DNA of 64,000 nt from Woeseiaceae bacterium (GTDB taxonomy: Bacteria; Pseudomonadota; Gammaproteobacteria; Steroidobacterales; Woeseiaceae), in the NCBI GenBank assembly GCA_021773075.1, contig JAJFKT010000012.1, positions 62,001 through 126,000 on the forward strand, read 5' to 3'. Below the pieces are notes generated by a model. The model searched no databases. It was given only the letters and a program-made list of their open reading frames with translations, and had not been told where the DNA came from. Shown one piece after another: positions 1 through 64,000 of the stretch. Position 1 is the first letter of the stretch; every line of letters begins with the position of its first letter. Both the position numbers and the translations under genes were made by a program.

Positions 1-532
1 CGACCTGGAACATGCCAAGCGGGATCGATAGATCCTTGAAGTACGGGATTAGTAACGAGGTCTGAACCTCGTCGGTCACCGTAACGTACAGAGCAATGGC
101 GGCGATAAGAGCCGCACTAGACTGCCAGAAGAGTTTTTGCTTCGCCGATATACCGGCCGGGTTTTGCAATACGAGTTTCTTGTAGTCATCGACATAACCG
201 ATGACACCGAAAGAGAGTGTTACGAAAAGCACAATCCAGACATAGTGATTTTCAAGGTCTGCCCACAGTACCGTGGCCACTGAAATAGCGGTAAGAATTA
301 GCGCACCGCCCATTGTCGGTGTGCCCGCTTTTAGCAAATGCGTTTCCGGGCCATCTTCGCGAACCGGCTGCCCAAGCTGATTGACGCTCAGACTCTTGAT
401 CATCCGTGGACCGACAATGAATGAAATTACGAGCGCCGTTAGTGCGCCAAGAATCGCCCGCATCGTCAAGTAACTGAAGACGTTGAACCCGGACTCAAAC
501 TGGGCGAGGTATTCAGTGAGATAAAGCAGCAT
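1..532 (-). CDS. mraY: MraY, phospho-MurNAc-pentapeptide transferase (N-terminal part, cut by window edge)
   Basis: Integral inner-membrane enzyme that transfers phospho-MurNAc-pentapeptide from UDP to undecaprenyl phosphate, making lipid I. The N-terminus reads MLLYLTEYLAQFESGFNVFS and continues with the family signatures GPRMI, GTPTMGG (about residue 74) and VIGYVDDYKK, the Asp pair that binds the magnesium-nucleotide. About 177 of the usual 360 residues are inside the window; the rest lies before position 1. The ATG is 2 nt after the murF stop, so it is the last visible gene of the mra/dcw operon. Identity is secure from motifs and order. Confidence 0.95.
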   Translation of the reverse strand, partial: MLLYLTEYLAQFESGFNVFSYLTMRAILGALTALVISFIVGPRMIKSLSVNQLGQPVREDGPETHLLKAGTPTMGGALILTAISVATVLWADLENHYVWIVLFVTLSFGVIGYVDDYKKLVLQNPAGISAKQKLFWQSSAALIAAIALYVTVTDEVQTSLLIPYFKDLSIPLGMFQV

Positions 533-534
533 GA

Positions 535-1893
535 TTAAGCCTCCTTTCTCACTGGATCAGATGCTTGCAAAGCACTGACGACGCGTTCCATGCGCATTCC
601 TCGTGAACCTTTGACCAGCACGTTCTGCTTGCTGCCAGTATTGCTCACGTCTGCAATTAGGGCATCGACATCCGCGTACCATTTCGCGCCTTCACCGAAA
701 CCCTGAACATATTGTTTTGCGAGATCGCCAAGCGCGAACAAGCGGTTCACACCGCTTGTTCGCGCCGACGCTCCAACCTCGCGATGCAATTCCTCTGCAT
801 CTTCTCCGAGTTCCTTCATGTCGCCGAGCACCAGCCAGCTCTCACCTTCGAGGCTCGCCAGAAACTCCGCAGCGGCAATTGTTGACAGCGGGTTTGCGTT
901 ATAACTGTCGTCGAATAAGGTACATCCGTTGATTCCGGACAATGGCTGCAAGCGACCCGCGACCGGAGCAACGCTCTCAAGCGCCGTTTTTATTTGCTCG
1001 CTATCGATACCGAGAACAGTCGCAACCGCCGCGGCTGCACAGGAATTGCGTACGTTGTGAATTCCCGGCAATGGCAGAGCGACTTTCAACGACGCTGTCG
1101 GCATGTGCAATTTGAACGTCGAGCCGGACGAGCTCGTAAGAATCTCGTCGGCACGAATATCTGCAGTAGCGGATAATCCGAAACTTAAGGATTCGACATC
1201 GCTCACCAATGACGACCAATAGTCGTAGTAATCGTCGTCAGCATTTAATACTGCGAACCGCGGTCGGTTTACGACCTCAAGAAGTTCGCCCTTGGCATGA
1301 GCAACACCCTCAACCGAACCGAAGCCTTCCAGATGTGCCGCCGCTGCATTGGTAATAACGACGACGTCGGGATTTGCGAGCGAAGCGAGATAAGCGATTT
1401 CGCCGGCGTGATTGGCACCCATTTCCAGTACGGCAAATTCATGTTCGTCGCTAATGCGAGCAAGCATTAAAGGCATACCGATGTCGTTATTCAGATTGCC
1501 TTCCGTTGCAAGCGTTGGCGCCGTGCTGCCGAGGCATGCCGAGACCAGTTCCTTTAGCGTCGTCTTGCCGTTACTTCCGGTTATACCGACGACGCAGACG
1601 TCCTTGCTGTTGCGCCAGGCTGCAGCAAACCGACCCAGCGCCAGCTTTGCATCGTCCACCGTTATTTGTGCAATATCGGCACTGACGACGCTGCCCACAA
1701 CAGCGCCCGCCGCAAGGCTGGCGCTGGCCTTGCCGACGTAGTCACGTCCGTCAAAGTTTGGCCCCTGGAGGGCGAAAAACAATTCACCAGCACGAATCGT
1801 GCGTGTATCGGTGCTAACGCCTTTGAACTGGCGGTCTTCTCCGTGAAGAACCCCATCGATGCAATCTGCGGCTAAGGAAAGCGAATCAATCAT
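535..1893 (-). CDS. murF: MurF, UDP-MurNAc-tripeptide D-alanyl-D-alanine ligase
   Basis: Cytoplasmic Mur ligase that adds D-Ala-D-Ala to UDP-MurNAc-tripeptide, completing the peptidoglycan precursor. 452 residues, normal for the family. The ATP-binding loop GITGSNGKTT lies near residue 105, followed by the central-domain LEMGANHAGEI segment and the C-terminal DSYNANP motif near residue 329. The start overlaps the murE stop by 4 nt (ATGA), which implies translational coupling within the dcw operon. Confidence 0.97.
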   Translation of the reverse strand: MIDSLSLAADCIDGVLHGEDRQFKGVSTDTRTIRAGELFFALQGPNFDGRDYVGKASASLAAGAVVGSVVSADIAQITVDDAKLALGRFAAAWRNSKDVCVVGITGSNGKTTLKELVSACLGSTAPTLATEGNLNNDIGMPLMLARISDEHEFAVLEMGANHAGEIAYLASLANPDVVVITNAAAAHLEGFGSVEGVAHAKGELLEVVNRPRFAVLNADDDYYDYWSSLVSDVESLSFGLSATADIRADEILTSSSGSTFKLHMPTASLKVALPLPGIHNVRNSCAAAAVATVLGIDSEQIKTALESVAPVAGRLQPLSGINGCTLFDDSYNANPLSTIAAAEFLASLEGESWLVLGDMKELGEDAEELHREVGASARTSGVNRLFALGDLAKQYVQGFGEGAKWYADVDALIADVSNTGSKQNVLVKGSRGMRMERVVSALQASDPVRKEA

Positions 1894-3392
1894 TTGCCGC
1901 CCTCTTTCGAGCGGGCCGCTACGAGTGCGAGTTCGTAATCAGAAAAGTGCTGCCGCTCGCCCTTAACTTCCTGGTAGTTTTCATGGCCTTTCCCGGCGAT
2001 AAGTACAACATCTTCTGGCGCAGCCTTCGAAATCGCCCAGGCAATGGCCGATGCGCGGTCTTCGATGACGGTCACCGCTTTCGGCCTACCGACGCCCGAC
2101 AGAATCTCGTTGATAATGTGCTGCGGATCTTCGTTGCGCGGATTATCAGTCGTGACCAGAACCTGATCCGCGAAATGCTCAGCGAGTTTGCCCATCAGGG
2201 ATCGCTTGCCTGTGTCGCGATCTCCGCCACAGCCAAACACGCACCAGAGACGGCCGCGGCAGTGGGGGCGCAATGCACGCAATGCCGACTCGAGGGCGTC
2301 CGGCGTATGGGCGTAATCGACAAAGACGGTCAATGCTGACGTCGCCACTTGCTGCATGCGACCCGCTGGTGCCTTGAGCAACTGCAGCACATCACAGGTC
2401 TGCTCGAATTCGACTCCCGTGGCTAGCAAATAGGCCATTGCGATAGCTGCGTTCGCGACATTGAAGTCGCCGGGCAGCGGCAGCGCGAATTTTCCATCGC
2501 CCCAGGAACTGGCCACGGTCACATCAGATCCATACTCCCTGGCTACGACTGATCGAACAAAAACATAGGGTCTGCCATTTCTGACCCGATCAAAATTGGT
2601 CGACACGGTGATGACATCCTGGCCACATCGAGAAGCCAGTTCCGTTCCGTACTCCGAGTCAATATTGATGATCTTGTGCTTGGCTGGCGTCGCGAGAAAC
2701 AGCCGTGCCTTCGCTTCAAAGTAATTCGCCATGTCGCCGTGATAGTCGAGATGGTCGCGCGTGAGATTCGTAAACAGTGCCGCATCAAATTCAACCCCAT
2801 CGACTCGGCCTTGCGACAGCGCATGTGAGGAAACTTCGATTGCGGCGTGCGTCGCACCTGCATTGATGAATTCCGCCAGACGCCCGTGCATCTCAACCAC
2901 CGCGGGCGTGGTCATACCTTCTTCGCCATCAAGCTGATCAACGCCGTAGCCCAAAGTACCGACATAAGCGCAGCGACTGTCCAATTGATGCAGACACTGT
3001 GCCAGTAACCAGGCGACGGTGGTTTTACCATTGGTTCCGGTAACACCGATGGTCTTTATCGCCTTTGACGGGTAGCCGTAGTATCGATTCGCGATTTCGC
3101 CCAGTCGTGCGGCTAGATTTTCGACCGCGAACATTGGGACCCCAATGTCTTCTGGCGATTCTGCCGTGTTGGCATCAAAAACCACTGCGAGGACACCTGC
3201 ATCCTTGGCCTGTTGCAAATAATCCAGGCCATGACTGCTGATTCCCTCGCACGCCAGGAATAAATATCCGGGCTGCAATAGCCGACTGTCACTCGCAATT
3301 CCGGCGACAGCGATGTCCGGCGCATCAACAAAGTCGCGCAGCAGATCGCTGAGTGTCGGTGTGGAATGCACTGCTATGGCCGGCACGCTCAT
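1890..3392 (-). CDS. murE: MurE, UDP-MurNAc-L-Ala-D-Glu:meso-DAP ligase
   Basis: Cytoplasmic Mur ligase adding the third stem-peptide residue. 500 residues. The P-loop GVTGTNGKTT is near residue 116 and the C-terminal domain carries TTDNPRNEDP; the DNPR tetrad is the known signature of enzymes that use meso-diaminopimelate rather than lysine. This fixes the wall as Gram-negative meso-DAP type. It overlaps ftsI upstream and murF downstream by 4 nt each. Confidence 0.97.
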   Translation of the reverse strand: MSVPAIAVHSTPTLSDLLRDFVDAPDIAVAGIASDSRLLQPGYLFLACEGISSHGLDYLQQAKDAGVLAVVFDANTAESPEDIGVPMFAVENLAARLGEIANRYYGYPSKAIKTIGVTGTNGKTTVAWLLAQCLHQLDSRCAYVGTLGYGVDQLDGEEGMTTPAVVEMHGRLAEFINAGATHAAIEVSSHALSQGRVDGVEFDAALFTNLTRDHLDYHGDMANYFEAKARLFLATPAKHKIINIDSEYGTELASRCGQDVITVSTNFDRVRNGRPYVFVRSVVAREYGSDVTVASSWGDGKFALPLPGDFNVANAAIAMAYLLATGVEFEQTCDVLQLLKAPAGRMQQVATSALTVFVDYAHTPDALESALRALRPHCRGRLWCVFGCGGDRDTGKRSLMGKLAEHFADQVLVTTDNPRNEDPQHIINEILSGVGRPKAVTVIEDRASAIAWAISKAAPEDVVLIAGKGHENYQEVKGERQHFSDYELALVAARSKEGGK

Positions 3393-5131
3393 TGACCTGC
3401 GGTCCGGTCTGCCATCGCCTGCATGACACTGCCGGGATCGCGCGCGGGCATCGCATCAGGTGGCACCGCCAACAATCGTAATGACTCTGCCATGACATCA
3501 GCAAAAACCGGTGCCGCGACGTCGCTTCCGTAGTAAAGCTCACCGCTGGGCTCATCAATCACAACCACTGTCGCGAGGCGAGGATCGCTTGCCGGCGCAA
3601 GACCGGCAAATATTGAAATGTATTTGTCTTTCGAGTAGCCGCCTTTTGCAAACTTCCACGCGGTTCCGGTCTTGCCGGCTACGCGGTATCCATCGACTGA
3701 CGCCTTCGTGCCAGTACCGCCAGGCCGAACGACTTCCTCGAGCATTCTTCGCACTGCCGTTGCTGTGTCAGCCGATACTATTCGATCGCCTCGCGTCGGT
3801 TCTTCGGTCGCAAACAATGAAATTTCTTGCAGTATGCCGCCGTTACCGATGGCCGCGTAGGCCTGCGCCAGTTGCAGCGGAGTTACTGAAATTCCGTAGC
3901 CATAGGCAATGGTCGCCTGGGAAATTGGCCGCCAGTTGCTGTAGTGCGTCAACATGCCGGCCGACTCACCCGGGAAACCACTGCTGGTCATCTCGCCAAG
4001 GCCAAACCCGGACATCGTTCCCCAAAGCTGGTCTGGCTGCAGGGTCATGGCCAGCTTCGTCGCACCGACGTTACTCGAACGTGCCAGTATCGTTGTTAAG
4101 CTGATTCGCCCGAGATTGCGACTGTCCTCGATCTTTTTTGCGCCTACCGTCACATAACCAGGCGCTGTATCCACGACGCTGCTTGGACGGTATTGACCAC
4201 TTTCCAACGCCGCAGCGACGATCAGAGGTTTGATACTTGAGCCCGGCTCGAAGATATCGGTTATCGCACGGTTCCGATAACGCGCAGCAACGAACTGTGA
4301 ACGATCGTTAGGGTTGTAGGTTGGCTGATTAACCATCGCCAGAACTTCACCCGTCTTCACGTCCAGAATCACAACTGAGCCTGAGCGAGCATTGTGTGAC
4401 TTAACGGCTGCTTTTAGCGTGCGGTACGCAAGGTATTGAAGTCGCAGATCGATGCTGGTGTGCAGGTCTTTGCCATGATGTGGCGGCCGAATACTTTCTA
4501 CATTTTCGATCGAGTGTCCGAGCCGATCCTTCAATACACGTTTCGCACCCGGCTCTCCCTCAAGCCAGTAGTTCATCGCAAGCTCGAGACCTTCCTGTCC
4601 TTCATCGTCGATGTTCGTAAAACCGACCAGATGTCCGGTCACTTCAGACGCCGGATAGTAGCGGCGGTACTCGCGCTGCACATTTATGCCGGGGAGATTC
4701 AAAGCCATTACGCGTTGCGCTGCACTTGGATCCAGGTGCCGCTTCAGGTACAAAAACTCCTTATCCATGCTGCGTGTTATGCGCCGCATTAGAGTTTCTG
4801 ACTTCACATCAAGCGCTTTGGCCAGTTGTGGAACCTTGTCAACGGCGCCCGCAAACTCTTTCGGATTCACCCAAATGCTGTCTACCGGTGTACTTATGGC
4901 GAGCGGCTCACCGTTTCTATCGAGGATCGTGCCGCGATGCGCGGTGATGGATTCGGTACGAAGGTGGCGGGTATCAGCCTGGTGATTCAGGAAATCCTTA
5001 TCCAGAACCTGAAGATGAACTGCGCGCGCAACCAGGGATGACGCAACCATCGCAAAAAAGGCCATTACGAGCGTCACTCTGCCGTTGAAGCGTCGTGCGG
5101 TTTTTTGTTTTGTTTCTGCGCCGCGTGTCAT
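3389..5131 (-). CDS. ftsI: FtsI (PBP3), septal peptidoglycan transpeptidase
   Basis: Bitopic membrane class B penicillin-binding protein that cross-links septal peptidoglycan. 580 residues. A short cytoplasmic N-terminus precedes one membrane segment at about residues 19-40, then the dimerisation/pedestal domain and the transpeptidase domain. The three active-site motifs are visible: SxxK as GSSIKP with nucleophile S298, SxN as RSSNVG, and KTG as GKTGTAWK near residue 490. The start overlaps the ftsL stop by 4 nt. Confidence 0.96.
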   Translation of the reverse strand: MTRGAETKQKTARRFNGRVTLVMAFFAMVASSLVARAVHLQVLDKDFLNHQADTRHLRTESITAHRGTILDRNGEPLAISTPVDSIWVNPKEFAGAVDKVPQLAKALDVKSETLMRRITRSMDKEFLYLKRHLDPSAAQRVMALNLPGINVQREYRRYYPASEVTGHLVGFTNIDDEGQEGLELAMNYWLEGEPGAKRVLKDRLGHSIENVESIRPPHHGKDLHTSIDLRLQYLAYRTLKAAVKSHNARSGSVVILDVKTGEVLAMVNQPTYNPNDRSQFVAARYRNRAITDIFEPGSSIKPLIVAAALESGQYRPSSVVDTAPGYVTVGAKKIEDSRNLGRISLTTILARSSNVGATKLAMTLQPDQLWGTMSGFGLGEMTSSGFPGESAGMLTHYSNWRPISQATIAYGYGISVTPLQLAQAYAAIGNGGILQEISLFATEEPTRGDRIVSADTATAVRRMLEEVVRPGGTGTKASVDGYRVAGKTGTAWKFAKGGYSKDKYISIFAGLAPASDPRLATVVVIDEPSGELYYGSDVAAPVFADVMAESLRLLAVPPDAMPARDPGSVMQAMADRTAGQ

Positions 5132-5415
5132 GGTCGTTCAATTATGTAGATTTCCGAAGAATCAGGTCGCGCAAGCGACAGGTCGTCAGTTGCGACCCGT
5201 TCGATTCGCGCGTGTGTGGCCCAGGTGCTTTGTTCGATCTGCAACTGACCCCATTCAATATTCAATTCATCGCGTTCATGCGTTAATGCTTCGAGTTCAA
5301 CAAACAGCTTTCGCGATTCGTGCTTCGTATATACGAGTGCCATCGAACTCAGCACACAAACGACTGCGAATACGAAAACCAGCAAGAACGGCTGCCGTAG
5401 CTTTGCAGGCTGCAT
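5128..5415 (-). CDS. ftsL: FtsL, cell division protein
   Basis: Small bitopic divisome protein that partners FtsB and FtsQ and helps activate FtsWI. 95 residues: basic cytoplasmic N-terminus, one membrane segment at about residues 10-28, then a charged periplasmic helix (SRKLFVELEALTHERDEL) expected to form a coiled coil. Sequence conservation of FtsL is low, so the call rests on size, topology and place between rsmH and ftsI. The ATG overlaps the rsmH stop by 1 nt (TGATG). Confidence 0.9.
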   Translation of the reverse strand: MQPAKLRQPFLLVFVFAVVCVLSSMALVYTKHESRKLFVELEALTHERDELNIEWGQLQIEQSTWATHARIERVATDDLSLARPDSSEIYIIERP

Positions 5416-6350
5416 CAGGTACGTTCCGCTATACGAAGGCGCGCACTTCGTGCACGACGGTTACTAGTGGTTTCTTCATCATTCGCGACAATTACTTTAC
5501 CGATAGCCTTTAACTTTGGCCGAAACTCATCCGGCATCGTTGGCATACCGCGATACTGCTCCGGCTCGCTGGAGGTATTTCGAATGAATCGCTTCACCAT
5601 GCGATCTTCCAGCGAATGAAAACTAATGACGCAGAGTCGACCACCTTCCTTCAGGACGTCGACCGACTGATTGAGCAGCGCTTCGAGCTGTTCGAGTTCA
5701 CCATTTATGGCGATTCGAATCGCCTGAAACGTTTTCGTCGCAGGGTGTTTTTTCTGCGCACGAACTTTTGCCGGCACCGCGTTTTCGACGATTGCGGCCA
5801 GCTGGCCGGTGCTTGCAATAGGTGCAACAACACGAGCATCACAAATCGCGCGTGCGATTCGCGACGCGTGAGTTTCCTCACCGAATTGTCGCAATATTCG
5901 TATCAATTTTTTTTGTTCCACATGTTGAAGAAAATCACTCGCTGAGGTGCCCGAGTCCGGGTCCATTCGCATATCGAGTGGGCCGTCGCGGAGGAAACTG
6001 AAGCCTCGATGGGCTTCATCCAGTTGTGGGGAGGAGACGCCCAGGTCAAAGATGAGTCCGTCGACTTGTTTGTTGAGATGCCTTTCTTCAATGAGTTTCT
6101 TAAGTTGCGCACTTTCACCCCTGATTAGCTCGAAGCGCGGATCATCCGTAAGAGACTGAGGTGCTGAAGCGATTGCGTCCGGATCTCGATCGATTCCGAT
6201 CAGTCTTCCGTCCGAGTTGAGACGCTTCAGTATCTCTCCGCTATGACCACCGCGACCGAACGTTCCATCGACGTAACAGCCGTCTTTTTTTATATCCAGT
6301 CCGTCAAGAACTGGCCCCAGCAGCACCGGGACATGCTCGTTGCTGCTCAT
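5415..6350 (-). CDS. rsmH: RsmH (MraW), 16S rRNA C1402 N4-methyltransferase
   Basis: SAM-dependent methyltransferase that methylates N4 of C1402 in the 16S rRNA P site. 311 residues, typical length. The SAM-binding motif YVDGTFGRGGHS is near residue 27, followed by the family segments LIFDLGVSSPQLD and CVISFHSLEDRMVKRF. It is the second gene of the mra operon, 15 nt downstream of mraZ. The rsmI product, encoded about 1.3 kb upstream, modifies the same nucleotide. Confidence 0.96.
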   Translation of the reverse strand: MSSNEHVPVLLGPVLDGLDIKKDGCYVDGTFGRGGHSGEILKRLNSDGRLIGIDRDPDAIASAPQSLTDDPRFELIRGESAQLKKLIEERHLNKQVDGLIFDLGVSSPQLDEAHRGFSFLRDGPLDMRMDPDSGTSASDFLQHVEQKKLIRILRQFGEETHASRIARAICDARVVAPIASTGQLAAIVENAVPAKVRAQKKHPATKTFQAIRIAINGELEQLEALLNQSVDVLKEGGRLCVISFHSLEDRMVKRFIRNTSSEPEQYRGMPTMPDEFRPKLKAIGKVIVANDEETTSNRRARSARLRIAERT

Positions 6351-6365
6351 AGCAAGACCCGCTCC

Positions 6366-6815
6366 CTAGAACGAAATCGAAGCGAGGTCGGCCGGCATAT
6401 CGCCGTCATCCTCTTCTGATAGCCACGCGTCGCGCTTTTCGTTCCAGGTTGCCTCATCCCACAATTCAAACTTGTTGCCCTGACCGATCAGCATTCCCTG
6501 CTTTTCAATGGCAGCGAATTCACGCAGTTCCTTAGAAACCAGAATCCGGCCATTTGCATCCATCTCGACGTCGGTTGCATAACCGACCATAATCCGCACT
6601 ATTCGACGTGCGGTCTTGTTCATGCTGGGCAGGCGCACCAACTTGCTCTCGAGCTCCTCCCAGTCGGGCAGTGGATACACGAGGAGGCAGTGGTCTTTGT
6701 CTACTGTCACAATCAATTGGCCATCACAACGCGTAGACAGCCGCTCCCGATACCGGGTCGGTATTGCCATACGCCCTTTGGCGTCGAGTGATACTTTTGT
6801 AGCCCCTCTAAACAC
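6366..6815 (-). CDS. mraZ: MraZ, transcriptional regulator of the dcw operon
   Basis: DNA-binding AbrB-fold protein with two DXXXR repeats that regulates its own operon and forms a ring-shaped oligomer. I choose the GTG at 6813-6815, giving a 149-residue protein starting FRGATKVSLDAKGR, the invariant family start. A longer in-frame reading back to 6884 would run through the MraZ boxes and promoter-proximal DNA and is not credible. The first DxxxR is DAKGR near residue 10; the second, DANGR, lies near residue 88. First gene of the mra operon. Confidence 0.93.
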   Translation of the reverse strand: MFRGATKVSLDAKGRMAIPTRYRERLSTRCDGQLIVTVDKDHCLLVYPLPDWEELESKLVRLPSMNKTARRIVRIMVGYATDVEMDANGRILVSKELREFAAIEKQGMLIGQGNKFELWDEATWNEKRDAWLSEEDDGDMPADLASISF

Positions 6816-6869
6816 GGTGGTTCGGACTTGCCGGGGATCGCTCTTCTGGCGCGATATCCGGGCTCTCTG

Positions 6870-6893
6870 CCCATTTCCTCCCACTTTTTTCCA
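6870..6893 (-). promoter_or_regulatory. MraZ operator: three TGG(G) direct repeats
   Basis: Reading the minus strand, TGGAA, TGGGA and TGGGC occur at exact 10-nt intervals, separated by 5-nt spacers, between the promoter and the mraZ start. This matches the known MraZ repeat architecture (TGGGN with 5-nt spacers). It lies just downstream of the -10, across the expected transcription start, so it fits autorepression. Binding itself is inferred. Confidence 0.85.
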
Positions 6894-6902
6894 CTTTTCA
6901 AC

Positions 6903-6931
6903 ACTATAGGTGCGGCCCTTTATGCGGTCAA
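6903..6931 (-). promoter_or_regulatory. Sigma-70-type promoter of the mra/dcw operon
   Basis: On the minus strand TTGACC (6926-6931) and TATAGT (6903-6908) are separated by exactly 17 nt, close to the sigma-70 consensus. The expected start near 6896 would place the three MraZ boxes at the beginning of the transcript. Confidence 0.82.
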
Positions 6932-7190
6932 CAACACTTACGGAATAATTGTTGTTGTACAGGGACTTAGAGGCGATCTGGTGGCCCAGAAAGGGCGAAA
7001 AGTGGCAGCCTTCGCGCGAGCAAAATCAAATGCTTACAGGTTTATCTTCGACAGAGCCTTACGTTCGGGTCGAAAAACAGCGACAGCCAGTGATTTCAAG
7101 CGCGTTTTTCTGGCGTTTGCGCAAACAACGTTCGGTATCGGGCCTACGCACAAGAATAAATATAACATATTGATTTAAAAGGGAAAAGGT
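6932..7190. other. Intergenic stretch between mra promoter and rnpB 3' end
   Basis: I see no credible gene here: no reading frame with a ribosome site or recognisable protein. The part next to rnpB (7150-7190) is AT-rich; on the minus strand the rnpB end is followed by short T-runs that could help termination, but there is no clear terminator hairpin beyond the rnpB P1 helix. Confidence 0.5.
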
Positions 7191-7568
7191 GAGAAAGCCG
7201 GAGCCAGCAATAAGCCGGGTTCTGTCATCGACAACCATTCATCTGGGATAACTGTCACCAGTTACCTCAAGCAACCTACCCGGGAGTCCGCTCGGAACCG
7301 GCGGTGCGAGCAAGCCCGCGTACTCCCCTATTTGGTCTTGCTCCGGGCGGGGTTTACCGTGCCGCGAGCTGTTACCAGTCGCGCGGTGCGCTCTTACCGC
7401 ACCTTTTCACCCTTACCGGTCGCCGCGAACGACGACAGGCGGTCTGTTTTCTGTGGCACTTTCCATAGGCTCGCGCCTCCCAGGCGTTACCTGGCGCCCT
7501 GTCCGAAGGAGCCCGGACTTTCCTCTATAGCGAACTACAGCGATTGTCTGGCCAACTCCGGCTTTCTC
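7191..7568 (-). ncRNA. rnpB: RNase P RNA, class A
   Basis: Catalytic RNA that matures the 5' ends of tRNAs. On the minus strand the 5' end gives the P1 strand GAGAAAGCCGGAG (from 7568), which pairs perfectly with CTCCGGCTTTCTC at the 3' end (7191-7203). Conserved core pieces are GAGGAAAGTCCGGGC near the 5' end, AAGGGTGAAAAGGTGCGGTA in the middle and CAGAACCCGGCTTAT near the 3' end. Its place between rsmI and mraZ is the same as in Pseudomonas. Protein-length reading frames across it are spurious. Confidence 0.97.
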
Positions 7569-7601
7569 GGCGGCGAGTCTACTCCAAATATCGAAAAGGT
7601 C

Positions 7602-8435
7602 CTACACGCCCTTCAATTTCAGCAGTCTGGAGTACAATTCGTTGCGCTTCAGCCCCGTCGCTTCGGCTGCGATTTTCGCTGCATCTTTGGCTGCGAAGTG
7701 CAGAGACAAGGCCGTCAAAAGTCGGTCAACCTCGAATGGCGATTCCTGCTTTTCCGTCGAGCCCGCGACTACCAGAACGAATTCGCCTTTGCCAACGATC
7801 GACCCATTCTTGAGTTTTTGCTGTAGCTCACCTAAAGATTCCTGAATACACTGTTCGTGCATTTTCGTCAGCTCCCGGCCAACGAATGCCTGTCGATCAA
7901 GTCCAAAAGCGCCACACATATCGTCGATACTCTCAGTAATCCTGTGCACCGATTCATAGAAGATCATGGTGCGCGCCTGTGTTGCCAGCGATGCGAGGAA
8001 ATCTCGCCGTGCCGCCTGCCTGGACGGCAGGAATCCTTCGAAGCAAAACCGGTCCGTCGAAATTCCAGCCGCTGAAAGCGCAGCAGTTACAGCACTTGCA
8101 CCGGGAATTGGCGATACCTGGATACCGGAGTTGTGCGCCTCTCTGACCAGTCGAAATCCCGGATCGCTCACCAGCGGCGTACCAGCGTCACTGACGAGTG
8201 CCACATTATTGCCATCTTTTAGTGATTGTATGATGCCGGGTACGACCTTTTCTTCATTGTGATCGTGCAACGCCATAAGTCGTGTTTTAGCGCCGATATG
8301 CATTAGCAATCGCCTGGTGTGCCGGGTATCCTCGGCAGCAATGAGACTCACTTCAGCGAGTGTTTGGGCTGCTCGCGGCGTTAGATCTTCGAGATTGCCG
8401 ATCGGCGTTGCAACAACATAGAGTGTGCCGCTCAT
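7602..8435 (-). CDS. rsmI: RsmI, 16S rRNA C1402 2'-O-methyltransferase
   Basis: SAM-dependent tetrapyrrole-methylase-fold enzyme that methylates the ribose of C1402 of 16S rRNA. 277 residues, usual length. Motifs: LYVVATPIGNLEDLTPRA at the N-terminus, EDTRHTRRLL near residue 35 and DAGTPLVSDPG near residue 80. Divergent from lpoA with only about 33 nt between the two start codons, so any promoter must overlap coding sequence. Confidence 0.96.
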   Translation of the reverse strand: MSGTLYVVATPIGNLEDLTPRAAQTLAEVSLIAAEDTRHTRRLLMHIGAKTRLMALHDHNEEKVVPGIIQSLKDGNNVALVSDAGTPLVSDPGFRLVREAHNSGIQVSPIPGASAVTAALSAAGISTDRFCFEGFLPSRQAARRDFLASLATQARTMIFYESVHRITESIDDMCGAFGLDRQAFVGRELTKMHEQCIQESLGELQQKLKNGSIVGKGEFVLVVAGSTEKQESPFEVDRLLTALSLHFAAKDAAKIAAEATGLKRNELYSRLLKLKGV

Positions 8436-8468
8436 TTGGCCTTCGACCTTTTTGATATTTTTGGATTA

Positions 8469-10451
8469 ATGGCTTTGATTCTTCGACATCCTGCAGGTAA
8501 ATCACGTTCGCTGGCAAGCATTGTCGCCTTGCTCATTGTATCGCTCATACTCGGCGCCTGCGGTACAACAGGCTTGGGCGGTTTCTCAGGATCCGGAGAA
8601 AACAGGGCTGGACGGCTTGCAGAGAATGGACGGCACAACGACGCTGCAGGCGTCTACATCGGCCTCGCAGTTGATGCTATTGGTGCCGAACGTGATCGAC
8701 TGACGCTGCTCGCCGTCGAACAATGGCTGGATGCTGGTGATTTAGCGCGAGCTGAACGCAGTTTCTCGGGCGTGCAAAAACCGGCTGCTGATGCGCCGTT
8801 AGCGCTCTGGAATACGAATTCCGCTGCGATGTCCTTGTTCCGCGGAAATGCCGACGCGGCTCTGGCGCTGCTGGAACCGATGAGCCGGCAACCGCTGGCG
8901 CTGCGCGATCGGCTACGTGTCGAAGCACTGCGCGCAGACGCGTGGATTCAAAAACAAGATCCAACGCGTGCCGTCGAACTCATGATTCAACGCGAAGTCT
9001 GGCTGGATAGCTCGCGCCAGATCGAGCAAAACCGCAATCGTCTTTGGCAGGGCCTGCTCGTTAGCAACCCGCAGATCTTGCGAGTAGCAGCGCAAGCTGC
9101 GTCGAACGAACAAATACGCGGCTGGCTGACATTAGGATCCCTCGCTACATCGACTGGCCAACAAGGCGTTGGTTGGAGCAATGGTATTTCTCGCTGGCGT
9201 GATTCAAACGCAAACCACCCCGCACTGACCGTCATTGGCGAGGCAGAAGCATTTGACCATGAGATGCTGGACTATCCGCGACAGGTTGCATTGCTATTGC
9301 CCTTGTCCGGACCCAAGCGCGAAAGCGCGGCAGGCAAAGCACTTCAAAACGGCTTTCTTGGCGCTTACTTCGCCACCGCTAGCGCGCTGGACGATCGTCA
9401 ATCAGTACGTATCTACGATGTGAATTCCGAGGGAGGCGCGAGCGCGGCTTACCAAAATGCCGTTGCTGATGGTGCTGAATTCGTCGTCGGACCTCTATTG
9501 AAGAAGAACGTCACGGAACTCGCGAACGACATTTTGGTTCCTGTGCCTGTACTAACACTGAATTATCTTCCCGCAGATACGCTCGCCCCTCCCGGCCTGT
9601 TTCAGTTTGCGCTGGCACCCGAAGACGAGGCAGCCTCGGCAGCTATACGCGCCCTCGGGGATGGCCATACGCGAGCGATTGCACTGGTACCCAACAACGA
9701 CTGGGGTCGGCGCGTACTCCGAAGCTTCGCCACTGAATTTGAAGGTCTTGGCGGCATCTTGCTCGACCATCGCAGTTACACGCTCGACAAACAGGATTTC
9801 TCAAGCGAAATTGAAACGCTGATGGGGCTCTATGGCAGCGTACAACGCTACCAGCGGATGCGAGCTAATATCGGTGGGCCATTGCAGTTCGATCCACGAC
9901 GTCGCCAGGATGCCGAATTCATATTCCTCGCCGCGGGGGCCGACACCGGTCGCCTCCTCAAGTCGCAACTGAAATTTCATTACTCAGGCGATATTCCCGC
10001 TTACTCGACCTCGATCGTCAATTCTTTGGACCGGCAGTCGAAATCAGACCTGAATGGCATCATGTTTGCGGATGCGCCCTGGCTAATCGACCCGCAGCCC
10101 TGGATTCAATATCTTCCGGCGACGTACGCGAAGTACTGGCCCGAGGAAAGACGCTTAAGCAGGCTGCATGCCATGGGTTTCGATGCTTACAATTTGATTG
10201 CGTCGCTGTACGCAAACCGCGGCGACGAAATGCTTCAGCTGGATGGTGCGACGGGTGAACTTTTTCTTGACCAGCAGGGCCGCATACATCGACGCCTGGC
10301 ATGGGCCCAATTTCAACGTGGTGAAGCCGTCGCACTGCCGAGTCAGGATGAGATTGGTGGTCCGATTCAGGACATCTCCGATGACGGCGAATTGCTGCTA
10401 CCCGATGCCGCCGATGACGCACCTTGGGACTCCGAACAACAGGAGTTGTAG
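8469..10451 (+). CDS. lpoA: LpoA-like outer-membrane lipoprotein, activator of PBP1A
   Basis: Outer-membrane lipoprotein of the LppC/LpoA family that reaches through the periplasm to activate PBP1A. I use the ATG at 8469 (660 residues); a TTG at 8436 would add 11 residues before the signal peptide. The signal peptide ends in the lipobox ILGAC with C31. Then comes a TPR-rich helical N-terminal domain (to about residue 255), and a C-terminal domain of periplasmic-binding fold beginning near VALLLPLSGPKRESA. It overlaps yraN by 28 nt, as in the conserved rsmI/lpoA-yraN-diaA block. Confidence 0.92.
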   Translation: MALILRHPAGKSRSLASIVALLIVSLILGACGTTGLGGFSGSGENRAGRLAENGRHNDAAGVYIGLAVDAIGAERDRLTLLAVEQWLDAGDLARAERSFSGVQKPAADAPLALWNTNSAAMSLFRGNADAALALLEPMSRQPLALRDRLRVEALRADAWIQKQDPTRAVELMIQREVWLDSSRQIEQNRNRLWQGLLVSNPQILRVAAQAASNEQIRGWLTLGSLATSTGQQGVGWSNGISRWRDSNANHPALTVIGEAEAFDHEMLDYPRQVALLLPLSGPKRESAAGKALQNGFLGAYFATASALDDRQSVRIYDVNSEGGASAAYQNAVADGAEFVVGPLLKKNVTELANDILVPVPVLTLNYLPADTLAPPGLFQFALAPEDEAASAAIRALGDGHTRAIALVPNNDWGRRVLRSFATEFEGLGGILLDHRSYTLDKQDFSSEIETLMGLYGSVQRYQRMRANIGGPLQFDPRRRQDAEFIFLAAGADTGRLLKSQLKFHYSGDIPAYSTSIVNSLDRQSKSDLNGIMFADAPWLIDPQPWIQYLPATYAKYWPEERRLSRLHAMGFDAYNLIASLYANRGDEMLQLDGATGELFLDQQGRIHRRLAWAQFQRGEAVALPSQDEIGGPIQDISDDGELLLPDAADDAPWDSEQQEL

Positions 10452-10804
10452 GCCGCGAGGCCGAGCAACTGGCGTTTGATTACCTCATCGAACGCGGCGT
10501 ACGGCCCGTTGCCCGAAACTTTCATTGCCGTGGCGGCGAAATCGACCTCATCATGCTCGACAGGCAATGTCTGACCTTTGTTGAAGTCAGATATCGAGCA
10601 TCGTCGACCTTCGCAGAGGTCAGCCACACTGTCGATCATCGCAAACAACAAAAGATCATTCGAACGGCCGCGATGTTTGTCTCCCGAAATCGCACCTACA
10701 GCAATCACACGATTCGCTTCGACGTCATCGCGTTGGAGGGAATTGGTGATATCGAAATTGAGTGGATTAAGGACGCTTTTCGTCCAAATAATTCAACGCT
10801 TTAG
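10424..10804 (+). CDS. yraN: YraN, UPF0102 predicted nuclease-fold protein
   Basis: Small cytoplasmic protein of the UPF0102 family with an endonuclease-like fold; the cellular role is not established. 126 residues. The diagnostic motifs GREAEQLAFDYL, RGGEIDLIMLD and TFVEVRYR contain the acidic/Lys-type residues of a PD-(D/E)xK-like core, although the usual VEVK is VEVR here. The start lies inside the end of lpoA, so the two are probably co-translated. Confidence 0.9.
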   Translation: MGLRTTGVVGREAEQLAFDYLIERGVRPVARNFHCRGGEIDLIMLDRQCLTFVEVRYRASSTFAEVSHTVDHRKQQKIIRTAAMFVSRNRTYSNHTIRFDVIALEGIGDIEIEWIKDAFRPNNSTL

Positions 10805-10835
10805 TGAACTGCTGTTAGAATCCGGAAAAGCATAG

Positions 10836-11441
<606 letters not shown>

Positions 11442-11461
11442 AGTTCTGCGCGTAATTTGCT

Positions 11462-11533
11462 GAAGGCATTTGGAAATTGGAAAACCGGCTTCCCAGGACA
11501 CAGGCGCCGGTTTTCCAATTTCCAAATACCTTC
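11462..11533. repeat. Long-stem hairpin A with conserved loop
   Basis: Arms of 27 nt (11462-11488 and 11507-11533) pair with one mismatch around an 18-nt loop. On the minus strand the loop reads CGCCTGTGTCCTGGGAAG, essentially the same as in the hairpins at 11626 and 12220, while the stem sequence is unrelated to theirs. It lies 20 nt after the diaA-like gene, between convergent genes. There is no T-tract after the stem, so it is not a typical intrinsic terminator. Confidence 0.85.
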
Positions 11534-11625
11534 GCTGAATTTGCCGCACAGTCGCGTGACATTCACTCTAGGGCGGGGGAGGACGTCCTCAAAGCACACA
11601 TGACTTGGGGCCACGGCGATCTCTC

Positions 11626-11699
11626 GAACGCAGTTTGGGAAAACCTGAAAGAGAGCCTGTGTTCTGGGAAACGATTTCAGGTTTTCCCAAACTGCGTTC
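11626..11699. repeat. Long-stem hairpin B with conserved loop
   Basis: Perfect 25-bp inverted repeat (11626-11650 with 11675-11699) around a 24-nt loop whose core GCCTGTGTTCTGGGAAAC on the plus strand matches the loops of the hairpins at 11462 and 12220. The stem begins GAACGCAGTTTGGG and is different from the others. It lies 18 nt before the end of sspB, in the same convergent gap as the hairpin at 11462. Confidence 0.87.
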
Positions 11700-11717
11700 C
11701 TGCGCTGATCGCGGGGG

Positions 11718-12125
11718 CTACTTAACGATTGTCAAGTGCGGCCGTGACCGAGTCTCTTCAATCTCGGCCCGGAGCTCGGGCGGCTCAATGTTGTCCGTAT
11801 TCTCTGCATCATGAGAGAAAATCATCCCCTGCCCGGTCTCGCGTGCATAGATGCCCAGCACCGACTGCATCGGCGCCCAGACGTCGAATGGCACACCACC
11901 AAAGCGGGCGCGAAAACTGACCGCGTCATTTGTGAGTTTCAAATTATGGGCGGCAGACTCGCTGATATTAAGAATGATCTTGCCATCTTTGACGTGCTCG
12001 ACAGGCACGCTGACACTCTCAACTGACGTGTCGACAACAATGTGCGGAGTATGTGAATTATCGCCCATCCATTCGTGCATAGCGCGAATGAGGTAAGGGC
12101 GTTTTGAGCGGCTTCGTTGTGTCAC
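11718..12125 (-). CDS. sspB: SspB, ClpXP adaptor protein
   Basis: Adaptor that delivers ssrA-tagged proteins to the ClpXP protease. 135 residues: the ribosome-product-binding domain (YLIRAMHEWMGDNSHTPHIV ... GVPFDVWAPMQSVLGIYARE), an acidic linker, and the short C-terminal ClpX-binding tail ending RPHLTIVK. It follows sspA on the same strand with a 172-nt gap that contains hairpin 12220-12293. Confidence 0.96.
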   Translation of the reverse strand: MTQRSRSKRPYLIRAMHEWMGDNSHTPHIVVDTSVESVSVPVEHVKDGKIILNISESAAHNLKLTNDAVSFRARFGGVPFDVWAPMQSVLGIYARETGQGMIFSHDAENTDNIEPPELRAEIEETRSRPHLTIVK

Positions 12126-12219
12126 GGTTTTTTCTTATTATGTTGGCCGGGGCCACAATCTTAGCATTGATAGCGCGACATGCTTTCTAACTTAACTTAA
12201 GACAAAGATCTACTAATGA

Positions 12220-12293
12220 GGTTGCTGGTTGGATGTTCCATTTACAGCGCCTGTGTCCTGGGAAGCGGTAAATGGAACATCCAACCAGCAACC
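12220..12293. repeat. Long-stem hairpin C with conserved loop
   Basis: Perfect 26-bp inverted repeat (12220-12245 with 12268-12293) with a 22-nt loop, AGCGCCTGTGTCCTGGGAAG then CG. The loop core is the one in the hairpins at 11462 and 11626; the stem (GGTTGCTGGTTGG...) is not. It begins 4 nt after the sspA stop in the sspA-to-sspB direction, so it would form in any sspAB co-transcript. Confidence 0.88.
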
Positions 12294-12297
12294 GGAT

Positions 12298-12927
12298 TCA
12301 GAGCCTCATTTCCTGCTCAAGCTCAGTCAAGCTCTGCTGGAATGAGCGTCGCGCAAAAACACGGTCCATGTATTCTTCGATCGGCTCAGCACCCTTGCCC
12401 AAATCGATACCGTAGACCGGCAAACGCCAAAGCAATGGCGCGATTGTGCAATCTACCAGCGAGAATTCCTCACTCAGAAAGTACGGCCGCGCGCCGAAGA
12501 GCTCTGTGCTTTGCAGAATACTCTCGCGAAGCAATTTGCGGGCTTTGGACCCCAGTTTGCCGTCGGCGCTGGTCTCAGCCTCTTCAGCGATTGAGTACCA
12601 GTCCGTTTCGATACGAAACAACGCCAGGCGAAATTGTGCCCGGGTGACGGGATCTACAGGCATCAACGGCGGGTGCGGAAATCGCTCGTCAAGATACTCG
12701 ACAATAACGCGCGAGTCGTAAAGCGTCAGGTCACGATCAACCAGTGTTGGCACCGTATGGTAGGGATTCAGATCCATCAGGTCTTCCGGCAAATCCGGGC
12801 CTGCTACATTTGAAATTTCAATATTGATGTTTTTCTCGGCAAGTACCAGCCGAGTACGATGACTGTGAATATCAGTCGGTCGCGAGAATAGCGTCATTAC
12901 TGAGCGCCGGTTGGCTACTACTGCCAT
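12298..12927 (-). CDS. sspA: SspA, stringent starvation protein A
   Basis: GST-fold RNA polymerase-associated protein involved in starvation and stress responses. I start at the ATG overlapping the petC stop by 1 nt (TAATG), giving 209 residues. The N-terminal thioredoxin-like domain begins MTLFSRPTDIHSHRTRLVLA, and the linker contains FPHPPLMPVDP, the proline-histidine pocket of SspA. An all-helical C-terminal domain follows. It is coupled to petABC upstream and followed by sspB. Confidence 0.95.
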   Translation of the reverse strand: MAVVANRRSVMTLFSRPTDIHSHRTRLVLAEKNINIEISNVAGPDLPEDLMDLNPYHTVPTLVDRDLTLYDSRVIVEYLDERFPHPPLMPVDPVTRAQFRLALFRIETDWYSIAEEAETSADGKLGSKARKLLRESILQSTELFGARPYFLSEEFSLVDCTIAPLLWRLPVYGIDLGKGAEPIEEYMDRVFARRSFQQSLTELEQEMRL

Positions 12928-13682
12928 TATTTTACGTCCTTCCAGATCTGCTTCTTGAGCATCCGGGCGATGATCAGGAAGAATATTAGATATATTAATA
13001 CCCACTTGCCCAAAACCACCCTGAACCCGCGGACAGGCTCAGCCATGTAGGCAAGAAAATTGACAGTGTCACGCACGAAGTTATCGAAATCCTCGGAGTC
13101 AAGCTGACCCGGTGTCACCTGCTCAAAGCCCTCGAATGTGCTGGTAACGGATCCGTCTTCATTTGTGTGTTCTGTGAAATGCGCTTCCTGATAGCCCTGT
13201 AGCTCCCACAAGACATGCGGCATGCTGGTGCCAGGCAATTGAAGGTTGTCGACGCCCGTCGGACTGTCGGAAGCAACGTAGAAACCTTTCAGAAAATTAT
13301 AAACATGGTCGACGCCTTTGGCCCGTGCCATCAAAGACAGATCAGGCGGAGGGGTTCCGTACCAGCGCGCCGCATCGTCTGCAGGCATTGAGGCCTCAAT
13401 GGTCTCAAACGTCTTGTCCGCGTTGAACATCAGATTCTCGACCAAAAGGTCTTCAGACAGATCCAGATCTTTGCCGATCGTCTTGTAGCGAACGTATCGC
13501 GCTGAATGACAGCCCGAGCAATAATTCATGAAATTTGCCGCCCCGCGCTGCAGGGAATTGATGTTGTCCGGGTCGATATCAGCCGACTCAAGTTCAGCAC
13601 CGCCGCCGGAGGCATACGCTGGCGTAGTCAAGAAGCACACGCTTACCAGCACCGCGCTGGCGACTCGATTCATGTTACCCAT
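12927..13682 (-). CDS. petC: Cytochrome c1 subunit of the bc1 complex
   Basis: Haem-c subunit of ubiquinol:cytochrome c oxidoreductase, periplasmic with a C-terminal anchor. The ATG at 13682 is preferred over a TTG 9 nt earlier. A signal peptide ends near PAYASGGG. The haem-attachment motif is CSGCH (Cys55, Cys58, His59), and one membrane helix lies at the C-terminus (WVLIYLIFFLIIARMLKKQIW). The start is inside the end of petB, and the stop overlaps the sspA ATG. Confidence 0.96.
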   Translation of the reverse strand: MGNMNRVASAVLVSVCFLTTPAYASGGGAELESADIDPDNINSLQRGAANFMNYCSGCHSARYVRYKTIGKDLDLSEDLLVENLMFNADKTFETIEASMPADDAARWYGTPPPDLSLMARAKGVDHVYNFLKGFYVASDSPTGVDNLQLPGTSMPHVLWELQGYQEAHFTEHTNEDGSVTSTFEGFEQVTPGQLDSEDFDNFVRDTVNFLAYMAEPVRGFRVVLGKWVLIYLIFFLIIARMLKKQIWKDVK

Positions 13683-14925
13683 GGTAGACAACCCTCTCTG
13701 GAACGGGCTTCGTCTTGTCTATGGCCGTGTAGTACGGCATCAATATGAAGAAGGCGAAATAAATACAAGAGAATATTCGTGCCGCGAGAACGTAGATCGG
13801 GTCAGCTGGCATCGTTCCCAACCATCCCAGTACCAGGAACGTGACCACGAAAATACTCAGCGCTGATTTGTAGATCCAGCCGCGATAGCGAATTGACTTC
13901 ACTCGTGCCCGATCCAGCCAGGGCAGGAACAGCGGCAGCAGGACCGATAGCCCAAAGAGGATGAAGCCCCAGAGCTTGTCGGGCACAGCACGCAATATTG
14001 CGTAGAACGGCGTGAAATACCAAACCGGTGCGATGTGTTCCGGCGTTGCTGTCAGGTTGGCCGGCTCAAAGTTCGCGTGTTCAAGGAAGTAGCCCCCCAT
14101 GTCAGGCGCAAAGAACACGACAGCACAAAAGATCATCAGGAAGATGATGATCGCGACCAGGTCCTTACTGGTGTGATACGGGTGGAAAGCCACTCCGTCC
14201 AGCGGAATGCCGTCAGCACCTTTGTTTTTCTTAATTTCAATGCCATCCGGGTTGTTCGAGCCAACCTCATGCAAGGCCACGATGTGGACAAAGATCAAGC
14301 CGATCAATGCCAGCGGCAAGGCAATGACGTGCAAAGCGAAGAAACGGTTCAGAGTAATGTCCGAGATGGAGTAATCACCACGGATAATCTCGACCAGCGC
14401 ATCGCCAACCCAGGGAATCGCTCCAAACAACGAGATAATCACCTGCGCACCCCAGTACGACATTTGCCCCCAGGGCAAGAGGTAGCCGGCAAATGCCTCA
14501 GCCATAAGCACCAGGAAGATCAGCATGCCGATAATCCAGATAAGCTCGCGCGGTTTTTTGTAGGATCCGTACAGCATGGCGCGGAACATATGCAGATAGA
14601 CAACGATGAAGAAGAATGACGCGCCGGTTGAATGCATATAGCGAATCAACCAACCCCACTCCACGTCTCGCATGATGTACTCAACCGAGGCAAACGCTTC
14701 TGCCGCCGCGGGCTTGTAATTCATGGTCAGAAATATGCCCGTGAACAACTGGATGAAGAGCACCACAAATGCCAATACGCCGAACACGTACCACACATTG
14801 AAGTTCTTGGAAGCGTAATATTCAGTCGCGTGGTATTTCATCGTCTCCGTGAACGGAAATCGATCATCTACCCACTTCATGAACCCGCCTTTTGGCTTGC
14901 CAACTTCAGCTTCTATTCTCGCCAT
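13675..14925 (-). CDS. petB: Cytochrome b subunit of the bc1 complex
   Basis: Membrane subunit carrying both b haems and the quinone sites. 416 residues with eight predicted helices. The four haem ligands are visible as H98/H199 and H112/H214. The Qo-site tetrad is PVWY (300-303) where mitochondrial proteins have PEWY, a change I recall as common in beta- and gammaproteobacteria. The ATG overlaps the petA stop by 1 nt (TAATG). Confidence 0.97.
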   Translation of the reverse strand: MARIEAEVGKPKGGFMKWVDDRFPFTETMKYHATEYYASKNFNVWYVFGVLAFVVLFIQLFTGIFLTMNYKPAAAEAFASVEYIMRDVEWGWLIRYMHSTGASFFFIVVYLHMFRAMLYGSYKKPRELIWIIGMLIFLVLMAEAFAGYLLPWGQMSYWGAQVIISLFGAIPWVGDALVEIIRGDYSISDITLNRFFALHVIALPLALIGLIFVHIVALHEVGSNNPDGIEIKKNKGADGIPLDGVAFHPYHTSKDLVAIIIFLMIFCAVVFFAPDMGGYFLEHANFEPANLTATPEHIAPVWYFTPFYAILRAVPDKLWGFILFGLSVLLPLFLPWLDRARVKSIRYRGWIYKSALSIFVVTFLVLGWLGTMPADPIYVLAARIFSCIYFAFFILMPYYTAIDKTKPVPERVVYHG

Positions 14926-15512
14926 TACGCTGCTCCCGTGTCCTGACCGATCAGAATCAGGTCATCCCTGACAAATCGGTGCGGCGGAACCCGCAGGTTT
15001 GTCGGAGCTGGTACGCCCTTAAACACGCGGCCTGCCAGATCGAATTTCGAGCCATGGCATGGGCAGAAAAAACCACCACCCCAATCCTCAGCCGGTCGCA
15101 CATCGAAGTCTTCAATGGGTGCGCAACCCAGGTGTGTACAGGAGCCTTCGACGACAAGATATTCTGGTCGAACCGAACGCGTGCCGTTCACAGCATAGTT
15201 AGGCTGTTGATCAACCTCAGCAGAATCCGGGTCTCGCAGGTTGTCCGTATTCTCCGCTAAGCGCGACAGCATTTCGGCCGTGCGTCGCAGCACAAATACC
15301 AGTCTGCCGCGCCACAGGACACGAATCATTTCGCCTGGCTGCAAAGACCCTATAGGTACCTCAACCGGCGCACCCAGAGCCTGCGCACGAGCGCTCGGCT
15401 TGAGTGATGAAATAAATGGCACAGCAGCGACCGCCGCACCGGCGATGCCGGTCACTGCAGTTGCTACGGTCAGAAAATGACGCCTATTGCGATCAAGGTC
15501 GTCTTCGGTCAT
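14925..15512 (-). CDS. petA: Rieske iron-sulfur subunit of the bc1 complex
   Basis: High-potential 2Fe-2S protein that takes the first electron from ubiquinol. 195 residues. A twin-arginine-type N-terminus (DRNRRHFLTVATAV) runs into a membrane anchor. Cluster ligands are in CTHLGC (C125, H127) and CPCHGSKF (C150, H153), with the disulfide cysteines C130 and C152. First gene of petABC-sspA. Confidence 0.97.
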   Translation of the reverse strand: MTEDDLDRNRRHFLTVATAVTGIAGAAVAAVPFISSLKPSARAQALGAPVEVPIGSLQPGEMIRVLWRGRLVFVLRRTAEMLSRLAENTDNLRDPDSAEVDQQPNYAVNGTRSVRPEYLVVEGSCTHLGCAPIEDFDVRPAEDWGGGFFCPCHGSKFDLAGRVFKGVPAPTNLRVPPHRFVRDDLILIGQDTGAA

Positions 15513-15653
15513 CAGGCACTCCCATACGCCGCTCTTTTGGCGGCCTCATTATTAGCGCTTTGTTGCTTAAAATCGATTCTGGTAGATTTGCAGCAGACTC
15601 AGTTTGCCGTCAGGATGACGATTACCCTGAGACTCGATGCGGAACCACGGCGC

Positions 15654-15659
15654 ATTATA
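15654..15659 (-). promoter_or_regulatory. Candidate -10 element of petABC
   Basis: A perfect TATAAT on the minus strand lies about 140 nt before petA in the petA/degS divergent gap. I find no good -35 at 16-18 nt, so it is only a candidate. Confidence 0.35.
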
Positions 15660-15723
15660 CACGGGGCCGATCGAAATTGGCTAGCCACTAAATAGACTCT
15701 GAGAAGATTTGTAAGGACATCGC

Positions 15724-16800
15724 TTGGCCGGATTGAAGTCAGCAACGGTTTTTCTATTGCAGTCGATTGTCGTTGGTCTGGCGGTCGCATTTATCGTCGT
15801 GCTTGTCCGTCCCGACCTGATGCCCGGTATTGCGGGCGATCCACAGCCGGCAAGTTATGCTGACGCCGTCGACCTGAGCTCGGCCGCCGTCGCCAATATC
15901 TACACCAAACGCCTGGTTCAGGATGGTGATACTGAGGCATCCCGGGCAAGATTCCGGGTTGAAACCAGCTTCGCATCAGCGGTCATCATCGATCCTGAAG
16001 GTTACCTGGTCACGAATTACCATGTCGTCGCAGACGCCGCAGAAATTCGGGTTCAGTTAGGCGATGGCCGCATTGCGGAGCCCGTGACCGTCGGTGAGGA
16101 TGCTGAAACAGATCTGGCACTGCTCAAGGTTGATCTGGGCGAGCTTCCCGCCATTAAGATCGGCCGCTCCGACAACCTTCGCATAGGCGACGTCGTCCTC
16201 GCGATCGGAAATCCCTATGGGCTCACAACGTCAGTGACCCAAGGCATCGTCAGTGCAACCGGTCGCGGCCTGCTAAATTTGGTGACTTTCGAGAATTTTA
16301 TTCAAACAGATGCCGCAATTAATGCCGGCAATTCGGGCGGTGCACTCATTAACAGTCACGGCGAACTTGTCGGCATCAATACCGCGGTGCTTGCGCAAGA
16401 CCCGGGTACCGAGGGTATCGGATTTGCCATTCCTGTAGACCTCGTTCGTGGCGTCGTCGACCAAATCAAGCTGAATGGTCGGGTCGTCCGTGGATATATG
16501 GGTATGTTGCCCGACGACCTGACGGAATCAGAAAGACTCGCAAGAGGAATCGAAAGCCGCAACGGAATACTGCTGACTGACGTTTACGCCGGCGGCCCGG
16601 CACATGCCGCTGACCTGCGTGTTGGCGACGTTATCCTGGAACTGAATGGCGTGCCGGTTTACTCACAACGTCAGGCGCTGTTGATATCAGCCAGCACCGC
16701 CCCTGGAGATAAGGTGGAAGTCGTTGGTCTGCGAGACGGTGAGCGTTACAACGCGACAGTAACGGCCGTTGAACGGCCTGAACAAATTCAACCAGACTGA
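15724..16800 (+). CDS. degS: DegS/AlgW-type periplasmic serine protease (HtrA family)
   Basis: Inner-membrane-anchored S1C protease; in this family DegS and AlgW start cleavage of the anti-sigma factor of the envelope stress response. 358 residues with a TTG start 6 nt after AAGGA. One membrane segment (about residues 8-29), then the protease domain with triad H100 (TNYHVV), D130 (ETDLALL) and S204 (GNSGGAL), then a single PDZ domain. One PDZ and an anchor rather than a cleaved signal favour DegS/AlgW over DegP. Confidence 0.92.
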   Translation: MAGLKSATVFLLQSIVVGLAVAFIVVLVRPDLMPGIAGDPQPASYADAVDLSSAAVANIYTKRLVQDGDTEASRARFRVETSFASAVIIDPEGYLVTNYHVVADAAEIRVQLGDGRIAEPVTVGEDAETDLALLKVDLGELPAIKIGRSDNLRIGDVVLAIGNPYGLTTSVTQGIVSATGRGLLNLVTFENFIQTDAAINAGNSGGALINSHGELVGINTAVLAQDPGTEGIGFAIPVDLVRGVVDQIKLNGRVVRGYMGMLPDDLTESERLARGIESRNGILLTDVYAGGPAHAADLRVGDVILELNGVPVYSQRQALLISASTAPGDKVEVVGLRDGERYNATVTAVERPEQIQPD

Positions 16801-16805
16801 ATCGA

Positions 16806-18315
<1,510 letters not shown>

Positions 18316-18493
18316 AGTATGAAATTATCGCGAATCTCGCGCGCAAATGGGTACTCGGTCGCGCAGTGTATCTGCAAAGCATACTCCTTCCCACTGTCCT
18401 GCCATGTTTGTGTATGATATCCGGCCCGCGACGACTGACACGGTGCGACATTCCCTTGTTTATTCGTCGCTTTTCTACAAGTAACATCATTAT

Positions 18494-19486
18494 ATGCTTG
18501 GCAATGTTGAGTTAGTTGACGTCGGTCTGATTGTTGCCGGTCTGGTCGCCCTGATATGGGGGGCCGACCGGTTCGTGCACGGCGCGTCTGCCACAGCGCG
18601 CAACATGGGTATCGCTCCGCTGCTGATTGGCCTCACTATCGTGGCTTTCGCAACGTCCGCGCCGGAAATCGTCGTGTCTATTCAGGCGGCGATGCTGGGC
18701 CAGCCCGGCCTCGCATTTGGCAACGCCATCGGCTCCAATATTGTCAATATTGGTCTTGTGCTCGGGCTGACCGCCATAGTCAGGCCGATCCCACTGGAAT
18801 CCGCAACGCTACGCAGAGAAATGCCGGCATTGCTGGCTGTCTCTTTACTCACTGTCTCCCTGTTCCTCGACACGCGACTCAGCCGTCCGGACGGCGTCGT
18901 TATGTTGACCGGTCTCGCGATCGTAATGATCTGGTTTGTAAGGCTGGGAATTCGGTCGGCGGCGAATGACCCGATCAAGATGGATTACGAGGCAGAAATC
19001 CCGGACAACGTCAGCACCAAGATGGCCATTTTCTGGCTGCTGGCCGGACTCGTCGCATTACTCATCGGTGCGGACTGGCTGGTCGATGGCTCGACTCATC
19101 TGGCGAAATCGATCGGCGTTACCGATGTCATTATAGGTATCACTATCGTGGCCTTCGGCACCAGTGTTCCGGAACTCGCCGTTTCCCTGGTCAGCGCGCT
19201 GAAGGGCGAATATGGTCTGGCTATCGGCAACATCGTCGGCTCGAATATCTTCAACTTGCTGGCTGTCATCGGCGTCGCCGCGACTATTCACCCTGCGACC
19301 GTTGCGCCAAGCGTGCTCTCGTTGCACATTTTCGTCATGGTGGCCTTCACACTGGTGCTATTCGCGATGACCTATGACTACGACGGCAAGGCACTGTTGT
19401 CCCGTATCGAAGGTATTGCGCTGTTGCTGGCGTATCTGGCGTACTCCTCCTACGTCGTTGCATTAAACATCCCCCAAAGCAGTTAG
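18494..19486 (+). CDS. yrbG: YrbG-type calcium/sodium exchanger (CaCA family)
   Basis: Inner-membrane cation antiporter with about ten helices in two inverted halves. The paired alpha-repeat signatures are present: LTIVAFATSAPEIVVSIQAA near residue 48 and ITIVAFGTSVPELAVSLVSA near residue 217. 330 residues. It precedes kdsD as in the enteric yrbG-kdsD-kdsC-lptCAB order. The transported ion is inferred from the family. Confidence 0.93.
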   Translation: MLGNVELVDVGLIVAGLVALIWGADRFVHGASATARNMGIAPLLIGLTIVAFATSAPEIVVSIQAAMLGQPGLAFGNAIGSNIVNIGLVLGLTAIVRPIPLESATLRREMPALLAVSLLTVSLFLDTRLSRPDGVVMLTGLAIVMIWFVRLGIRSAANDPIKMDYEAEIPDNVSTKMAIFWLLAGLVALLIGADWLVDGSTHLAKSIGVTDVIIGITIVAFGTSVPELAVSLVSALKGEYGLAIGNIVGSNIFNLLAVIGVAATIHPATVAPSVLSLHIFVMVAFTLVLFAMTYDYDGKALLSRIEGIALLLAYLAYSSYVVALNIPQSS

Positions 19487-19518
19487 AATAGGGCCGGACT
19501 GATTGCCGAGAGCTAGCC

Positions 19519-20502
19519 TTGCCTGTACAGCTAACAAACAAGGAAATACTTGAGCTCGCGAGTGAAGTGCTTGCTATCGAGTCTCGTGCCGTAGACACGC
19601 TACGCTCCCGCTTGAACGACGACTTCGTCGCCGCCTGCAAGCTGTGTCTGCAGACCACGGGTCGTATCGTCGTGACGGGCATGGGTAAGTCCGGACATGT
19701 CAGCAACAAAATCGCGGCCACTCTCGCGTCGACCGGCACACCGGCCTTCTTTATGCATCCGGCTGAGGCAGGTCACGGTGATCTGGGCATGATCACGAAC
19801 CAGGACCTGTTGCTCGCTATTTCCTATTCTGGCGAGACCAATGAGGTCGTTACGATACTGCCCGTCGTTAAGCGCATCGGTGCAAAACTCGTGTCGATAA
19901 CCGGCAATCCGAATTCGACCATGGCGAAAGCGGCGGACGCACATCTCGATATCAGCGTCACTGAAGAGGCATGTCCTCTCAATCTTGCCCCAACGGCGAG
20001 CACCACAGCGACATTGGCGATGGGCGACGCGCTCGCGGTCGCGTTGCTTAAGAGTCGGGGGTTTACTGCCGAGGACTTCGCCCTATCCCATCCAAGCGGC
20101 AGTCTGGGCAAGCGACTGCTATTGCGCGTGTCCGATGTTATGCGCGACGGCGATCGGATTCCGGCAGTTAGAGACAATGTCTCCTTACGCGATGGTCTGA
20201 TGGAAATGACGGACAAAGGGCTTGGAATGACCGCAATTGTCGGCGACAACATGATCCTGAAGGGAATCTTCACCGATGGCGACTTGCGTCGGACACTGGA
20301 TAGTGGTGCCGACATTCACAAAACGTCAATTCGCGAGGTCATGCATAGCGATTGCAAGACGACATCAGCGGACGTGCTGGCGGCAGAAGCGCTGCACCTG
20401 CTCGAAGAGAATAAAATTACATCTCTACTGGTTACCGATGATGACAACAGGCTCGTGGGTGCACTGAATATTCATGATCTGTTTCGCGAGGGGCTGATGT
20501 GA
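19519..20502 (+). CDS. kdsD: KdsD, D-arabinose 5-phosphate isomerase
   Basis: Interconverts ribulose 5-phosphate and arabinose 5-phosphate, the first step to Kdo for lipid A-core. 327 residues from a TTG start. The SIS domain contains GMGKSGHVSNKIAATL and HPAEAGHGDLGM, followed by two CBS domains (from about residue 208). It overlaps kdsC by 4 nt. Confidence 0.96.
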   Translation: MPVQLTNKEILELASEVLAIESRAVDTLRSRLNDDFVAACKLCLQTTGRIVVTGMGKSGHVSNKIAATLASTGTPAFFMHPAEAGHGDLGMITNQDLLLAISYSGETNEVVTILPVVKRIGAKLVSITGNPNSTMAKAADAHLDISVTEEACPLNLAPTASTTATLAMGDALAVALLKSRGFTAEDFALSHPSGSLGKRLLLRVSDVMRDGDRIPAVRDNVSLRDGLMEMTDKGLGMTAIVGDNMILKGIFTDGDLRRTLDSGADIHKTSIREVMHSDCKTTSADVLAAEALHLLEENKITSLLVTDDDNRLVGALNIHDLFREGLM

Positions 20503-20978
20503 GTGACCTGACCGACATAAGACTGGTCGCATTTGACGTAGACGGCGTGTTTACCGACGGCCGCTTCTATCTGTCCGATGACGGTGTCGAGTCCAAGGCG
20601 TTTCACACGCAGGACGGCTACGGAATTCGACAATTGCTAAGCGCCGATATCGCCGTCGCAGTGATTAGTGGCCGCAGGTCGGGTGCGGTTACAAAGCGCA
20701 TGGCCGAACTCGGCGTACAACATGTCGTGCAGGGCTGTGGCGACAAAGTCGCGGCACTCGATGAAATCATTGCGCTGCTGGACATCTCGGCTAATCACTG
20801 CGCATATGTAGGAGACGATTTGCCAGACTTACCGTTGTTGAATCATGTTGGCTATAGCATAGCAGTCGCGAATGCTGTTCCGGCACTGCACGAACAATGT
20901 GACTTTTCGACGTCTGCTCGTGGCGGCTTCGGCGCAGTCAGAGAAGTCTGTGAACTTATCCTCGGTACAAGCGGGTAG
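20499..20978 (+). CDS. kdsC: KdsC, Kdo 8-phosphate phosphatase
   Basis: HAD-superfamily phosphatase that removes phosphate from Kdo 8-phosphate. GTG start overlapping the kdsD stop. 159 residues, on the short side for the family. HAD motif I is FDVDGVFTDG near residue 9; GDDLPDLPLL gives the C-terminal acidic pair. Cap-less, as expected for KdsC tetramers. Confidence 0.95.
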   Translation: MSDLTDIRLVAFDVDGVFTDGRFYLSDDGVESKAFHTQDGYGIRQLLSADIAVAVISGRRSGAVTKRMAELGVQHVVQGCGDKVAALDEIIALLDISANHCAYVGDDLPDLPLLNHVGYSIAVANAVPALHEQCDFSTSARGGFGAVREVCELILGTSG

Positions 20979-20986
20979 CACCAGCA

Positions 20987-21544
20987 ATGAGCCCACGCGC
21001 AATCTGCATCGTAATCCTGCTTACCGCCGGCGCAATCGGCAGCTGGTATCTTGTGCGTTCGAATACACCCAATGATGGCAACGAATTGCCATTTGATCCT
21101 CTGCACCGGGGTTATTACCTGAAGCAGGTGCGCATATTGGGTACAGGTGAAGACGGTACAGCGCTTTACGATATCGAAGCAGAACATGCGGAACAAAAGG
21201 AAGACAAACGCATCGAATTCACCGATGTTCGAATTCGCTATTCGCCGGATAGCGATGTTCCGTGGGTTGTCAATGCAGACCAGGCAACTCTGCGAGAAGG
21301 CGCGCCGCGAATAACGCTGCGTGGTCACGTCCAGATATTGAATAGCGGCACGTCCAGCGAAGGAGATACGGAGATCCGAACGCGATATCTGGAGCTGGAT
21401 CCGGAGCGGTTTATTGCCGAGACGAATGAACGCGTGCAAATTCGATTTGGTGTTCGCAGCGTTACAGCAACGGGCATGCTAGCATCACTTAACGATGACA
21501 AAATCGAACTCAAATCCAACGTCCGCGGCAAGATAGCGCCTTAA
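20987..21544 (+). CDS. lptC: LptC, LPS export bitopic protein
   Basis: Inner-membrane component that hands LPS from LptB2FG to the LptA bridge. 185 residues with one N-terminal membrane helix (about 4-22) and a periplasmic beta-jellyroll (for example GYYLKQVRILGTGEDGTALY). Directly followed by lptA with no gap. Confidence 0.92.
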   Translation: MSPRAICIVILLTAGAIGSWYLVRSNTPNDGNELPFDPLHRGYYLKQVRILGTGEDGTALYDIEAEHAEQKEDKRIEFTDVRIRYSPDSDVPWVVNADQATLREGAPRITLRGHVQILNSGTSSEGDTEIRTRYLELDPERFIAETNERVQIRFGVRSVTATGMLASLNDDKIELKSNVRGKIAP

Positions 21545-22195
21545 ATGACAAAGAATTTTCGCACCCTGCTTTTCACAATCTACTTGGGTTTCTCGCCGTT
21601 GCTGGCCAACGCACAGCTGACTGATCTTGACCGGCTATTGCCGTGGACCATCAGTTCCGAAACGATGGCTTTTGATGGTAAAACATCGACCGTTATTTAT
21701 ACCGGTCTGCGGTTTTCTCAGGGAAGTATTTTTATCGAGGCAGACGAAGGACGTTCTACGGTCAATGAACAAAATGACGGTTCCTGGACCTTTGCCGGAA
21801 ATGTCGTCATCGATGTCGATACTGGCCGTATCGAGTGTCAGTCTGCAGAATTGACCTTTGATGGCAATGTCCTGACGAGGGCCAGCGTATTGGGGTCGCC
21901 GGCAACATTCTCGATGCAACGCTCAGGCGCAGATGATGCGACACACGCGAAGGCTGGGCATTTACTCTACGACGTACAAAACGGCGTCATAGAGTTTTCC
22001 GAAGAAGCCACGATCACCGAAAGCGGTAACGAAATTTCATCCAATTTTCTCGTCTACAACATTAATGAGCGCCGTATCAACGCGGACTCGTCCGGCGCCG
22101 ACGACGATCGTGTTCGTATCACCTACACGCCGACAAGCGATCCAGACGCTGAAGATACAAGTACCGAGGACCCAGAGGATCCAGAGGTTCCATGA
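21545..22195 (+). CDS. lptA: LptA, periplasmic LPS transport bridge
   Basis: Beta-jellyroll protein forming the periplasmic LPS bridge. 216 residues: cleavable signal peptide to about ANAQ, then an OstA-type domain with [20 protein letters not shown] and [20 protein letters not shown]. The C-terminal tail is unusually acidic and proline-rich ([16 protein letters not shown]). Overlaps lptB by 4 nt. Confidence 0.92.
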
Positions 22196-22917
22196 GCATT
22201 CTCAGCGTTCAGGACATCTCAAAGAGCTATAAGTTAAGAAAGGTCGTCAAGAGCCTTTCACTCGAGATCAAGAGCGGTGAAGTCGTAGGCCTTCTCGGGC
22301 CAAATGGTGCCGGTAAGACGACAGCGTTCTACATGATCGTCGGTCTGATTGCGGCCGATGGCGGCGACATCCTGCTCGATGGCCAGGACCTGACGGCCAA
22401 ACCCATGCACGAACGATCAAAACTGGGCCTCGGCTACTTACCTCAGGAAGCCTCGATTTTTCGCAAACTGACCGTCGAACAAAACATACTCGCCATACTT
22501 GAGAACCGGAAAGACCTTGATCGCGCCGGTCGCGAACAGGAACTCGAAAACCTTCTTGATGAACTGCACGTTGGTCATGTACGCAGCAGCCTCGGCATCA
22601 GTCTGTCTGGCGGCGAGCGGCGGCGAGTTGAAATCGCCAGAGCGCTCGCGGCTGATCCCAGATTTGTCCTGCTTGATGAGCCATTTGCGGGCGTCGATCC
22701 TATCTCTGTACTCGATATTCAACGCATTATCAGGCACTTGTGCGAGCGCGAAATTGGTGTCTTAATCACCGACCATAACGTCCGCGAGACCCTGGGTATT
22801 TGCGGCCGTGCCTATATTCTCAGTGACGGCAGTTTGATCGCATCCGGTTCGCCGGAAGACATTTTGGAAAATCAACACGTTCGAGAAGTGTATCTCGGAC
22901 AGGAGTTCAAACTCTGA
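22192..22917 (+). CDS. lptB: LptB, LPS export ABC ATPase
   Basis: Cytoplasmic ATPase of the LptB2FG extractor. 241 residues. Walker [10 protein letters not shown] (near residue 35), signature [15 protein letters not shown] (near 138), Walker [13 protein letters not shown] and the H-loop TDHNVRETL are all intact. ATG overlaps the end of lptA; rpoN follows after about 85 nt. Confidence 0.97.
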
Positions 22918-23002
22918 GGCAAACTTGGCACGTGTACAGGGGTCATAGCCCTTTCCAAGAAATGTGTGCACTTCAGGTTTGTGAAACGAGTATCAACAAT
23001 CA

Positions 23003-24397
23003 ATGTTAAAACCTTCGCTGCAACTAAAACTCGGCCAGTCATTAACGATGACGCCCCAACTACAACAGGCAATTCGCCTGTTGCAGCTACCAATTCTCGA
23101 CCTGAATGCGCAGATTCAGGAAGCGCTCGAAGAAAATATAATGCTCGAGATGGAGGACCTTCCTGACGTTCCACGGACCGATGCCAATTCCACCGCCGAA
23201 GTAGAAACCATCAAAGCTGACGACGAGTGGCAGATTCGATCTGCCGAACGAATGCAGGATGGCGGTTGGAACGGCGAAGGCAGGCCAATCTCTGACTTTG
23301 CAGATGAATCTGGCGAGACGCTGCGCGAACATCTGTACTGGCAGCTCGAAATTGACAACTTCACAACCCGCGAAGCGCTGATTGGCGAAGCACTTGTCGA
23401 CTCCATAAATGATGACGGCTACTTAACGGACCATGTTGGCGAAATCATTGCCAGTTTGAACGAACAGCCGCCGATTTCGCTCGAAGAAGCTGAACAGACA
23501 CTGTTTAAGATCCAACGGCTTGATCCGGTTGGCGTAGGTGCACGGTCGTTGTCTGAATGTGTCATTCGCCAGATCGAACAGCTTGATCCGGAAACGCCGG
23601 GCTTCAGACTCGCACTCGACATTGCCGCTGACCATCTTGATCTTGTCGCCAGCCGCGATTATGGCGAACTACGTCGGGGTCTCCGGACGTCAGAAGAAAA
23701 ACTCCATGAAGCACTGGCGCTGGTCAGGGGCTGTAATCCGAAACCTGGTCTGGCGGTGAGTCCAGCCGCTGCACAATATGTTATTCCGGATGTCTTTGTT
23801 CGCAAAATCGATAATCGCTGGCAGGTGGAGATCAGCCCGACCGGAGTCCCGAGACTTTCGGTGAATCAGCAATACGCGAAATTATTGCGTGGCAGTGGCG
23901 AACACGCCGTCCTGAAGTCGCAGCTGCAGGAAGCAAGATGGTTAATTCGAAGTCTTGAAATCCGCAACGAAACATTGCTAAAAGTCGCCACCAGCATCGT
24001 GTCACGGCAGGTAGCCTTTTTTGAACAGGGCGACGAGGCGATGAAACCAATGGTACTGCGTGACGTAGCTGAAGAGATTGGTATGCACGAATCGACAATT
24101 TCGCGTGTAACCACCAACAAATACATGCATACGCCGCGCGGCGTATTCGAATTCAAGTATTTCTTTTCGAGCCATCTGTCATCGGTCAGCGGAGAGGACC
24201 AGTCGTCGACGTCGGTTCGCGCAAAAATCCGCAAGTTGATCGCCGCGGAGAACCCGTGCAAACCGCTAAGCGACAGCAAGATAACGAATATGTTGAAAGA
24301 TGAGGGCATTTCGGTTGCCAGGCGGACAGTCGCGAAGTACCGTGAAGCTATGAATATCCCCTCTTCCAGCGACCGTAGGAATCGTGAGACGAGGTAA
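23003..24397 (+). CDS. rpoN: RpoN, RNA polymerase sigma-54 factor
   Basis: Alternative sigma factor that needs AAA+ activators. 464 residues. The N-terminal activator-interacting region is glutamine-rich (KPSLQLKLGQSLTMTPQLQQ), an acidic linker follows, and the C-terminus carries the RpoN box ARRTVAKYREAMNIP near residue 442. Gene order lptB-rpoN-hpf-ptsN-rapZ is the classical one. Confidence 0.97.
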   Translation: MLKPSLQLKLGQSLTMTPQLQQAIRLLQLPILDLNAQIQEALEENIMLEMEDLPDVPRTDANSTAEVETIKADDEWQIRSAERMQDGGWNGEGRPISDFADESGETLREHLYWQLEIDNFTTREALIGEALVDSINDDGYLTDHVGEIIASLNEQPPISLEEAEQTLFKIQRLDPVGVGARSLSECVIRQIEQLDPETPGFRLALDIAADHLDLVASRDYGELRRGLRTSEEKLHEALALVRGCNPKPGLAVSPAAAQYVIPDVFVRKIDNRWQVEISPTGVPRLSVNQQYAKLLRGSGEHAVLKSQLQEARWLIRSLEIRNETLLKVATSIVSRQVAFFEQGDEAMKPMVLRDVAEEIGMHESTISRVTTNKYMHTPRGVFEFKYFFSSHLSSVSGEDQSSTSVRAKIRKLIAAENPCKPLSDSKITNMLKDEGISVARRTVAKYREAMNIPSSSDRRNRETR

Positions 24398-24488
24398 CAA
24401 AAATACGTAAGAAACACGATATAGGAGAAATTTGAGACTGCTATTCTAAGGTCGAGAGGACCGTAAGACAATTTTAAAGGAGACAGCT

Positions 24489-24809
24489 ATGCAATTGAAT
24501 GTTTCAGGCCATCACGTCGAAGTAACTGATTCGCTGAGAGAATACGTCGAATCCAAGATTGAAAAAACAGCCCGTCACTTTGACCTCGTGTCTGACGTCC
24601 ATTGTATTCTGACCGTCGAAAAACTCCGGCATAAAGCCGAGGCAACTGTTCACGTAAATGGTGGTACGATCTACGCCGACAACACTGAAGAGGACATGTA
24701 CGCCGCGATCGATGGTCTCGTGGACAAACTCGAAAGACGGGTCAGAAAATACAAAGAAAAGCTCGTCGATCACCACGCTAGAGACAAACAAAAGATCAAG
24801 TACGCCTGA
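24489..24809 (+). CDS. hpf: Hpf, ribosome hibernation promoting factor (short form)
   Basis: Binds the decoding centre of idle ribosomes and promotes 100S dimers in stationary phase. 106 residues: the short single-domain type with N-terminus MQLNVSGHHVEVTDSLREYV and a basic C-terminal helix. A strong ribosome site, AAAGGAGA, lies 6 nt before the ATG. Confidence 0.95.
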   Translation: MQLNVSGHHVEVTDSLREYVESKIEKTARHFDLVSDVHCILTVEKLRHKAEATVHVNGGTIYADNTEEDMYAAIDGLVDKLERRVRKYKEKLVDHHARDKQKIKYA

Positions 24810-24869
24810 GTTCGCAGATAATCTGTGCGGCCTCCGGGCCGCGCAGATCGCCGCCAACCTAGCACCCTT

Positions 24870-25364
24870 ATGCTGCTCGAAGAACTCATCAAGCCGGACG
24901 CCGTTCTCTGCAACGCCAGCGCCCGAAGTAAGAAACACTGCCTCGAAATCCTAAGCGAACTTCTGGTTCGGTCAAATTCGGAAATTCCCAGCGATGTCAT
25001 TTTTCGTTGCTTGAATGATCGTGAGAGACTTGGCTGCACCGGCCTCGACAGAGGTGCGGCGTTTCCTCACTGTCGTGTTGCTGACATCGAAACAAGCCAT
25101 GCAGCGCTTATCAAATTATCCGACCCGGTCGATTTCGATGCGGCAGATGGTGAGCCGGTTGATCTGGTATTGGGTATGTTGGTTCCGGCGAAACTGGATG
25201 ACAGTCACTATGCCGATCTCAAAATGATTAGCAGCGTACTGGCTGATGAAGGTCTCCGCTCTCGTTTACGGGGCATGAATTCGAGCAAAGATTTGTATGA
25301 GGCGCTTCTCAACGGTTCAGCATTGGTAGCGCCAGAACAAGTCCGCCAGGCACAGGGATCCTGA
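24870..25364 (+). CDS. ptsN: PtsN, EIIA-Ntr regulatory phosphotransferase protein
   Basis: EIIA-type component of the nitrogen PTS, which regulates potassium and nitrogen functions rather than carrying sugar. 164 residues from ATG at 24870; a longer frame from 24825 begins in a sequence without family similarity. The phosphorylated histidine lies in RGAAFPHCRV near residue 66. No NPr (ptsO) gene follows rapZ here, so the partner must be elsewhere. Confidence 0.94.
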   Translation: MLLEELIKPDAVLCNASARSKKHCLEILSELLVRSNSEIPSDVIFRCLNDRERLGCTGLDRGAAFPHCRVADIETSHAALIKLSDPVDFDAADGEPVDLVLGMLVPAKLDDSHYADLKMISSVLADEGLRSRLRGMNSSKDLYEALLNGSALVAPEQVRQAQGS

Positions 25365-25391
25365 CCGGCAGGGCTGCGTAAAGCAACGACC

Positions 25392-26282
25392 ATGAAAAAA
25401 GACCTTCGACTGATTATCGTCAGCGGCCTGTCAGGGTCCGGCAAGACAGTTGCATTGCACGCTCTTGAAGATCTTGGTTACTACTGCATCGATAACATCC
25501 CAGCCGCACTGCTCAAGTCTGCTGTACACGAGGTTCACGCAGGCGCTGAGTCGTCTACCAAACTTCTCGCCGTCGGCGTCGATGCCCGCAACCGACCTCG
25601 GGACCTCGCGGCTTTGCCTGGGTTGATTGAGGATCTGCGCGGGCAAAGCGTACACACCGATATCATTTTCCTGCATGCCAGTGACGACGTATTGCTCAAG
25701 CGATTCAGTGAATCGCGACGCCGGCACCCGCTCGCAGAACACGGCGCCGAATTGCGTAAAGCAATTGACACCGAACGGGAAATTCTCGCACACATCAACG
25801 CTGCCGCCGACCTGGTCATCGACACGTCCCAAACCAGCATTTATGAACTCGCCGATACGATACGAGAACGAGTCGACCGTAGACAGTCGGGAGCTCTGTC
25901 TGTCCTTATTGAGTCTTTCGGTTTTAAACACCGGATTCCAGCCGATGCCGATTTTGTTTTCGACATGCGCTGTTTGCCGAACCCCTATTGGTCGCTCGAT
26001 CTTCGTGGGCTGACGGGGCTCGACGAGGAGGTCATTGAATTTCTGGAAGCCGAAAAATCGTTCCTCGAAATGTATGACGATATCGTCAGGTTCCTAAATC
26101 GCTGGATTCCGCGCTTTAAAGATGCACATCGTGGTTATTTGACGATCGCGATCGGCTGCACTGGCGGTCAGCATCGCTCAGTACACATGGCCGAAAAGTT
26201 GGCAAAGGAACTGCGCAAACACCACGAACCCATTTTGACGCGCCACAACAATCTTACTCAGCATCGAATCCATCCGGACTAA
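25392..26282 (+). CDS. rapZ: RapZ, RNase adaptor / nucleotide-binding protein
   Basis: In enterics RapZ steers RNase E to the GlmZ sRNA and so controls glucosamine 6-phosphate synthesis. 296 residues. The P-loop GLSGSGKTVA is near residue 14, and the C-terminal domain carries GCTGGQHRSVHMAEKLAKEL. Whether it acts on a small RNA in this organism is not known from sequence. Confidence 0.94.
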   Translation: MKKDLRLIIVSGLSGSGKTVALHALEDLGYYCIDNIPAALLKSAVHEVHAGAESSTKLLAVGVDARNRPRDLAALPGLIEDLRGQSVHTDIIFLHASDDVLLKRFSESRRRHPLAEHGAELRKAIDTEREILAHINAAADLVIDTSQTSIYELADTIRERVDRRQSGALSVLIESFGFKHRIPADADFVFDMRCLPNPYWSLDLRGLTGLDEEVIEFLEAEKSFLEMYDDIVRFLNRWIPRFKDAHRGYLTIAIGCTGGQHRSVHMAEKLAKELRKHHEPILTRHNNLTQHRIHPD

Positions 26283-26301
26283 GCTGCTAAACTCCGCCAG
26301 C

Positions 26302-27651
26302 ATGGAAGCGCGCGAGCCGACAAAAGATAATCTCGAAATGATGCGTCAGCAATTGGACGGCGGACGTATGCGTTCGGCGCGGGTTATGGCCAATAGCTTG
26401 CACCCGTCTGAGGTTGCGCGCCTGCTCGAGTCACTGCCGCGCAAGAAGCGTGCAATGCTCTGGGAGATCGTCGACTCCGATATTGAAGGTGACGTTCTTG
26501 TAGAACTATCCGACGAGGTTCGTGATGGCCTTATCGAGGGCATGCAAACTGCTGATCTGATCGCGGCCGCAGAAGGAATGGAGGTTGACGATCTCGCCGA
26601 CCTGTTGATTGACCTTCCGGAAGCAGTCACCCAGGAGGTATTGCAGTCTCTCGACAAACAGGATCGAGATCGCGTTCAGCAGGTCCTCGCCTACGACGAG
26701 GAAAGTGCTGGCGGATTGATGAACGTGGATATTGTGACCGTTCGTCCGGATGTGACGCTCGAAGTCGTCGCCCGATATCTGCGCGCCGTTGGTGAGATTC
26801 CTGACGGCACGGACGCAATTTTCGTCGTCAATCGAGACGACGGCTACATCGGCTCGTTGTTTCTATCGCGCTTATTGACCAGCGACCCTGATGAGATAGT
26901 TGCGAATGTGATGTCAACGGACACTATGCCAATTCATGCGAACACGCCATCAACTCAAGTTGTTTGGGAGTTCGAAAACCGGGATCTGTTGTCCGCACCT
27001 GTCGTCGATGACGAGTTTCGCGTCTTGGGTCGAATCACAGTCGACGACGTTGTCGACGTTATCCGCGACGAAGCCGAGCATTCGCTTATGAGTGCGGCCG
27101 GACTCGACGAAGAAGAAGATATGTTTGCGCCCGTTTTTAAGAGCGCTGGCCGACGCGCGCTATGGCTTGGTGTGAATCTTGCGACTGCTTTTTTGGCCGC
27201 TGCGGTTGTCGAACAATTTCAGACCACCCTGGACGCCATCGTTTTGCTGGCAGTTTTGATGCCGGTTGTCCCCAGCATGGGTGGCGTCGCCGGCACACAG
27301 TCGTTAACGATTATTACTCGTGCGATTGCCCTGGGTCAGATCAGCAAAGACAACGCCATGGGAATCATGCGCAAAGAGCTGATGGTAGGGCTTTTAAACG
27401 GCGTTGGCTGGGCCATCATCGTATCGATATTTACGTTCCTTTGGTTCGAAGAATGGAAGATCGGAGGCATCATCGGCGCTGCTATGATCATCAATATGTT
27501 CGTCGCTGCACTAGCCGGTTTCAGTATTCCATTGATTCTCAAGCGGCTGAATATTGATCCGGCGCTTGCGGGAGGTGTGGTTCTAACGACAGTGACTGAC
27601 GTTATCGGCTATGCAGCGTTCCTGGGACTCGGTGCAGCGGTTTATTTGTAG
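26302..27651 (+). CDS. mgtE: MgtE-family magnesium transporter
   Basis: Magnesium channel with a cytosolic sensor. 449 residues: an N-terminal superhelical domain (about 20-130), a CBS pair (about 135-260) and five membrane helices. The pore helix segment MPVVPSMGGVAGTQSLTI near residue 316 is diagnostic. It takes the place where ptsO is found in other gammaproteobacteria. Confidence 0.95.
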   Translation: MEAREPTKDNLEMMRQQLDGGRMRSARVMANSLHPSEVARLLESLPRKKRAMLWEIVDSDIEGDVLVELSDEVRDGLIEGMQTADLIAAAEGMEVDDLADLLIDLPEAVTQEVLQSLDKQDRDRVQQVLAYDEESAGGLMNVDIVTVRPDVTLEVVARYLRAVGEIPDGTDAIFVVNRDDGYIGSLFLSRLLTSDPDEIVANVMSTDTMPIHANTPSTQVVWEFENRDLLSAPVVDDEFRVLGRITVDDVVDVIRDEAEHSLMSAAGLDEEEDMFAPVFKSAGRRALWLGVNLATAFLAAAVVEQFQTTLDAIVLLAVLMPVVPSMGGVAGTQSLTIITRAIALGQISKDNAMGIMRKELMVGLLNGVGWAIIVSIFTFLWFEEWKIGGIIGAAMIINMFVAALAGFSIPLILKRLNIDPALAGGVVLTTVTDVIGYAAFLGLGAAVYL

Positions 27652-27658
27652 GCTATCG

Positions 27659-28876
27659 TTATGTGTCATCTGGGTGGAACGAACTGAGGTCTCTCTTGAT
27701 CCACTCTGGCGCGAACAACCTCGGGACATCTGCGCCGGAGACAAAATCGATCAACTCATCCTTCACTTTCATAGCGTCGCTATAGCCAAGTGCTATCAGC
27801 TCACGCGTATAGGCCTTTTCAAACAACAGGAAACTCAGCAGCTTGTTTTCACTGGAATTCTTGCCGCCGACACCCCGTAACAGCGCCCGAATTGCGAACG
27901 GTAGTTCATGTTTATGCCGAAACGCGATCTCGCGCAAGTCCTCACTCGGCACAACCAGCATAGTATCGATCGGCCGCAATTCCGCGATCGGGCCACTACG
28001 TGACTGCTCCGGTACTGAGTCAATGAGCTCGTTGATTTGGGTAATTCGTTCCAGATCCGAGTAAAGACCATCCATGAATAAAGTATCAAGCATGTAGCCT
28101 GCAATCTGCGCAAAGCTGGGTACCGGACCTAGCTCAGTCGGTTCGTTTTCACCGGTTTCATCGCGAATACCAATGACCAGAATTCTGTCCGCGCCGAGGT
28201 GCACCGCGGGACTTAGGGGGGTAGCCTGGCGCATTGCGCCATCTCCGTAGTATTCGTTGCCGACTTGCTGCGGCGGAAATACCATCGGTACTGCGATGCT
28301 CGCCATCAGGTGGTCAAGACCGAGATCGGCTCGCACGCCAAGACGACGTGTTCGTTCCCAGTCCTTGAGGTGTGGTGCTCCCTGGAAAAACGACTTCGAG
28401 CGTGCAGTGCTGTAGCCAGCACCTGTCACTGTCACCGCGTCAAGATGGCCGCGGTCTATGGCCTGCTGGATTCTTGGGAAATGTACATTACGGCTCAATA
28501 AATCGCGAAGCGGCGAATTATCCAGCAGCGACTTCGGCATGCCCACTATCCAGCCACCGAATACGATCGCAGTGAGCCAGTGTAAGCTGCTCTTGAGCAT
28601 CGTCAGATTGTCAGTCTTATAGACCTGATGGCATCGAAAATTCGCCCACACCGTCTCCAACTCAGCAAGCGCGGAGCGAAAGTGTGCCGCTCTTGATGCC
28701 AGAACGACGGAATTTACGGCGCCAGCCGAGGTGCCGCTAATAACGGAGAACGGATTTGGGCTCGATTTCGGCAGCATCTCCGCCATCGCTTTGAGCACTC
28801 CAACCTGAAACGCGCCGCGGGCTCCACCACCGGGCAGCACTAACGCGGTTTTGGTCGATTCAGATTGATTGCGCAT
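27659..28876 (-). CDS. Patatin-like phospholipase (RssA type)
   Basis: Predicted cytoplasmic serine lipid hydrolase with a Ser-Asp dyad. 405 residues. The oxyanion hole GGGARGAFQVG (near residue 16), the nucleophile elbow GTSAG with S50 and the DGA triad (YGDGAMRQ) are intact. The extended C-terminus after about residue 330 is of unknown role. The substrate is not predictable. Convergent with mgtE, 7 nt apart. Confidence 0.9.
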   Translation of the reverse strand: MRNQSESTKTALVLPGGGARGAFQVGVLKAMAEMLPKSSPNPFSVISGTSAGAVNSVVLASRAAHFRSALAELETVWANFRCHQVYKTDNLTMLKSSLHWLTAIVFGGWIVGMPKSLLDNSPLRDLLSRNVHFPRIQQAIDRGHLDAVTVTGAGYSTARSKSFFQGAPHLKDWERTRRLGVRADLGLDHLMASIAVPMVFPPQQVGNEYYGDGAMRQATPLSPAVHLGADRILVIGIRDETGENEPTELGPVPSFAQIAGYMLDTLFMDGLYSDLERITQINELIDSVPEQSRSGPIAELRPIDTMLVVPSEDLREIAFRHKHELPFAIRALLRGVGGKNSSENKLLSFLLFEKAYTRELIALGYSDAMKVKDELIDFVSGADVPRLFAPEWIKRDLSSFHPDDT

Positions 28877-28985
28877 AAAGCCTGTCCAATTTGTTACGGA
28901 TTATTCGTTGGCAGCGTATTATAAGGCTACGATCTCCCGTGGGATCGAAATTACAGCACCACCACCCTAAATACGGACCGACGTT

Positions 28986-29534
28986 ATGAAGCATTTTATT
29001 ACCGTTAGCCTCGTGGCAGTCGTCACGATTATTGTCACATTGTTATTCACCCCAATCGGTATAGCCAATGATCAGACAGCTGTCGGCAGCCCGGCGCCTG
29101 AATTCGAGCTCCCCGATCAGGACGGCGACCTGCATTCGCTGGAAGATTATCGAAATCAGTGGGTCATTCTGTATTTTTATCCGAAGGATGAGACACCCGG
29201 CTGTACAACCGAAGCTTGTGAGTTTCGCGACAACATATTCGCTTTCCGTGATCTTAACGCGCAAATACTGGGGGTTAGTCTCGACGACGTGGCGTCCCAC
29301 AAAGCCTTCGCGGAGAACCACAGTTTGCCCTTTCCATTGCTCGCAGACTCAGACGGCGACACATCATCTGCGTATGGGGTAAAAACTCGCATGTTTGGAA
29401 TGACCGTCGCCAAACGGCAGACGTTTATTATCGGGCCGGATGGCAACATCGCGAAACACTACGAGACTGTGAAGCCGGATGAGCATTCGGCCCAGGTATT
29501 GGCCGACCTGAAGGCGCTCGGGGCTGGTAGCTAA
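28986..29534 (+). CDS. bcp: Exported Bcp/PrxQ-type peroxiredoxin
   Basis: Thiol peroxidase. 182 residues, longer than cytosolic Bcp because of an N-terminal hydrophobic signal (about residues 4-26, ending GIANDQ), so it acts in the periplasm or is tethered. The peroxidatic and resolving cysteines are spaced five residues apart in GCTTEACEF, the PrxQ arrangement. The reductant in the periplasm is unknown. Confidence 0.9.
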   Translation: MKHFITVSLVAVVTIIVTLLFTPIGIANDQTAVGSPAPEFELPDQDGDLHSLEDYRNQWVILYFYPKDETPGCTTEACEFRDNIFAFRDLNAQILGVSLDDVASHKAFAENHSLPFPLLADSDGDTSSAYGVKTRMFGMTVAKRQTFIIGPDGNIAKHYETVKPDEHSAQVLADLKALGAGS

Positions 29535-29548
29535 CGGCAGAAAGACGA

Positions 29549-30724
29549 TTAATGCAGAGCCTTAATTCCTTCGTCCAAACCAGCAATGGTCAGCGGGTAC
29601 ATCCGATCGTCCAGCAGGTCGCGTACAAGTTTTACTGATGGCGTGTAATTCCACCGCGCACGAGGTTCGGGGTTTAACCAGATCGCCTTCGGATAGGTAT
29701 TCAGCAACCGTTGGATCCAAACTGCACCGGGCTCTTCATTCCAGTGCTCAACGCTGCCGCCGGGATAGGCAATTTCATACGGGCTCATTGTCGCATCGCC
29801 GACAAAGATCAATTTGTAATCGGACGGGTACTTGTGCGTGATATCGAGTGTGGGCGTTTTCTCGGTCTGTCTGCGGTGGTTGTCCTTCCACATGCTTTCA
29901 TAGATGAAGTTGTGAAAATAGAAATACTCAAGGTGTTTGAACTCGCTGCTCGCGGCCGAAAACATTTCTTCGCAAACTCGAACATGATCATCCATCGAAC
30001 CACCGATATCGAGGCATAACAGAACTTTCACTGCGTTATGGCGTTCGGGAACCATGCGGATATCCAACATTCCGCCATTACGTGCCGTCTTGTCGATGGT
30101 GTCGCTCAAGTCCAGCTGATCGGCCGCACCTTCTCGCGCAAATTTCCGCAAGCGCCGCAGGGCAACCTTGATATTGCGAGTACCAAGTTCCACAGAGTCA
30201 TCGAGATTTCGGTACTGCCGCTTGTCCCACACCTTTGTGGCGCTGCGATTGCGCGACCCCTGCTGGCCAATACGTACCCCCTCGGGATTGTAGCCATAAG
30301 CGCCGAACGGTGACGTCCCCGCAGTACCAATCCACTTGTTTCCGCCTTCGTGCCGTTCATCCTGTTCATCGAGACGCTCTTGCAGGGCTTTCATGAGCTC
30401 TGCAAATCCGCCCATTGATTCAACCAGCTTGCGCTCTTCTTCTGACAAGGACAGCTCGGCCTGACGCTGCAGCCACTCCTCCGGAATCTCCTGCATCAAA
30501 TCGGACAGCGAGTCGTCAACACCTTTGAAGTAGGCACCGAATATCCGGTCAAAGCGATCCAGATTCGATTCGTCTTTCACCAAAGCCGTGCGTGCCAGGA
30601 AATAGAAGTCGTCCACGCTTTGGCCCGCAAGTCCGCTCTGCATCGCTTCATGCAATATCAGTAATTCAGTAATAGACGTTTTCATGCCGCCTTCGCGAAG
30701 CATGTAATAAAATGGGATCAGCAT
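29549..30724 (-). CDS. CoxE-like VWA-domain protein, partner of a MoxR ATPase
   Basis: 391 residues. The N-terminus MLIPFYYMLREGG is typical of CoxE-like proteins. The von Willebrand A domain begins near VKVLLCLDIGGSMDDHV, whose DxGxS forms the metal site (MIDAS). Sixteen nt after the MoxR gene, so the pair probably forms an AAA+/VWA chaperone-like module that inserts a cofactor or remodels a complex. The client is unknown. Confidence 0.9.
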   Translation of the reverse strand: MLIPFYYMLREGGMKTSITELLILHEAMQSGLAGQSVDDFYFLARTALVKDESNLDRFDRIFGAYFKGVDDSLSDLMQEIPEEWLQRQAELSLSEEERKLVESMGGFAELMKALQERLDEQDERHEGGNKWIGTAGTSPFGAYGYNPEGVRIGQQGSRNRSATKVWDKRQYRNLDDSVELGTRNIKVALRRLRKFAREGAADQLDLSDTIDKTARNGGMLDIRMVPERHNAVKVLLCLDIGGSMDDHVRVCEEMFSAASSEFKHLEYFYFHNFIYESMWKDNHRRQTEKTPTLDITHKYPSDYKLIFVGDATMSPYEIAYPGGSVEHWNEEPGAVWIQRLLNTYPKAIWLNPEPRARWNYTPSVKLVRDLLDDRMYPLTIAGLDEGIKALH

Positions 30725-30739
30725 TGTCTTGACCCCCGA

Positions 30740-31597
30740 CTATTGCGGATTGGTGCGCCGGTCAAGGAACACGAGCTGTTCGAACAAGTGGACGTCCTGT
30801 TCATTTTTTAGCAGAGCACCGTACAACGGCGGAATCGCGTTGTGGGCATTGTCACCCCGCAGTGCTTCGAGCGGAATGTCTTCCGCCAACAATAGCTTTA
30901 TCCAGTCGAGCAACTCGGACGTTGAAGGTTTCTTCTTCAGTCCGCGGACATCCCGGACCTTGTAAAAAGCATTCAACGCTTCTGACAGCAAGTCCTTTTT
31001 TAAAGTGGGAAAATGTACATCGACGATTTTCGCCATGGTTTCCTGATCGGGGAACTTGATGTAATGGAAAAAGCACCGGCGCAAGAACGCATCTGGCAAT
31101 TCTTTTTCGTTATTGCTGGTAATAATGATGATCGGCCGGTGACGCGCCGAAATTAGCTGCTTGGTCTCGTAGACAAAAAACTCCATTCGATCGAGTTCTT
31201 GCAGCAGATCATTTGGGAATTCGATATCCGCCTTATCAATTTCGTCAATTAGCAAAACGGGCTGCTGTTCGGAATCAAACGCCTCCCAGACCTTGCCACG
31301 CATTATGTAGTTGCCGATGTCGTGTACCTTGTCATCGCCAAGCTGAGAATCGCGAAGTCTGGCTACTGCGTCGTACTCGTACAGCCCCTGCTGAGCCTTA
31401 GTCGTTGACTTGATATGCCATTCGTAGAGCGGCCTGCCCAGGGATTCTGCGACTTCGATTGCAAGCTGTGTTTTACCTGTGCCCGGCTCGCCCTTAATCA
31501 GTATCGGCCGCTGCAGAGTGACGGCCGCATTGACGGCCATGCTCAAATCGTCCGTTGCTATGTAGGAACTGCTGCCTGTGAATCTGTCTACTGCCAT
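30740..31597 (-). CDS. MoxR-family AAA+ ATPase
   Basis: 285-residue cytosolic AAA+ ATPase. Walker A GEPGTGKTQLA near residue 36, Walker B LLIDEIDKAD near residue 115, sensor 1 ITSNNEKELPDAFLRR and the arginine finger region follow. It is paired with the downstream VWA protein. MoxR/VWA pairs act as chaperones in enzyme maturation; no maturation target is nearby. Confidence 0.93.
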   Translation of the reverse strand: MAVDRFTGSSSYIATDDLSMAVNAAVTLQRPILIKGEPGTGKTQLAIEVAESLGRPLYEWHIKSTTKAQQGLYEYDAVARLRDSQLGDDKVHDIGNYIMRGKVWEAFDSEQQPVLLIDEIDKADIEFPNDLLQELDRMEFFVYETKQLISARHRPIIIITSNNEKELPDAFLRRCFFHYIKFPDQETMAKIVDVHFPTLKKDLLSEALNAFYKVRDVRGLKKKPSTSELLDWIKLLLAEDIPLEALRGDNAHNAIPPLYGALLKNEQDVHLFEQLVFLDRRTNPQ

Positions 31598-31637
31598 GCT
31601 TGCGATGCCTGTATTCGAATGCTGTGTTTACACTATC

Positions 31638-34025
31638 TTACCGCTTGGCAGGGGCTAACGTCAGCGTGTGAACTGCCTCGCCAGGTAAGAAAGGGCTCGG
31701 GGTGCCATTGACCCAGTCAGAATGCCCGACGCCGTAGTATTCGGACAACGGGTGGCCACTTGCGCCCGTCGGCATTTGTAACAGGCTATTGGCCTCATCG
31801 CCGGGCGAAACGGAAAAGCGCTCCGACGCACCAAATGCCGGGCCTTGAGCTTTCGGCATATTGTCGTCGCCGTTGAGTTGATCCAGTGGCATGTCCAGCC
31901 CGGCACCAAAAATTGGAATACTGCCGCTCAAAGGGTGGCGGATTGATGCCGTGTTGACTTCACCCCAGGTTCGGGATGCCAGCGGCCCGTCGAAATTTTG
32001 TTCGAAATAGACAATATTCTGTTGTACAGAAGCCAACAGAAACTGGCTCCAGTCCTTATATCCCGCCGGCAACATATGCAGCGGCTGCTCTGTGACAAGA
32101 GACCACAGAGCTGCTTCAAACTGGTTGCTCTTGCGCAGACGAACATCGTCCCCGTACATCTCACGAACGGGTGCCATCAACGCGTGAAACATTCGTTGCT
32201 CAATCTCGAGCCGAAATGCCCGCACAAGTCGGTATCCTGTGGAGTCGGGTGCCGCGCGAGGAATCCAGCCTTCGACCAGACGCCGATACTCGGCCAGCTG
32301 ATCATCGCCTTCGATCGCGCCATCAGTGAGAACGCCGAGCAACAGTTCACGCCACGGCGTAAGAAACAGTGCCCGGTCGTCATATTGAATTTGCAGCATA
32401 TCGCTGGGTACAAATGTGTCTTTGGCAAACAGGCTGTCGCGAATCTGTTTCGCTCGTGCGCCGAGATCGTAGCCGCCGTCACCGATGAGCCGCAGAGCAT
32501 CTGCATCCGCGACGCGGGTGTTCGCGGTCCAGATGCGACCGCTTTCCGGATTCACGACGCGTGGATATTCTTCGGCTGGTAGCCACCCTGTCCAGCCCTG
32601 TTCCAGACTCCAGTCAGCGGGAAGCATCGAATCAAACGCTGTTCTTGTGGGAATCTTGCCCGCTATCGTCCAGCCGATGTTGCCGCCCGCATCACCTGTC
32701 ACAAAATTCTGTGGCGGCATTCCCATCGTGTTCGCGATATCCAGCGCTTCGGATACGGACCAGGCCGTTTCCAGCTGCAATATATTGAGGTTGATCGATT
32801 CCGGATTATGAGCGATCCAGCTAACAGCAACTTCACCGTCTGGGTACTCAACATCATCAATGATCGGTCCCCAGATAGTTTCCCGAATCTGGTACTCAAC
32901 CGGATCCGCGCCCTTAACTATGATCTGTTCAGTCACCCGATCGATGGAGCGCTCGCCTTGCGGTGTCTGGTAAGTACCCTCACTGGAGCCGGGGCGCAAA
33001 ACTACTGCGTCCGTGTAGTCGCCGTAGCTATTGGTGTATCCCCATGCAACATGTGTGTTGCTGCCGGCAACCACAAAAGGCGCGCCCGGCAGAGTGACCC
33101 CCGACACATCACGCTTAGATTCGCCGTCGACCATTGGGTTGTCGACAATGAGGCGGGCACGATAATAAATATTCGGCGTATTCAAGCCCAGGTGCATATC
33201 GTTCGAGACGATTGCCCGGCCGTCTTCGGTCAGGGTCCCTGACACCGCCCAGTTGTTGCTGCCGGGCAGATGCTGCTTACCTTGCTCATTGGCAGCGGGT
33301 GCCCGGTCTTCTACGTCGCGCAATGAGAAGACATCGGCGGCCGGGATTTTCCCTCTGCCGCGCGGCCCGCCCATAATCGGTGCGTCCCACAGGCTCCCAT
33401 CTGGATACAACCAGTCGTATACCTCCGCTGGCAACGCATTGTATGCAAGACCTCGACGTACTTCCTTCGTCGCACGAGCGTCATTGAGCTGCATGAACAT
33501 TGCGTAGACCACGAGGATGGAATCTTCCGCGAGCCAATCCTCGGGCTTGACGCCCAAAACGAAGTATTCAAACGGTCGAGCTGAGAGCGATTCGCGTCCG
33601 GCATTTACGCCGTCGGCATATCGTTGAAGAAGAAGTTTTTCGTCCTGCGGCGCCATCTCGAGGATGGTTTCGGCACGCGCTCGAAACCGATGAAAGCGGT
33701 TTCGTTTATCCATCGCGACGGTAACCGCTCCGACTACTTCCGACAGTTCTCCGGCCGCTTGCCGACGAATCATGTCCATCTGGAAAAAGCGATCCTGACC
33801 GTGAGCAAAGCCTGTTGCAAACGCCAGATCTATCCGGTTCTTCGCGGTTATTACCGGGATTCCGGCCGCGTCTCGTTCGATAGTAACGGCATCGACGAGG
33901 CCGGCGGCACTGATCTCGCCATCCAGAGTTGGCAAACTCGCGCGCATAAGCAGCCAAATCGCTACGGCTAACGTAAATACCAGTAGTGTTGCACCGCCGA
34001 CCAGACGCCAAATGATCTTCTTCAT
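31638..34025 (-). CDS. Penicillin acylase family amidase (Ntn-hydrolase)
   Basis: Periplasmic N-terminal-nucleophile hydrolase of the penicillin G acylase / acyl-homoserine-lactone acylase family. 795 residues. One N-terminal hydrophobic helix (about 8-27), an alpha chain to about 255, then the self-cleavage site GSNNWAVSG with the nucleophile S256. Substrates in the family include beta-lactams, quorum-sensing acyl amides and cyclic lipopeptides; which is used here cannot be told. The ATG overlaps the pyk stop by 4 nt. Confidence 0.93.
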   Translation of the reverse strand: MKKIIWRLVGGATLLVFTLAVAIWLLMRASLPTLDGEISAAGLVDAVTIERDAAGIPVITAKNRIDLAFATGFAHGQDRFFQMDMIRRQAAGELSEVVGAVTVAMDKRNRFHRFRARAETILEMAPQDEKLLLQRYADGVNAGRESLSARPFEYFVLGVKPEDWLAEDSILVVYAMFMQLNDARATKEVRRGLAYNALPAEVYDWLYPDGSLWDAPIMGGPRGRGKIPAADVFSLRDVEDRAPAANEQGKQHLPGSNNWAVSGTLTEDGRAIVSNDMHLGLNTPNIYYRARLIVDNPMVDGESKRDVSGVTLPGAPFVVAGSNTHVAWGYTNSYGDYTDAVVLRPGSSEGTYQTPQGERSIDRVTEQIIVKGADPVEYQIRETIWGPIIDDVEYPDGEVAVSWIAHNPESINLNILQLETAWSVSEALDIANTMGMPPQNFVTGDAGGNIGWTIAGKIPTRTAFDSMLPADWSLEQGWTGWLPAEEYPRVVNPESGRIWTANTRVADADALRLIGDGGYDLGARAKQIRDSLFAKDTFVPSDMLQIQYDDRALFLTPWRELLLGVLTDGAIEGDDQLAEYRRLVEGWIPRAAPDSTGYRLVRAFRLEIEQRMFHALMAPVREMYGDDVRLRKSNQFEAALWSLVTEQPLHMLPAGYKDWSQFLLASVQQNIVYFEQNFDGPLASRTWGEVNTASIRHPLSGSIPIFGAGLDMPLDQLNGDDNMPKAQGPAFGASERFSVSPGDEANSLLQMPTGASGHPLSEYYGVGHSDWVNGTPSPFLPGEAVHTLTLAPAKR

Positions 34026-35458
34026 GAGCTCGGTTTGATTTGAATTACGGTCATCGAGTTGGTGCTGCCGGACACGCCATCAAGATCGCCCTTGGTCAGT
34101 AAGGCCAGGTCACCCACTTCTACCAGATCGTTGGCCAGAAGCGTGTCGAATATATCCTGGTACAGGCTGCGCGGATTCGCAATGTCAATTGCAAACGTAA
34201 CCGGAAATACACCACGATACATTGCGACTCGTCTGCTGGTCGAAACATGCGGGGTAAATGCATAAATCGGAATGTCCGATCGAATACGCGACATCCAGCG
34301 CGTTGTGGAACCGGATTCAGTCAACGCGATGATGGCTTTGACCGACATATGATTGGCCGTATACATGGTCGCCATTGCAATAGCTTCGTCAACCTGCGCA
34401 AAGTGGTCTTGTAAACGATGGCTCGAACCACCGACCGGGAGTGGAAATTTTTCAGCCCCGACACAAACTTCGGCCATGGCCGTAATTGCGACCACAGGAT
34501 ACGCGCCCACCGCCGTCTCCGCGGACAACATCACGGCATCGGTGCCGTCGATCACAGCATTCGAAACATCGGAAACTTCAGCACGCGTGGGGATCGGGTT
34601 TTGAATCATCGACTCCATCATTTGCGTCGCGGTGATGACAATTTTGTGGGCTTTGCGCGTCTTGCGAATTATTTTTTTCTGAATACCGATCAATTCGGCG
34701 TAGCCCATCTCTACGCCCAGGTCGCCGCGGGCAACCATGATCACATCAGACGCTTCGATGATTGAATCTATGTTCGCAACCGCCTCCGTACGCTCGACCT
34801 TGGCACAGATGTGTCCGTGCCCGCCTGCCGCTTGAAGTAAGCGCCTCGCCTCCTCCACATCTTCGCCATTGCGAACAAATGAAACCGCGAGAAAATCCAG
34901 CTTCATCTCTGCAGCGAGCTTAATATTCTCCTTGTCGATATCGGTCAGTGCGGGCGCCGACAAACCGCCACCCTTGAGATTGATTCCTTTGTGGTCCGAC
35001 AATATTCCGCCATTCACGACTTTCGTGTGAATTCGGGTTCCGTCGATATTTTCGACCTCGAGTGTAATAAGGCCATCATTTAGTAACAGAACATCGCCCT
35101 TGGACACATCCTTATGCAGTGTATCCAATGCAACTCCGACACCCTCCCGAGTGCCGTCTCTCGGACCCAGAACGCTGTCGAGGAAAAATGAATCGCCATC
35201 ATTCAGGTCTACGCTGTGATCGCTGAATCCACGAATACGAATCTTTGGCCCCTGCAGATCGCCCATGATGCCAACGTCTCGACCACACTCCGTCGCTGCT
35301 GCCCTGAAGAGGTCAGCTCGGCGCTTGTGCTCGGCAGCGTCGCCGTGTGAAAAATTCAGGCGCGCAACATCAAGACCAGCATTGATCATATTGCGCAGCG
35401 TTTCATGGTCGTCTGACGCTGGACCCAGCGTTGCGACTATCTTTGTTCGTCTTAGCAT
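34022..35458 (-). CDS. pyk: Pyruvate kinase
   Basis: Final step of glycolysis: PEP plus ADP to pyruvate plus ATP. I start at the ATG before LRRTKIVATLGPAS, giving 478 residues; an upstream reading adds 13 residues with no family match. Signatures: GDLQGPKIRIRGF, MVARGDLGVEM and ITATQMMESM. The C-terminal allosteric domain is present. It is followed, with 4 nt overlap, by the penicillin acylase gene. Confidence 0.96.
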   Translation of the reverse strand: MLRRTKIVATLGPASDDHETLRNMINAGLDVARLNFSHGDAAEHKRRADLFRAAATECGRDVGIMGDLQGPKIRIRGFSDHSVDLNDGDSFFLDSVLGPRDGTREGVGVALDTLHKDVSKGDVLLLNDGLITLEVENIDGTRIHTKVVNGGILSDHKGINLKGGGLSAPALTDIDKENIKLAAEMKLDFLAVSFVRNGEDVEEARRLLQAAGGHGHICAKVERTEAVANIDSIIEASDVIMVARGDLGVEMGYAELIGIQKKIIRKTRKAHKIVITATQMMESMIQNPIPTRAEVSDVSNAVIDGTDAVMLSAETAVGAYPVVAITAMAEVCVGAEKFPLPVGGSSHRLQDHFAQVDEAIAMATMYTANHMSVKAIIALTESGSTTRWMSRIRSDIPIYAFTPHVSTSRRVAMYRGVFPVTFAIDIANPRSLYQDIFDTLLANDLVEVGDLALLTKGDLDGVSGSTNSMTVIQIKPSS

Positions 35459-35573
35459 GCGCGCGATTATTGCACAGCTGCAGCCGCTTCGGTTCATCCA
35501 TGTGCACTTTTACGGATTCCTTCGCCGTCCGCTGTCCGGTAAGCTGCGCCATCCTTGTAGACCGGACCACCCA

Positions 35574-36953
35574 ATGATTAATCGTCGACATTTTCTCCAG
35601 AGTATCGCAGCTGCAGCAGCAACTCCCGCGTTGACTCAGGGTTATGTCGCAACCCGCATGCTTGACGGTGAACTATTGCCGGACGCGGATCGGATACTGG
35701 ACCTGCCCGCGGGATTTACCTACACCATTATCTCGCAACGAGGCGATCTTATGAGCGACGGACTCCCTGTACCCGGCGCTCACGATGGCATGGCCGCATT
35801 CGACGGCGAAAATGGCAGGATGATTCTGGTCTGTAACCACGAACTCAGCGCTGGCTCGAAATACGCTGGTCCTTACGAACGCAGTTATTTCGACCTGCCA
35901 AAATCCATGCAGTCTCGCTTCTATGATCGCGGTAACGAAACGTCACCGGGTCTCGGTGGCACAAGCACAACGATCTATAACCCCGCCACACGCAAAGTCG
36001 AAAGGCAGTTCCTCAGTCTTGGCGGCACCGATATCAATTGTGCCGGAGGCCAAACGCCGTGGGGATCCTGGCTTTCCTGCGAAGAGAGCTTCGGCCAGCC
36101 GGTACAATCAGTGTCCAATAAAGGACACGCCGTGTCGCGTGAAAAGCGTCACGGTTACGTATTTGAAGTACCTTCCGCCGCTACCGAGCTCGTCGACGCT
36201 GTGCCGTTAAAAGATATGGGCCGATTCGAACACGAAGCCGCTGCCGTGCACGAGCCGAGCGGGATTGTTTACCTGACCGAAGACCAGTGGCAAAGCTTGT
36301 TCTATCGATTTATTCCGAAGGTACCGGGCCAACTGCACAAAGGTGGTCGGCTACAGGCATTGGCCATTGTGGGTGAGGACTCGAAGAATACGCACAACTG
36401 GGATCGCGTCGATTTGGCGCTGAGGCAATCCTTATCTACGCGCTGGATAGACCTCGACGATGTCGATGGTCAGGAAAATGATCTGCGCTTTCGCGGTGCC
36501 GCACTGGGTGCAGCGAAGTTTGCCCGCGGCGAAGGACTCACAGCCGCTGGCGATGTGTTCGCGTTTACCTGCACCATCGGCGGCCCGTCCAGACTGGGTC
36601 AGATTTTCACTTACGAGCCCAGTTTGTACGAAGGCAGCGAGCGCGAGCACGAAGCGCCCGGACAACTCACGCTTATTGCTGAAGCAGACAAGAATTCTCT
36701 GTTCAACAACTGTGACAATCTCACAATGGCACCCTGGGGCGATCTGATTGTTTGTGAGGACACCGAGGCTGTTACGAACCACTGCGCTCTTGTCGGTGTA
36801 CGGCCAGATGGTAGTCAATACCTGATCGCCAACAATGCTTATTCCGGATCTGAGTTAGCCGGCGTGTGCTTCTCGCCCGACGGCAAGACGATGTTCCTCA
36901 ATATTCAGTATCCGGGAATGACCTTGGCAATCACTGGCGACTGGCCAACGTAG
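35574..36953 (+). CDS. PhoX/DUF839-family Tat-exported protein
   Basis: Predicted periplasmic metalloenzyme of the PhoX (calcium/iron alkaline phosphatase) superfamily. The ATG at 35574 gives 459 residues and exposes the twin-arginine signal INRRHFLQSIAAAAATPALT. A beta-propeller-like body contains the family segments GGTDINCAGGQTPWGSWLSCEE (residues about 149-170) and WGDLIVCEDTE. Phosphatase activity is a family inference. Divergent from pyk. Confidence 0.88.
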   Translation: MINRRHFLQSIAAAAATPALTQGYVATRMLDGELLPDADRILDLPAGFTYTIISQRGDLMSDGLPVPGAHDGMAAFDGENGRMILVCNHELSAGSKYAGPYERSYFDLPKSMQSRFYDRGNETSPGLGGTSTTIYNPATRKVERQFLSLGGTDINCAGGQTPWGSWLSCEESFGQPVQSVSNKGHAVSREKRHGYVFEVPSAATELVDAVPLKDMGRFEHEAAAVHEPSGIVYLTEDQWQSLFYRFIPKVPGQLHKGGRLQALAIVGEDSKNTHNWDRVDLALRQSLSTRWIDLDDVDGQENDLRFRGAALGAAKFARGEGLTAAGDVFAFTCTIGGPSRLGQIFTYEPSLYEGSEREHEAPGQLTLIAEADKNSLFNNCDNLTMAPWGDLIVCEDTEAVTNHCALVGVRPDGSQYLIANNAYSGSELAGVCFSPDGKTMFLNIQYPGMTLAITGDWPT

Positions 36954-36974
36954 TCGAATCGTACGTTCGAAGCC

Positions 36975-37050
36975 GGGCGAGCAATTGGTGCGAAGAATCA
37001 TTTCTCCACGAACCACAGTCGAAAAGATTCTTCGCACCAATTACTCGCCC
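36975..37050. repeat. Long-stem hairpin D, possibly related loop
   Basis: Arms of 25 nt (36975-36999 and 37026-37050) pair with one mismatch around a 26-nt loop. It sits in the 126-nt convergent gap between the PhoX-like gene and pgk. On the minus strand the loop reads CGACTGTGGTTCGTGGAGAA, which can be aligned to the loops of the hairpins at 11626 and 12220 with a few single-base gaps (CTGTG, TTC, TGG), so a relation is possible but weaker. Confidence 0.8.
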
Positions 37051-37079
37051 TACCGCGTCGGATTCCCTACGATGGGCGG

Positions 37080-38255
37080 TCAGGATTTTCCACGTTCTTC
37101 GAGGATGGCGACAGCAGGAAGTGTTTTGCCTTCCACGAATTCGAGGAAGGCTCCGCCGCCGGTGGAGATATAGGAAATCTCGTCTGCGACGCCGTATTTG
37201 TCGATTGCCGCGAGTGTGTCGCCGCCGCCAGCGACGGAGAACGCGTCGCTTGATGCGATTGCCTCGGCCAGCGCCTTTGTTCCTTCGCCAAACTGGTCGA
37301 ATTCGAATACACCGACCGGGCCATTCCAGATAATCGTACCGGCGTTGGCAAGTATCTTGGCAAGGGTCTTTGAAGTTTCCGGACCAATGTCCAAGATCAA
37401 TTCGTCATCCGTTACCGCCGCGACACTCTTAATGACCGCCGTCGCCTCTGGGGAGAACTCGTCAGCCACAACTACGTCGCTCGGCACCGGAATCTCTGCT
37501 TTATCATTTCGATTTGCAGCAAGTGAGCTGGCCGTATCGAGCATGTCGGTTTCATACAAAGACTTGCCGACGCCGTGGCCCGCCGCCGCTATGAATGTAT
37601 TGGCGATACCGCCACCAACGATCAGGCAGTCAACGACGTCCGCCAGAGCACCGAGAACGGTCAGTTTGGTTGAGACCTTTGATCCGCCAACGATTGCGAC
37701 AAATGGTCGCGCCGGATTGTCGAGCGCCTTTGCGAGCGCATCCAGTTCGGCCGACAGTAGCGGACCGGCACAGGCAATCGCCGCAAATTTCGCGACACCG
37801 TAAGTACTGGCCTGAGCACGATGAGCCGTGCCGAAAGCGTCCATGACGAAGACGTCGCAGAGCGCTGCCATTTTTCTCGCCAGCGTCTCGTCACAGGCTT
37901 TTTCGCCGGCGAGAAAGCGAACATTCTCGAGCAAAACCACGCTGCCTGCCGAAATTTCGACGCCATCAATCCAGTCGCTTACCAAGGGCACCGGTCGATC
38001 AAGAAGCTCAGTAAGCCGATCCGCAACCGGTTGCAGTGAGTATTTCTCGTCTGCATCACCCTCAGTCGGACGACCCAGATGTGACATCAACATGATGGCG
38101 GCGCCCGCATCCAGCGCAGCCTTGATCGTTGGCAAGGCTGCGCGTATGCGAGCGTCCGAGGTCACTTTGCCGTCGGCGACGGGAACATTGAGGTCTTCGC
38201 GAATCAAGACCCGCTTGCCCTCCAGTTCAACGTCAATCATTTGAATGACAGACAT
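37080..38255 (-). CDS. pgk: Phosphoglycerate kinase
   Basis: Glycolytic kinase interconverting 1,3-bisphosphoglycerate and 3-phosphoglycerate. 391 residues. N-terminal substrate loop [11 protein letters not shown] and SHLGRPTEG, then the hinge and nucleotide domain with [13 protein letters not shown] and [11 protein letters not shown], and the closing glycine-rich [11 protein letters not shown]. Lies 25 nt downstream of gap, in a tkt-gap-pgk operon. Confidence 0.97.
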
Positions 38256-38280
38256 GGTCGCTCCCGCCCAAATCGCTGTA

Positions 38281-39294
38281 TTACTTCGCGTTTAGCAGCG
38301 CGACCGTTGTGTCGAGCATACGATTTGAGAAGCCCCACTCGTTGTCGTACCACGCCAGGACTTTCACCAGCGTACCGTCCAGAACCTTGGTCAGGTCTGC
38401 ATCGTAGGTTGATGAGGCCGGATTGTGGTTAAAGTCGATCGAAACCAGTGGCTCCTCGTTGTAGTCGAGAATTCCTTTCAGTGGGCCTTCACTCGCCGCG
38501 CGCAGAACATCATTGATCTCATCAACCGACGTGTCGCGCTGAGCGACAAACGTCAGATCAACAGCAGAAACATTGATTGTCGGGACGCGCATAGAAAAAC
38601 CATCGAGCTTGCCGTTCAGGTCTGGCAGCACCAGGCCAACCGCTTTAGCAGCACCAGTGCTAGTCGGGATCTGTGACATGGTGGCAGAGCGCGCGCGACG
38701 CGGGTCACTGTGGTACACGTCGGTGAGGACCTGATCATTGGTGTAAGCATGGATAGTCGTCATGATGCCGTGCTTAACGCCTATTGATTCGTGCAGCGGC
38801 TTAACCAGCGGTGCAAGACAATTGGTCGTACAGGATGCGTTTGAAATTATCGTGTGGTCCGCTGTCAGCGTGTCGTGATTGACGCCGTAAACGATCGTAC
38901 CGTCGATATCAGCACCACCGGGTGCGGAAATAATGACTTTTTTCGCACCGCCGGCGATGTGCTTACCCGCCGTTTCGCGAGTCCTGAACAGTCCGGTACA
39001 TTCGAAGACCACATCAACGCCGAGTTCTCCCCAGGGCAGTTTGGCCGGGTCACGTTCAGAAAATACCTTAACGCGGTCGCCGTTAACGATGATGTCGCCG
39101 CCGTCTACTTCAACAGTGCCCGGAAAAGGTCCGTGCGCCGTGTCACGACGGGTAAGACGTGCATTCGCCGTTGGGTCGCCCAGATCGTTGAGTGCAACAA
39201 CGTCGAACTCGTCGCTGCGGCCGGACTCGTGAATTGCGCGCAGGATATTGCGCCCGATGCGGCCGTAACCGTTGATTCCAATCTTAATTGCCAT
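38281..39294 (-). CDS. gap: Glyceraldehyde 3-phosphate dehydrogenase
   Basis: NAD-dependent GAPDH. 337 residues. Rossmann motif [14 protein letters not shown] at the N-terminus, catalytic cysteine in [13 protein letters not shown] near residue 155 with the usual histidine downstream, and [12 protein letters not shown] at the C-terminus. Between tkt and pgk, 19-25 nt apart. Confidence 0.97.
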
Positions 39295-39313
39295 TTCTTT
39301 AGTGCTCCAGTCT

Positions 39314-41341
39314 CTATTTCAGTACGTCTTTCGCCACCGCAACAACGTTGTCGGTCGAAAAGCCGAAGTGCTTAAATAATTCATTTGCCGGTGCTGATTC
39401 GCCAAAGCGATCCAGTCCAATAACTCTTCCTGCAGGTCCTGCGTGTCGCCACCAGGTCTCGGTGACGCCCGCCTCTATTACGACGCGCGCCGTAACAGCC
39501 GCAGGCAATACTGACTCGCGATACGCAGCGTCCTGAGCATCGAAAGCATCCGTACAAGGCATTGAAACGACCCGCGCGTTGACGCCGTCCGCTGCCAGTT
39601 CCTCGGCAGCCGATACGGCCAGGGCGATCTCAGAACCCGTGGCAATGAAGATGATATCGGCTGTCCCGGGACTGTCTTTCAATACGTAACCACCACGTGC
39701 GATGTCAGAAATCTGATCTTCGCTGCGCTTCTGGTGTGGCAAGCCCTGACGCGTGAGGATCAGACTGGTCGGTCCGTCCTGCCGCTCAATTGCGTAGCGC
39801 CATGCAACAGCGGTCTCAACCGTGTCACAGGGACGCCAGACGCTCATGTTTGGCATCAGGCGCAACGAGGCGGTGTGCTCTACCGGTTGGTGAGTAGGCC
39901 CGTCTTCGCCGAGACCGATTGAGTCATGGGTGTAAACGAGAACATTCTGAATCTTCATCAGCGCCGCCATGCGCAACGCATTACGTGAGTAATCGGAGAA
40001 GGTCAGGAAGGTCCCGGAATACGGCAACCATCCACCGTGAAGGCGCATACCGTTGCAGATCGCAGTCATGCCAAACTCGCGAACGCCGAACCAGATGTAG
40101 TTACCGGCGGCGTCGTCACCGGAAATCGGTACCGAGCCGTTATGCTTGGTCAGGTTGGAGCCCGTGAGGTCGGCTGAGCCACCCGCCATTTCCGGCAAAG
40201 CCGGTGCAAAGGCATTCAGCGCGATCAGTGATGCCTTGCGAGTAGCGACTTTTTCACCAGCCGCATCAATCTCGGCGATCGCTTTGTCCGCAAAGGCACT
40301 CCAGTTCTCCGGCAGCGTGCCCGCCATCCGTCTTGCGAATTCAGCCGCCAGGTCAGGGTGATCCGCATTGTATTTGGCAAAGGTGACATTCCAGGCGTTC
40401 TCATCAGCGGCGCCTCGTTCTTCACCATTCCAGCTCGCAGCGATATCGGCAGGGATTTCGAACGGTGCCGAATCCCAACCGAGTTCTTTTCTTGCAGCGG
40501 CAATTTCTTCATCGCCCAGAGGTGCGCCATGGGTCGACGCAGTGCCTTGCTTGTTCGGCGCGCCAAATCCGATGACCGTCTTGCAACAAATCAAGGTCGG
40601 ACGATCGGTGTCCGAGGTCGCTTGTTCAATGGCCGCCGCAATAGCGGCCGCATCGTGACCATCGACGTCGGGGATCACCTGCCAACCGTAGGACTCGAAT
40701 CGTTTCGGAGTGTCGTCTGTAAACCAGCCGCCCACCTCGCCATCGATCGAAATATTGTTGTCGTCGTAAAAGGCAGCCAACTTACCGAGCTTGAGCGTGC
40801 CCGCCAGCGAACACGCCTCGTGCGAAATACCCTCCATAAGACAGCCGTCGCCAAGAAATACCCAGGTCTTGTGATCCACGATCTGGTGGCCCGGGCGATT
40901 GAATTCTGCGGCTAACATCTTCTCAGCCATCGCCATGCCGACGGCGTTCGTGAGGCCTTGCCCCAACGGACCCGTGGTCGTCTCGATTGGGCCACCTTCT
41001 TCGTATTCCGGGTGTCCGGCTGTCCTGTAGCCCATTTGGCGGAAGTTTCTAAGCTGCTCGATCGGAAAATCCGCATATCCCGTCAGATGCAGCAGGCTGT
41101 ACAACAGCATTGAGCCATGACCGTTCGAGAGTACAAAGCGGTCTCGGTTGGCCCATGCCGGATTTGATGGATTGTGTCTCAGGTAATCGTTCCAGAGCAC
41201 CTCGGCGATGTCCGCCATGCCCATTGGGGCACCAGGGTGACCTGAATTGGCGGCCTGCACGGCATCCATACTAAGGGCTCGAATTGCATTCGCGAGATCG
41301 CGCCGGGCTGGCTGGCCGGCGGCAGAAACTGTATTTGACAT
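39314..41341 (-). CDS. tkt: Transketolase
   Basis: Thiamine-diphosphate enzyme of the pentose phosphate pathway (or Calvin cycle; no other Calvin genes are visible). 675 residues. [13 protein letters not shown] binds the ThDP-magnesium, and the pyrimidine domain contains [18 protein letters not shown]. First gene of the tkt-gap-pgk operon, divergent from metK. Confidence 0.97.
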
Positions 41342-41444
41342 TATTTCCTGTCTTGTGGGGGCCTTCCGGCCTCTAATTATTGCGGGATGAGTATCACCTG
41401 AATGAGCGGCGCATTTTCCCTGTTATAGAGGGCCGCATCAAGGG

Positions 41445-41450
41445 TACAAT
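41445..41450 (+). promoter_or_regulatory. Candidate -10 element of metK
   Basis: TACAAT lies 33 nt before the metK ATG in the tkt/metK divergent gap. The -35 region at 17 nt (GTTATA) is poor, so this is a weak call. I see no riboswitch-like structure in the 141-nt gap. Confidence 0.3.
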
Positions 41451-41482
41451 GCGCCACCCTCGAAACTGGATTGACTCTAACT

Positions 41483-42640
<1,158 letters not shown>

Positions 42641-42663
42641 ACCAAATATTCAGGAGAATCACC

Positions 42664-43977
42664 ATGAGCAGCGAAGCTCAAACTATTCCAGAACACGATT
42701 ACAAGGTTGCCGATATCTCGTTGGCAGACTGGGGCCGTAAAGAAATTGCCATCGCCGAGACCGAAATGCCGGGACTGATGTCTTTACGCAAGGAATTCGC
42801 AGGCAAGAAACCGCTGGATGGCGTACGCCTGACCGGGTGCCTGCACATGACGATTCAAACCGCTGTGTTGATCGAAACGCTGCGCGAACTCGGCGCCGAT
42901 ATTCGCTGGTCCTCGTGCAACATCTTTTCGACCCAAGACCATGCAGCCGCGGCGATTGCTGCATCCGGTGTGCCGGTATTTGCCTGGAAAGGTGAGTCTG
43001 AGGAAGAGTACTGGTGGTGTGTGGAACAGACCATCAATGGTCCGGAAGACTGGCAACCCAACATGATTCTTGATGATGGTGGCGATCTGACACAGATCTT
43101 GCACGACAAGTACCCGGAAATTATGCAAGGCGTCAAAGGCCTTTCTGAAGAAACCACCACGGGCGTCAAACGACTGTACGATATGATGAAGGATGGTTCA
43201 CTGGCTTGCCCGGCGTTCAACGTCAATGACTCAGTGACCAAATCCAAGTTTGACAACCTTTACGGTTGCCGTGAGTCACTCGTCGACGGCATCAAGCGTG
43301 CCACGGACGTGATGATCGCGGGCAAAGTCGCGGTCGTTTGCGGATATGGCGATGTTGGCAAAGGCTGTGCTCAATCCCTTAAAGGTCTGGGAGCTACTGT
43401 CTGGGTTACGGAAATCGATCCGATTTGTGCATTGCAGGCCGCGATGGAAGGCTATCGTGTCGTAGATTTTGATGATGTCTGCGACCAGGTTGATATCGTC
43501 GTTACCGCGACGGGCAACTACCACGTTGTATCAGGCCCGCAAATGGAGCGCATGCGCAATCAGGCGATTGTTTGCAATATCGGCCACTTCGACAATGAAA
43601 TTGATGTCGCCTATCTGCAGAAGTTCGAGTGGGAGAACATTAAGCCCCAGGTCGACCATATTATTTTTCCAGATGGCAAACGTATTATCTTGCTGGCCGA
43701 AGGTCGGTTGGTGAATCTGGGCTGTGCGACGGGCCACCCAAGCTTCGTCATGTCAAACTCATTTACCAACCAGGTTTTGGCGCAGCTTGAGCTATGGGAA
43801 AACGGCGACAACTACGAAAAAGAAGTCTATGTTTTGCCTAAGCACCTCGACGAGAAAGTCGCCCGGTTGCACCTGGACCGCATCGGTGCGAAAGTTACTG
43901 AACTCTCCGACGAGCAGGCCGACTACATTGGCGTGGAGAAGTCCGGACCGTACAAACCGGAGCATTACCGCTACTAA
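42664..43977 (+). CDS. ahcY: AhcY, S-adenosylhomocysteine hydrolase
   Basis: NAD-containing enzyme that hydrolyses SAH to adenosine and homocysteine. 437 residues. The NAD motif [16 protein letters not shown] is near residue 223, and the C-terminus ends in the conserved KPEHYRY. A ribosome site, AGGAGA, lies before the ATG. The 23-nt gap after metK is too short for the SAH riboswitch found before many ahcY genes. Confidence 0.97.
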
Positions 43978-43988
43978 GGACAGAGTTT

Positions 43989-44771
43989 ATTCAAGCGACG
44001 GCAGACGCAAAGAAAAGGGATTCGATTCGGGTACTACACCTGACCGACCCGCACCTGTTCGCCGACGCTGAAGGCGAACTCCGAGGCACTGTCACCGCGG
44101 ATTCATTGCAACAAGTTCTTGACCACTACAACGCCGGTGATTGGCGCGCGGATCGCGCCCTGATCACCGGCGATCTTGTTCAGGACAACAGTGTTGAAGC
44201 TTATGAACGGTTTCGCGAACTCCTGTTGCCACTCAACATGCGCATGCACTGCGTTCCCGGCAATCACGACGATCGCGATCTGATGCGCCCTGTTTGCAGC
44301 CGGCCACCGTTTTCCTATTGCGCGAAAGAAGCGATTGGGGACTGGCTGATCGTCGGTTTGGACAGCTGTATTACAGACGATGCTGGCGGCGACATAAGCG
44401 CCGAGGAACTCGAACGACTGGAGACAATCGTCACAGAGAGCTCTGCAAAATACGTCATGGTTAATCTGCATCACCCTCCGGTTCCGATGGGCAGTGCCTG
44501 GCTCGATACCGTGTTGCTACGAAACGGCGATGAGTTTCTGCAACGGCTGCAGAAAATGGACCGGGTGCAACTGCTTGTGTTTGGTCATGTGCACCAGCCT
44601 TATGAGAAAGAACATGACGGCGTATTGATTTTGGGGACGCCGTCGACTTGCCGTCAATTCAAGCCGGGTAGCGACGACTTTGACGTTGATGACAGGCCAC
44701 CAGCCTATCGCCGAATTACTTTGCGGTCTGACGGTGGCATTGAGAACGAACTGATTTGGGTAGACACATGA
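43989..44771 (+). CDS. cpdA: CpdA-like metallophosphoesterase, probably started at ATT
   Basis: Class III phosphodiesterase fold; the best-known member hydrolyses cyclic AMP. Metal motifs run in order VLHLTDPHLF, GDLVQDNS, GNHDD, HHPP and FGHVHQ. The first motif starts at about 44031, yet no ATG, GTG or TTG occurs in frame between the ahcY end and TTG at 44106, which is inside the domain. ATT at 43989 lies 8 nt after AAGGA and gives 260 residues with the usual N-terminal length; a second ATT is at 44025. The rare start could itself limit expression. Confidence 0.85.
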   Translation: MQATADAKKRDSIRVLHLTDPHLFADAEGELRGTVTADSLQQVLDHYNAGDWRADRALITGDLVQDNSVEAYERFRELLLPLNMRMHCVPGNHDDRDLMRPVCSRPPFSYCAKEAIGDWLIVGLDSCITDDAGGDISAEELERLETIVTESSAKYVMVNLHHPPVPMGSAWLDTVLLRNGDEFLQRLQKMDRVQLLVFGHVHQPYEKEHDGVLILGTPSTCRQFKPGSDDFDVDDRPPAYRRITLRSDGGIENELIWVDT

Positions 44772-45661
44772 AGCGCACCATTCAAATAGCCTTGCTGGCT
44801 CTACTAGCAGTCAGTGCATTGGCTGCGGAATCAAGCCACCCAATAACCGTGTGGGAAGTCAAAGGCGAGCACAATTCTGTCTACCTTCTGGGCTCAATTC
44901 ATCTGTTGCGTGCAAAGGACTATCCGCTGCCGTCGGCGATTAACGCGGTTTACGATGATGCCGAAGCGCTGGTGATGGAAATTGATATGGACGATATGGA
45001 TCCGTTGGCAGCACAAACGGCCTTCACAACCTACGGCGTTATTCACGACGAACAAACACTTGAAAGCATGATGGGCGACGATGTCTACCGTCAGGCCTTG
45101 AGCGCCGCTGAGGCGATCGACATACCGCTCGAAATGCTGCAAAAGACTGAGCCGTGGTACGCCGCGATAACGGTTGAAATAATGCTGCTCAGCAGAATCG
45201 GTTTTGATCCGGCATTGGGTATCGAAATGCACATGATGTCCAAGGCTATGGCTGACGGAAAAACCATCGGCGGACTCGAGACTATCGAGGAACAGGTTCA
45301 GCTCCTCGACGGCATGTCGCTACAGGCGCAACGAGATATGTTGCTATCGACCTTGACGGAAGGTGCCGAGATGGGCGAAATGATGGATCAGGTCATCGAC
45401 GCCTGGCGACATGGCGACATCGCGACTCTGCGGTCCGAGATGCTGGATGAACTGGCAAAGCATGAAGAACTCAACAAGGCACTTATTACAGATCGCAATG
45501 CTCGCTGGGTCGGGCAGATCGATGCCCTCCTCGATGACGATGATGACTACCTGATCATCGTCGGCGCCCTGCACCTGATCGGACCTGAAGGGGTGCCGCG
45601 ACAACTGCAAGAGAACGGATACGTAGTAACCCAGTTGAGCGAGCCACTAACACTCCGGTAG
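44768..45661 (+). CDS. TraB/GumN-family exported protein
   Basis: 297 residues with an N-terminal signal peptide ([20 protein letters not shown]). The TraB/GumN fold is recognised by [10 protein letters not shown] with its GxxH motif near residue 43, and by a C-terminal [17 protein letters not shown]. Members include putative haem-binding or metalloprotease-like proteins (Tiki/ChaN-related); the function is unknown. ATG overlaps the cpdA stop by 4 nt. Confidence 0.88.
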
Positions 45662-45687
45662 GATGCGCCCTCCTCAGGAGGATTTTC

Positions 45688-46956
45688 ATGAGTCTTTTTA
45701 CAAACGCGCAAGCTGTAATCGCGGGCGGCGTCAATTCGCCGGTACGTGCATTTGCAGGTGTCGGCGGCGAGCCGGTTTTTTTTAAGAGCGCGAACGGCGC
45801 CCACGTTGAAAGCGAGGATGGACGCCGCTTCATCGACTATGTCGGCTCCTGGGGCCCGATGATTGTTGGTCATAGCCATCCTGCAGTGATTGCCGCCGTA
45901 ACCGAGACGGCCAGGCATGGCCTCAGTTTCGGAGCGCCGTGCATTCTGGAGACAGAGATTGCGGAAAAAATCTGCAGTCTCATGCCATCGATAGAAAAAG
46001 TGCGCATGGTCAGTTCCGGAACAGAAGCGACAATGAGTGCGATTCGTCTCGCGCGAGGCCACACCAAGCGCGACAAAATTATCAAATTCGAAGGTTGTTA
46101 CCACGGCCATTCAGATTCGCTGCTTATCAAAGCGGGCTCCGGTGCGCTAACGCTCGGGGTGCCAAGTTCGCCGGGTGTCCCCGCCGGACTGGCGGAACAC
46201 ACGATCACCCTGCCCTACAACGATATCGACGCGCTCAAGACGGTATTCGCTGAAGTCGGGAAGCAAATCGCGTGTGTCATTGTTGAGCCGATCGCCGGCA
46301 ATATGAACATGGTGCCGCCGCTGCCCGGTTTTCACGAGACTTTGCGCGAGCTCTGCACCGCATCCGGAACGCTGCTGATTTTCGATGAAGTAATGACCGG
46401 ATTTCGTGTTGCCAAAGGCGGCGCACAATCACTATTCGGGATCACACCTGATCTCACAACACTCGGAAAAATTGTGGGCGGGGGTATGCCGGCAGCGGCC
46501 TTTGGTGGCCGCGCAGACATAATGGCAAGCCTCGCGCCCGATGGTCCCGTTTATCAGGCAGGCACATTATCTGGAAACCCCGTTGCAATGGCAGCCGGTT
46601 TGGCAACGCTTGCGTTGATCGATGAAGCTGGATTCTACGAATCGCTGAGGGCAAAAACCAAACAGCTGGTCGACGGTCTTGCCACTGCCGCCACCGATGC
46701 CGGGATCGGCATGGCGACAGAATACGAGGGCGGCATGTTCGGACTTGTTTTTACCGACGCCCCCTCAGTACGCAGTTTTGATCAAGTCGCGGCGGCGGAT
46801 GTCGAGCGATTCAAGCGATTTTTTCACGGCATGCTCGACGGCGGTGTGTATCTTGCACCGTCCGCGTTTGAAGCCGGATTCGTTTCTGCTGCGCATGACG
46901 ACGACGATATCAGGGCGACGATAGCCGCGGCCAGGACCGTATTCGCGACACTCTAG
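45688..46956 (+). CDS. hemL: HemL, glutamate-1-semialdehyde aminomutase
   Basis: PLP enzyme that makes 5-aminolevulinate in the C5 haem pathway. 422 residues. The PLP lysine lies in [18 protein letters not shown] near residue 264; N-terminal [13 protein letters not shown] and the central [16 protein letters not shown] are typical. Strong ribosome site CAGGAGG before the ATG. Convergent and overlapping by 4 nt with the LytTR gene. Confidence 0.97.
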
Positions 46957-47816
46957 GCGCTTGTCATCGCTGTTCGTAACGACGTTTTGTAACTGCGACT
47001 GACCGGAACGTCGGCGCCAGATTTCAGATGAATATGCTGCGAGCCGTCTTTCGTTCGAATTTCGGAGATTTTCTGCAAATTGACGATAAAGCTGCGATGG
47101 CTGCGGGCAAACGGGCCATGCGCAAGTAGTTTTTCCAAATTCGCAATTGTGTCGCGAATCAAGAATTCGCGGTCGGCCGTATGAATGACCGCGTAATTTC
47201 GTGATGCCGCTATGTACTCTATTTGTTCGTAGCGCACGACGGCTTCACCCATGCCGGTCTGTACGATCAATTGATTCGCTGAATTTGCCGGCCGGATGTC
47301 TACCGTTTGGTGTCTTTGGTAGTAATCATAAGCGGACAAAACAGCGAGAATACCCAAATAGATTTTGATGTCCTTCTGGTATTCAGCGATCAGGTTCGCC
47401 GCGTAACCGGTCTGCCAGTGGTAGGTCAGGTCATTCACCCAGTAGACAAAAACACGCATAACAACGGCCAAAGTAAAGTGGCCAAAGGCGAAAATCATGC
47501 TGCCCACGGAATGGCCAATAATCATCGGTACCCACCGCTGCCGCTCGAGCGGGAAGAGGCGCATCCAGTGCACTACAAAAACAACCATGATCAGGACGGA
47601 AAGTGCGCTGGTGGCCTGGTCATTGATCAACGCAAAATTTGCTTTCCCAACGCCTGAGCTGGCGCGGACTGACAATTTCGTAAATGTATCGACTGTCCAC
47701 AGCAACGCCACCAGCGCAATCCAGGCAAACACCTCGTACAAGCGCTGAGCGCGCGACGCCCGGTTTCGGCTGTCTTCCCGTTTTTTATCCGTCCCAGTCA
47801 TTCTGCTGCCTGCCAC
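46953..47816 (-). CDS. Membrane-anchored LytTR DNA-binding regulator
   Basis: 287 residues. Four predicted membrane helices (about 28-170) are followed by a linker and a C-terminal LytTR domain ([21 protein letters not shown] ... [15 protein letters not shown], about residues 192-283). One-component regulators with a membrane N-terminus may sense a membrane signal directly. Target genes are not evident; the neighbouring beta-lactamase-like gene is divergent. Confidence 0.88.
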
Positions 47817-47939
47817 TTATTCCGGTCATTCGTCCCAAACGGTCACCAGTGCCCGCTTTGAGCGCCTACATTCTGACTCCTCGAGCGGTTACTTCAACTC
47901 GACTGCAAATCCACTAATACCGAATCTCAGAGTGTAAAT

Positions 47940-49175
47940 ATGACAACCAAAACCGCAAAGCACAATATCTGGTCTACCACCGTCTCTCTGCTGACTATGA
48001 TCATACTGCTGCCCGCCTGTGGTTCTTCCGGCAGTACAACGTCAACACCGCCAACGACGACACCGCCACCGCCTGCTTCTTTTTCCTACGCAGAACCGGC
48101 AATCCTGAACGACGGTTGGACGACGGCAAACGCCGCTGACCTCGGAATCGACATCACACGACTGGAAGCCATGATGGACGCTTTGCCAACACAATTCGAC
48201 ATCGTCGATTCAGTAGCAATTTCGTACCAGGGTAGGCTCATTTTCGACGAGACAGTTCGCACTGAGCTAAATACGTTTGATGCCTGGGTCGATAATACGG
48301 ACCTTGACATGCACGTAATGTTCTCGGCGTCGAAAAGTCTGGCGTCGCTCGCTATTGGCGTTGCGATCGACCAAGGTATCTTCCTGGATGTTGATGTGCC
48401 GTTTCTAAGCCTCTTTGATTACTCGTCGTACGAAAACTGGGATGACCGCAAGAACGATATTCGTTTGCTTGATGTCTTGACTATGCGTCTTGGACTGGAG
48501 TGGAACGAGTGGAGTCCGCCGTATACGTCGGAGAACAATCAGATGCTGCGCTTTTATGAGACCGAGACAGACTTCAGCAAATCTCTGCTCGACCTACCAC
48601 TGGCCGATCCTCCAGGAAGCAGTTTCGCATACAACACACCGGCTATCGTATCTTTGGGCCAGGCGATTGAGAACCGCAGTCCGTTAACTTTAATTGACTT
48701 TGGATTCGCGAATATTCTCGCACCGCTTGATATCACCAACGTCGAAGTATTTCGTACGCCTACCGGTTTGCCGGACCTGGGTCGCGGTCTGTATCTATCC
48801 GCGCGTGATTTTCTAAAATTTGGTCAGTTGTATTCGAACGGCGGTACCTGGAACGGAATGCGCGTCGTCAGCGAAGCTTGGGTCGCCGCCTCAGTTGTCG
48901 CGCATACGGAATTGACATGGCAGGATCCAACGCAATACGACTGGCAAGTCAGCGGCTACGGCTACCAATGGTGGTTGGGGCATTTCGACTACAACGGCCG
49001 GCAAATTACGGCGTACGCAGCGCGCGGTCACGGCGAGCAGAACCTCCTGGTCATGCCGGAAATCGGGCTGGTAGTCGCAGTATTTTCACACGCGTTTTCC
49101 GCCCAGGACGACGAAGTGAACCAGACATTCAGGATGATTGCAGAACACATTATTCCAGCGCTGCCCGATCTTTGA
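47940..49175 (+). CDS. Beta-lactamase-fold (class C / serine hydrolase) lipoprotein
   Basis: Lipoprotein of the beta-lactamase/EstB/D-peptidase superfamily. 411 residues. The lipobox LLPAC gives C27, followed by a Thr/Pro-rich tether (about 28-47). The catalytic SxxK is S129-A-S-K132 in MFSASKSLASL, and a YNT motif (SFAYNTPA) is the likely YxN equivalent. Resistance to beta-lactams cannot be claimed; esterase or peptidase activity is equally possible. Confidence 0.87.
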   Translation: MTTKTAKHNIWSTTVSLLTMIILLPACGSSGSTTSTPPTTTPPPPASFSYAEPAILNDGWTTANAADLGIDITRLEAMMDALPTQFDIVDSVAISYQGRLIFDETVRTELNTFDAWVDNTDLDMHVMFSASKSLASLAIGVAIDQGIFLDVDVPFLSLFDYSSYENWDDRKNDIRLLDVLTMRLGLEWNEWSPPYTSENNQMLRFYETETDFSKSLLDLPLADPPGSSFAYNTPAIVSLGQAIENRSPLTLIDFGFANILAPLDITNVEVFRTPTGLPDLGRGLYLSARDFLKFGQLYSNGGTWNGMRVVSEAWVAASVVAHTELTWQDPTQYDWQVSGYGYQWWLGHFDYNGRQITAYAARGHGEQNLLVMPEIGLVVAVFSHAFSAQDDEVNQTFRMIAEHIIPALPDL

Positions 49176-49190
49176 CGTGGCGGTAGCCAT

Positions 49191-49766
49191 TTATGGACCG
49201 CGAACGGATTCGAGCAATTCGTCAACCAGTTTTAGTCTCGCACCGGTATCGCTGCTCTCCAGGCTGAGCTGTTTCTGCCGCAGGTCGATCGGCAGTATTT
49301 CCAGGAACCGATACGTCACCCAGACAGCATCATCATAACTGCGATCATGCGATTCATAGAGGCGCCCGAGATCATCCATGACATTGGCCAGTATTTTCGG
49401 CAATGCCCGATACTCGTCGGGCAGGCTGAGTGGCTCCTCCGCCTCAATCAATTCAACCTCACCGATATTCAGGCCATCGGGTTGCCGCTCATTCGAAATT
49501 AGTCGACATCGTTGCCCACCCTGTGCTGTTATCCCCAGCAGGCCATCGCTGCCCTGATAGAAATCTGTGATGCGTGCGAGAGTACCGACTTCATAGGTGC
49601 TCGCGTAACCTGCCTCGGCGCCGTCTTTGATCAACACAACGCCAAATGGTGAGTCCGATTTCATCCGTTCACTAACCATGTCGATATAACGTGACTCGAA
49701 AATCCTGAGCGGTAATGGCCCGCCCGGGAAAAGCACAGTGTTTAATGGAAAAATTGGAATACGCAC
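49191..49766 (-). CDS. LON substrate-binding domain protein
   Basis: 191-residue stand-alone N-terminal LON (PUA-like) domain without ATPase or protease parts. Starts MRIPIFPLNTVLFPGGPLPLRIFE, the domain signature, and includes FGVVLIKDGAEAG and TLARITDFYQGSDG. Such proteins are common in proteobacteria; the role is unknown. The last housekeeping-type gene before the repeat array. Confidence 0.9.
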   Translation of the reverse strand: MRIPIFPLNTVLFPGGPLPLRIFESRYIDMVSERMKSDSPFGVVLIKDGAEAGYASTYEVGTLARITDFYQGSDGLLGITAQGGQRCRLISNERQPDGLNIGEVELIEAEEPLSLPDEYRALPKILANVMDDLGRLYESHDRSYDDAVWVTYRFLEILPIDLRQKQLSLESSDTGARLKLVDELLESVRGP

Positions 49767-49980
49767 TACTCAAGTATAGGCCACTGGCGTTTGAATCGCC
49801 GTTGTAGGCAAAGCGCGTCTTAAAGTGCGCTGAAATCTATGATTCAGATAAAGCGGAGTGCGGGCTGAGCGAGATTGGACCGACTGTCGTATTCTCGTAA
49901 TTATAGGCGTCGGACAATTGTGATTCTGACCCTTACCTATCACTCAGATTGAGCTACCGCTTTTCCCGATACCTGCCGCT

Positions 49981-50033
49981 CGAATGTCTGCTTAAAGGAA
50001 ATCTAGATGTCGGAAAACGGCCAGAAGCCGACA
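49981..50033 (-). repeat. Array repeat E0, shortened terminal copy
   Basis: A 53-bp remnant of the array repeat. It keeps the stop-side arm (GTCGGCTTCTGGCCG on the minus strand) and the outer end of the promoter-side arm (AAGCAGACATTCG), but the centre with the inner hairpin and -10 hexamer is missing. It starts 9 nt after the stop of the HEAT-repeat gene, so it marks the end of the last unit. Beyond it (49767-49980) I see no further copy. Confidence 0.75.
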
Positions 50034-50042
50034 CACACCACG

Positions 50043-51833
50043 CTATTTCGATACACACTCAGCCATTCGGAAAGTCCCGATTTTGCTAACAATCACACTC
50101 CCACCGTCATAGGTATTGATCAATAGGTCACCACCTTCGATCAGCCACGAAGACATCGGAGCTGCCGGAAGGCGTTTCCATGGAACAACAGAAAATTCGC
50201 CCGGCTCTGTCTCATTAATCTGAAGGAGGTCTCCATTGTTCGAAAACATGTGGGCTAAGCCTGAAATGGCGACTAGCTGATCTCCAACCTTGAATATGTC
50301 TTCGATGTTTCCTTCATAGAGGACCGTACTGTTGCCGTCAGCGGAAACGTGAACCAATTCGCCGCCCCATTCGCCCCGATCTGCGCCGACAAGCCATCCG
50401 TCCGAAACTTTTAGGGCGAGGTCCGGAACCTGTTGAATCTGCTTGACAAACTCGACCATGTTGTCGTCTGTGACCTCTATTATTCCGTTTTCATTCGGCT
50501 CTGTCCCTTCTGGAGCACCGTACGAATAAATCGCAGAGTCATAGGCTAGTTGTTGCAACTTTGCCTCATCAGTCGCTGTGTAATATTTCGTGCCATCTGG
50601 TTCGTCTAAACTATCTTCCGCAATGGCGTCGCAGGATTTTGGACTGTCGTCAACGGTATTGATTTGCCACCACTCACTTTCAGCTAAAGGTGTTCCAGAC
50701 TGAATATTACGAAGCGCAGATTCGGCCATATCACTGACTGGCGGATACCAATGTGTCTCACGTACATGCTCTAAAGCAGCAACAAAATCCTCCGCACTCA
50801 AACGCGCCAAGGCAAGGCTTGCAGCATATACGAGCTTCCAGTCATCCTCGTCGGTCAACGCGTCGGCAAGTGCCGAAGCTGCAGGCGTGTAACCAATATG
50901 CCCCAATGCATCTGCCGCGTTTACACGGATGTCCCAGTTAAGGTCTTTTAGATAAGCAACGACCGCCGGGCCAGCCTCATATCCGTTTTCCCCTAGCCCC
51001 TTGATGTCGGACAACACATATTCAGCGTCGTAAGGAAGTGCCAGCAACAATGCAGATACCGCTTCAGATGAACCGATATTGACCAAGGATGAATCAACAT
51101 ATGCTGCAAGGAGCGGCTCATTCTTGCTGAGAGCAACCAATTCTGGAACGAATGCTTCGGCCCTGGTGCCTATTTGCCCAATGCCGATTATCGCGTACTG
51201 TCTACTAGCTAGCGCAAATTTATGATCCTTGGCAATTTCAAGCAGTCGAGGGATCACGGCAACCGCATCTTCCCCAATTTCATTCAACACGAAAGAGGCG
51301 GCATCAAACACTCGTTCGTTACAGTCGTCGGGGCATGCATACAGTTCTGCGACGTATGGAGCACCGTTTTCTCCAAGAATTTCGAATGCGTGTGTTACTT
51401 GCGTATGAGTACTCGGATCGTTGCGAAGATCGCTTACGAGGAACTCAATCGCCTCAATCGTCCCGATCCTTGCGATAGCAGGCGGTATCCATCCGTCTCC
51501 GTTCTGTCTTGCTCTTATTAATGCGTCCAGATGCTCGGGACCGAGGCCGTCAATATCTCGAATTGTGTATCCAGCAAGTTGCCGCACACCCTGATTCTCA
51601 TCTTCAAGGAGTTCTATCAGAAAGGGAATTGCTTCTGGGCCATAGCTCTGAACTTTGCGAGCCAGATCACCTTCGGTTTTCGTGATTCCTAGGCCACCCA
51701 CCGCTACCTCGGAATATTGCGCCGTGCAGGTTTCCAGTGTTTCGCACGCATGGACATCAGCCCCGCTGAGCAACATCACTGAAAAAAGTCCGATGATTCC
51801 GCAGCATCTTAACGGTCGAATCTCGTGAATCAA
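50043..51833 (-). CDS. Secreted HEAT-repeat protein
   Basis: 596 residues with a likely TTG start and an N-terminal signal peptide (about 1-29, ending VHACE). Residues about 55-375 form PBS/HEAT-like helical repeats (for example AIPFLIELLEDENQGVRQLA and DIRVNAADALGHIGYTPAAS), an expected protein-protein scaffold. The C-terminal 200 residues look like a beta-propeller fragment (WLVGADRGEWGGELVHVSAD). Function unknown. Its only plausible promoter is in the repeat at 51867, 33 nt upstream. Confidence 0.8.
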   Translation of the reverse strand: MIHEIRPLRCCGIIGLFSVMLLSGADVHACETLETCTAQYSEVAVGGLGITKTEGDLARKVQSYGPEAIPFLIELLEDENQGVRQLAGYTIRDIDGLGPEHLDALIRARQNGDGWIPPAIARIGTIEAIEFLVSDLRNDPSTHTQVTHAFEILGENGAPYVAELYACPDDCNERVFDAASFVLNEIGEDAVAVIPRLLEIAKDHKFALASRQYAIIGIGQIGTRAEAFVPELVALSKNEPLLAAYVDSSLVNIGSSEAVSALLLALPYDAEYVLSDIKGLGENGYEAGPAVVAYLKDLNWDIRVNAADALGHIGYTPAASALADALTDEDDWKLVYAASLALARLSAEDFVAALEHVRETHWYPPVSDMAESALRNIQSGTPLAESEWWQINTVDDSPKSCDAIAEDSLDEPDGTKYYTATDEAKLQQLAYDSAIYSYGAPEGTEPNENGIIEVTDDNMVEFVKQIQQVPDLALKVSDGWLVGADRGEWGGELVHVSADGNSTVLYEGNIEDIFKVGDQLVAISGLAHMFSNNGDLLQINETEPGEFSVVPWKRLPAAPMSSWLIEGGDLLINTYDGGSVIVSKIGTFRMAECVSK

Positions 51834-51866
51834 GATCGTGCGATCCTTTGCGATACGAATTTGGCT

Positions 51867-51990
51867 AGTGTCGCCTGTGGGTCACCAGCAGAAATTATAG
51901 CTTAACATTTGCGACCGGTTCCTTCCGAGCGCTAAGCAGCCGCCTGGCCATGAAGAGAGTGACCGACGCGGTTAGGCCAGGAACGGACGA
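51867..51990 (-). repeat. Array repeat E1
   Basis: 124-bp imperfect palindrome, subtype shared with the copy at 56203 (centre GGCTGCTTAGCG, AATGTTAAGCTATAATTTC). Minus-strand ends are CGTTCCTGGCC (stop side) and GGTGACCCACAGGCGAC. It begins 6 nt after the stop of the 51997 gene. A TATAAT hexamer is at 51894-51899, 27 nt from the promoter-side edge, pointing at the HEAT gene. Confidence 0.9.
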
Positions 51991-51996
51991 TCGCTT

Positions 51997-52227
51997 TCAC
52001 TCTTCGTAGATCGAGTTATAAGCCATCGAAGTTGCGACACCGACAATGTAACCAGCGGGTAATCCGAGTTCGACAGGCATTGGAGTTAGAGCACCAAGGA
52101 ATGCTCCGCCAAGCCTGAACAGTAGGCCACGTCGAAATGACCAGGAGCCGGCAAACCAGTGTCTAAATTGCCACCCGAACCAAACCAGAAAAGCAATTGC
52201 GACAGTTATTTTTAGCAATTCAGGCAT
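51997..52227 (-). CDS. Small membrane protein, cassette gene
   Basis: 76 residues, unrecognised. One N-terminal hydrophobic helix (LLKITVAIAFLVWFGWQF), a basic stretch (SWSFRRGLLFRLGG) and a second hydrophobic region rich in glycine (GAFLGALTPMPVELGLPAGY). Probably two membrane segments. The ATG is 17 nt beyond the repeat at 52245; the stop is 6 nt before the repeat at 51867. Confidence 0.65.
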   Translation of the reverse strand: MPELLKITVAIAFLVWFGWQFRHWFAGSWSFRRGLLFRLGGAFLGALTPMPVELGLPAGYIVGVATSMAYNSIYEE

Positions 52228-52244
52228 GACTTTCGACTTCTCTC

Positions 52245-52369
52245 GACTGGCTGCAATGGGTCACGAGCAGAAAGTTTACATGATTTTTCACGGCCGGCTG
52301 CAATGCGAAGTAAAGCAGCCTGTCGTTTTTCTTCCTGGCGAACTTCGGCACCCGGCCACTAGCGGCCGT
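52245..52369 (-). repeat. Array repeat E2
   Basis: 125-bp copy, same subtype as the one at 54132 (GCCGAAGTTCGCCAGGAAG ... AATCATGTAAACTTTCTGC on the minus strand). The inner stem CTGC/GCAG encloses TTTACTTCGCATT. The stop codon of the 52359 gene and its last residues (Gly-Arg) lie inside the repeat arm. The -10-like TAAACT is at 52273-52278. Confidence 0.9.
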
Positions 52370-52781
52370 AGTAGTCTTTGTGCTTTTCGCTTATCCAGTT
52401 GAGGAAATCTGGGTCATCAACATCTTCTGGTGCGGGCGACATCCGCACGCCCCAATCACGATTCTCCATTATCAATTCAACAACCAAGCTGTGCGAGCAG
52501 GCTTGATCTTGCTGCGCGAACATTGCGCCGGAAATTAGGCTTGTTGCCGCCCGTTCAGACACGCCAGAATTCGACAATAGCGGTTTCACGTCGGTAGTCG
52601 AACCGTTCGGTTGTATCGTGAATTGCACAACCACAATCCCCCATGCGTCTCGCCGAAATTCCACACTCGGGAACGGGACTTGCCGCTTCGCGACGATTTT
52701 TTCTTCTCTGTCACAGGTCGGTAGCGCCGCGTCTGGTGGCGGTGAGGTGATGAGTAACAAGGAAACCAATAGGTACGTCAT
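52359..52781 (-). CDS. Exported protein with TonB C-terminal-like domain
   Basis: 140 residues with an N-terminal signal (MTYLLVSLLLITSPPP, cleavage about ALP). The core VVVQFTIQPNGSTTDVKPLLSN with a later alpha-helix resembles the TonB C-terminal domain, without the N-terminal TonB anchor and proline region. Possibly a free periplasmic domain; role unknown. The last two residues and stop are encoded by the repeat at 52245. Confidence 0.7.
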   Translation of the reverse strand: MTYLLVSLLLITSPPPDAALPTCDREEKIVAKRQVPFPSVEFRRDAWGIVVVQFTIQPNGSTTDVKPLLSNSGVSERAATSLISGAMFAQQDQACSHSLVVELIMENRDWGVRMSPAPEDVDDPDFLNWISEKHKDYYGR

Positions 52782-52802
52782 CCGACAACAAAACTCGCTT
52801 AC

Positions 52803-52930
52803 GTGAGCGGCTCCTTTGGGTCACCAACAGCCTGCCAGCATCGTACCACGCTGACTTCTGCTTTCGAACGCTTACCAGCCTGTCGCTCTGTGAATACGCT
52901 AACTTCTCAGTTCGGCCAAAACCGGACACG
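52803..52930 (-). repeat. Array repeat E3
   Basis: 128-bp copy. The stop-side half (TTTTGGCCGAACTGAGAAGTT) matches the copy at 55456, whereas the promoter-side half (TTCGAAAGCAGAAGTC, GGTACGATG) matches the copy at 62621, so it looks mosaic. It begins 22 nt after the stop of the SnoaL-like gene. The -10-like TACGAT is at 52840-52845. Confidence 0.88.
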
Positions 52931-52952
52931 TCAGGCCTAGCGAGGTACTTGG

Positions 52953-53324
52953 CTATCTGGATGCTCTCGGTAATTCACCGAAAAAGCCTATTACGCAAAC
53001 AATGCGCCCTGAAGAGTCTGTCTCCACGACATCGAATCCCGGTAATACAAGTTCGCCGTCGTTATTGTGTATAGCCCAGTGATAACGATGAAATCCGTGT
53101 TGAGAGTCTACTTTGCTAGTTCGCGAGTAGACGTTACCAGGGTTCTTGGCATGCACTTCGTAAACATTGGCTTCAAACGCATCAATTCCAGTCACATCAA
53201 TAGACGGGTCAACAAAGCGAACTTGCGGCGCTAGCGCCCTCCTAAGGTGTGACGGAACGAGTGAGGCATCTGACTCATTCCAGGCAGCTAGCATGTGATC
53301 GAAAGATTCCGGGTAATCGGACAT
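52953..53324 (-). CDS. SnoaL/NTF2-like protein, cassette gene
   Basis: 123 residues from the ATG at 53324, which follows GGAGTTTACA; an upstream in-frame start at 53372 has no ribosome site. The sequence (SFDHMLAAWNESDASLV ... VRFVDPSIDVTGIDAFEANV ... GFDVVETDSSGRIVCVIGFF) fits the cone-shaped SnoaL/NTF2 fold of isomerases and polyketide cyclases. Cytosolic. No specific substrate can be named. Confidence 0.78.
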   Translation of the reverse strand: MSDYPESFDHMLAAWNESDASLVPSHLRRALAPQVRFVDPSIDVTGIDAFEANVYEVHAKNPGNVYSRTSKVDSQHGFHRYHWAIHNNDGELVLPGFDVVETDSSGRIVCVIGFFGELPRASR

Positions 53325-53387
53325 TGTAAACTCCGTTTGCCTGATATGAAGTAAACCGACCTCCGAGCGCAATATTCATGCCACGCG

Positions 53388-53511
53388 CATGTCTGCTCTG
53401 GGTCATCTGCAGAAATTATAACTCAAGATGAGCGTCCGGCTGCTATGCGAAGTAAAGCAGCCCGTCGCGCTGCGAACACTCGAACTTCTCGGTTCGGCCA
53501 GAAGCGGTCAC
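53388..53511 (-). repeat. Array repeat E4
   Basis: 124-bp copy, same subtype as 55456. Minus-strand ends CGCTTCTGGCCGAACCGAGAA and GATGACCCAGAGCAGACAT. Inner stem CTGC/GCAG present. It starts 7 nt after the stop of the 53519 gene. Perfect TATAAT at 53415-53420, 27 nt from the promoter-side edge. Confidence 0.91.
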
Positions 53512-53518
53512 TGCGACA

Positions 53519-54067
53519 TCAATCAGGCCTTACAAGTTTTGCCAAATCGCATCCCGTTACGCTCTTTAGGCCAATCGATATTGCCCTTTTACCGTCCTCG
53601 CTCAGCCCCAATTTGTATAACGGACTGGTTTCTCCATTATGCAGGTGCATATGTACGTCTGTGCCGTCATCAAATCCCGCCCACGCGACATAGTCGTGAG
53701 AGTCTTCACCATGCTTGTCATCGATTTTATAAAATTCGTCATCCCAGCGTTCGGCGGCCGTATCATCAATTTCGCGTTCAATTTCGCGGAAGTCACCAGA
53801 AATGATGGCTATATGCACTCCAAACACTATGCCGTCTGGCCGAACGTAGAAAAACAGCTCATTGAAGTTCGCACCAAAAGTTTCGCCCAGATGATCGACC
53901 CATAGAACGCCGTAGTCACCGTGGTAAATTGCGCTGGGAAATTGCTCGAGTACGTCACCAACAGATGCTTCACAAAATTCAATTCCCATCCAAGTGAATT
54001 GTTCTTCGTTCGCAGCGAATCCGAAATTGGCAGCTAAGATTAGTAAGATGAGAGCGGACTGTCGCAT
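53519..54067 (-). CDS. Exported hypothetical protein, cassette gene
   Basis: 182 residues from the ATG at 54067, which follows GGAGTTTCAC. Signal peptide MRQSALILLILAANFGFAAN. The mature part (EQFTWMGIEFCEASVGDVLE ... YGVLWVDHLGETFGANFNEL) is not a family I recognise; it contains repeated VSVGD-like and beta-rich stretches. Periplasmic. Lies between repeats 53388 and 54132. Confidence 0.68.
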   Translation of the reverse strand: MRQSALILLILAANFGFAANEEQFTWMGIEFCEASVGDVLEQFPSAIYHGDYGVLWVDHLGETFGANFNELFFYVRPDGIVFGVHIAIISGDFREIEREIDDTAAERWDDEFYKIDDKHGEDSHDYVAWAGFDDGTDVHMHLHNGETSPLYKLGLSEDGKRAISIGLKSVTGCDLAKLVRPD

Positions 54068-54131
54068 GTGAAACTCCACTGATTTCGCATTCAATACTGG
54101 TTGGACATATCCATTCAGACAAAATGCACGC

Positions 54132-54258
54132 TAATGTCCGCTTTGGGTCAGCAGCAGAAAGTTTACATGATTTTTCGTGACCGGCTGCAATGCGAAGTAA
54201 AGCAGACCGTCGTTTTTCTTCCTGGCGAACTTCGGCAGTCGGCCACAAGCAGACGCTC
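54132..54258 (-). repeat. Array repeat E5
   Basis: 127-bp copy, same subtype as 52245. Outer arms on the minus strand are GAGCGTCTGCTTGTGGCC and CTGACCCAAAGCGGACATTA, which pair imperfectly; inner arms GACGGTCTGC and GCAGCCGGTC pair around TTTACTTCGCATT. It starts 12 nt after the threonine synthase-like stop. The -10-like TAAACT is at 54160-54165. Confidence 0.92.
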
Positions 54259-54270
54259 ATACGAGTCAAT

Positions 54271-55395
54271 TTATCTCCCAAGATTGTCTTCGTAAAACTG
54301 CGTCGTCTTTAGACCCGTACCGGTCAGAATTACAACAGTACGTTCGGATGGATTGATTGTTCCGGACTCAATCAGCTTGCCCACCGCTGCCGCCGCGTGG
54401 GCGGAGGTTGGTTCGGCATACAGGCCTTGTCGCGCCAATCTCAAGCTCGCCTCAATAATTTCGGTTTCATCAACGGCGACAGTTCCACCGCCGCTTTCCC
54501 TGAGAGCGTTGAGCATCTCTATCAAACGAATTGGGCGCTTTATGGCAGTGCCTTCCGCCACGGTGGGTAGAAAGTCGCTGTCAACAAGATTGTCAGCGCC
54601 AGCTTGAAAGCTCGCGTGAAGCGGAGCGCAGTTCGCTGGTTGAGAAGCGAATAGCTTAGGCAGCTTGTCGATTTCGCCTGAAGACTTCAGCTCAGTGAAC
54701 GCAATATGACAGCCCAAAAGATTGCTACCGGCAGACGAAGGGATGAGGATGTTATCGGGTGCTCGAAAGCCGCAGTCCTCCCAAAGTTCGTATCCCAGAG
54801 TTTTCGTACCTTGAAGGAAAAACGGATGCCAGTTGTGGCTCGCGTAGAAAACATCTGATGATTGCTCAATTGCAGCGGCTTCTGTCGCCTCGCGTGGGCC
54901 AGGTATCAACTCCACTTCAGCGCCATATGCTCTAACCTGGGCTATTTTGGCGGGTGAGGTGGACGCGGGAACGAGCACTTTCACTTGCATACCGCCCGCA
55001 GCTCCGTATCCGGCAACAGACGATCCGCCGTTACCTGAGCTGTCTTCCAATACTGATTGGATTCCTTGCTGCCTCAACAAAGACAGCATGACCGACGTGC
55101 CGCGGTCTTTGAAGGACCCTGTGGGCGAGAACCATTCGAGCTTGAACAGACATGACGCGCCGCAGTAATTGGCACCAACAAGTGGTGAGCAGCCCTCTCC
55201 CATTGAGATAGGTTCGCGGACATCCAGCGGAAACGCCTTGCGATACCTCCAAATCGAACGAGTCGAGGTGACGATGTCCTTTCGCCGGATTCCCTGAAGC
55301 TGCGAGAGCATCAAGGGATTGCCATTCGGCGAACGCCAGATTGGTGTGTCTATCGAATACTCTTCATCGGTACGTGGATCGACATAACTAACCAA
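54271..55395 (-). CDS. Threonine synthase-like PLP enzyme, cassette gene
   Basis: 374 residues with a TTG start after GGGGGG. Fold-type II PLP enzyme. The Schiff-base lysine is K96 in PTGSFKDRGTS, the phosphate loop is SSGNGGSSVAGYGA, and the C-terminus has VVILTGTGLKTTQF, all as in threonine synthase. The N-terminal zinc-like cysteines of some relatives are missing. It may be a second threonine synthase or a beta-eliminating relative. A metabolic enzyme is unusual cargo for such an array. Framed by repeats 54132 and 55456. Confidence 0.85.
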   Translation of the reverse strand: MVSYVDPRTDEEYSIDTPIWRSPNGNPLMLSQLQGIRRKDIVTSTRSIWRYRKAFPLDVREPISMGEGCSPLVGANYCGASCLFKLEWFSPTGSFKDRGTSVMLSLLRQQGIQSVLEDSSGNGGSSVAGYGAAGGMQVKVLVPASTSPAKIAQVRAYGAEVELIPGPREATEAAAIEQSSDVFYASHNWHPFFLQGTKTLGYELWEDCGFRAPDNILIPSSAGSNLLGCHIAFTELKSSGEIDKLPKLFASQPANCAPLHASFQAGADNLVDSDFLPTVAEGTAIKRPIRLIEMLNALRESGGGTVAVDETEIIEASLRLARQGLYAEPTSAHAAAAVGKLIESGTINPSERTVVILTGTGLKTTQFYEDNLGR

Positions 55396-55455
55396 GATAC
55401 CCCCCGTTAGATAAGGGCCTGAAGCCCCGGTTTTTCGTTTTTACTCGCGAAGACT

Positions 55456-55582
55456 GAACGTCTGCAATGGGTCATTTGCGGAAATTATAACTCAAGATGA
55501 GCGGCCGACTGCTATGCGAAGTAAAGCAGCCCGTCGTGCTCTGAACACTCAAACTTCTCAGTTCGGCCAGAACCAGCCGTTC
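55456..55582 (-). repeat. Array repeat E6
   Basis: 127-bp copy, same subtype as 53388. Minus-strand ends GAACGGCTGGTTCTGGCCGA and AATGACCCATTGCAGACGTT. Inner stem CTGC/GCAG encloses TTTACTTCGCATA. It starts 8 nt after the stop of the 55591 gene. TATAAT at 55484-55489. Confidence 0.92.
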
Positions 55583-55590
55583 AAGACGGT

Positions 55591-56175
55591 TCATCGAGGG
55601 GCCATATTCTTATCGATACATGTATGAAACATGGCTTCCCAGATGTGAAAGTCCTGGGCACCAGACGGGTAAATTGTTGACAGCCGTTCATCGCCGTTCG
55701 CGAGTCGGACTACCACATCCACCCGCTCGTTTGCCCGGAATTTGCTAAGCAACGTCGAGCTCGCCTCCTCATCTAACCGGAATATGTATACGCCATATCT
55801 TGGATCTCTCGGCTGCTGAAGCTCGAAATCACCAATCTTTGCGGATACGACTCGACCTGTTGGAGGTGGCAGTTTGTTGCTTACACTATAAATATAGAAC
55901 TGAAATTTGATCCTAGAAAGTTCCGATTCAGGGTATAGGTTGACATGTGTGTCCGTTAGCGCGATGAAGTTTACGAAAGCCTTTTTGTAACCCGTATTCG
56001 CCAGAAAACCTTGTCGTTCGCTATCCGCTTTGTAATCAAGTTTGAGCTCACAATACGTGTTCCAAACATTCGCATCCCATCCATATGACCACTCGAGAGG
56101 TGTATCACTTGCGTCAGCTGAAATGTGAGCCAAGAGTAGGGATGCGATCAGCAGAGTTGCCGGCTTGTTAGACAT
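55591..56175 (-). CDS. Exported hypothetical protein, cassette gene
   Basis: 194 residues. Signal peptide about 1-22 (NKPATLLIASLLLAHISADA). The mature part begins TPLEWSYGWDANVWNTYCEL and is beta-rich, with two cysteines; I do not recognise a family. Ribosome site GGTGAGC before the ATG, which is 27 nt beyond repeat 56203. Confidence 0.68.
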   Translation of the reverse strand: MSNKPATLLIASLLLAHISADASDTPLEWSYGWDANVWNTYCELKLDYKADSERQGFLANTGYKKAFVNFIALTDTHVNLYPESELSRIKFQFYIYSVSNKLPPPTGRVVSAKIGDFELQQPRDPRYGVYIFRLDEEASSTLLSKFRANERVDVVVRLANGDERLSTIYPSGAQDFHIWEAMFHTCIDKNMAPR

Positions 56176-56202
56176 TTGTAGCTCACCAAATTTAAAGATT
56201 CT

Positions 56203-56326
56203 GAATGGCTGCTGTGGGTCACCTGCAGAAATTATAGCTTAACATTTGCGACCGGCTCCTTCCGAACGCTAAGCAGCCTCCTGGCCGTGAAGAGGGTGAC
56301 TGACGCGGTTCGGCCACTTACGGTCA
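56203..56326 (-). repeat. Array repeat E7
   Basis: 124-bp copy, same subtype as 51867 (AACCGCGTCAGTCACCCTCT on the minus strand). The TGA stop of the SRPBCC gene overlaps its stop-side end. TATAAT at 56231-56236, 28 nt from the promoter-side edge. Confidence 0.91.
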
Positions 56327-56866
56327 CTGAGATTCGGCCAGCTCCCGCAACCTTCCTAGAAACCTGTTCTCCCACATCGCTCTCGTACGTTCGTTAAATT
56401 CCTGCGACTCTCGCACGGCTTTTTGCGGATTATCACCGGTGCCGTCCCATGTGTACCTACGGCTCATGATAACCCTAACGGTGGTTATTCCTTCGACCTC
56501 ATCCAAGGTGACTACTGCAACACCCGTCGACGATTCTCCATTAAACGTTACAGGTAGATTTGAGATAACAAGTAAATCGTCTGGTATTGTTTTTGTGATC
56601 TGAATTAAAAAGTCTTGCCCCTCATAGAGTCTACGAACTTCGCCCTCTTGATTCGGCGTGCCAGATACTAGGGCCATCTCAAATTCGTACATCCACGAGG
56701 AAATGTCAATTAAGTGCGCCCAAACAGTATCGGCCGATGCGCCTATCTCAACTGTGTACTGCGAAACGTAGCTGTAAGAATTTCCGTCAGGTTCTGCGGT
56801 AATCGTGTCAGATGCTGTTGCGCAGGAAGCGATCAGCAACGTCGCCAAGCAAATTATCGACTTCAT
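56324..56866 (-). CDS. SRPBCC-domain lipoprotein, cassette gene
   Basis: 180 residues from the ATG at 56866 (ribosome site GGAGC). The lipobox LIASC gives C15. The body (YTVEIGASADTVWAHLIDISSWMYEFEMA ends about residue 66) is the start of a START/SRPBCC fold with a hydrophobic ligand pocket. A ligand cannot be named. The stop lies inside repeat 56203; the next repeat upstream is at 56896. Confidence 0.75.
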   Translation of the reverse strand: MKSIICLATLLIASCATASDTITAEPDGNSYSYVSQYTVEIGASADTVWAHLIDISSWMYEFEMALVSGTPNQEGEVRRLYEGQDFLIQITKTIPDDLLVISNLPVTFNGESSTGVAVVTLDEVEGITTVRVIMSRRYTWDGTGDNPQKAVRESQEFNERTRAMWENRFLGRLRELAESQ

Positions 56867-56895
56867 CCAAAGTGCTCCTATACATCTTCTGTGCA

Positions 56896-57021
56896 CGAAC
56901 TTCTGCTTTGGGTCACCAGCAAAAAGTTTACATGATTTCTCGCGACCGGCTGCAATCCGAAGTAGAGCAGACTATTTAATTCTGAACATCCTTATTTCTG
57001 AGTTCGGCCAGAAGCAGTCAC
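56896..57021 (-). repeat. Array repeat E8
   Basis: 126-bp mosaic copy. The stop-side half (GCTTCTGGCCGAACTCAGAA) is of the 53388/55456 subtype; the promoter-side half (GAAATCATGTAAACTTT) is of the 52245/54132 subtype. It starts 25 nt after the last gene of the arsenic operon. The -10-like TAAACT is at 56925-56930. Confidence 0.9.
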
Positions 57022-57046
57022 TCGTCTTGTCTATCCTGACGGTACA

Positions 57047-57277
57047 TCAGCCCAGGTATTTCTTGAGTTTCTCCGCACTGGGTACAGTGCCTTCGATCAC
57101 AATATCGTCATTCACAGCCAATGCAGGGGTGCGCATCACGCCCGCGTCGATGATGGTATTCATGTCAGTCACTTTCTCAATGTCGTAACTGATTCCCAGT
57201 TCCTGCGCTGCCGCTTCGGCGTGTTGTGTCAGTAGGTTGCACTTGCTGCAACCGCTGCCGTAGATTTTCAGTTTCAC
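57047..57277 (-). CDS. Thioredoxin-fold redox protein of the ars operon
   Basis: 76 residues. Starts MKLKIYGSGCSKCNLL with the CxxC pair C10/C13, typical of the small 'redox-active disulfide' thioredoxin family often next to ArsP-type permeases. Possibly supplies electrons or carries arsenic thiolates; inference only. Last gene of the five-gene ars unit. Confidence 0.88.
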   Translation of the reverse strand: MKLKIYGSGCSKCNLLTQHAEAAAQELGISYDIEKVTDMNTIIDAGVMRTPALAVNDDIVIEGTVPSAEKLKKYLG

Positions 57278-57299
57278 GTCATGTCCTCGATCAGATCAT

Positions 57300-58619
57300 T
57301 CAGAAGAAATTTCCGTATGCATAGCCCGTAATCGTTGCCATCACCACAACGAGCGCGCAATAGACCACGGTCTTTTCGGTTCCAAGAATCGAACGTATTA
57401 CCAGCATGTTGGGGAGTGACAACGCTGGGCCTGCCAATAACAAAGCCAGCGCTGGTCCCTTGCCCATGCCGGCACCCAATAAGCCCTCGACGATGGGAAC
57501 CTCAGTCAAAGTCGAGAAATACATAAATGCACCCAGCACCGATGCCACGACCGTAGAGATCAGGGAGTTGTCCCCGACCGCCATACTCACCCATTGCGAC
57601 GGGATCAATCCCTCGAAGCCCGGTCGGCCCAAGAGAAGTCCGGCAACAAAAACACCGCCCAGAAGCAAGGGCATGATCTGCTTCGTAAAGCTCCAGGTTT
57701 CGGCTGCCCACTCCTGGTCGCGCTCACGTGTTGCGGCGATCAGCATCACACCCAACGCACCGATCACGAACGGAAATTCCGGTGTGCCGGGAAGTACCAG
57801 GGCACCGAGCAAAATAAGACCCGCGAGAATCAATAGATGCCTGGCAGGCCATTGCCAACGGAAAATCAGCAATCCTGCGAACAGGATCGCCAGCGATGAA
57901 GTGATTTGCCATTTCCACTCATAAACACGCATCCAGGCTGAGCTGTCGACGGCTGCCCAGTTGGCGAAAACCAGGATGCCTATCATCAGAGAAAAGAAAG
58001 CCACGACTGTCCCTAGCGGCTTCTCCACCTCATCGGCCTCGAATCCGCGAGCGGCGACCTGCGCTCGTTCGCGCTCTTCCTTTCGGTAAAGCAGGTGCAT
58101 GATCATGCCAATCACCAGGGCAAATACGATGGCGCCCACCACACGGGCAAGGCCCAGCTCGGCGCCCAGGACTTTCGCGGTGACAACGATTGCCATGATA
58201 TTGATCGCGGGACCGGAGTAGAGGAACGCCGTCGCTGCTCCCAATCCAGCTCCGCGTTTGTAAATACCGCCGAAGAGCGGCAAGACGGTGCAAGAACATA
58301 CGGCAAGCAACGTGCCGGAGACCGATGCCACGCTAAGGGCAATGGGCTTTGACGCCTGCGGTCCGAGAAATCGCAAGACCGATCCCTGGGTAATGTACAA
58401 CGCCATTGCCCCGGCAATAATGAACGCGGGCAGCAGGCACAGAATGACATGCTCGCGTGCATACCAATTAGTCAGGCGTATCCCTTCGAGAACCGCATTA
58501 TCAAAGCGGGCAGTTCCTGCAGGAATAAAGTAGATAAGCAGAAACAGGCTCACGAACAAGAGCAGCAGATAGCTCTGTCCCCGGTTCTCCCGGTACAGCA
58601 ATTTCAGGTTATCAAACAC
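57300..58619 (-). CDS. ArsP/DUF318-type permease of the ars operon
   Basis: 439 residues with about ten membrane helices. Near residue 106 lies LAVCSCTVLPLFGGIYKRGA, the cysteine-containing motif of UPF0718 permeases; members such as ArsP export organoarsenicals. A cytoplasmic loop is near residue 180-200. Neighbouring acr3, arsC and arsR make an arsenic role likely. Symbol left blank because UPF0718 members vary. Confidence 0.87.
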   Translation of the reverse strand: MFDNLKLLYRENRGQSYLLLLFVSLFLLIYFIPAGTARFDNAVLEGIRLTNWYAREHVILCLLPAFIIAGAMALYITQGSVLRFLGPQASKPIALSVASVSGTLLAVCSCTVLPLFGGIYKRGAGLGAATAFLYSGPAINIMAIVVTAKVLGAELGLARVVGAIVFALVIGMIMHLLYRKEERERAQVAARGFEADEVEKPLGTVVAFFSLMIGILVFANWAAVDSSAWMRVYEWKWQITSSLAILFAGLLIFRWQWPARHLLILAGLILLGALVLPGTPEFPFVIGALGVMLIAATRERDQEWAAETWSFTKQIMPLLLGGVFVAGLLLGRPGFEGLIPSQWVSMAVGDNSLISTVVASVLGAFMYFSTLTEVPIVEGLLGAGMGKGPALALLLAGPALSLPNMLVIRSILGTEKTVVYCALVVVMATITGYAYGNFF

Positions 58620-58638
58620 GTTCTTATTTTCGTTTCGC

Positions 58639-59856
58639 CTAGATTTCCGCTACCGCGGACTGCTCCCGGGGGAACCAGTGTTGCGTCCGCAAACAAAACC
58701 TCACCAACATCAACATAAGTGGCACTTCGATCAACACGCCAACCACCGTTGCGAGCGCCGCGCCCGATGACAATCCGTACAACATTGCCGCCGTCGCGAT
58801 CGCCACTTCAAAGTGGTTGGACGCACCAATCATTGCCGTCGGTGCAGCATTCTCATAGGTTAAGCCCAATAACTTGGCCAACGCATATCCCAAGGCAAAT
58901 ATCAGCACCGTCTGGACAAACAACGGGACAGCAATCCATAGAATGGTCAGTGGGTTTTGAATGATCGTCTCGCCTTTGAATGAAAAGAGCAGGACCAGTG
59001 TGACAAGCAGTGCTGTGATCGTGACCGGCGTTAAGTAGTGTAGAAACGTCTCCTTAAACCACGGTTCTCCTTTTGCCGCGATGATCCACTTGCGAGAGGC
59101 ATAACCGGCAACCAGCGGAAGCGCAACATAGATACCGATCGACAACAATAGGGCCTGCCACGGCACCGGTAACTGACCTACACCCAGTAAGAAGCCACCA
59201 AAAAACCCAAACAGAACCAACATGGTCAGTGAATTGATCGCCACCATCACCAGCGTATGCCCGTCATTGCCTTTCGAGAGATAGCCCCATACCAGAACCA
59301 TCGCCGTACAAGGTGCGATCCCAAGGAGAATGCAGCCTGCGAGGTAGCTGCGCCAAAGCGGTACCTCCAGCATCTTGACGCCATCGACGAGCACCACCTG
59401 ACCGGCACCGTAGGTGTCGCCAACCGACATGCCGGCGCCGAGTGGCATCTTCACCAGGTCAACCGCCTCTGGGCCTATGAAATTGAGAAACAACGTGCCG
59501 AGGAAGAAGCTCGAGATCGCATACATCGTGAATGGTTTGATGGCCCAGTTAATGAAGAGCGTCAAGCCCACCGGGCGCATGGCTTTGCCTGCCTTTACCA
59601 CCTCGTGAAAATCGATCTTGACCATAATTGGATACATCATGAAAAACAGACACAACGCAATGGGAATGGAAATTACCGGTGCGTCGTTAACGGTAATGGC
59701 CATACCGTCAAGCGTTTGGGCAATCTCTGGAGCCACTTTCCCAAGCAAAATCCCAACGCCGATGCTTAGCCCAACCCAAACCGTCAAATAGCGTTCAAAA
59801 AATGGCATATCCGCACCGCCAGCTCGTTTGCTGGGCGTTTCGCATTGAGCGCTCAC
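58639..59856 (-). CDS. acr3: Acr3 arsenite efflux transporter
   Basis: 405-residue inner-membrane arsenite exporter of the ACR3 (BASS) family, ten predicted helices. [20 protein letters not shown] at the N-terminus and [20 protein letters not shown] are typical, and the conserved cysteine lies in [13 protein letters not shown] near residue 180. Start overlaps the arsC stop by 4 nt. Confidence 0.94.
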
Positions 59857-60290
59857 TGCTCTTCTCCTTGAGTTAGTTCTGCGAGCAAACCACGGACTCG
59901 TGATTCGACCTCGTCACGCGTCGCCCTGAACTCGCTCAGAATCTCCTCTTCGGAACCCGTGGCTTTGGCCGGGTCAGTCAGCGGCCAGTGCACCTTCTTT
60001 ACATTCGGGGGTAGTACAGGACACTGTTCGTCAGCATGCCCGCACACCGTAACTACGATATCGGCCTTCTGCAGCATGTCGTCGCTGACGATGGTCGATT
60101 CCTGCCCCGAGATATCGATGCCGATTTCCTTCATCACCTCGATCGCCCTGGGGTTCTTGCCGTGCGCCTCGATACCGGCTGACTGTACTTCGACATGATC
60201 GCTGCCGACGTGTCGTGCCCAACCTTCGGCAATTTGGGAGCGGCAGGAATTTCCCGTACACAGGAAAAGTATGTTCAATGATTCAGGCAC
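59853..60290 (-). CDS. arsC: ArsC, thioredoxin-coupled arsenate reductase (LMW-PTP fold)
   Basis: 145 residues. The phosphatase-like loop is C11-TGNS-C16-R17 ([19 protein letters not shown]), and the C-terminal redox cysteine is in [15 protein letters not shown]. This is the LMW-PTP class, reducing arsenate to arsenite for Acr3. Overlaps the arsR stop by 8 nt. Confidence 0.94.
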
Positions 60291-60630
60291 ATTCCCTGTC
60301 CGGGCGATTATTCATTCGAGCCAGCTGCTGCCGGTCCTTTTGATACGGTTTTAGTTCGTGCAGCCGATCGTGTGTCTCTGCGATGATCTCCCTTCCCCAT
60401 TCGGGGAGCGTGGGCTCAATTCGATAGTGCATCCAGGTACCTTCTCGTCGCGATTGCACTATTCCCGCATCCCGCATCAATGCCAGATGGCGGGAAATCT
60501 TGGGCTGTGATTCGTTCAGAGCAAAGGTCAGCTCGCACACACACACTTCGCCCTCAGACTGAATGAGCATCAGCGCTCTCAGGCGAGTGGCGTCGGAAAG
60601 AATGTTGAACAGTAATTCGGGCTTCATCAT
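60283..60630 (-). CDS. arsR: ArsR, arsenic-responsive repressor
   Basis: 115-residue winged-helix repressor. The arsenite/metalloid site is CVC (C30, C32) in [13 protein letters not shown], followed by the recognition helix [16 protein letters not shown]. First gene of arsR-arsC-acr3-permease-trx. The ATG is doubled (MM), and the exact start is uncertain. It has its own promoter region, unlike the other cassettes. Confidence 0.93.
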
Positions 60631-60640
60631 GGGGGCGACG

Positions 60641-60680
60641 ATATATGGGATTACATATATATGTCAGTCCGTATATACCA
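60641..60680 (-). promoter_or_regulatory. Candidate ArsR operator/promoter region
   Basis: AT-rich segment just before arsR with a perfect 12-bp palindrome, ACATATATATGT at 60653-60664, flanked by two further ATATA blocks (about 60641 and 60672). ArsR/SmtB repressors bind this kind of interrupted palindrome. I cannot assign -35/-10 positions with confidence. Confidence 0.55.
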
Positions 60681-60823
60681 CGATGGTTTCCGTATTGTCC
60701 GAATGGACCTTCGCGCACATGAAAAACGGCTTGTGGGAGACCATCAGCTAACGGACAAATTGGAACGAACCGGAAATCGAAAGCGATCGCAGGCGTCCAT
60801 CGAACTCTATGTGCTGCAGATGT
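60681..60823. other. Non-coding stretch upstream of the ars operator
   Basis: Together with the operator this makes a 193-nt gap between arsR and repeat 60824, three times longer than any other repeat-to-gene gap in the array. I see no gene or clear signal. It may be residual DNA brought along with the arsenic operon. Confidence 0.4.
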
Positions 60824-60950
60824 GAATGACCGCTTTGGGTCACGAGCAGAAATTATAACCCAAGAAAAGCGACCGACTGCTAAGCGAAGTGAACCAGTCG
60901 TTCGTTAAGTTCCCTGGCGGCCGACGGCAGCCGGCCAAGAGCAGACGGTC
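60824..60950 (-). repeat. Array repeat E9
   Basis: 127-bp copy. Minus-strand ends GACCGTCTGCTCTTGGCCGG and CGTGACCCAAAGCGGTCATT; centre GACTGGTTCACTTCGCTTAG. It starts 1 nt after the stop of the 60952 gene. TATAAT at 60852-60857. Confidence 0.91.
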
Positions 60951-60951
60951 G

Positions 60952-61434
60952 TCACTGTTCTTTGCAATCGAGAATGGCAACGACAGATACAGCCGGGTAG
61001 TTATCAAGTTCGAACTCAAGACCGTCGTTAACAAACGACTTAAGTAGGGCTACATACTCGTTATCGTCATCAAAGATTCCGATGGATCGAGTAGCCCCGC
61101 ATGTAGTTACAGTGCCGTCATTGGTGAATACGATCAGTTTGTAACCAACCAAAAACGGGATTCCGCAGTCTCCACCGCCGAAACCGCTGTATAAAAGATC
61201 TAGATCGTGCGGCGCACCTTTGATGATATCGACAACCTCAAAGTCAGCACTAACGCTGTTCCATGTACTGTCAGCGTCTGAATTCTTCTGAGCGGACGTT
61301 ATCTCCGCAATGAAAATGTACTGCGATTCACTTACGGCTTCCTCGATGCTGTTGCTGCCGCAACTGCAAGCAACGGCGTCAGACGAGACAAAAGCGACAA
61401 AAAATGCAATCGCAAAAGTTAGATTTCGAGTCAT
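60952..61434 (-). CDS. Secreted TIMP/netrin-like cysteine-rich protein, cassette gene
   Basis: 160 residues; the ATG follows AGGTGATTTC. Signal peptide to VACS; the mature N-terminus begins near CSCGSNSIEEAV. Then EYIF-type strand (YIFIAEITSAQ), VVDIIKG and a late FTNDGTVTTCGATR follow the order of bacterial TIMP/NTR-like OB folds, which start with a Cys-x-Cys. Function unknown; protease inhibition is only an analogy. Confidence 0.72.
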   Translation of the reverse strand: MTRNLTFAIAFFVAFVSSDAVACSCGSNSIEEAVSESQYIFIAEITSAQKNSDADSTWNSVSADFEVVDIIKGAPHDLDLLYSGFGGGDCGIPFLVGYKLIVFTNDGTVTTCGATRSIGIFDDDNEYVALLKSFVNDGLEFELDNYPAVSVVAILDCKEQ

Positions 61435-61472
61435 GAAATCACCTCAGGTTTGGCTTCCCCGCCAAGATTCTT

Positions 61473-61599
61473 GAACGACTGTTTTGGGTCACAGGCAGAA
61501 ATAATAACCCATGAAACGCGACCGGCTGCTTTCGAAACTATAGCGGAAGTCGGCCTGCAACCTGGGCGACCGACGCAGAGCGGCCACAAGCAGCCGGTG
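61473..61599 (-). repeat. Array repeat E10
   Basis: 127-bp copy. Minus-strand ends CACCGGCTGCTTGTGGCCG and TGTGACCCAAAACAGTCGTT. The inner hairpin has diverged but keeps AAGCAGCCGGTCGC. It starts 6 nt after the stop of the 61606 gene. The -10-like TATTAT is at 61501-61506. Confidence 0.88.
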
Positions 61600-61605
61600 C
61601 ATCTT

Positions 61606-62085
61606 TCAGTCGAGGGTCGCCGGGCAATTTGCCATTCGCGCCTCGAACCCCTGTAAGACTGCGGCGAAATTTGACATCCACTCCGGCACTTGGTTTACAG
61701 AGCGACATGATTCATCGGTCGTATAACGAAATGTCCGCCGTTGGTGCTCAGAGATAACTGTGACCATATTTTCAGACTCGTCGTCACAATGATCGTGCTG
61801 CCACAGCATACTATCCGCTGGCAGAGCGCCAACCATACGATCGACAAGCGCTGAAATGGTGTCGACCTCTTCCACGGTCAGCACCACCTCAGGGCAGAAC
61901 ACGGGCTCGACACAACGACTATCGTCGCAGATGGCAGATTGCCCATCCGACGAGATGAGGATTCTATCCCCAGAACCCCAGCCACTGACCTTTTGGTATT
62001 CAACAGACCAGTTCTCAGTGTCGCCTGCAACAGCGGCGCTTGCTAGCGCAAACAGGATCAGGGCTCTAACTCGCTTCGCTTGCAT
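61606..62085 (-). CDS. Exported hypothetical protein, cassette gene
   Basis: 159 residues from the ATG at 62085 (GAGGG upstream); a longer in-frame reading to 62157 would run into repeat 62138. Signal peptide MQAKRVRALILFALASAAVA. Four to five cysteines (CDDSRCVEPVFCPEV ... HDHCDDESENM) suggest disulfides. No family recognised. Confidence 0.66.
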   Translation of the reverse strand: MQAKRVRALILFALASAAVAGDTENWSVEYQKVSGWGSGDRILISSDGQSAICDDSRCVEPVFCPEVVLTVEEVDTISALVDRMVGALPADSMLWQHDHCDDESENMVTVISEHQRRTFRYTTDESCRSVNQVPEWMSNFAAVLQGFEARMANCPATLD

Positions 62086-62137
62086 CACAAATGCACCCTC
62101 TGCCACGAATTGGATTGTCAAAACTGCCAGAATCGAC

Positions 62138-62256
62138 GAACGACTCCCTTGGGTCAACAGCAGAAATTATAGCCCAAGAAAAGCGGCCGGCTGCAATGCG
62201 AAGTAGAGCAGCCCGTCGTTCTGGGAATCATCAAACTTTTCGGCCGTTAGCGGTCC
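62138..62256 (-). repeat. Array repeat E11
   Basis: 119-bp copy, the shortest full one. Minus-strand ends ACCGCTAACGGCCGAAAAG and GTTGACCCAAGGGAGTCGTT; inner stem CTGC/GCAG around TCTACTTCGCATT. The TAA stop of the 62247 gene is inside the repeat. TATAAT at 62166-62171. Confidence 0.9.
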
Positions 62257-62552
62257 AGCCGGATTGATGGGTTGCCCTCCGATTCCTCAAGTGGTTCGTA
62301 GGCGACCGATGCGAGCTTCCCGTTTTCAAATGTCAATACTTTGCGACGTACTTGGTTGATGGTTGACCACATTCCAATGGCGACAATCTCCGTTTCCGAT
62401 TGGGTAACAATCTCGTCGCCAGCCCGCTCAACGACTTTCAATGCAACAGGTTGAGACATGCCATATCGCAGGCCATCCATTCCGGTGGTTGTTGTAAGAC
62501 CGCACCCAAAAACAAATAATGACATTAACGCTAGAGCTAGGGCACGTTTCAT
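62247..62552 (-). CDS. Small lipoprotein, BamE/SmpA-like, cassette gene
   Basis: 101 residues from the ATG after AGGAGTGACTTTTG. The lipobox VFGC gives C17. The body (GLRYGMSQPVALKVVERAGD ... RKVLTFENGKLASVAY) has the layout of the SmpA/BamE fold: a GMS-type helix start, then strands ending in FENGKL. Not the main BamE, which is longer conserved; a relative. The stop is inside repeat 62138. Confidence 0.7.
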   Translation of the reverse strand: MKRALALALMSLFVFGCGLTTTTGMDGLRYGMSQPVALKVVERAGDEIVTQSETEIVAIGMWSTINQVRRKVLTFENGKLASVAYEPLEESEGNPSIRLDR

Positions 62553-62620
62553 CAAAAGTCACTCCTGTAATTTCAAAATTCTTGGGGACATGAATTGTCG
62601 TCCCGGTATTTGTTTCTGGC

Positions 62621-62746
62621 GAACGGCCCGTATGGGTCAACGGCAGCACGTCAACATCGTATCACGTGGACTTCTGCTTTCGAGCGCTAACCAGTCGCTC
62701 GGTCTCCGCTTGCGCGAACTACTCAGTTCGGCCAAGAGCGAAAGTG
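62621..62746 (-). repeat. Array repeat E12
   Basis: 126-bp copy related to 52803 and 63209 (minus strand: ACTGGTTAGCGCTCGAAAGC). Ends CGCTCTTGGCCGAACTGAG and GTTGACCCATACGGGCCGTT. It starts 10 nt after the stop of the 62757 gene. The -10-like TACGAT is at 62656-62661, 35 nt from the promoter-side edge. Confidence 0.88.
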
Positions 62747-62756
62747 CTATTTAGAA

Positions 62757-63161
62757 TTACCACCTGATATTGATGTCTTCGGTGCGATTCTTGATATAGA
62801 AATAAAGCGCGATACCAACAACCGCAAACATCATGCCGACCAATGCGAGGACGACGACGTCTGCATATTGAAAGACCCCCTTTTTGGCTAGAAATGCCGT
62901 TGCCACAGTCAAAAAAACAATGAGAGCTACCCAAAACATCTGCCACTTGCTCTTGGACATTTCTCCTTCTTCGACGTCGTCAGAGCCGCCCCAGGGAAGT
63001 GTCCCGAACAACGCAGCGTAGATAAATACGAATCCGCCGAGCAAGCTGCTGATGAAAGTGAAGTCGACCTCTACTCCGCCTTTCGCAATAGCGTTGAAAG
63101 CTATTGCAGCGACGCCGCCGAATCCCAGAAATCCGCAGACAGCTCGAGTTATTGGTGACAT
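62757..63161 (-). CDS. Four-helix membrane protein, cassette gene
   Basis: 134 residues. Four predicted membrane helices in two pairs (about 7-25, 32-52, 73-92, 100-123) separated by an acidic loop (GGSDDVEEGEMSKSK). Ribosome site AAGGATC before the ATG. No family recognised. Framed by repeats 62621 and 63209. Confidence 0.7.
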   Translation of the reverse strand: MSPITRAVCGFLGFGGVAAIAFNAIAKGGVEVDFTFISSLLGGFVFIYAALFGTLPWGGSDDVEEGEMSKSKWQMFWVALIVFLTVATAFLAKKGVFQYADVVVLALVGMMFAVVGIALYFYIKNRTEDINIRW

Positions 63162-63208
63162 CTGAATACTTGATCCTTAAATCTATTTGCGGCTTTGGCA
63201 ATGCGGCC

Positions 63209-63332
63209 GAACGACCGCAATGGGTCAAATTTTGTCGTCCGCCATGTTATCACCTAAACGACTGCTTCCGCGCGCTTTCCAGCCAGTCGAAAAAAATGGC
63301 TACTGACTCGGTGCGGCCACTACCGACCATTC
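63209..63332 (-). repeat. Array repeat E13
   Basis: 124-bp copy, the most diverged of the 52803/62621 subtype. Minus-strand ends GAATGGTCGGTAGTGGCCG and TTTGACCCATTGCGGTCGTT. It starts 6 nt after the stop of the last gene. The -10-like TAACAT is at 63244-63249. Confidence 0.87.
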
Positions 63333-63338
63333 ACACAC

Positions 63339-64000
63339 TCACATTTTGCCCATTTCTTTTTGGCGTTCCATCACGCCATGCAACCACTCTTCGATTTCGG
63401 GAATGATCACCTCAAGTCCGACGACTCCCTCGTACGTTTTGCTTAATTTCCCAAAGTAACCGCGCAGAGTGCTGGTCACCTGACCATTGCGAGAGCGTAT
63501 GTATACAGACCAACTCGGCGTTGCATCACCGTCCAATTCGGCCGCGAACTGGTAGAGAATTTGAGAACAGAGTTCGGCGTCAGTGCAGATTCTGTCAATT
63601 GGATTGGGGCTCCTGCGAATCTGGTAGGTAATTCCGTGTGCCGAGCGTTTCTCGATTGTGGCCGACTCATCCAAGTCCACTAGGGGATGATTCGGATTCT
63701 CGCCATCCGACCAGTCGTCCACTAAATCGAACCAGATTCCTCTCGCGAGCACTTCCACAAACTCATCGTGAAACGATAAGACATAGTGGCTGAATTCGCT
63801 CACCATCTCGCGAACATCCTGCCCCCAGTCATACGATGACCCGTAGTGGTTCCGCTCGTACTCGTAGCGCTCAAGCAGCCACGCGGAATTTTCGACGATT
63901 GACACCCACTTGAATCTTGTCTGCTGCTCTGGGTTTTCTGGCACAGGTGGGTACTCGCCACGAGACACTCGAAGTGAGTCGAGCTTCTCAAACGTTACAC
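63339..64000 (-). CDS. Hypothetical protein, 5' end beyond window
   Basis: The frame is open from the stop at 63339 to the window edge (VTFEKLDSLRVSRGEYPPVP near the edge), so the gene probably starts outside; a GTG at 63968 is an alternative start giving 209 residues. No signal peptide is visible in the part seen. It is acidic and aromatic-rich (SYDWGQDVREMVSEFSHYVL), soluble, and not a family I recognise. Confidence 0.65.
   Translation of the reverse strand, partial: VTFEKLDSLRVSRGEYPPVPENPEQQTRFKWVSIVENSAWLLERYEYERNHYGSSYDWGQDVREMVSEFSHYVLSFHDEFVEVLARGIWFDLVDDWSDGENPNHPLVDLDESATIEKRSAHGITYQIRRSPNPIDRICTDAELCSQILYQFAAELDGDATPSWSVYIRSRNGQVTSTLRGYFGKLSKTYEGVVGLEVIIPEIEEWLHGVMERQKEMGKM

What the first reader, a model, noticed from the sequence alone, without database searches (positions are those of the whole stretch)
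49981..64000. One-direction gene-plus-repeat cassette array without attC core sites or a visible integrase
Fourteen copies of an imperfect palindrome (thirteen of 119-128 bp, one of 53 bp) alternate with genes over 14 kb. All 18 genes lie on the minus strand, and each repeat follows one gene's stop codon. No copy was found in the first 49.9 kb. This is the layout of an integron cassette array (gene then 3' recombination site). However, attC hallmarks (RYYYAAC ... GTTRRRY) are missing at the ends; instead the outer arms are of the form CGTCTGCTTcTGGCC and TGACCCAAAGCGGACATTC. Either a distinct recombinase family recognises this repeat, or another process inserts genes next to it. Repeats with similar arms may be dispersed in other proteobacterial genomes; I recall short predicted ORFs of the MSALGQ type in such annotations, which would arise from the promoter-side arm.
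Basis: partly seen in the sequence, partly recalled or inferred. Interest (0 to 1): 0.93.

Follow-up and report, generated by a model that had tools for sequence, protein, structure and literature searches.

The report
Second integron-like gene cassette system
This stretch is part of a long one-way array in which genes alternate with one ~127-base palindromic repeat; it fails the tests for integrons, and a very small DNA-cutting recombinase that sits beside such arrays in other bacteria is likely what shuffles the genes, so bacteria may own a second, overlooked platform for collecting genes.

Summary
Thirteen full copies (122-127 bp) and one degraded copy lie after stop codons at window 49939-63332, all on the genes' strand. 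The array runs on to C4:137286; the genome has at least 55 copies, 48 in nine clusters, none of mixed direction. attC boxes are absent (0 of 13), while the same genome holds an ordinary IntI/attC integron elsewhere. The repeat is a fixed train of dyad sites (GNCYGCT-N10/11-AGCRGNC), not one conserved hairpin. DNA shared between arrays of different species often starts or stops at these sites (42 of 102 ends; 8.7 expected), single genes recur without neighbours, and one relative has the flanking genes 20 bp apart. This genome lacks a fitting recombinase, but relatives and other phyla carry a 208-aa, catalytic-domain-only tyrosine recombinase bounded by such sites. In a single-contig genome of the same class, two arrays each carry it at one end, with genes radiating from a central inverted site pair. 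Best reading: non-integron gene-cassette arrays worked by this recombinase family. Recombination is untested; recombinase and repeat rarely co-occur in a class-wide sample (1 of 229).

The parts
   Evidence: profile match 18-19 bits, strand ambiguous; stop of next gene 6 bp away
51865..51991 (-). element 1
   Evidence: model R1, 104.7 bits
52244..52370 (-). element 2
   Evidence: 117.7 bits
52804..52930 (-). element 3
   Evidence: 105.6 bits
53386..53512 (-). element 4
   Evidence: 128.2 bits
54131..54257 (-). element 5
   Evidence: 122.5 bits
55455..55581 (-). element 6
   Evidence: 127.3 bits
56202..56328 (-). element 7
   Evidence: 114.9 bits
56896..57022 (-). element 8
   Evidence: 114.4 bits
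60823..60949 (-). element 9
   Evidence: 111.9 bits
61472..61598 (-). element 10
   Evidence: 106.9 bits
62137..62258 (-). element 11
   Evidence: 106.3 bits
62620..62746 (-). element 12
   Evidence: 102.1 bits
63208..63331 (-). element 13
   Evidence: 80.3 bits
50043..51833 (-). array gene, HEAT-repeat protein
   Evidence: PF13646 1.1e-20
51997..52227 (-). array gene, no Pfam family
52359..52781 (-). array gene, weak TonB_C match
   Evidence: below cut-off
52953..53372 (-). array gene, weak SnoaL-like match
   Evidence: below cut-off
53519..54094 (-). array gene, no Pfam family
54271..55395 (-). array gene, PLP-dependent enzyme
   Evidence: PF00291 4.2e-68
55591..56175 (-). array gene, no Pfam; homologue in a G033 array
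56324..56896 (-). array gene, no Pfam; homologue in a G010 array, all four alignment ends in elements
57047..57277 (-). thioredoxin-like gene of a five-gene arsenic-type unit
   Evidence: PF13192 2.1e-24
57300..58619 (-). ArsP-type permease, same unit
   Evidence: PF03773 1.5e-70
58639..59856 (-). SBF-family (Acr3-like, recalled) transporter, same unit
   Evidence: PF01758 9.6e-37
59853..60290 (-). LMWP-fold protein (arsenate-reductase-like, recalled), same unit
   Evidence: PF01451 3.9e-23
60283..60630 (-). ArsR-family regulator, same unit
   Evidence: PF01022 1.3e-13
60952..61434 (-). array gene, no Pfam; homologue in a G002 array, all four alignment ends in elements
61606..62157 (-). array gene, no Pfam family
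62247..62555 (-). array gene, no Pfam family
62757..63161 (-). array gene, no Pfam family
63339..63998 (-). array gene, no Pfam family, runs to the window edge
49191..49766 (-). left flanking gene (not part of the array); its orthologue is 20 bp from that of the right flanking gene in relative G016

Best explanation
The window holds part of what is likely a gene-cassette array of a non-integron kind: one-way genes or small operons, each followed by a train of short dyad sites, which are likely cut and rejoined by a family of 208-residue tyrosine recombinases that consist of little more than the catalytic domain. Shown here: the sites, their place after stop codons, their shared direction within this genome's clusters, homologous DNA that often starts or stops at the sites between species, an occupied and an empty locus, and the recombinase gene bounded by the same kind of site in relatives and at one end of arrays on an unbroken contig. 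Inferred: recombinase protomers bind the arms (GNCYGCT / AGCRGNC) of a site and exchange strands in its 6-7 bp centre (TGGCCG, TGACCC or TTGCGCCG-like); the centre is asymmetric, which would fix the direction of insertion. Recombination between two sites of the same direction would free gene plus site as a circle, which would re-enter at another site. In the unbroken arrays genes radiate from a central inverted site pair with an AT-rich core, which would be the entry point and promoter. In this genome the recombinase is absent from the assembly, so the array is either a relic or served from elsewhere, like clusters of attC sites without integrase (CALIN).
For: At least 55 copies in the genome at E<=0.01 (150 of 822 candidates were scored), 48 in 9 clusters, no cluster of mixed direction (random placement: 6.75 clustered on average, at most 21 in 1000 trials). 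14 of 14 window copies start within -12..+24 bp of a stop. 69 array loci compared: 27 alignments between different genomes, 42 of 102 tested ends within 25 bp of an element, random placement 8.7 on average, at most 18 in 300 (element profile built from the copies in these loci). Of 31 array genes (18 in the window, 13 beyond), 4 have close relatives (69-83% over 130 aa or more) in the fetched loci, each in a different genome and without the neighbours. Empty locus: flanking genes 20 bp apart in G016, 36 kb apart here, with an element at either end of the insert. Recombinase: R-K-H-R-H-Y residues invariant in 22 aligned members; only PF00589, residues 41-192 of 208. Arrays on both sides of it in L161, mainly on one side in L154. 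In single-contig genome G102, 48 matches of a site pattern (read off its two arrays) against 0 for the reversed pattern; 25 of 48 within 10 kb of the two recombinase genes (1.7% of the genome), 11 of 11 minus left and 14 of 14 plus right of the two central modules; these modules are identical at 95 of 111 positions, flanks at 101 of 205 and 97 of 194. In 25 recombinase loci outside a Woeseiaceae-like set of 6, sites are denser within 300 bp upstream or 200 bp downstream of the gene than elsewhere: 10 in 12.0 kb against 21 in 207 kb at 16 of 19 positions, 5 against 14 at 17, 2 against 11 at 18. A recombinase unit shared by two loci (L159, L165; 87%) runs from site to site within about 6 bp.
Against: No recombinase of this family in the window's genome; 4 of 37 genomes of its genus, own included, carry one, plus a fragment in a fifth, while all 37 have at least one match to the repeat. 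In a sample of 229 genomes of the class, 8 have the recombinase, 11 the repeat and 1 both. Only 9 of the 25 outside recombinase loci have a site at 16 of 19 next to the gene. 60 of 102 alignment ends do not fall at elements. Of 352 elements scored, 98 have no same-strand stop within 150 bp and 62 have an opposite-strand nearest upstream ORF (ORFs by a simple rule); 25 of 270 neighbouring pairs switch direction. The last ~10 kb of the 36-kb insert (C4:137.3-147.7 kb) has mixed-strand genes and no clear element, and the element at its right end is a weak model match (E 0.045). In the window type the first site has a clear left half only. In six plasmid regions the recombinase stands beside ordinary cargo; sites were not scanned there. 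No recombination assay, no circular intermediate.
Confidence: 0.7

Rival explanations
1. The repeats are mobile miniature elements (REPIN- or MITE-like) of the small recombinase that insert just behind stop codons; the genes never move.
For: The recombinase unit is itself bounded by the sites, so the 127-bp element could be its deletion derivative; 7 of 55 copies stand alone.
Against: Miniature elements should lie in both directions; here none of 9 clusters is mixed. Whole inter-site segments are shared between species without their neighbours.
Confidence: 0.1
2. Gene turnover by RecA between repeated sequences; the sites are incidental.
For: Copies in this array are 60-90% alike; no recombinase of the family in this genome.
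Against: Mean column identity of the 13 copies is 69%, poor for RecA (established knowledge); what is alike are sites at fixed spacing, and two unbroken arrays carry their own recombinase.
Confidence: 0.08
3. The cell's XerC/XerD act on the sites, as on the dif modules of Acinetobacter plasmids.
For: Dyad sites with short asymmetric centres and single-gene modules resemble dif modules (abstract of PMC6449649 seen); the genome has two ~300-aa tyrosine recombinases that I take for XerC/XerD (names recalled).
Against: The arms look unlike dif (dif recalled, no pattern searched), and a separate recombinase family goes with the arrays.
Confidence: 0.06
4. A degenerate integron array worked by the IntI of the same genome.
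For: The genome has a full IntI (438 bits, cut-off 265) with an attC array on C27; one gene is found in both kinds of array (L035:17146-17392 and L070:10225-10471, 75%).
Against: Both attC boxes in 0 of 13 copies, while 40 kb of C27 gives 7 matches of the attC pattern; no conserved fold.
Confidence: 0.04

Closest known systems
[quoted passage not shown]
   Same: Arrays of mostly one-way genes, each followed by a recombination-site-like repeat; a tyrosine recombinase gene at the array; arrays without integrase are common (CALIN; passages of PMC9024848 seen).
   Different: No attC boxes or conserved fold; recombinase scores 19.5 bits on the IntI model against a cut-off of 265; the two unbroken arrays run both ways from a central inverted site pair.
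dif (pdif) modules of Acinetobacter plasmids
   Same: Single genes bounded by short dyad sites, spread between replicons (abstract of PMC6449649 seen).
   Different: dif modules use the host XerC/XerD; here a separate recombinase goes with arrays; long chromosomal arrays of one direction; site sequence looks different (dif recalled).
Simple tyrosine recombinases (Xer, IntI, TnpA and so on)
   Same: PF00589 with the full catalytic set.
   Different: Simple recombinases usually have a core-binding plus a catalytic domain (passages of PMC8138268 seen); this family has only about 40 residues before the catalytic domain. The FimB/FimE-type invertase model scores 30 bits, cut-off 222; those enzymes are of like size but invert DNA (recalled).
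REP/BIME/REPIN repeats with RAYT
   Same: Short palindromes between genes.
   Different: Clustered in one direction with turnover of whole genes; the linked enzyme is a tyrosine recombinase, not a Y1 transposase (features of REPIN recalled).

Membership tests
Integron | IntI-type integrase at the array | tested here: not met
   The IntI of this genome lies on another contig with its own attC array; the recombinase of the arrays scores 19.5 bits, cut-off 265
Integron | attC sites with RYYYAAC and GTTRRRY boxes | tested here: not met
   0 of 13 copies with both boxes; 7 pattern matches in 40 kb of C27 as control
Integron | site conserved in secondary structure | tested here: not met
   RNAalifold -0.35 kcal/mol, 5 pairs, none compensatory, 13 copies
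Integron | array of gene plus downstream site in one direction | tested here: met
Integron | integrase-driven excision and insertion of single cassettes | not testable with these tools
   only indirect: shared units and empty locus
dif modules | XerC/XerD sites at both ends of each module | not tested
   dif sequence only recalled; no dif pattern was searched
REPIN/RAYT | dispersed copies in both directions with a Y1 transposase | tested here: not met
   48 of 55 copies in 9 single-direction clusters; no Y1 family in 30 of the 31 array genes scanned; the rest of the genome was not searched for Y1
Tyrosine recombinase superfamily | PF00589 with R-K-H-R-H-Y | tested here: met
Tyrosine recombinase superfamily, simple group | core-binding domain before the catalytic domain | tested here: inconclusive
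   no core-binding Pfam match and only ~40 residues before the catalytic domain; the structure job had not returned

The most novel reading that the evidence does not exclude
Bacteria have a second, independent gene-capture platform beside integrons: bidirectional cassette arrays built on short asymmetric dyad sites and run by a family of catalytic-domain-only tyrosine recombinases found across Proteobacteria, Nitrospinota and plasmids.
Probability: 0.55. Interest if true: 0.93.

Novelty: categorically new. Interest (0 to 1): 0.86.

Why it matters
Integrons are treated as the one dedicated gene-cassette platform of bacteria. A second one, with a recombinase about a third shorter, short dyad sites and arrays that can run both ways, would give a home to many unplaced small genes of environmental genomes and to short spurious ORFs of the MSALGQ type, would add an unscreened route of gene spread (398 plasmid records hold a relative of the recombinase at E<=1e-30), and could be a compact new tool for DNA insertion. 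It is directly testable with two sites and one 208-residue protein.

Tried and rejected
The 127-bp repeat as one hairpin: no support. Integron variant: failed the box test. Search for the recombinase in the window's own genome: IntI and other tyrosine recombinases, none of this family. A tyrosine recombinase 3 kb from a single copy (C24:25009-26409, 466 aa): looks phage-type, beside genes I take for IS genes (recalled), set aside. Class-wide co-occurrence of repeat and recombinase: weak, 1 of 229 with both. Genus of G102: none of the other 4 genomes has the recombinase, so no strain comparison was possible. The alignment of window 56150-57100 with L139 was made in the wrong direction and is not used; the BLAST match is. 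Literature: ten searches (for such arrays, repeats or enzymes; for dif modules) listed nothing that describes such arrays; preprints and most subscription papers are not held, so absence from print is not shown. In one search the script stopped with an error after the counts that I cite; it was not repeated.
Full report
1. The observation. The window is C4:62001-126000 of a 4.09-Mb, 37-contig genome. Thirteen copies of 122-127 bp and one degraded copy lie on the minus strand between 49939 and 63332; the model finds none before 51865. All 14 begin within -12..+24 bp of the stop codon of a minus-strand gene, and in 10 of 13 cases the next gene begins 13-64 bp behind the element (the others -21, -1 and 192). 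A model of the 13 copies finds 55 distinct copies at E<=0.01 in the genome (150 of 822 candidates scored): 23 in one minus-strand run, C4:113865-137286, and smaller runs on C2, C4, C20, C23, C24, C29 and C35; 48 lie in nine clusters and no cluster mixes directions.

2. What the repeat is. It is not a conserved hairpin. In gene sense it is a train at fixed spacing: a half-site GNCYGCTTNTGGCC at the gene's stop (P1), a full dyad such as GGCTGCTTTACTTCGCATAGCAGCC at positions 50-75 (P2), and a 3' site with TGACCC 20 nt from the end...TGACCCAAAGCRGNC (P3); all 13 copies show the three blocks in register, two of them 3 and 5 nt shorter. In relatives the same blocks appear as cleaner dyads GAAYGNCYGCT-N10/11-AGCRGNCRTTC, by eye two per element in the 88-100-bp forms and three in the 135-140-bp forms. 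A -10-like hexamer TANANT stands in the 29 bases before P3 in 146 of the 262 elements (of 416) in which the P3 pattern was found, against 8.3% in shuffles, so each element may carry a promoter for the next gene; untested.

3. The units turn over. All 37 genomes of the genus (own included) have at least one match to the repeat, and 5 of 23 from other families of the order do (E<=0.001). Among 69 array loci, alignments between different genomes (27; 250 bp or more, 72% or more) have 42 of 102 ends within 25 bp of an element, against 8.7 expected and 18 at most in 300 random placements. One 447-bp match of 97% between G015 and G002 starts in the right arm of a 3' site and runs to a contig end. 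Window genes 55591, 56324 and 60952 and the gene at C4:126273 each have a close relative in an array of a different genome, without their neighbours; weaker matches are the transporter and reductase of the arsenic-type unit in L159 (40-42%), the IS110 gene and one beta-lactamase-fold gene (25%); the other 23 of 31 have none in the fetched loci. In G016 the orthologues of the left flanking gene (window 49191-49766) and of the right one (C4:147918-149285) are 20 bp apart; here 36 kb lie between them, with an element at either end of the insert, the right one a weak model match (E 0.045) whose dyads are plain in the sequence (by their sequence I take the genes for a Lon-substrate-domain gene and mpl, recalled). 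About 10 kb of that insert (C4:137.3-147.7 kb) has no clear element. G016 carries its own small array on the other side of the left gene.

4. A recombinase. None lies in this genome's arrays. But in G027 and G016 a 208-aa tyrosine recombinase sits inside an array near a contig end, and relatives are found in 45 loci of named genomes, 32 of them matched over 166 residues or more (a scan with six peptide patterns), 398 plasmid records (E<=1e-30) and at least 8000 protein clusters (capped). It matches PF00589 over residues 41-192 only and no NCBIfam model above its cut-off; R59, K87, H156, R159, H182 and Y191 are invariant in 22 aligned members. On a 747-kb contig (L161) genes run away from it on both sides, most followed by a site pair; in L154 one such gene lies to its left and a run of them to its right. 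In 25 loci outside that group, sites are denser next to the gene than further off: 8-fold, 6-fold and 3-fold at thresholds 16, 17 and 18 of 19; 9 of the 25 loci have one at 16. In two MAG loci deposited as Nitrospirota (L159) and Nitrospinaceae (L165) 768 bp, from site to site, are 87% identical and the match goes no further.

5. Unbroken arrays. G102, an unnamed single-contig genome (2.40 Mb) of the same class but another order, has two recombinases, 76% identical, each at one end of an array. Array A has minus-strand genes left and plus-strand genes right of a ~110-bp module made of two inverted P3-like sites around an AT-rich core; 16 sites with a TTGCGCCG-like centre lie -2 to +61 bp from a same-strand stop, several overlapping it, while four weak matches inside the array do not. 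The module is alike in arrays A and B (95 of 111; flanks about half). Over the genome the site pattern has 48 matches, the reversed control 0; 25 lie within 10 kb of the two recombinases, split by direction at the modules, 11 minus and 14 plus. The other 23 include runs near 561-566 kb and 1469-1483 kb without this recombinase and scattered weak matches.

6. Interpretation and limits. Together this supports a gene-cassette system worked by the small recombinase, with the central P3 pair as the likely entry point and the site behind each gene as the cassette end. Against it stand the absence of the recombinase here and from 32 of 37 genomes of the genus (a fragment counted as present), the weak co-occurrence in the class (1 of 229 with both), the alignment ends that miss elements (60 of 102), the 98 of 352 elements without a same-strand stop within 150 bp and the 25 of 270 direction switches, and the lack of any experiment. 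The window array would be the counterpart of a CALIN.

7. Known systems. It works like an integron but fails its tests (no attC boxes, no conserved fold, no IntI), and the same genome has a true integron on C27. dif modules are the other close analogue; their sites are those of XerC/XerD. Ten literature searches listed no description of such arrays (calls under Tried and rejected). I rate it categorically new because recombinase family, sites and array layout all differ from each known cassette system that I compared; a reader who counts every recombinase-shuffled cassette array as one kind would call it a new variant.

Noticed in passing
L035 (G000:C27:60001-80000), IntI C27:71704-72642 -: A complete ordinary chromosomal integron with ~97-bp attC sites in the same genome.
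   Followed up: partly
L035:17146-17392 and L070:10225-10471: One gene (75% DNA identity) occurs both in the attC integron and in an array of the new kind, so genes may pass between the two platforms.
   Followed up: partly
C4:128809-130224 (L031:3309-4724 -): IS110-family transposase gene inside the main array; whether it targets the repeat was not checked.
   Followed up: no
window 57047-60630; L159:2503-3935: A five-gene arsenic-type operon is a single unit of the array; in L159 two arsenic-type genes (40-42% identity) follow the recombinase unit.
   Followed up: partly
L192-L197 (plasmids): On plasmids the recombinase stands near varied cargo: catalase katG, a phosphite ptxD operon, copper genes, cobalamin genes.
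   Followed up: partly
G016:C14 (L129:4620-10935): A small array of the same kind lies one gene away from the site of this window's array, in another species of the genus.
   Followed up: partly
window 7196-7559 -: Bacterial RNase P class A RNA.
   Followed up: no
   Followed up: yes
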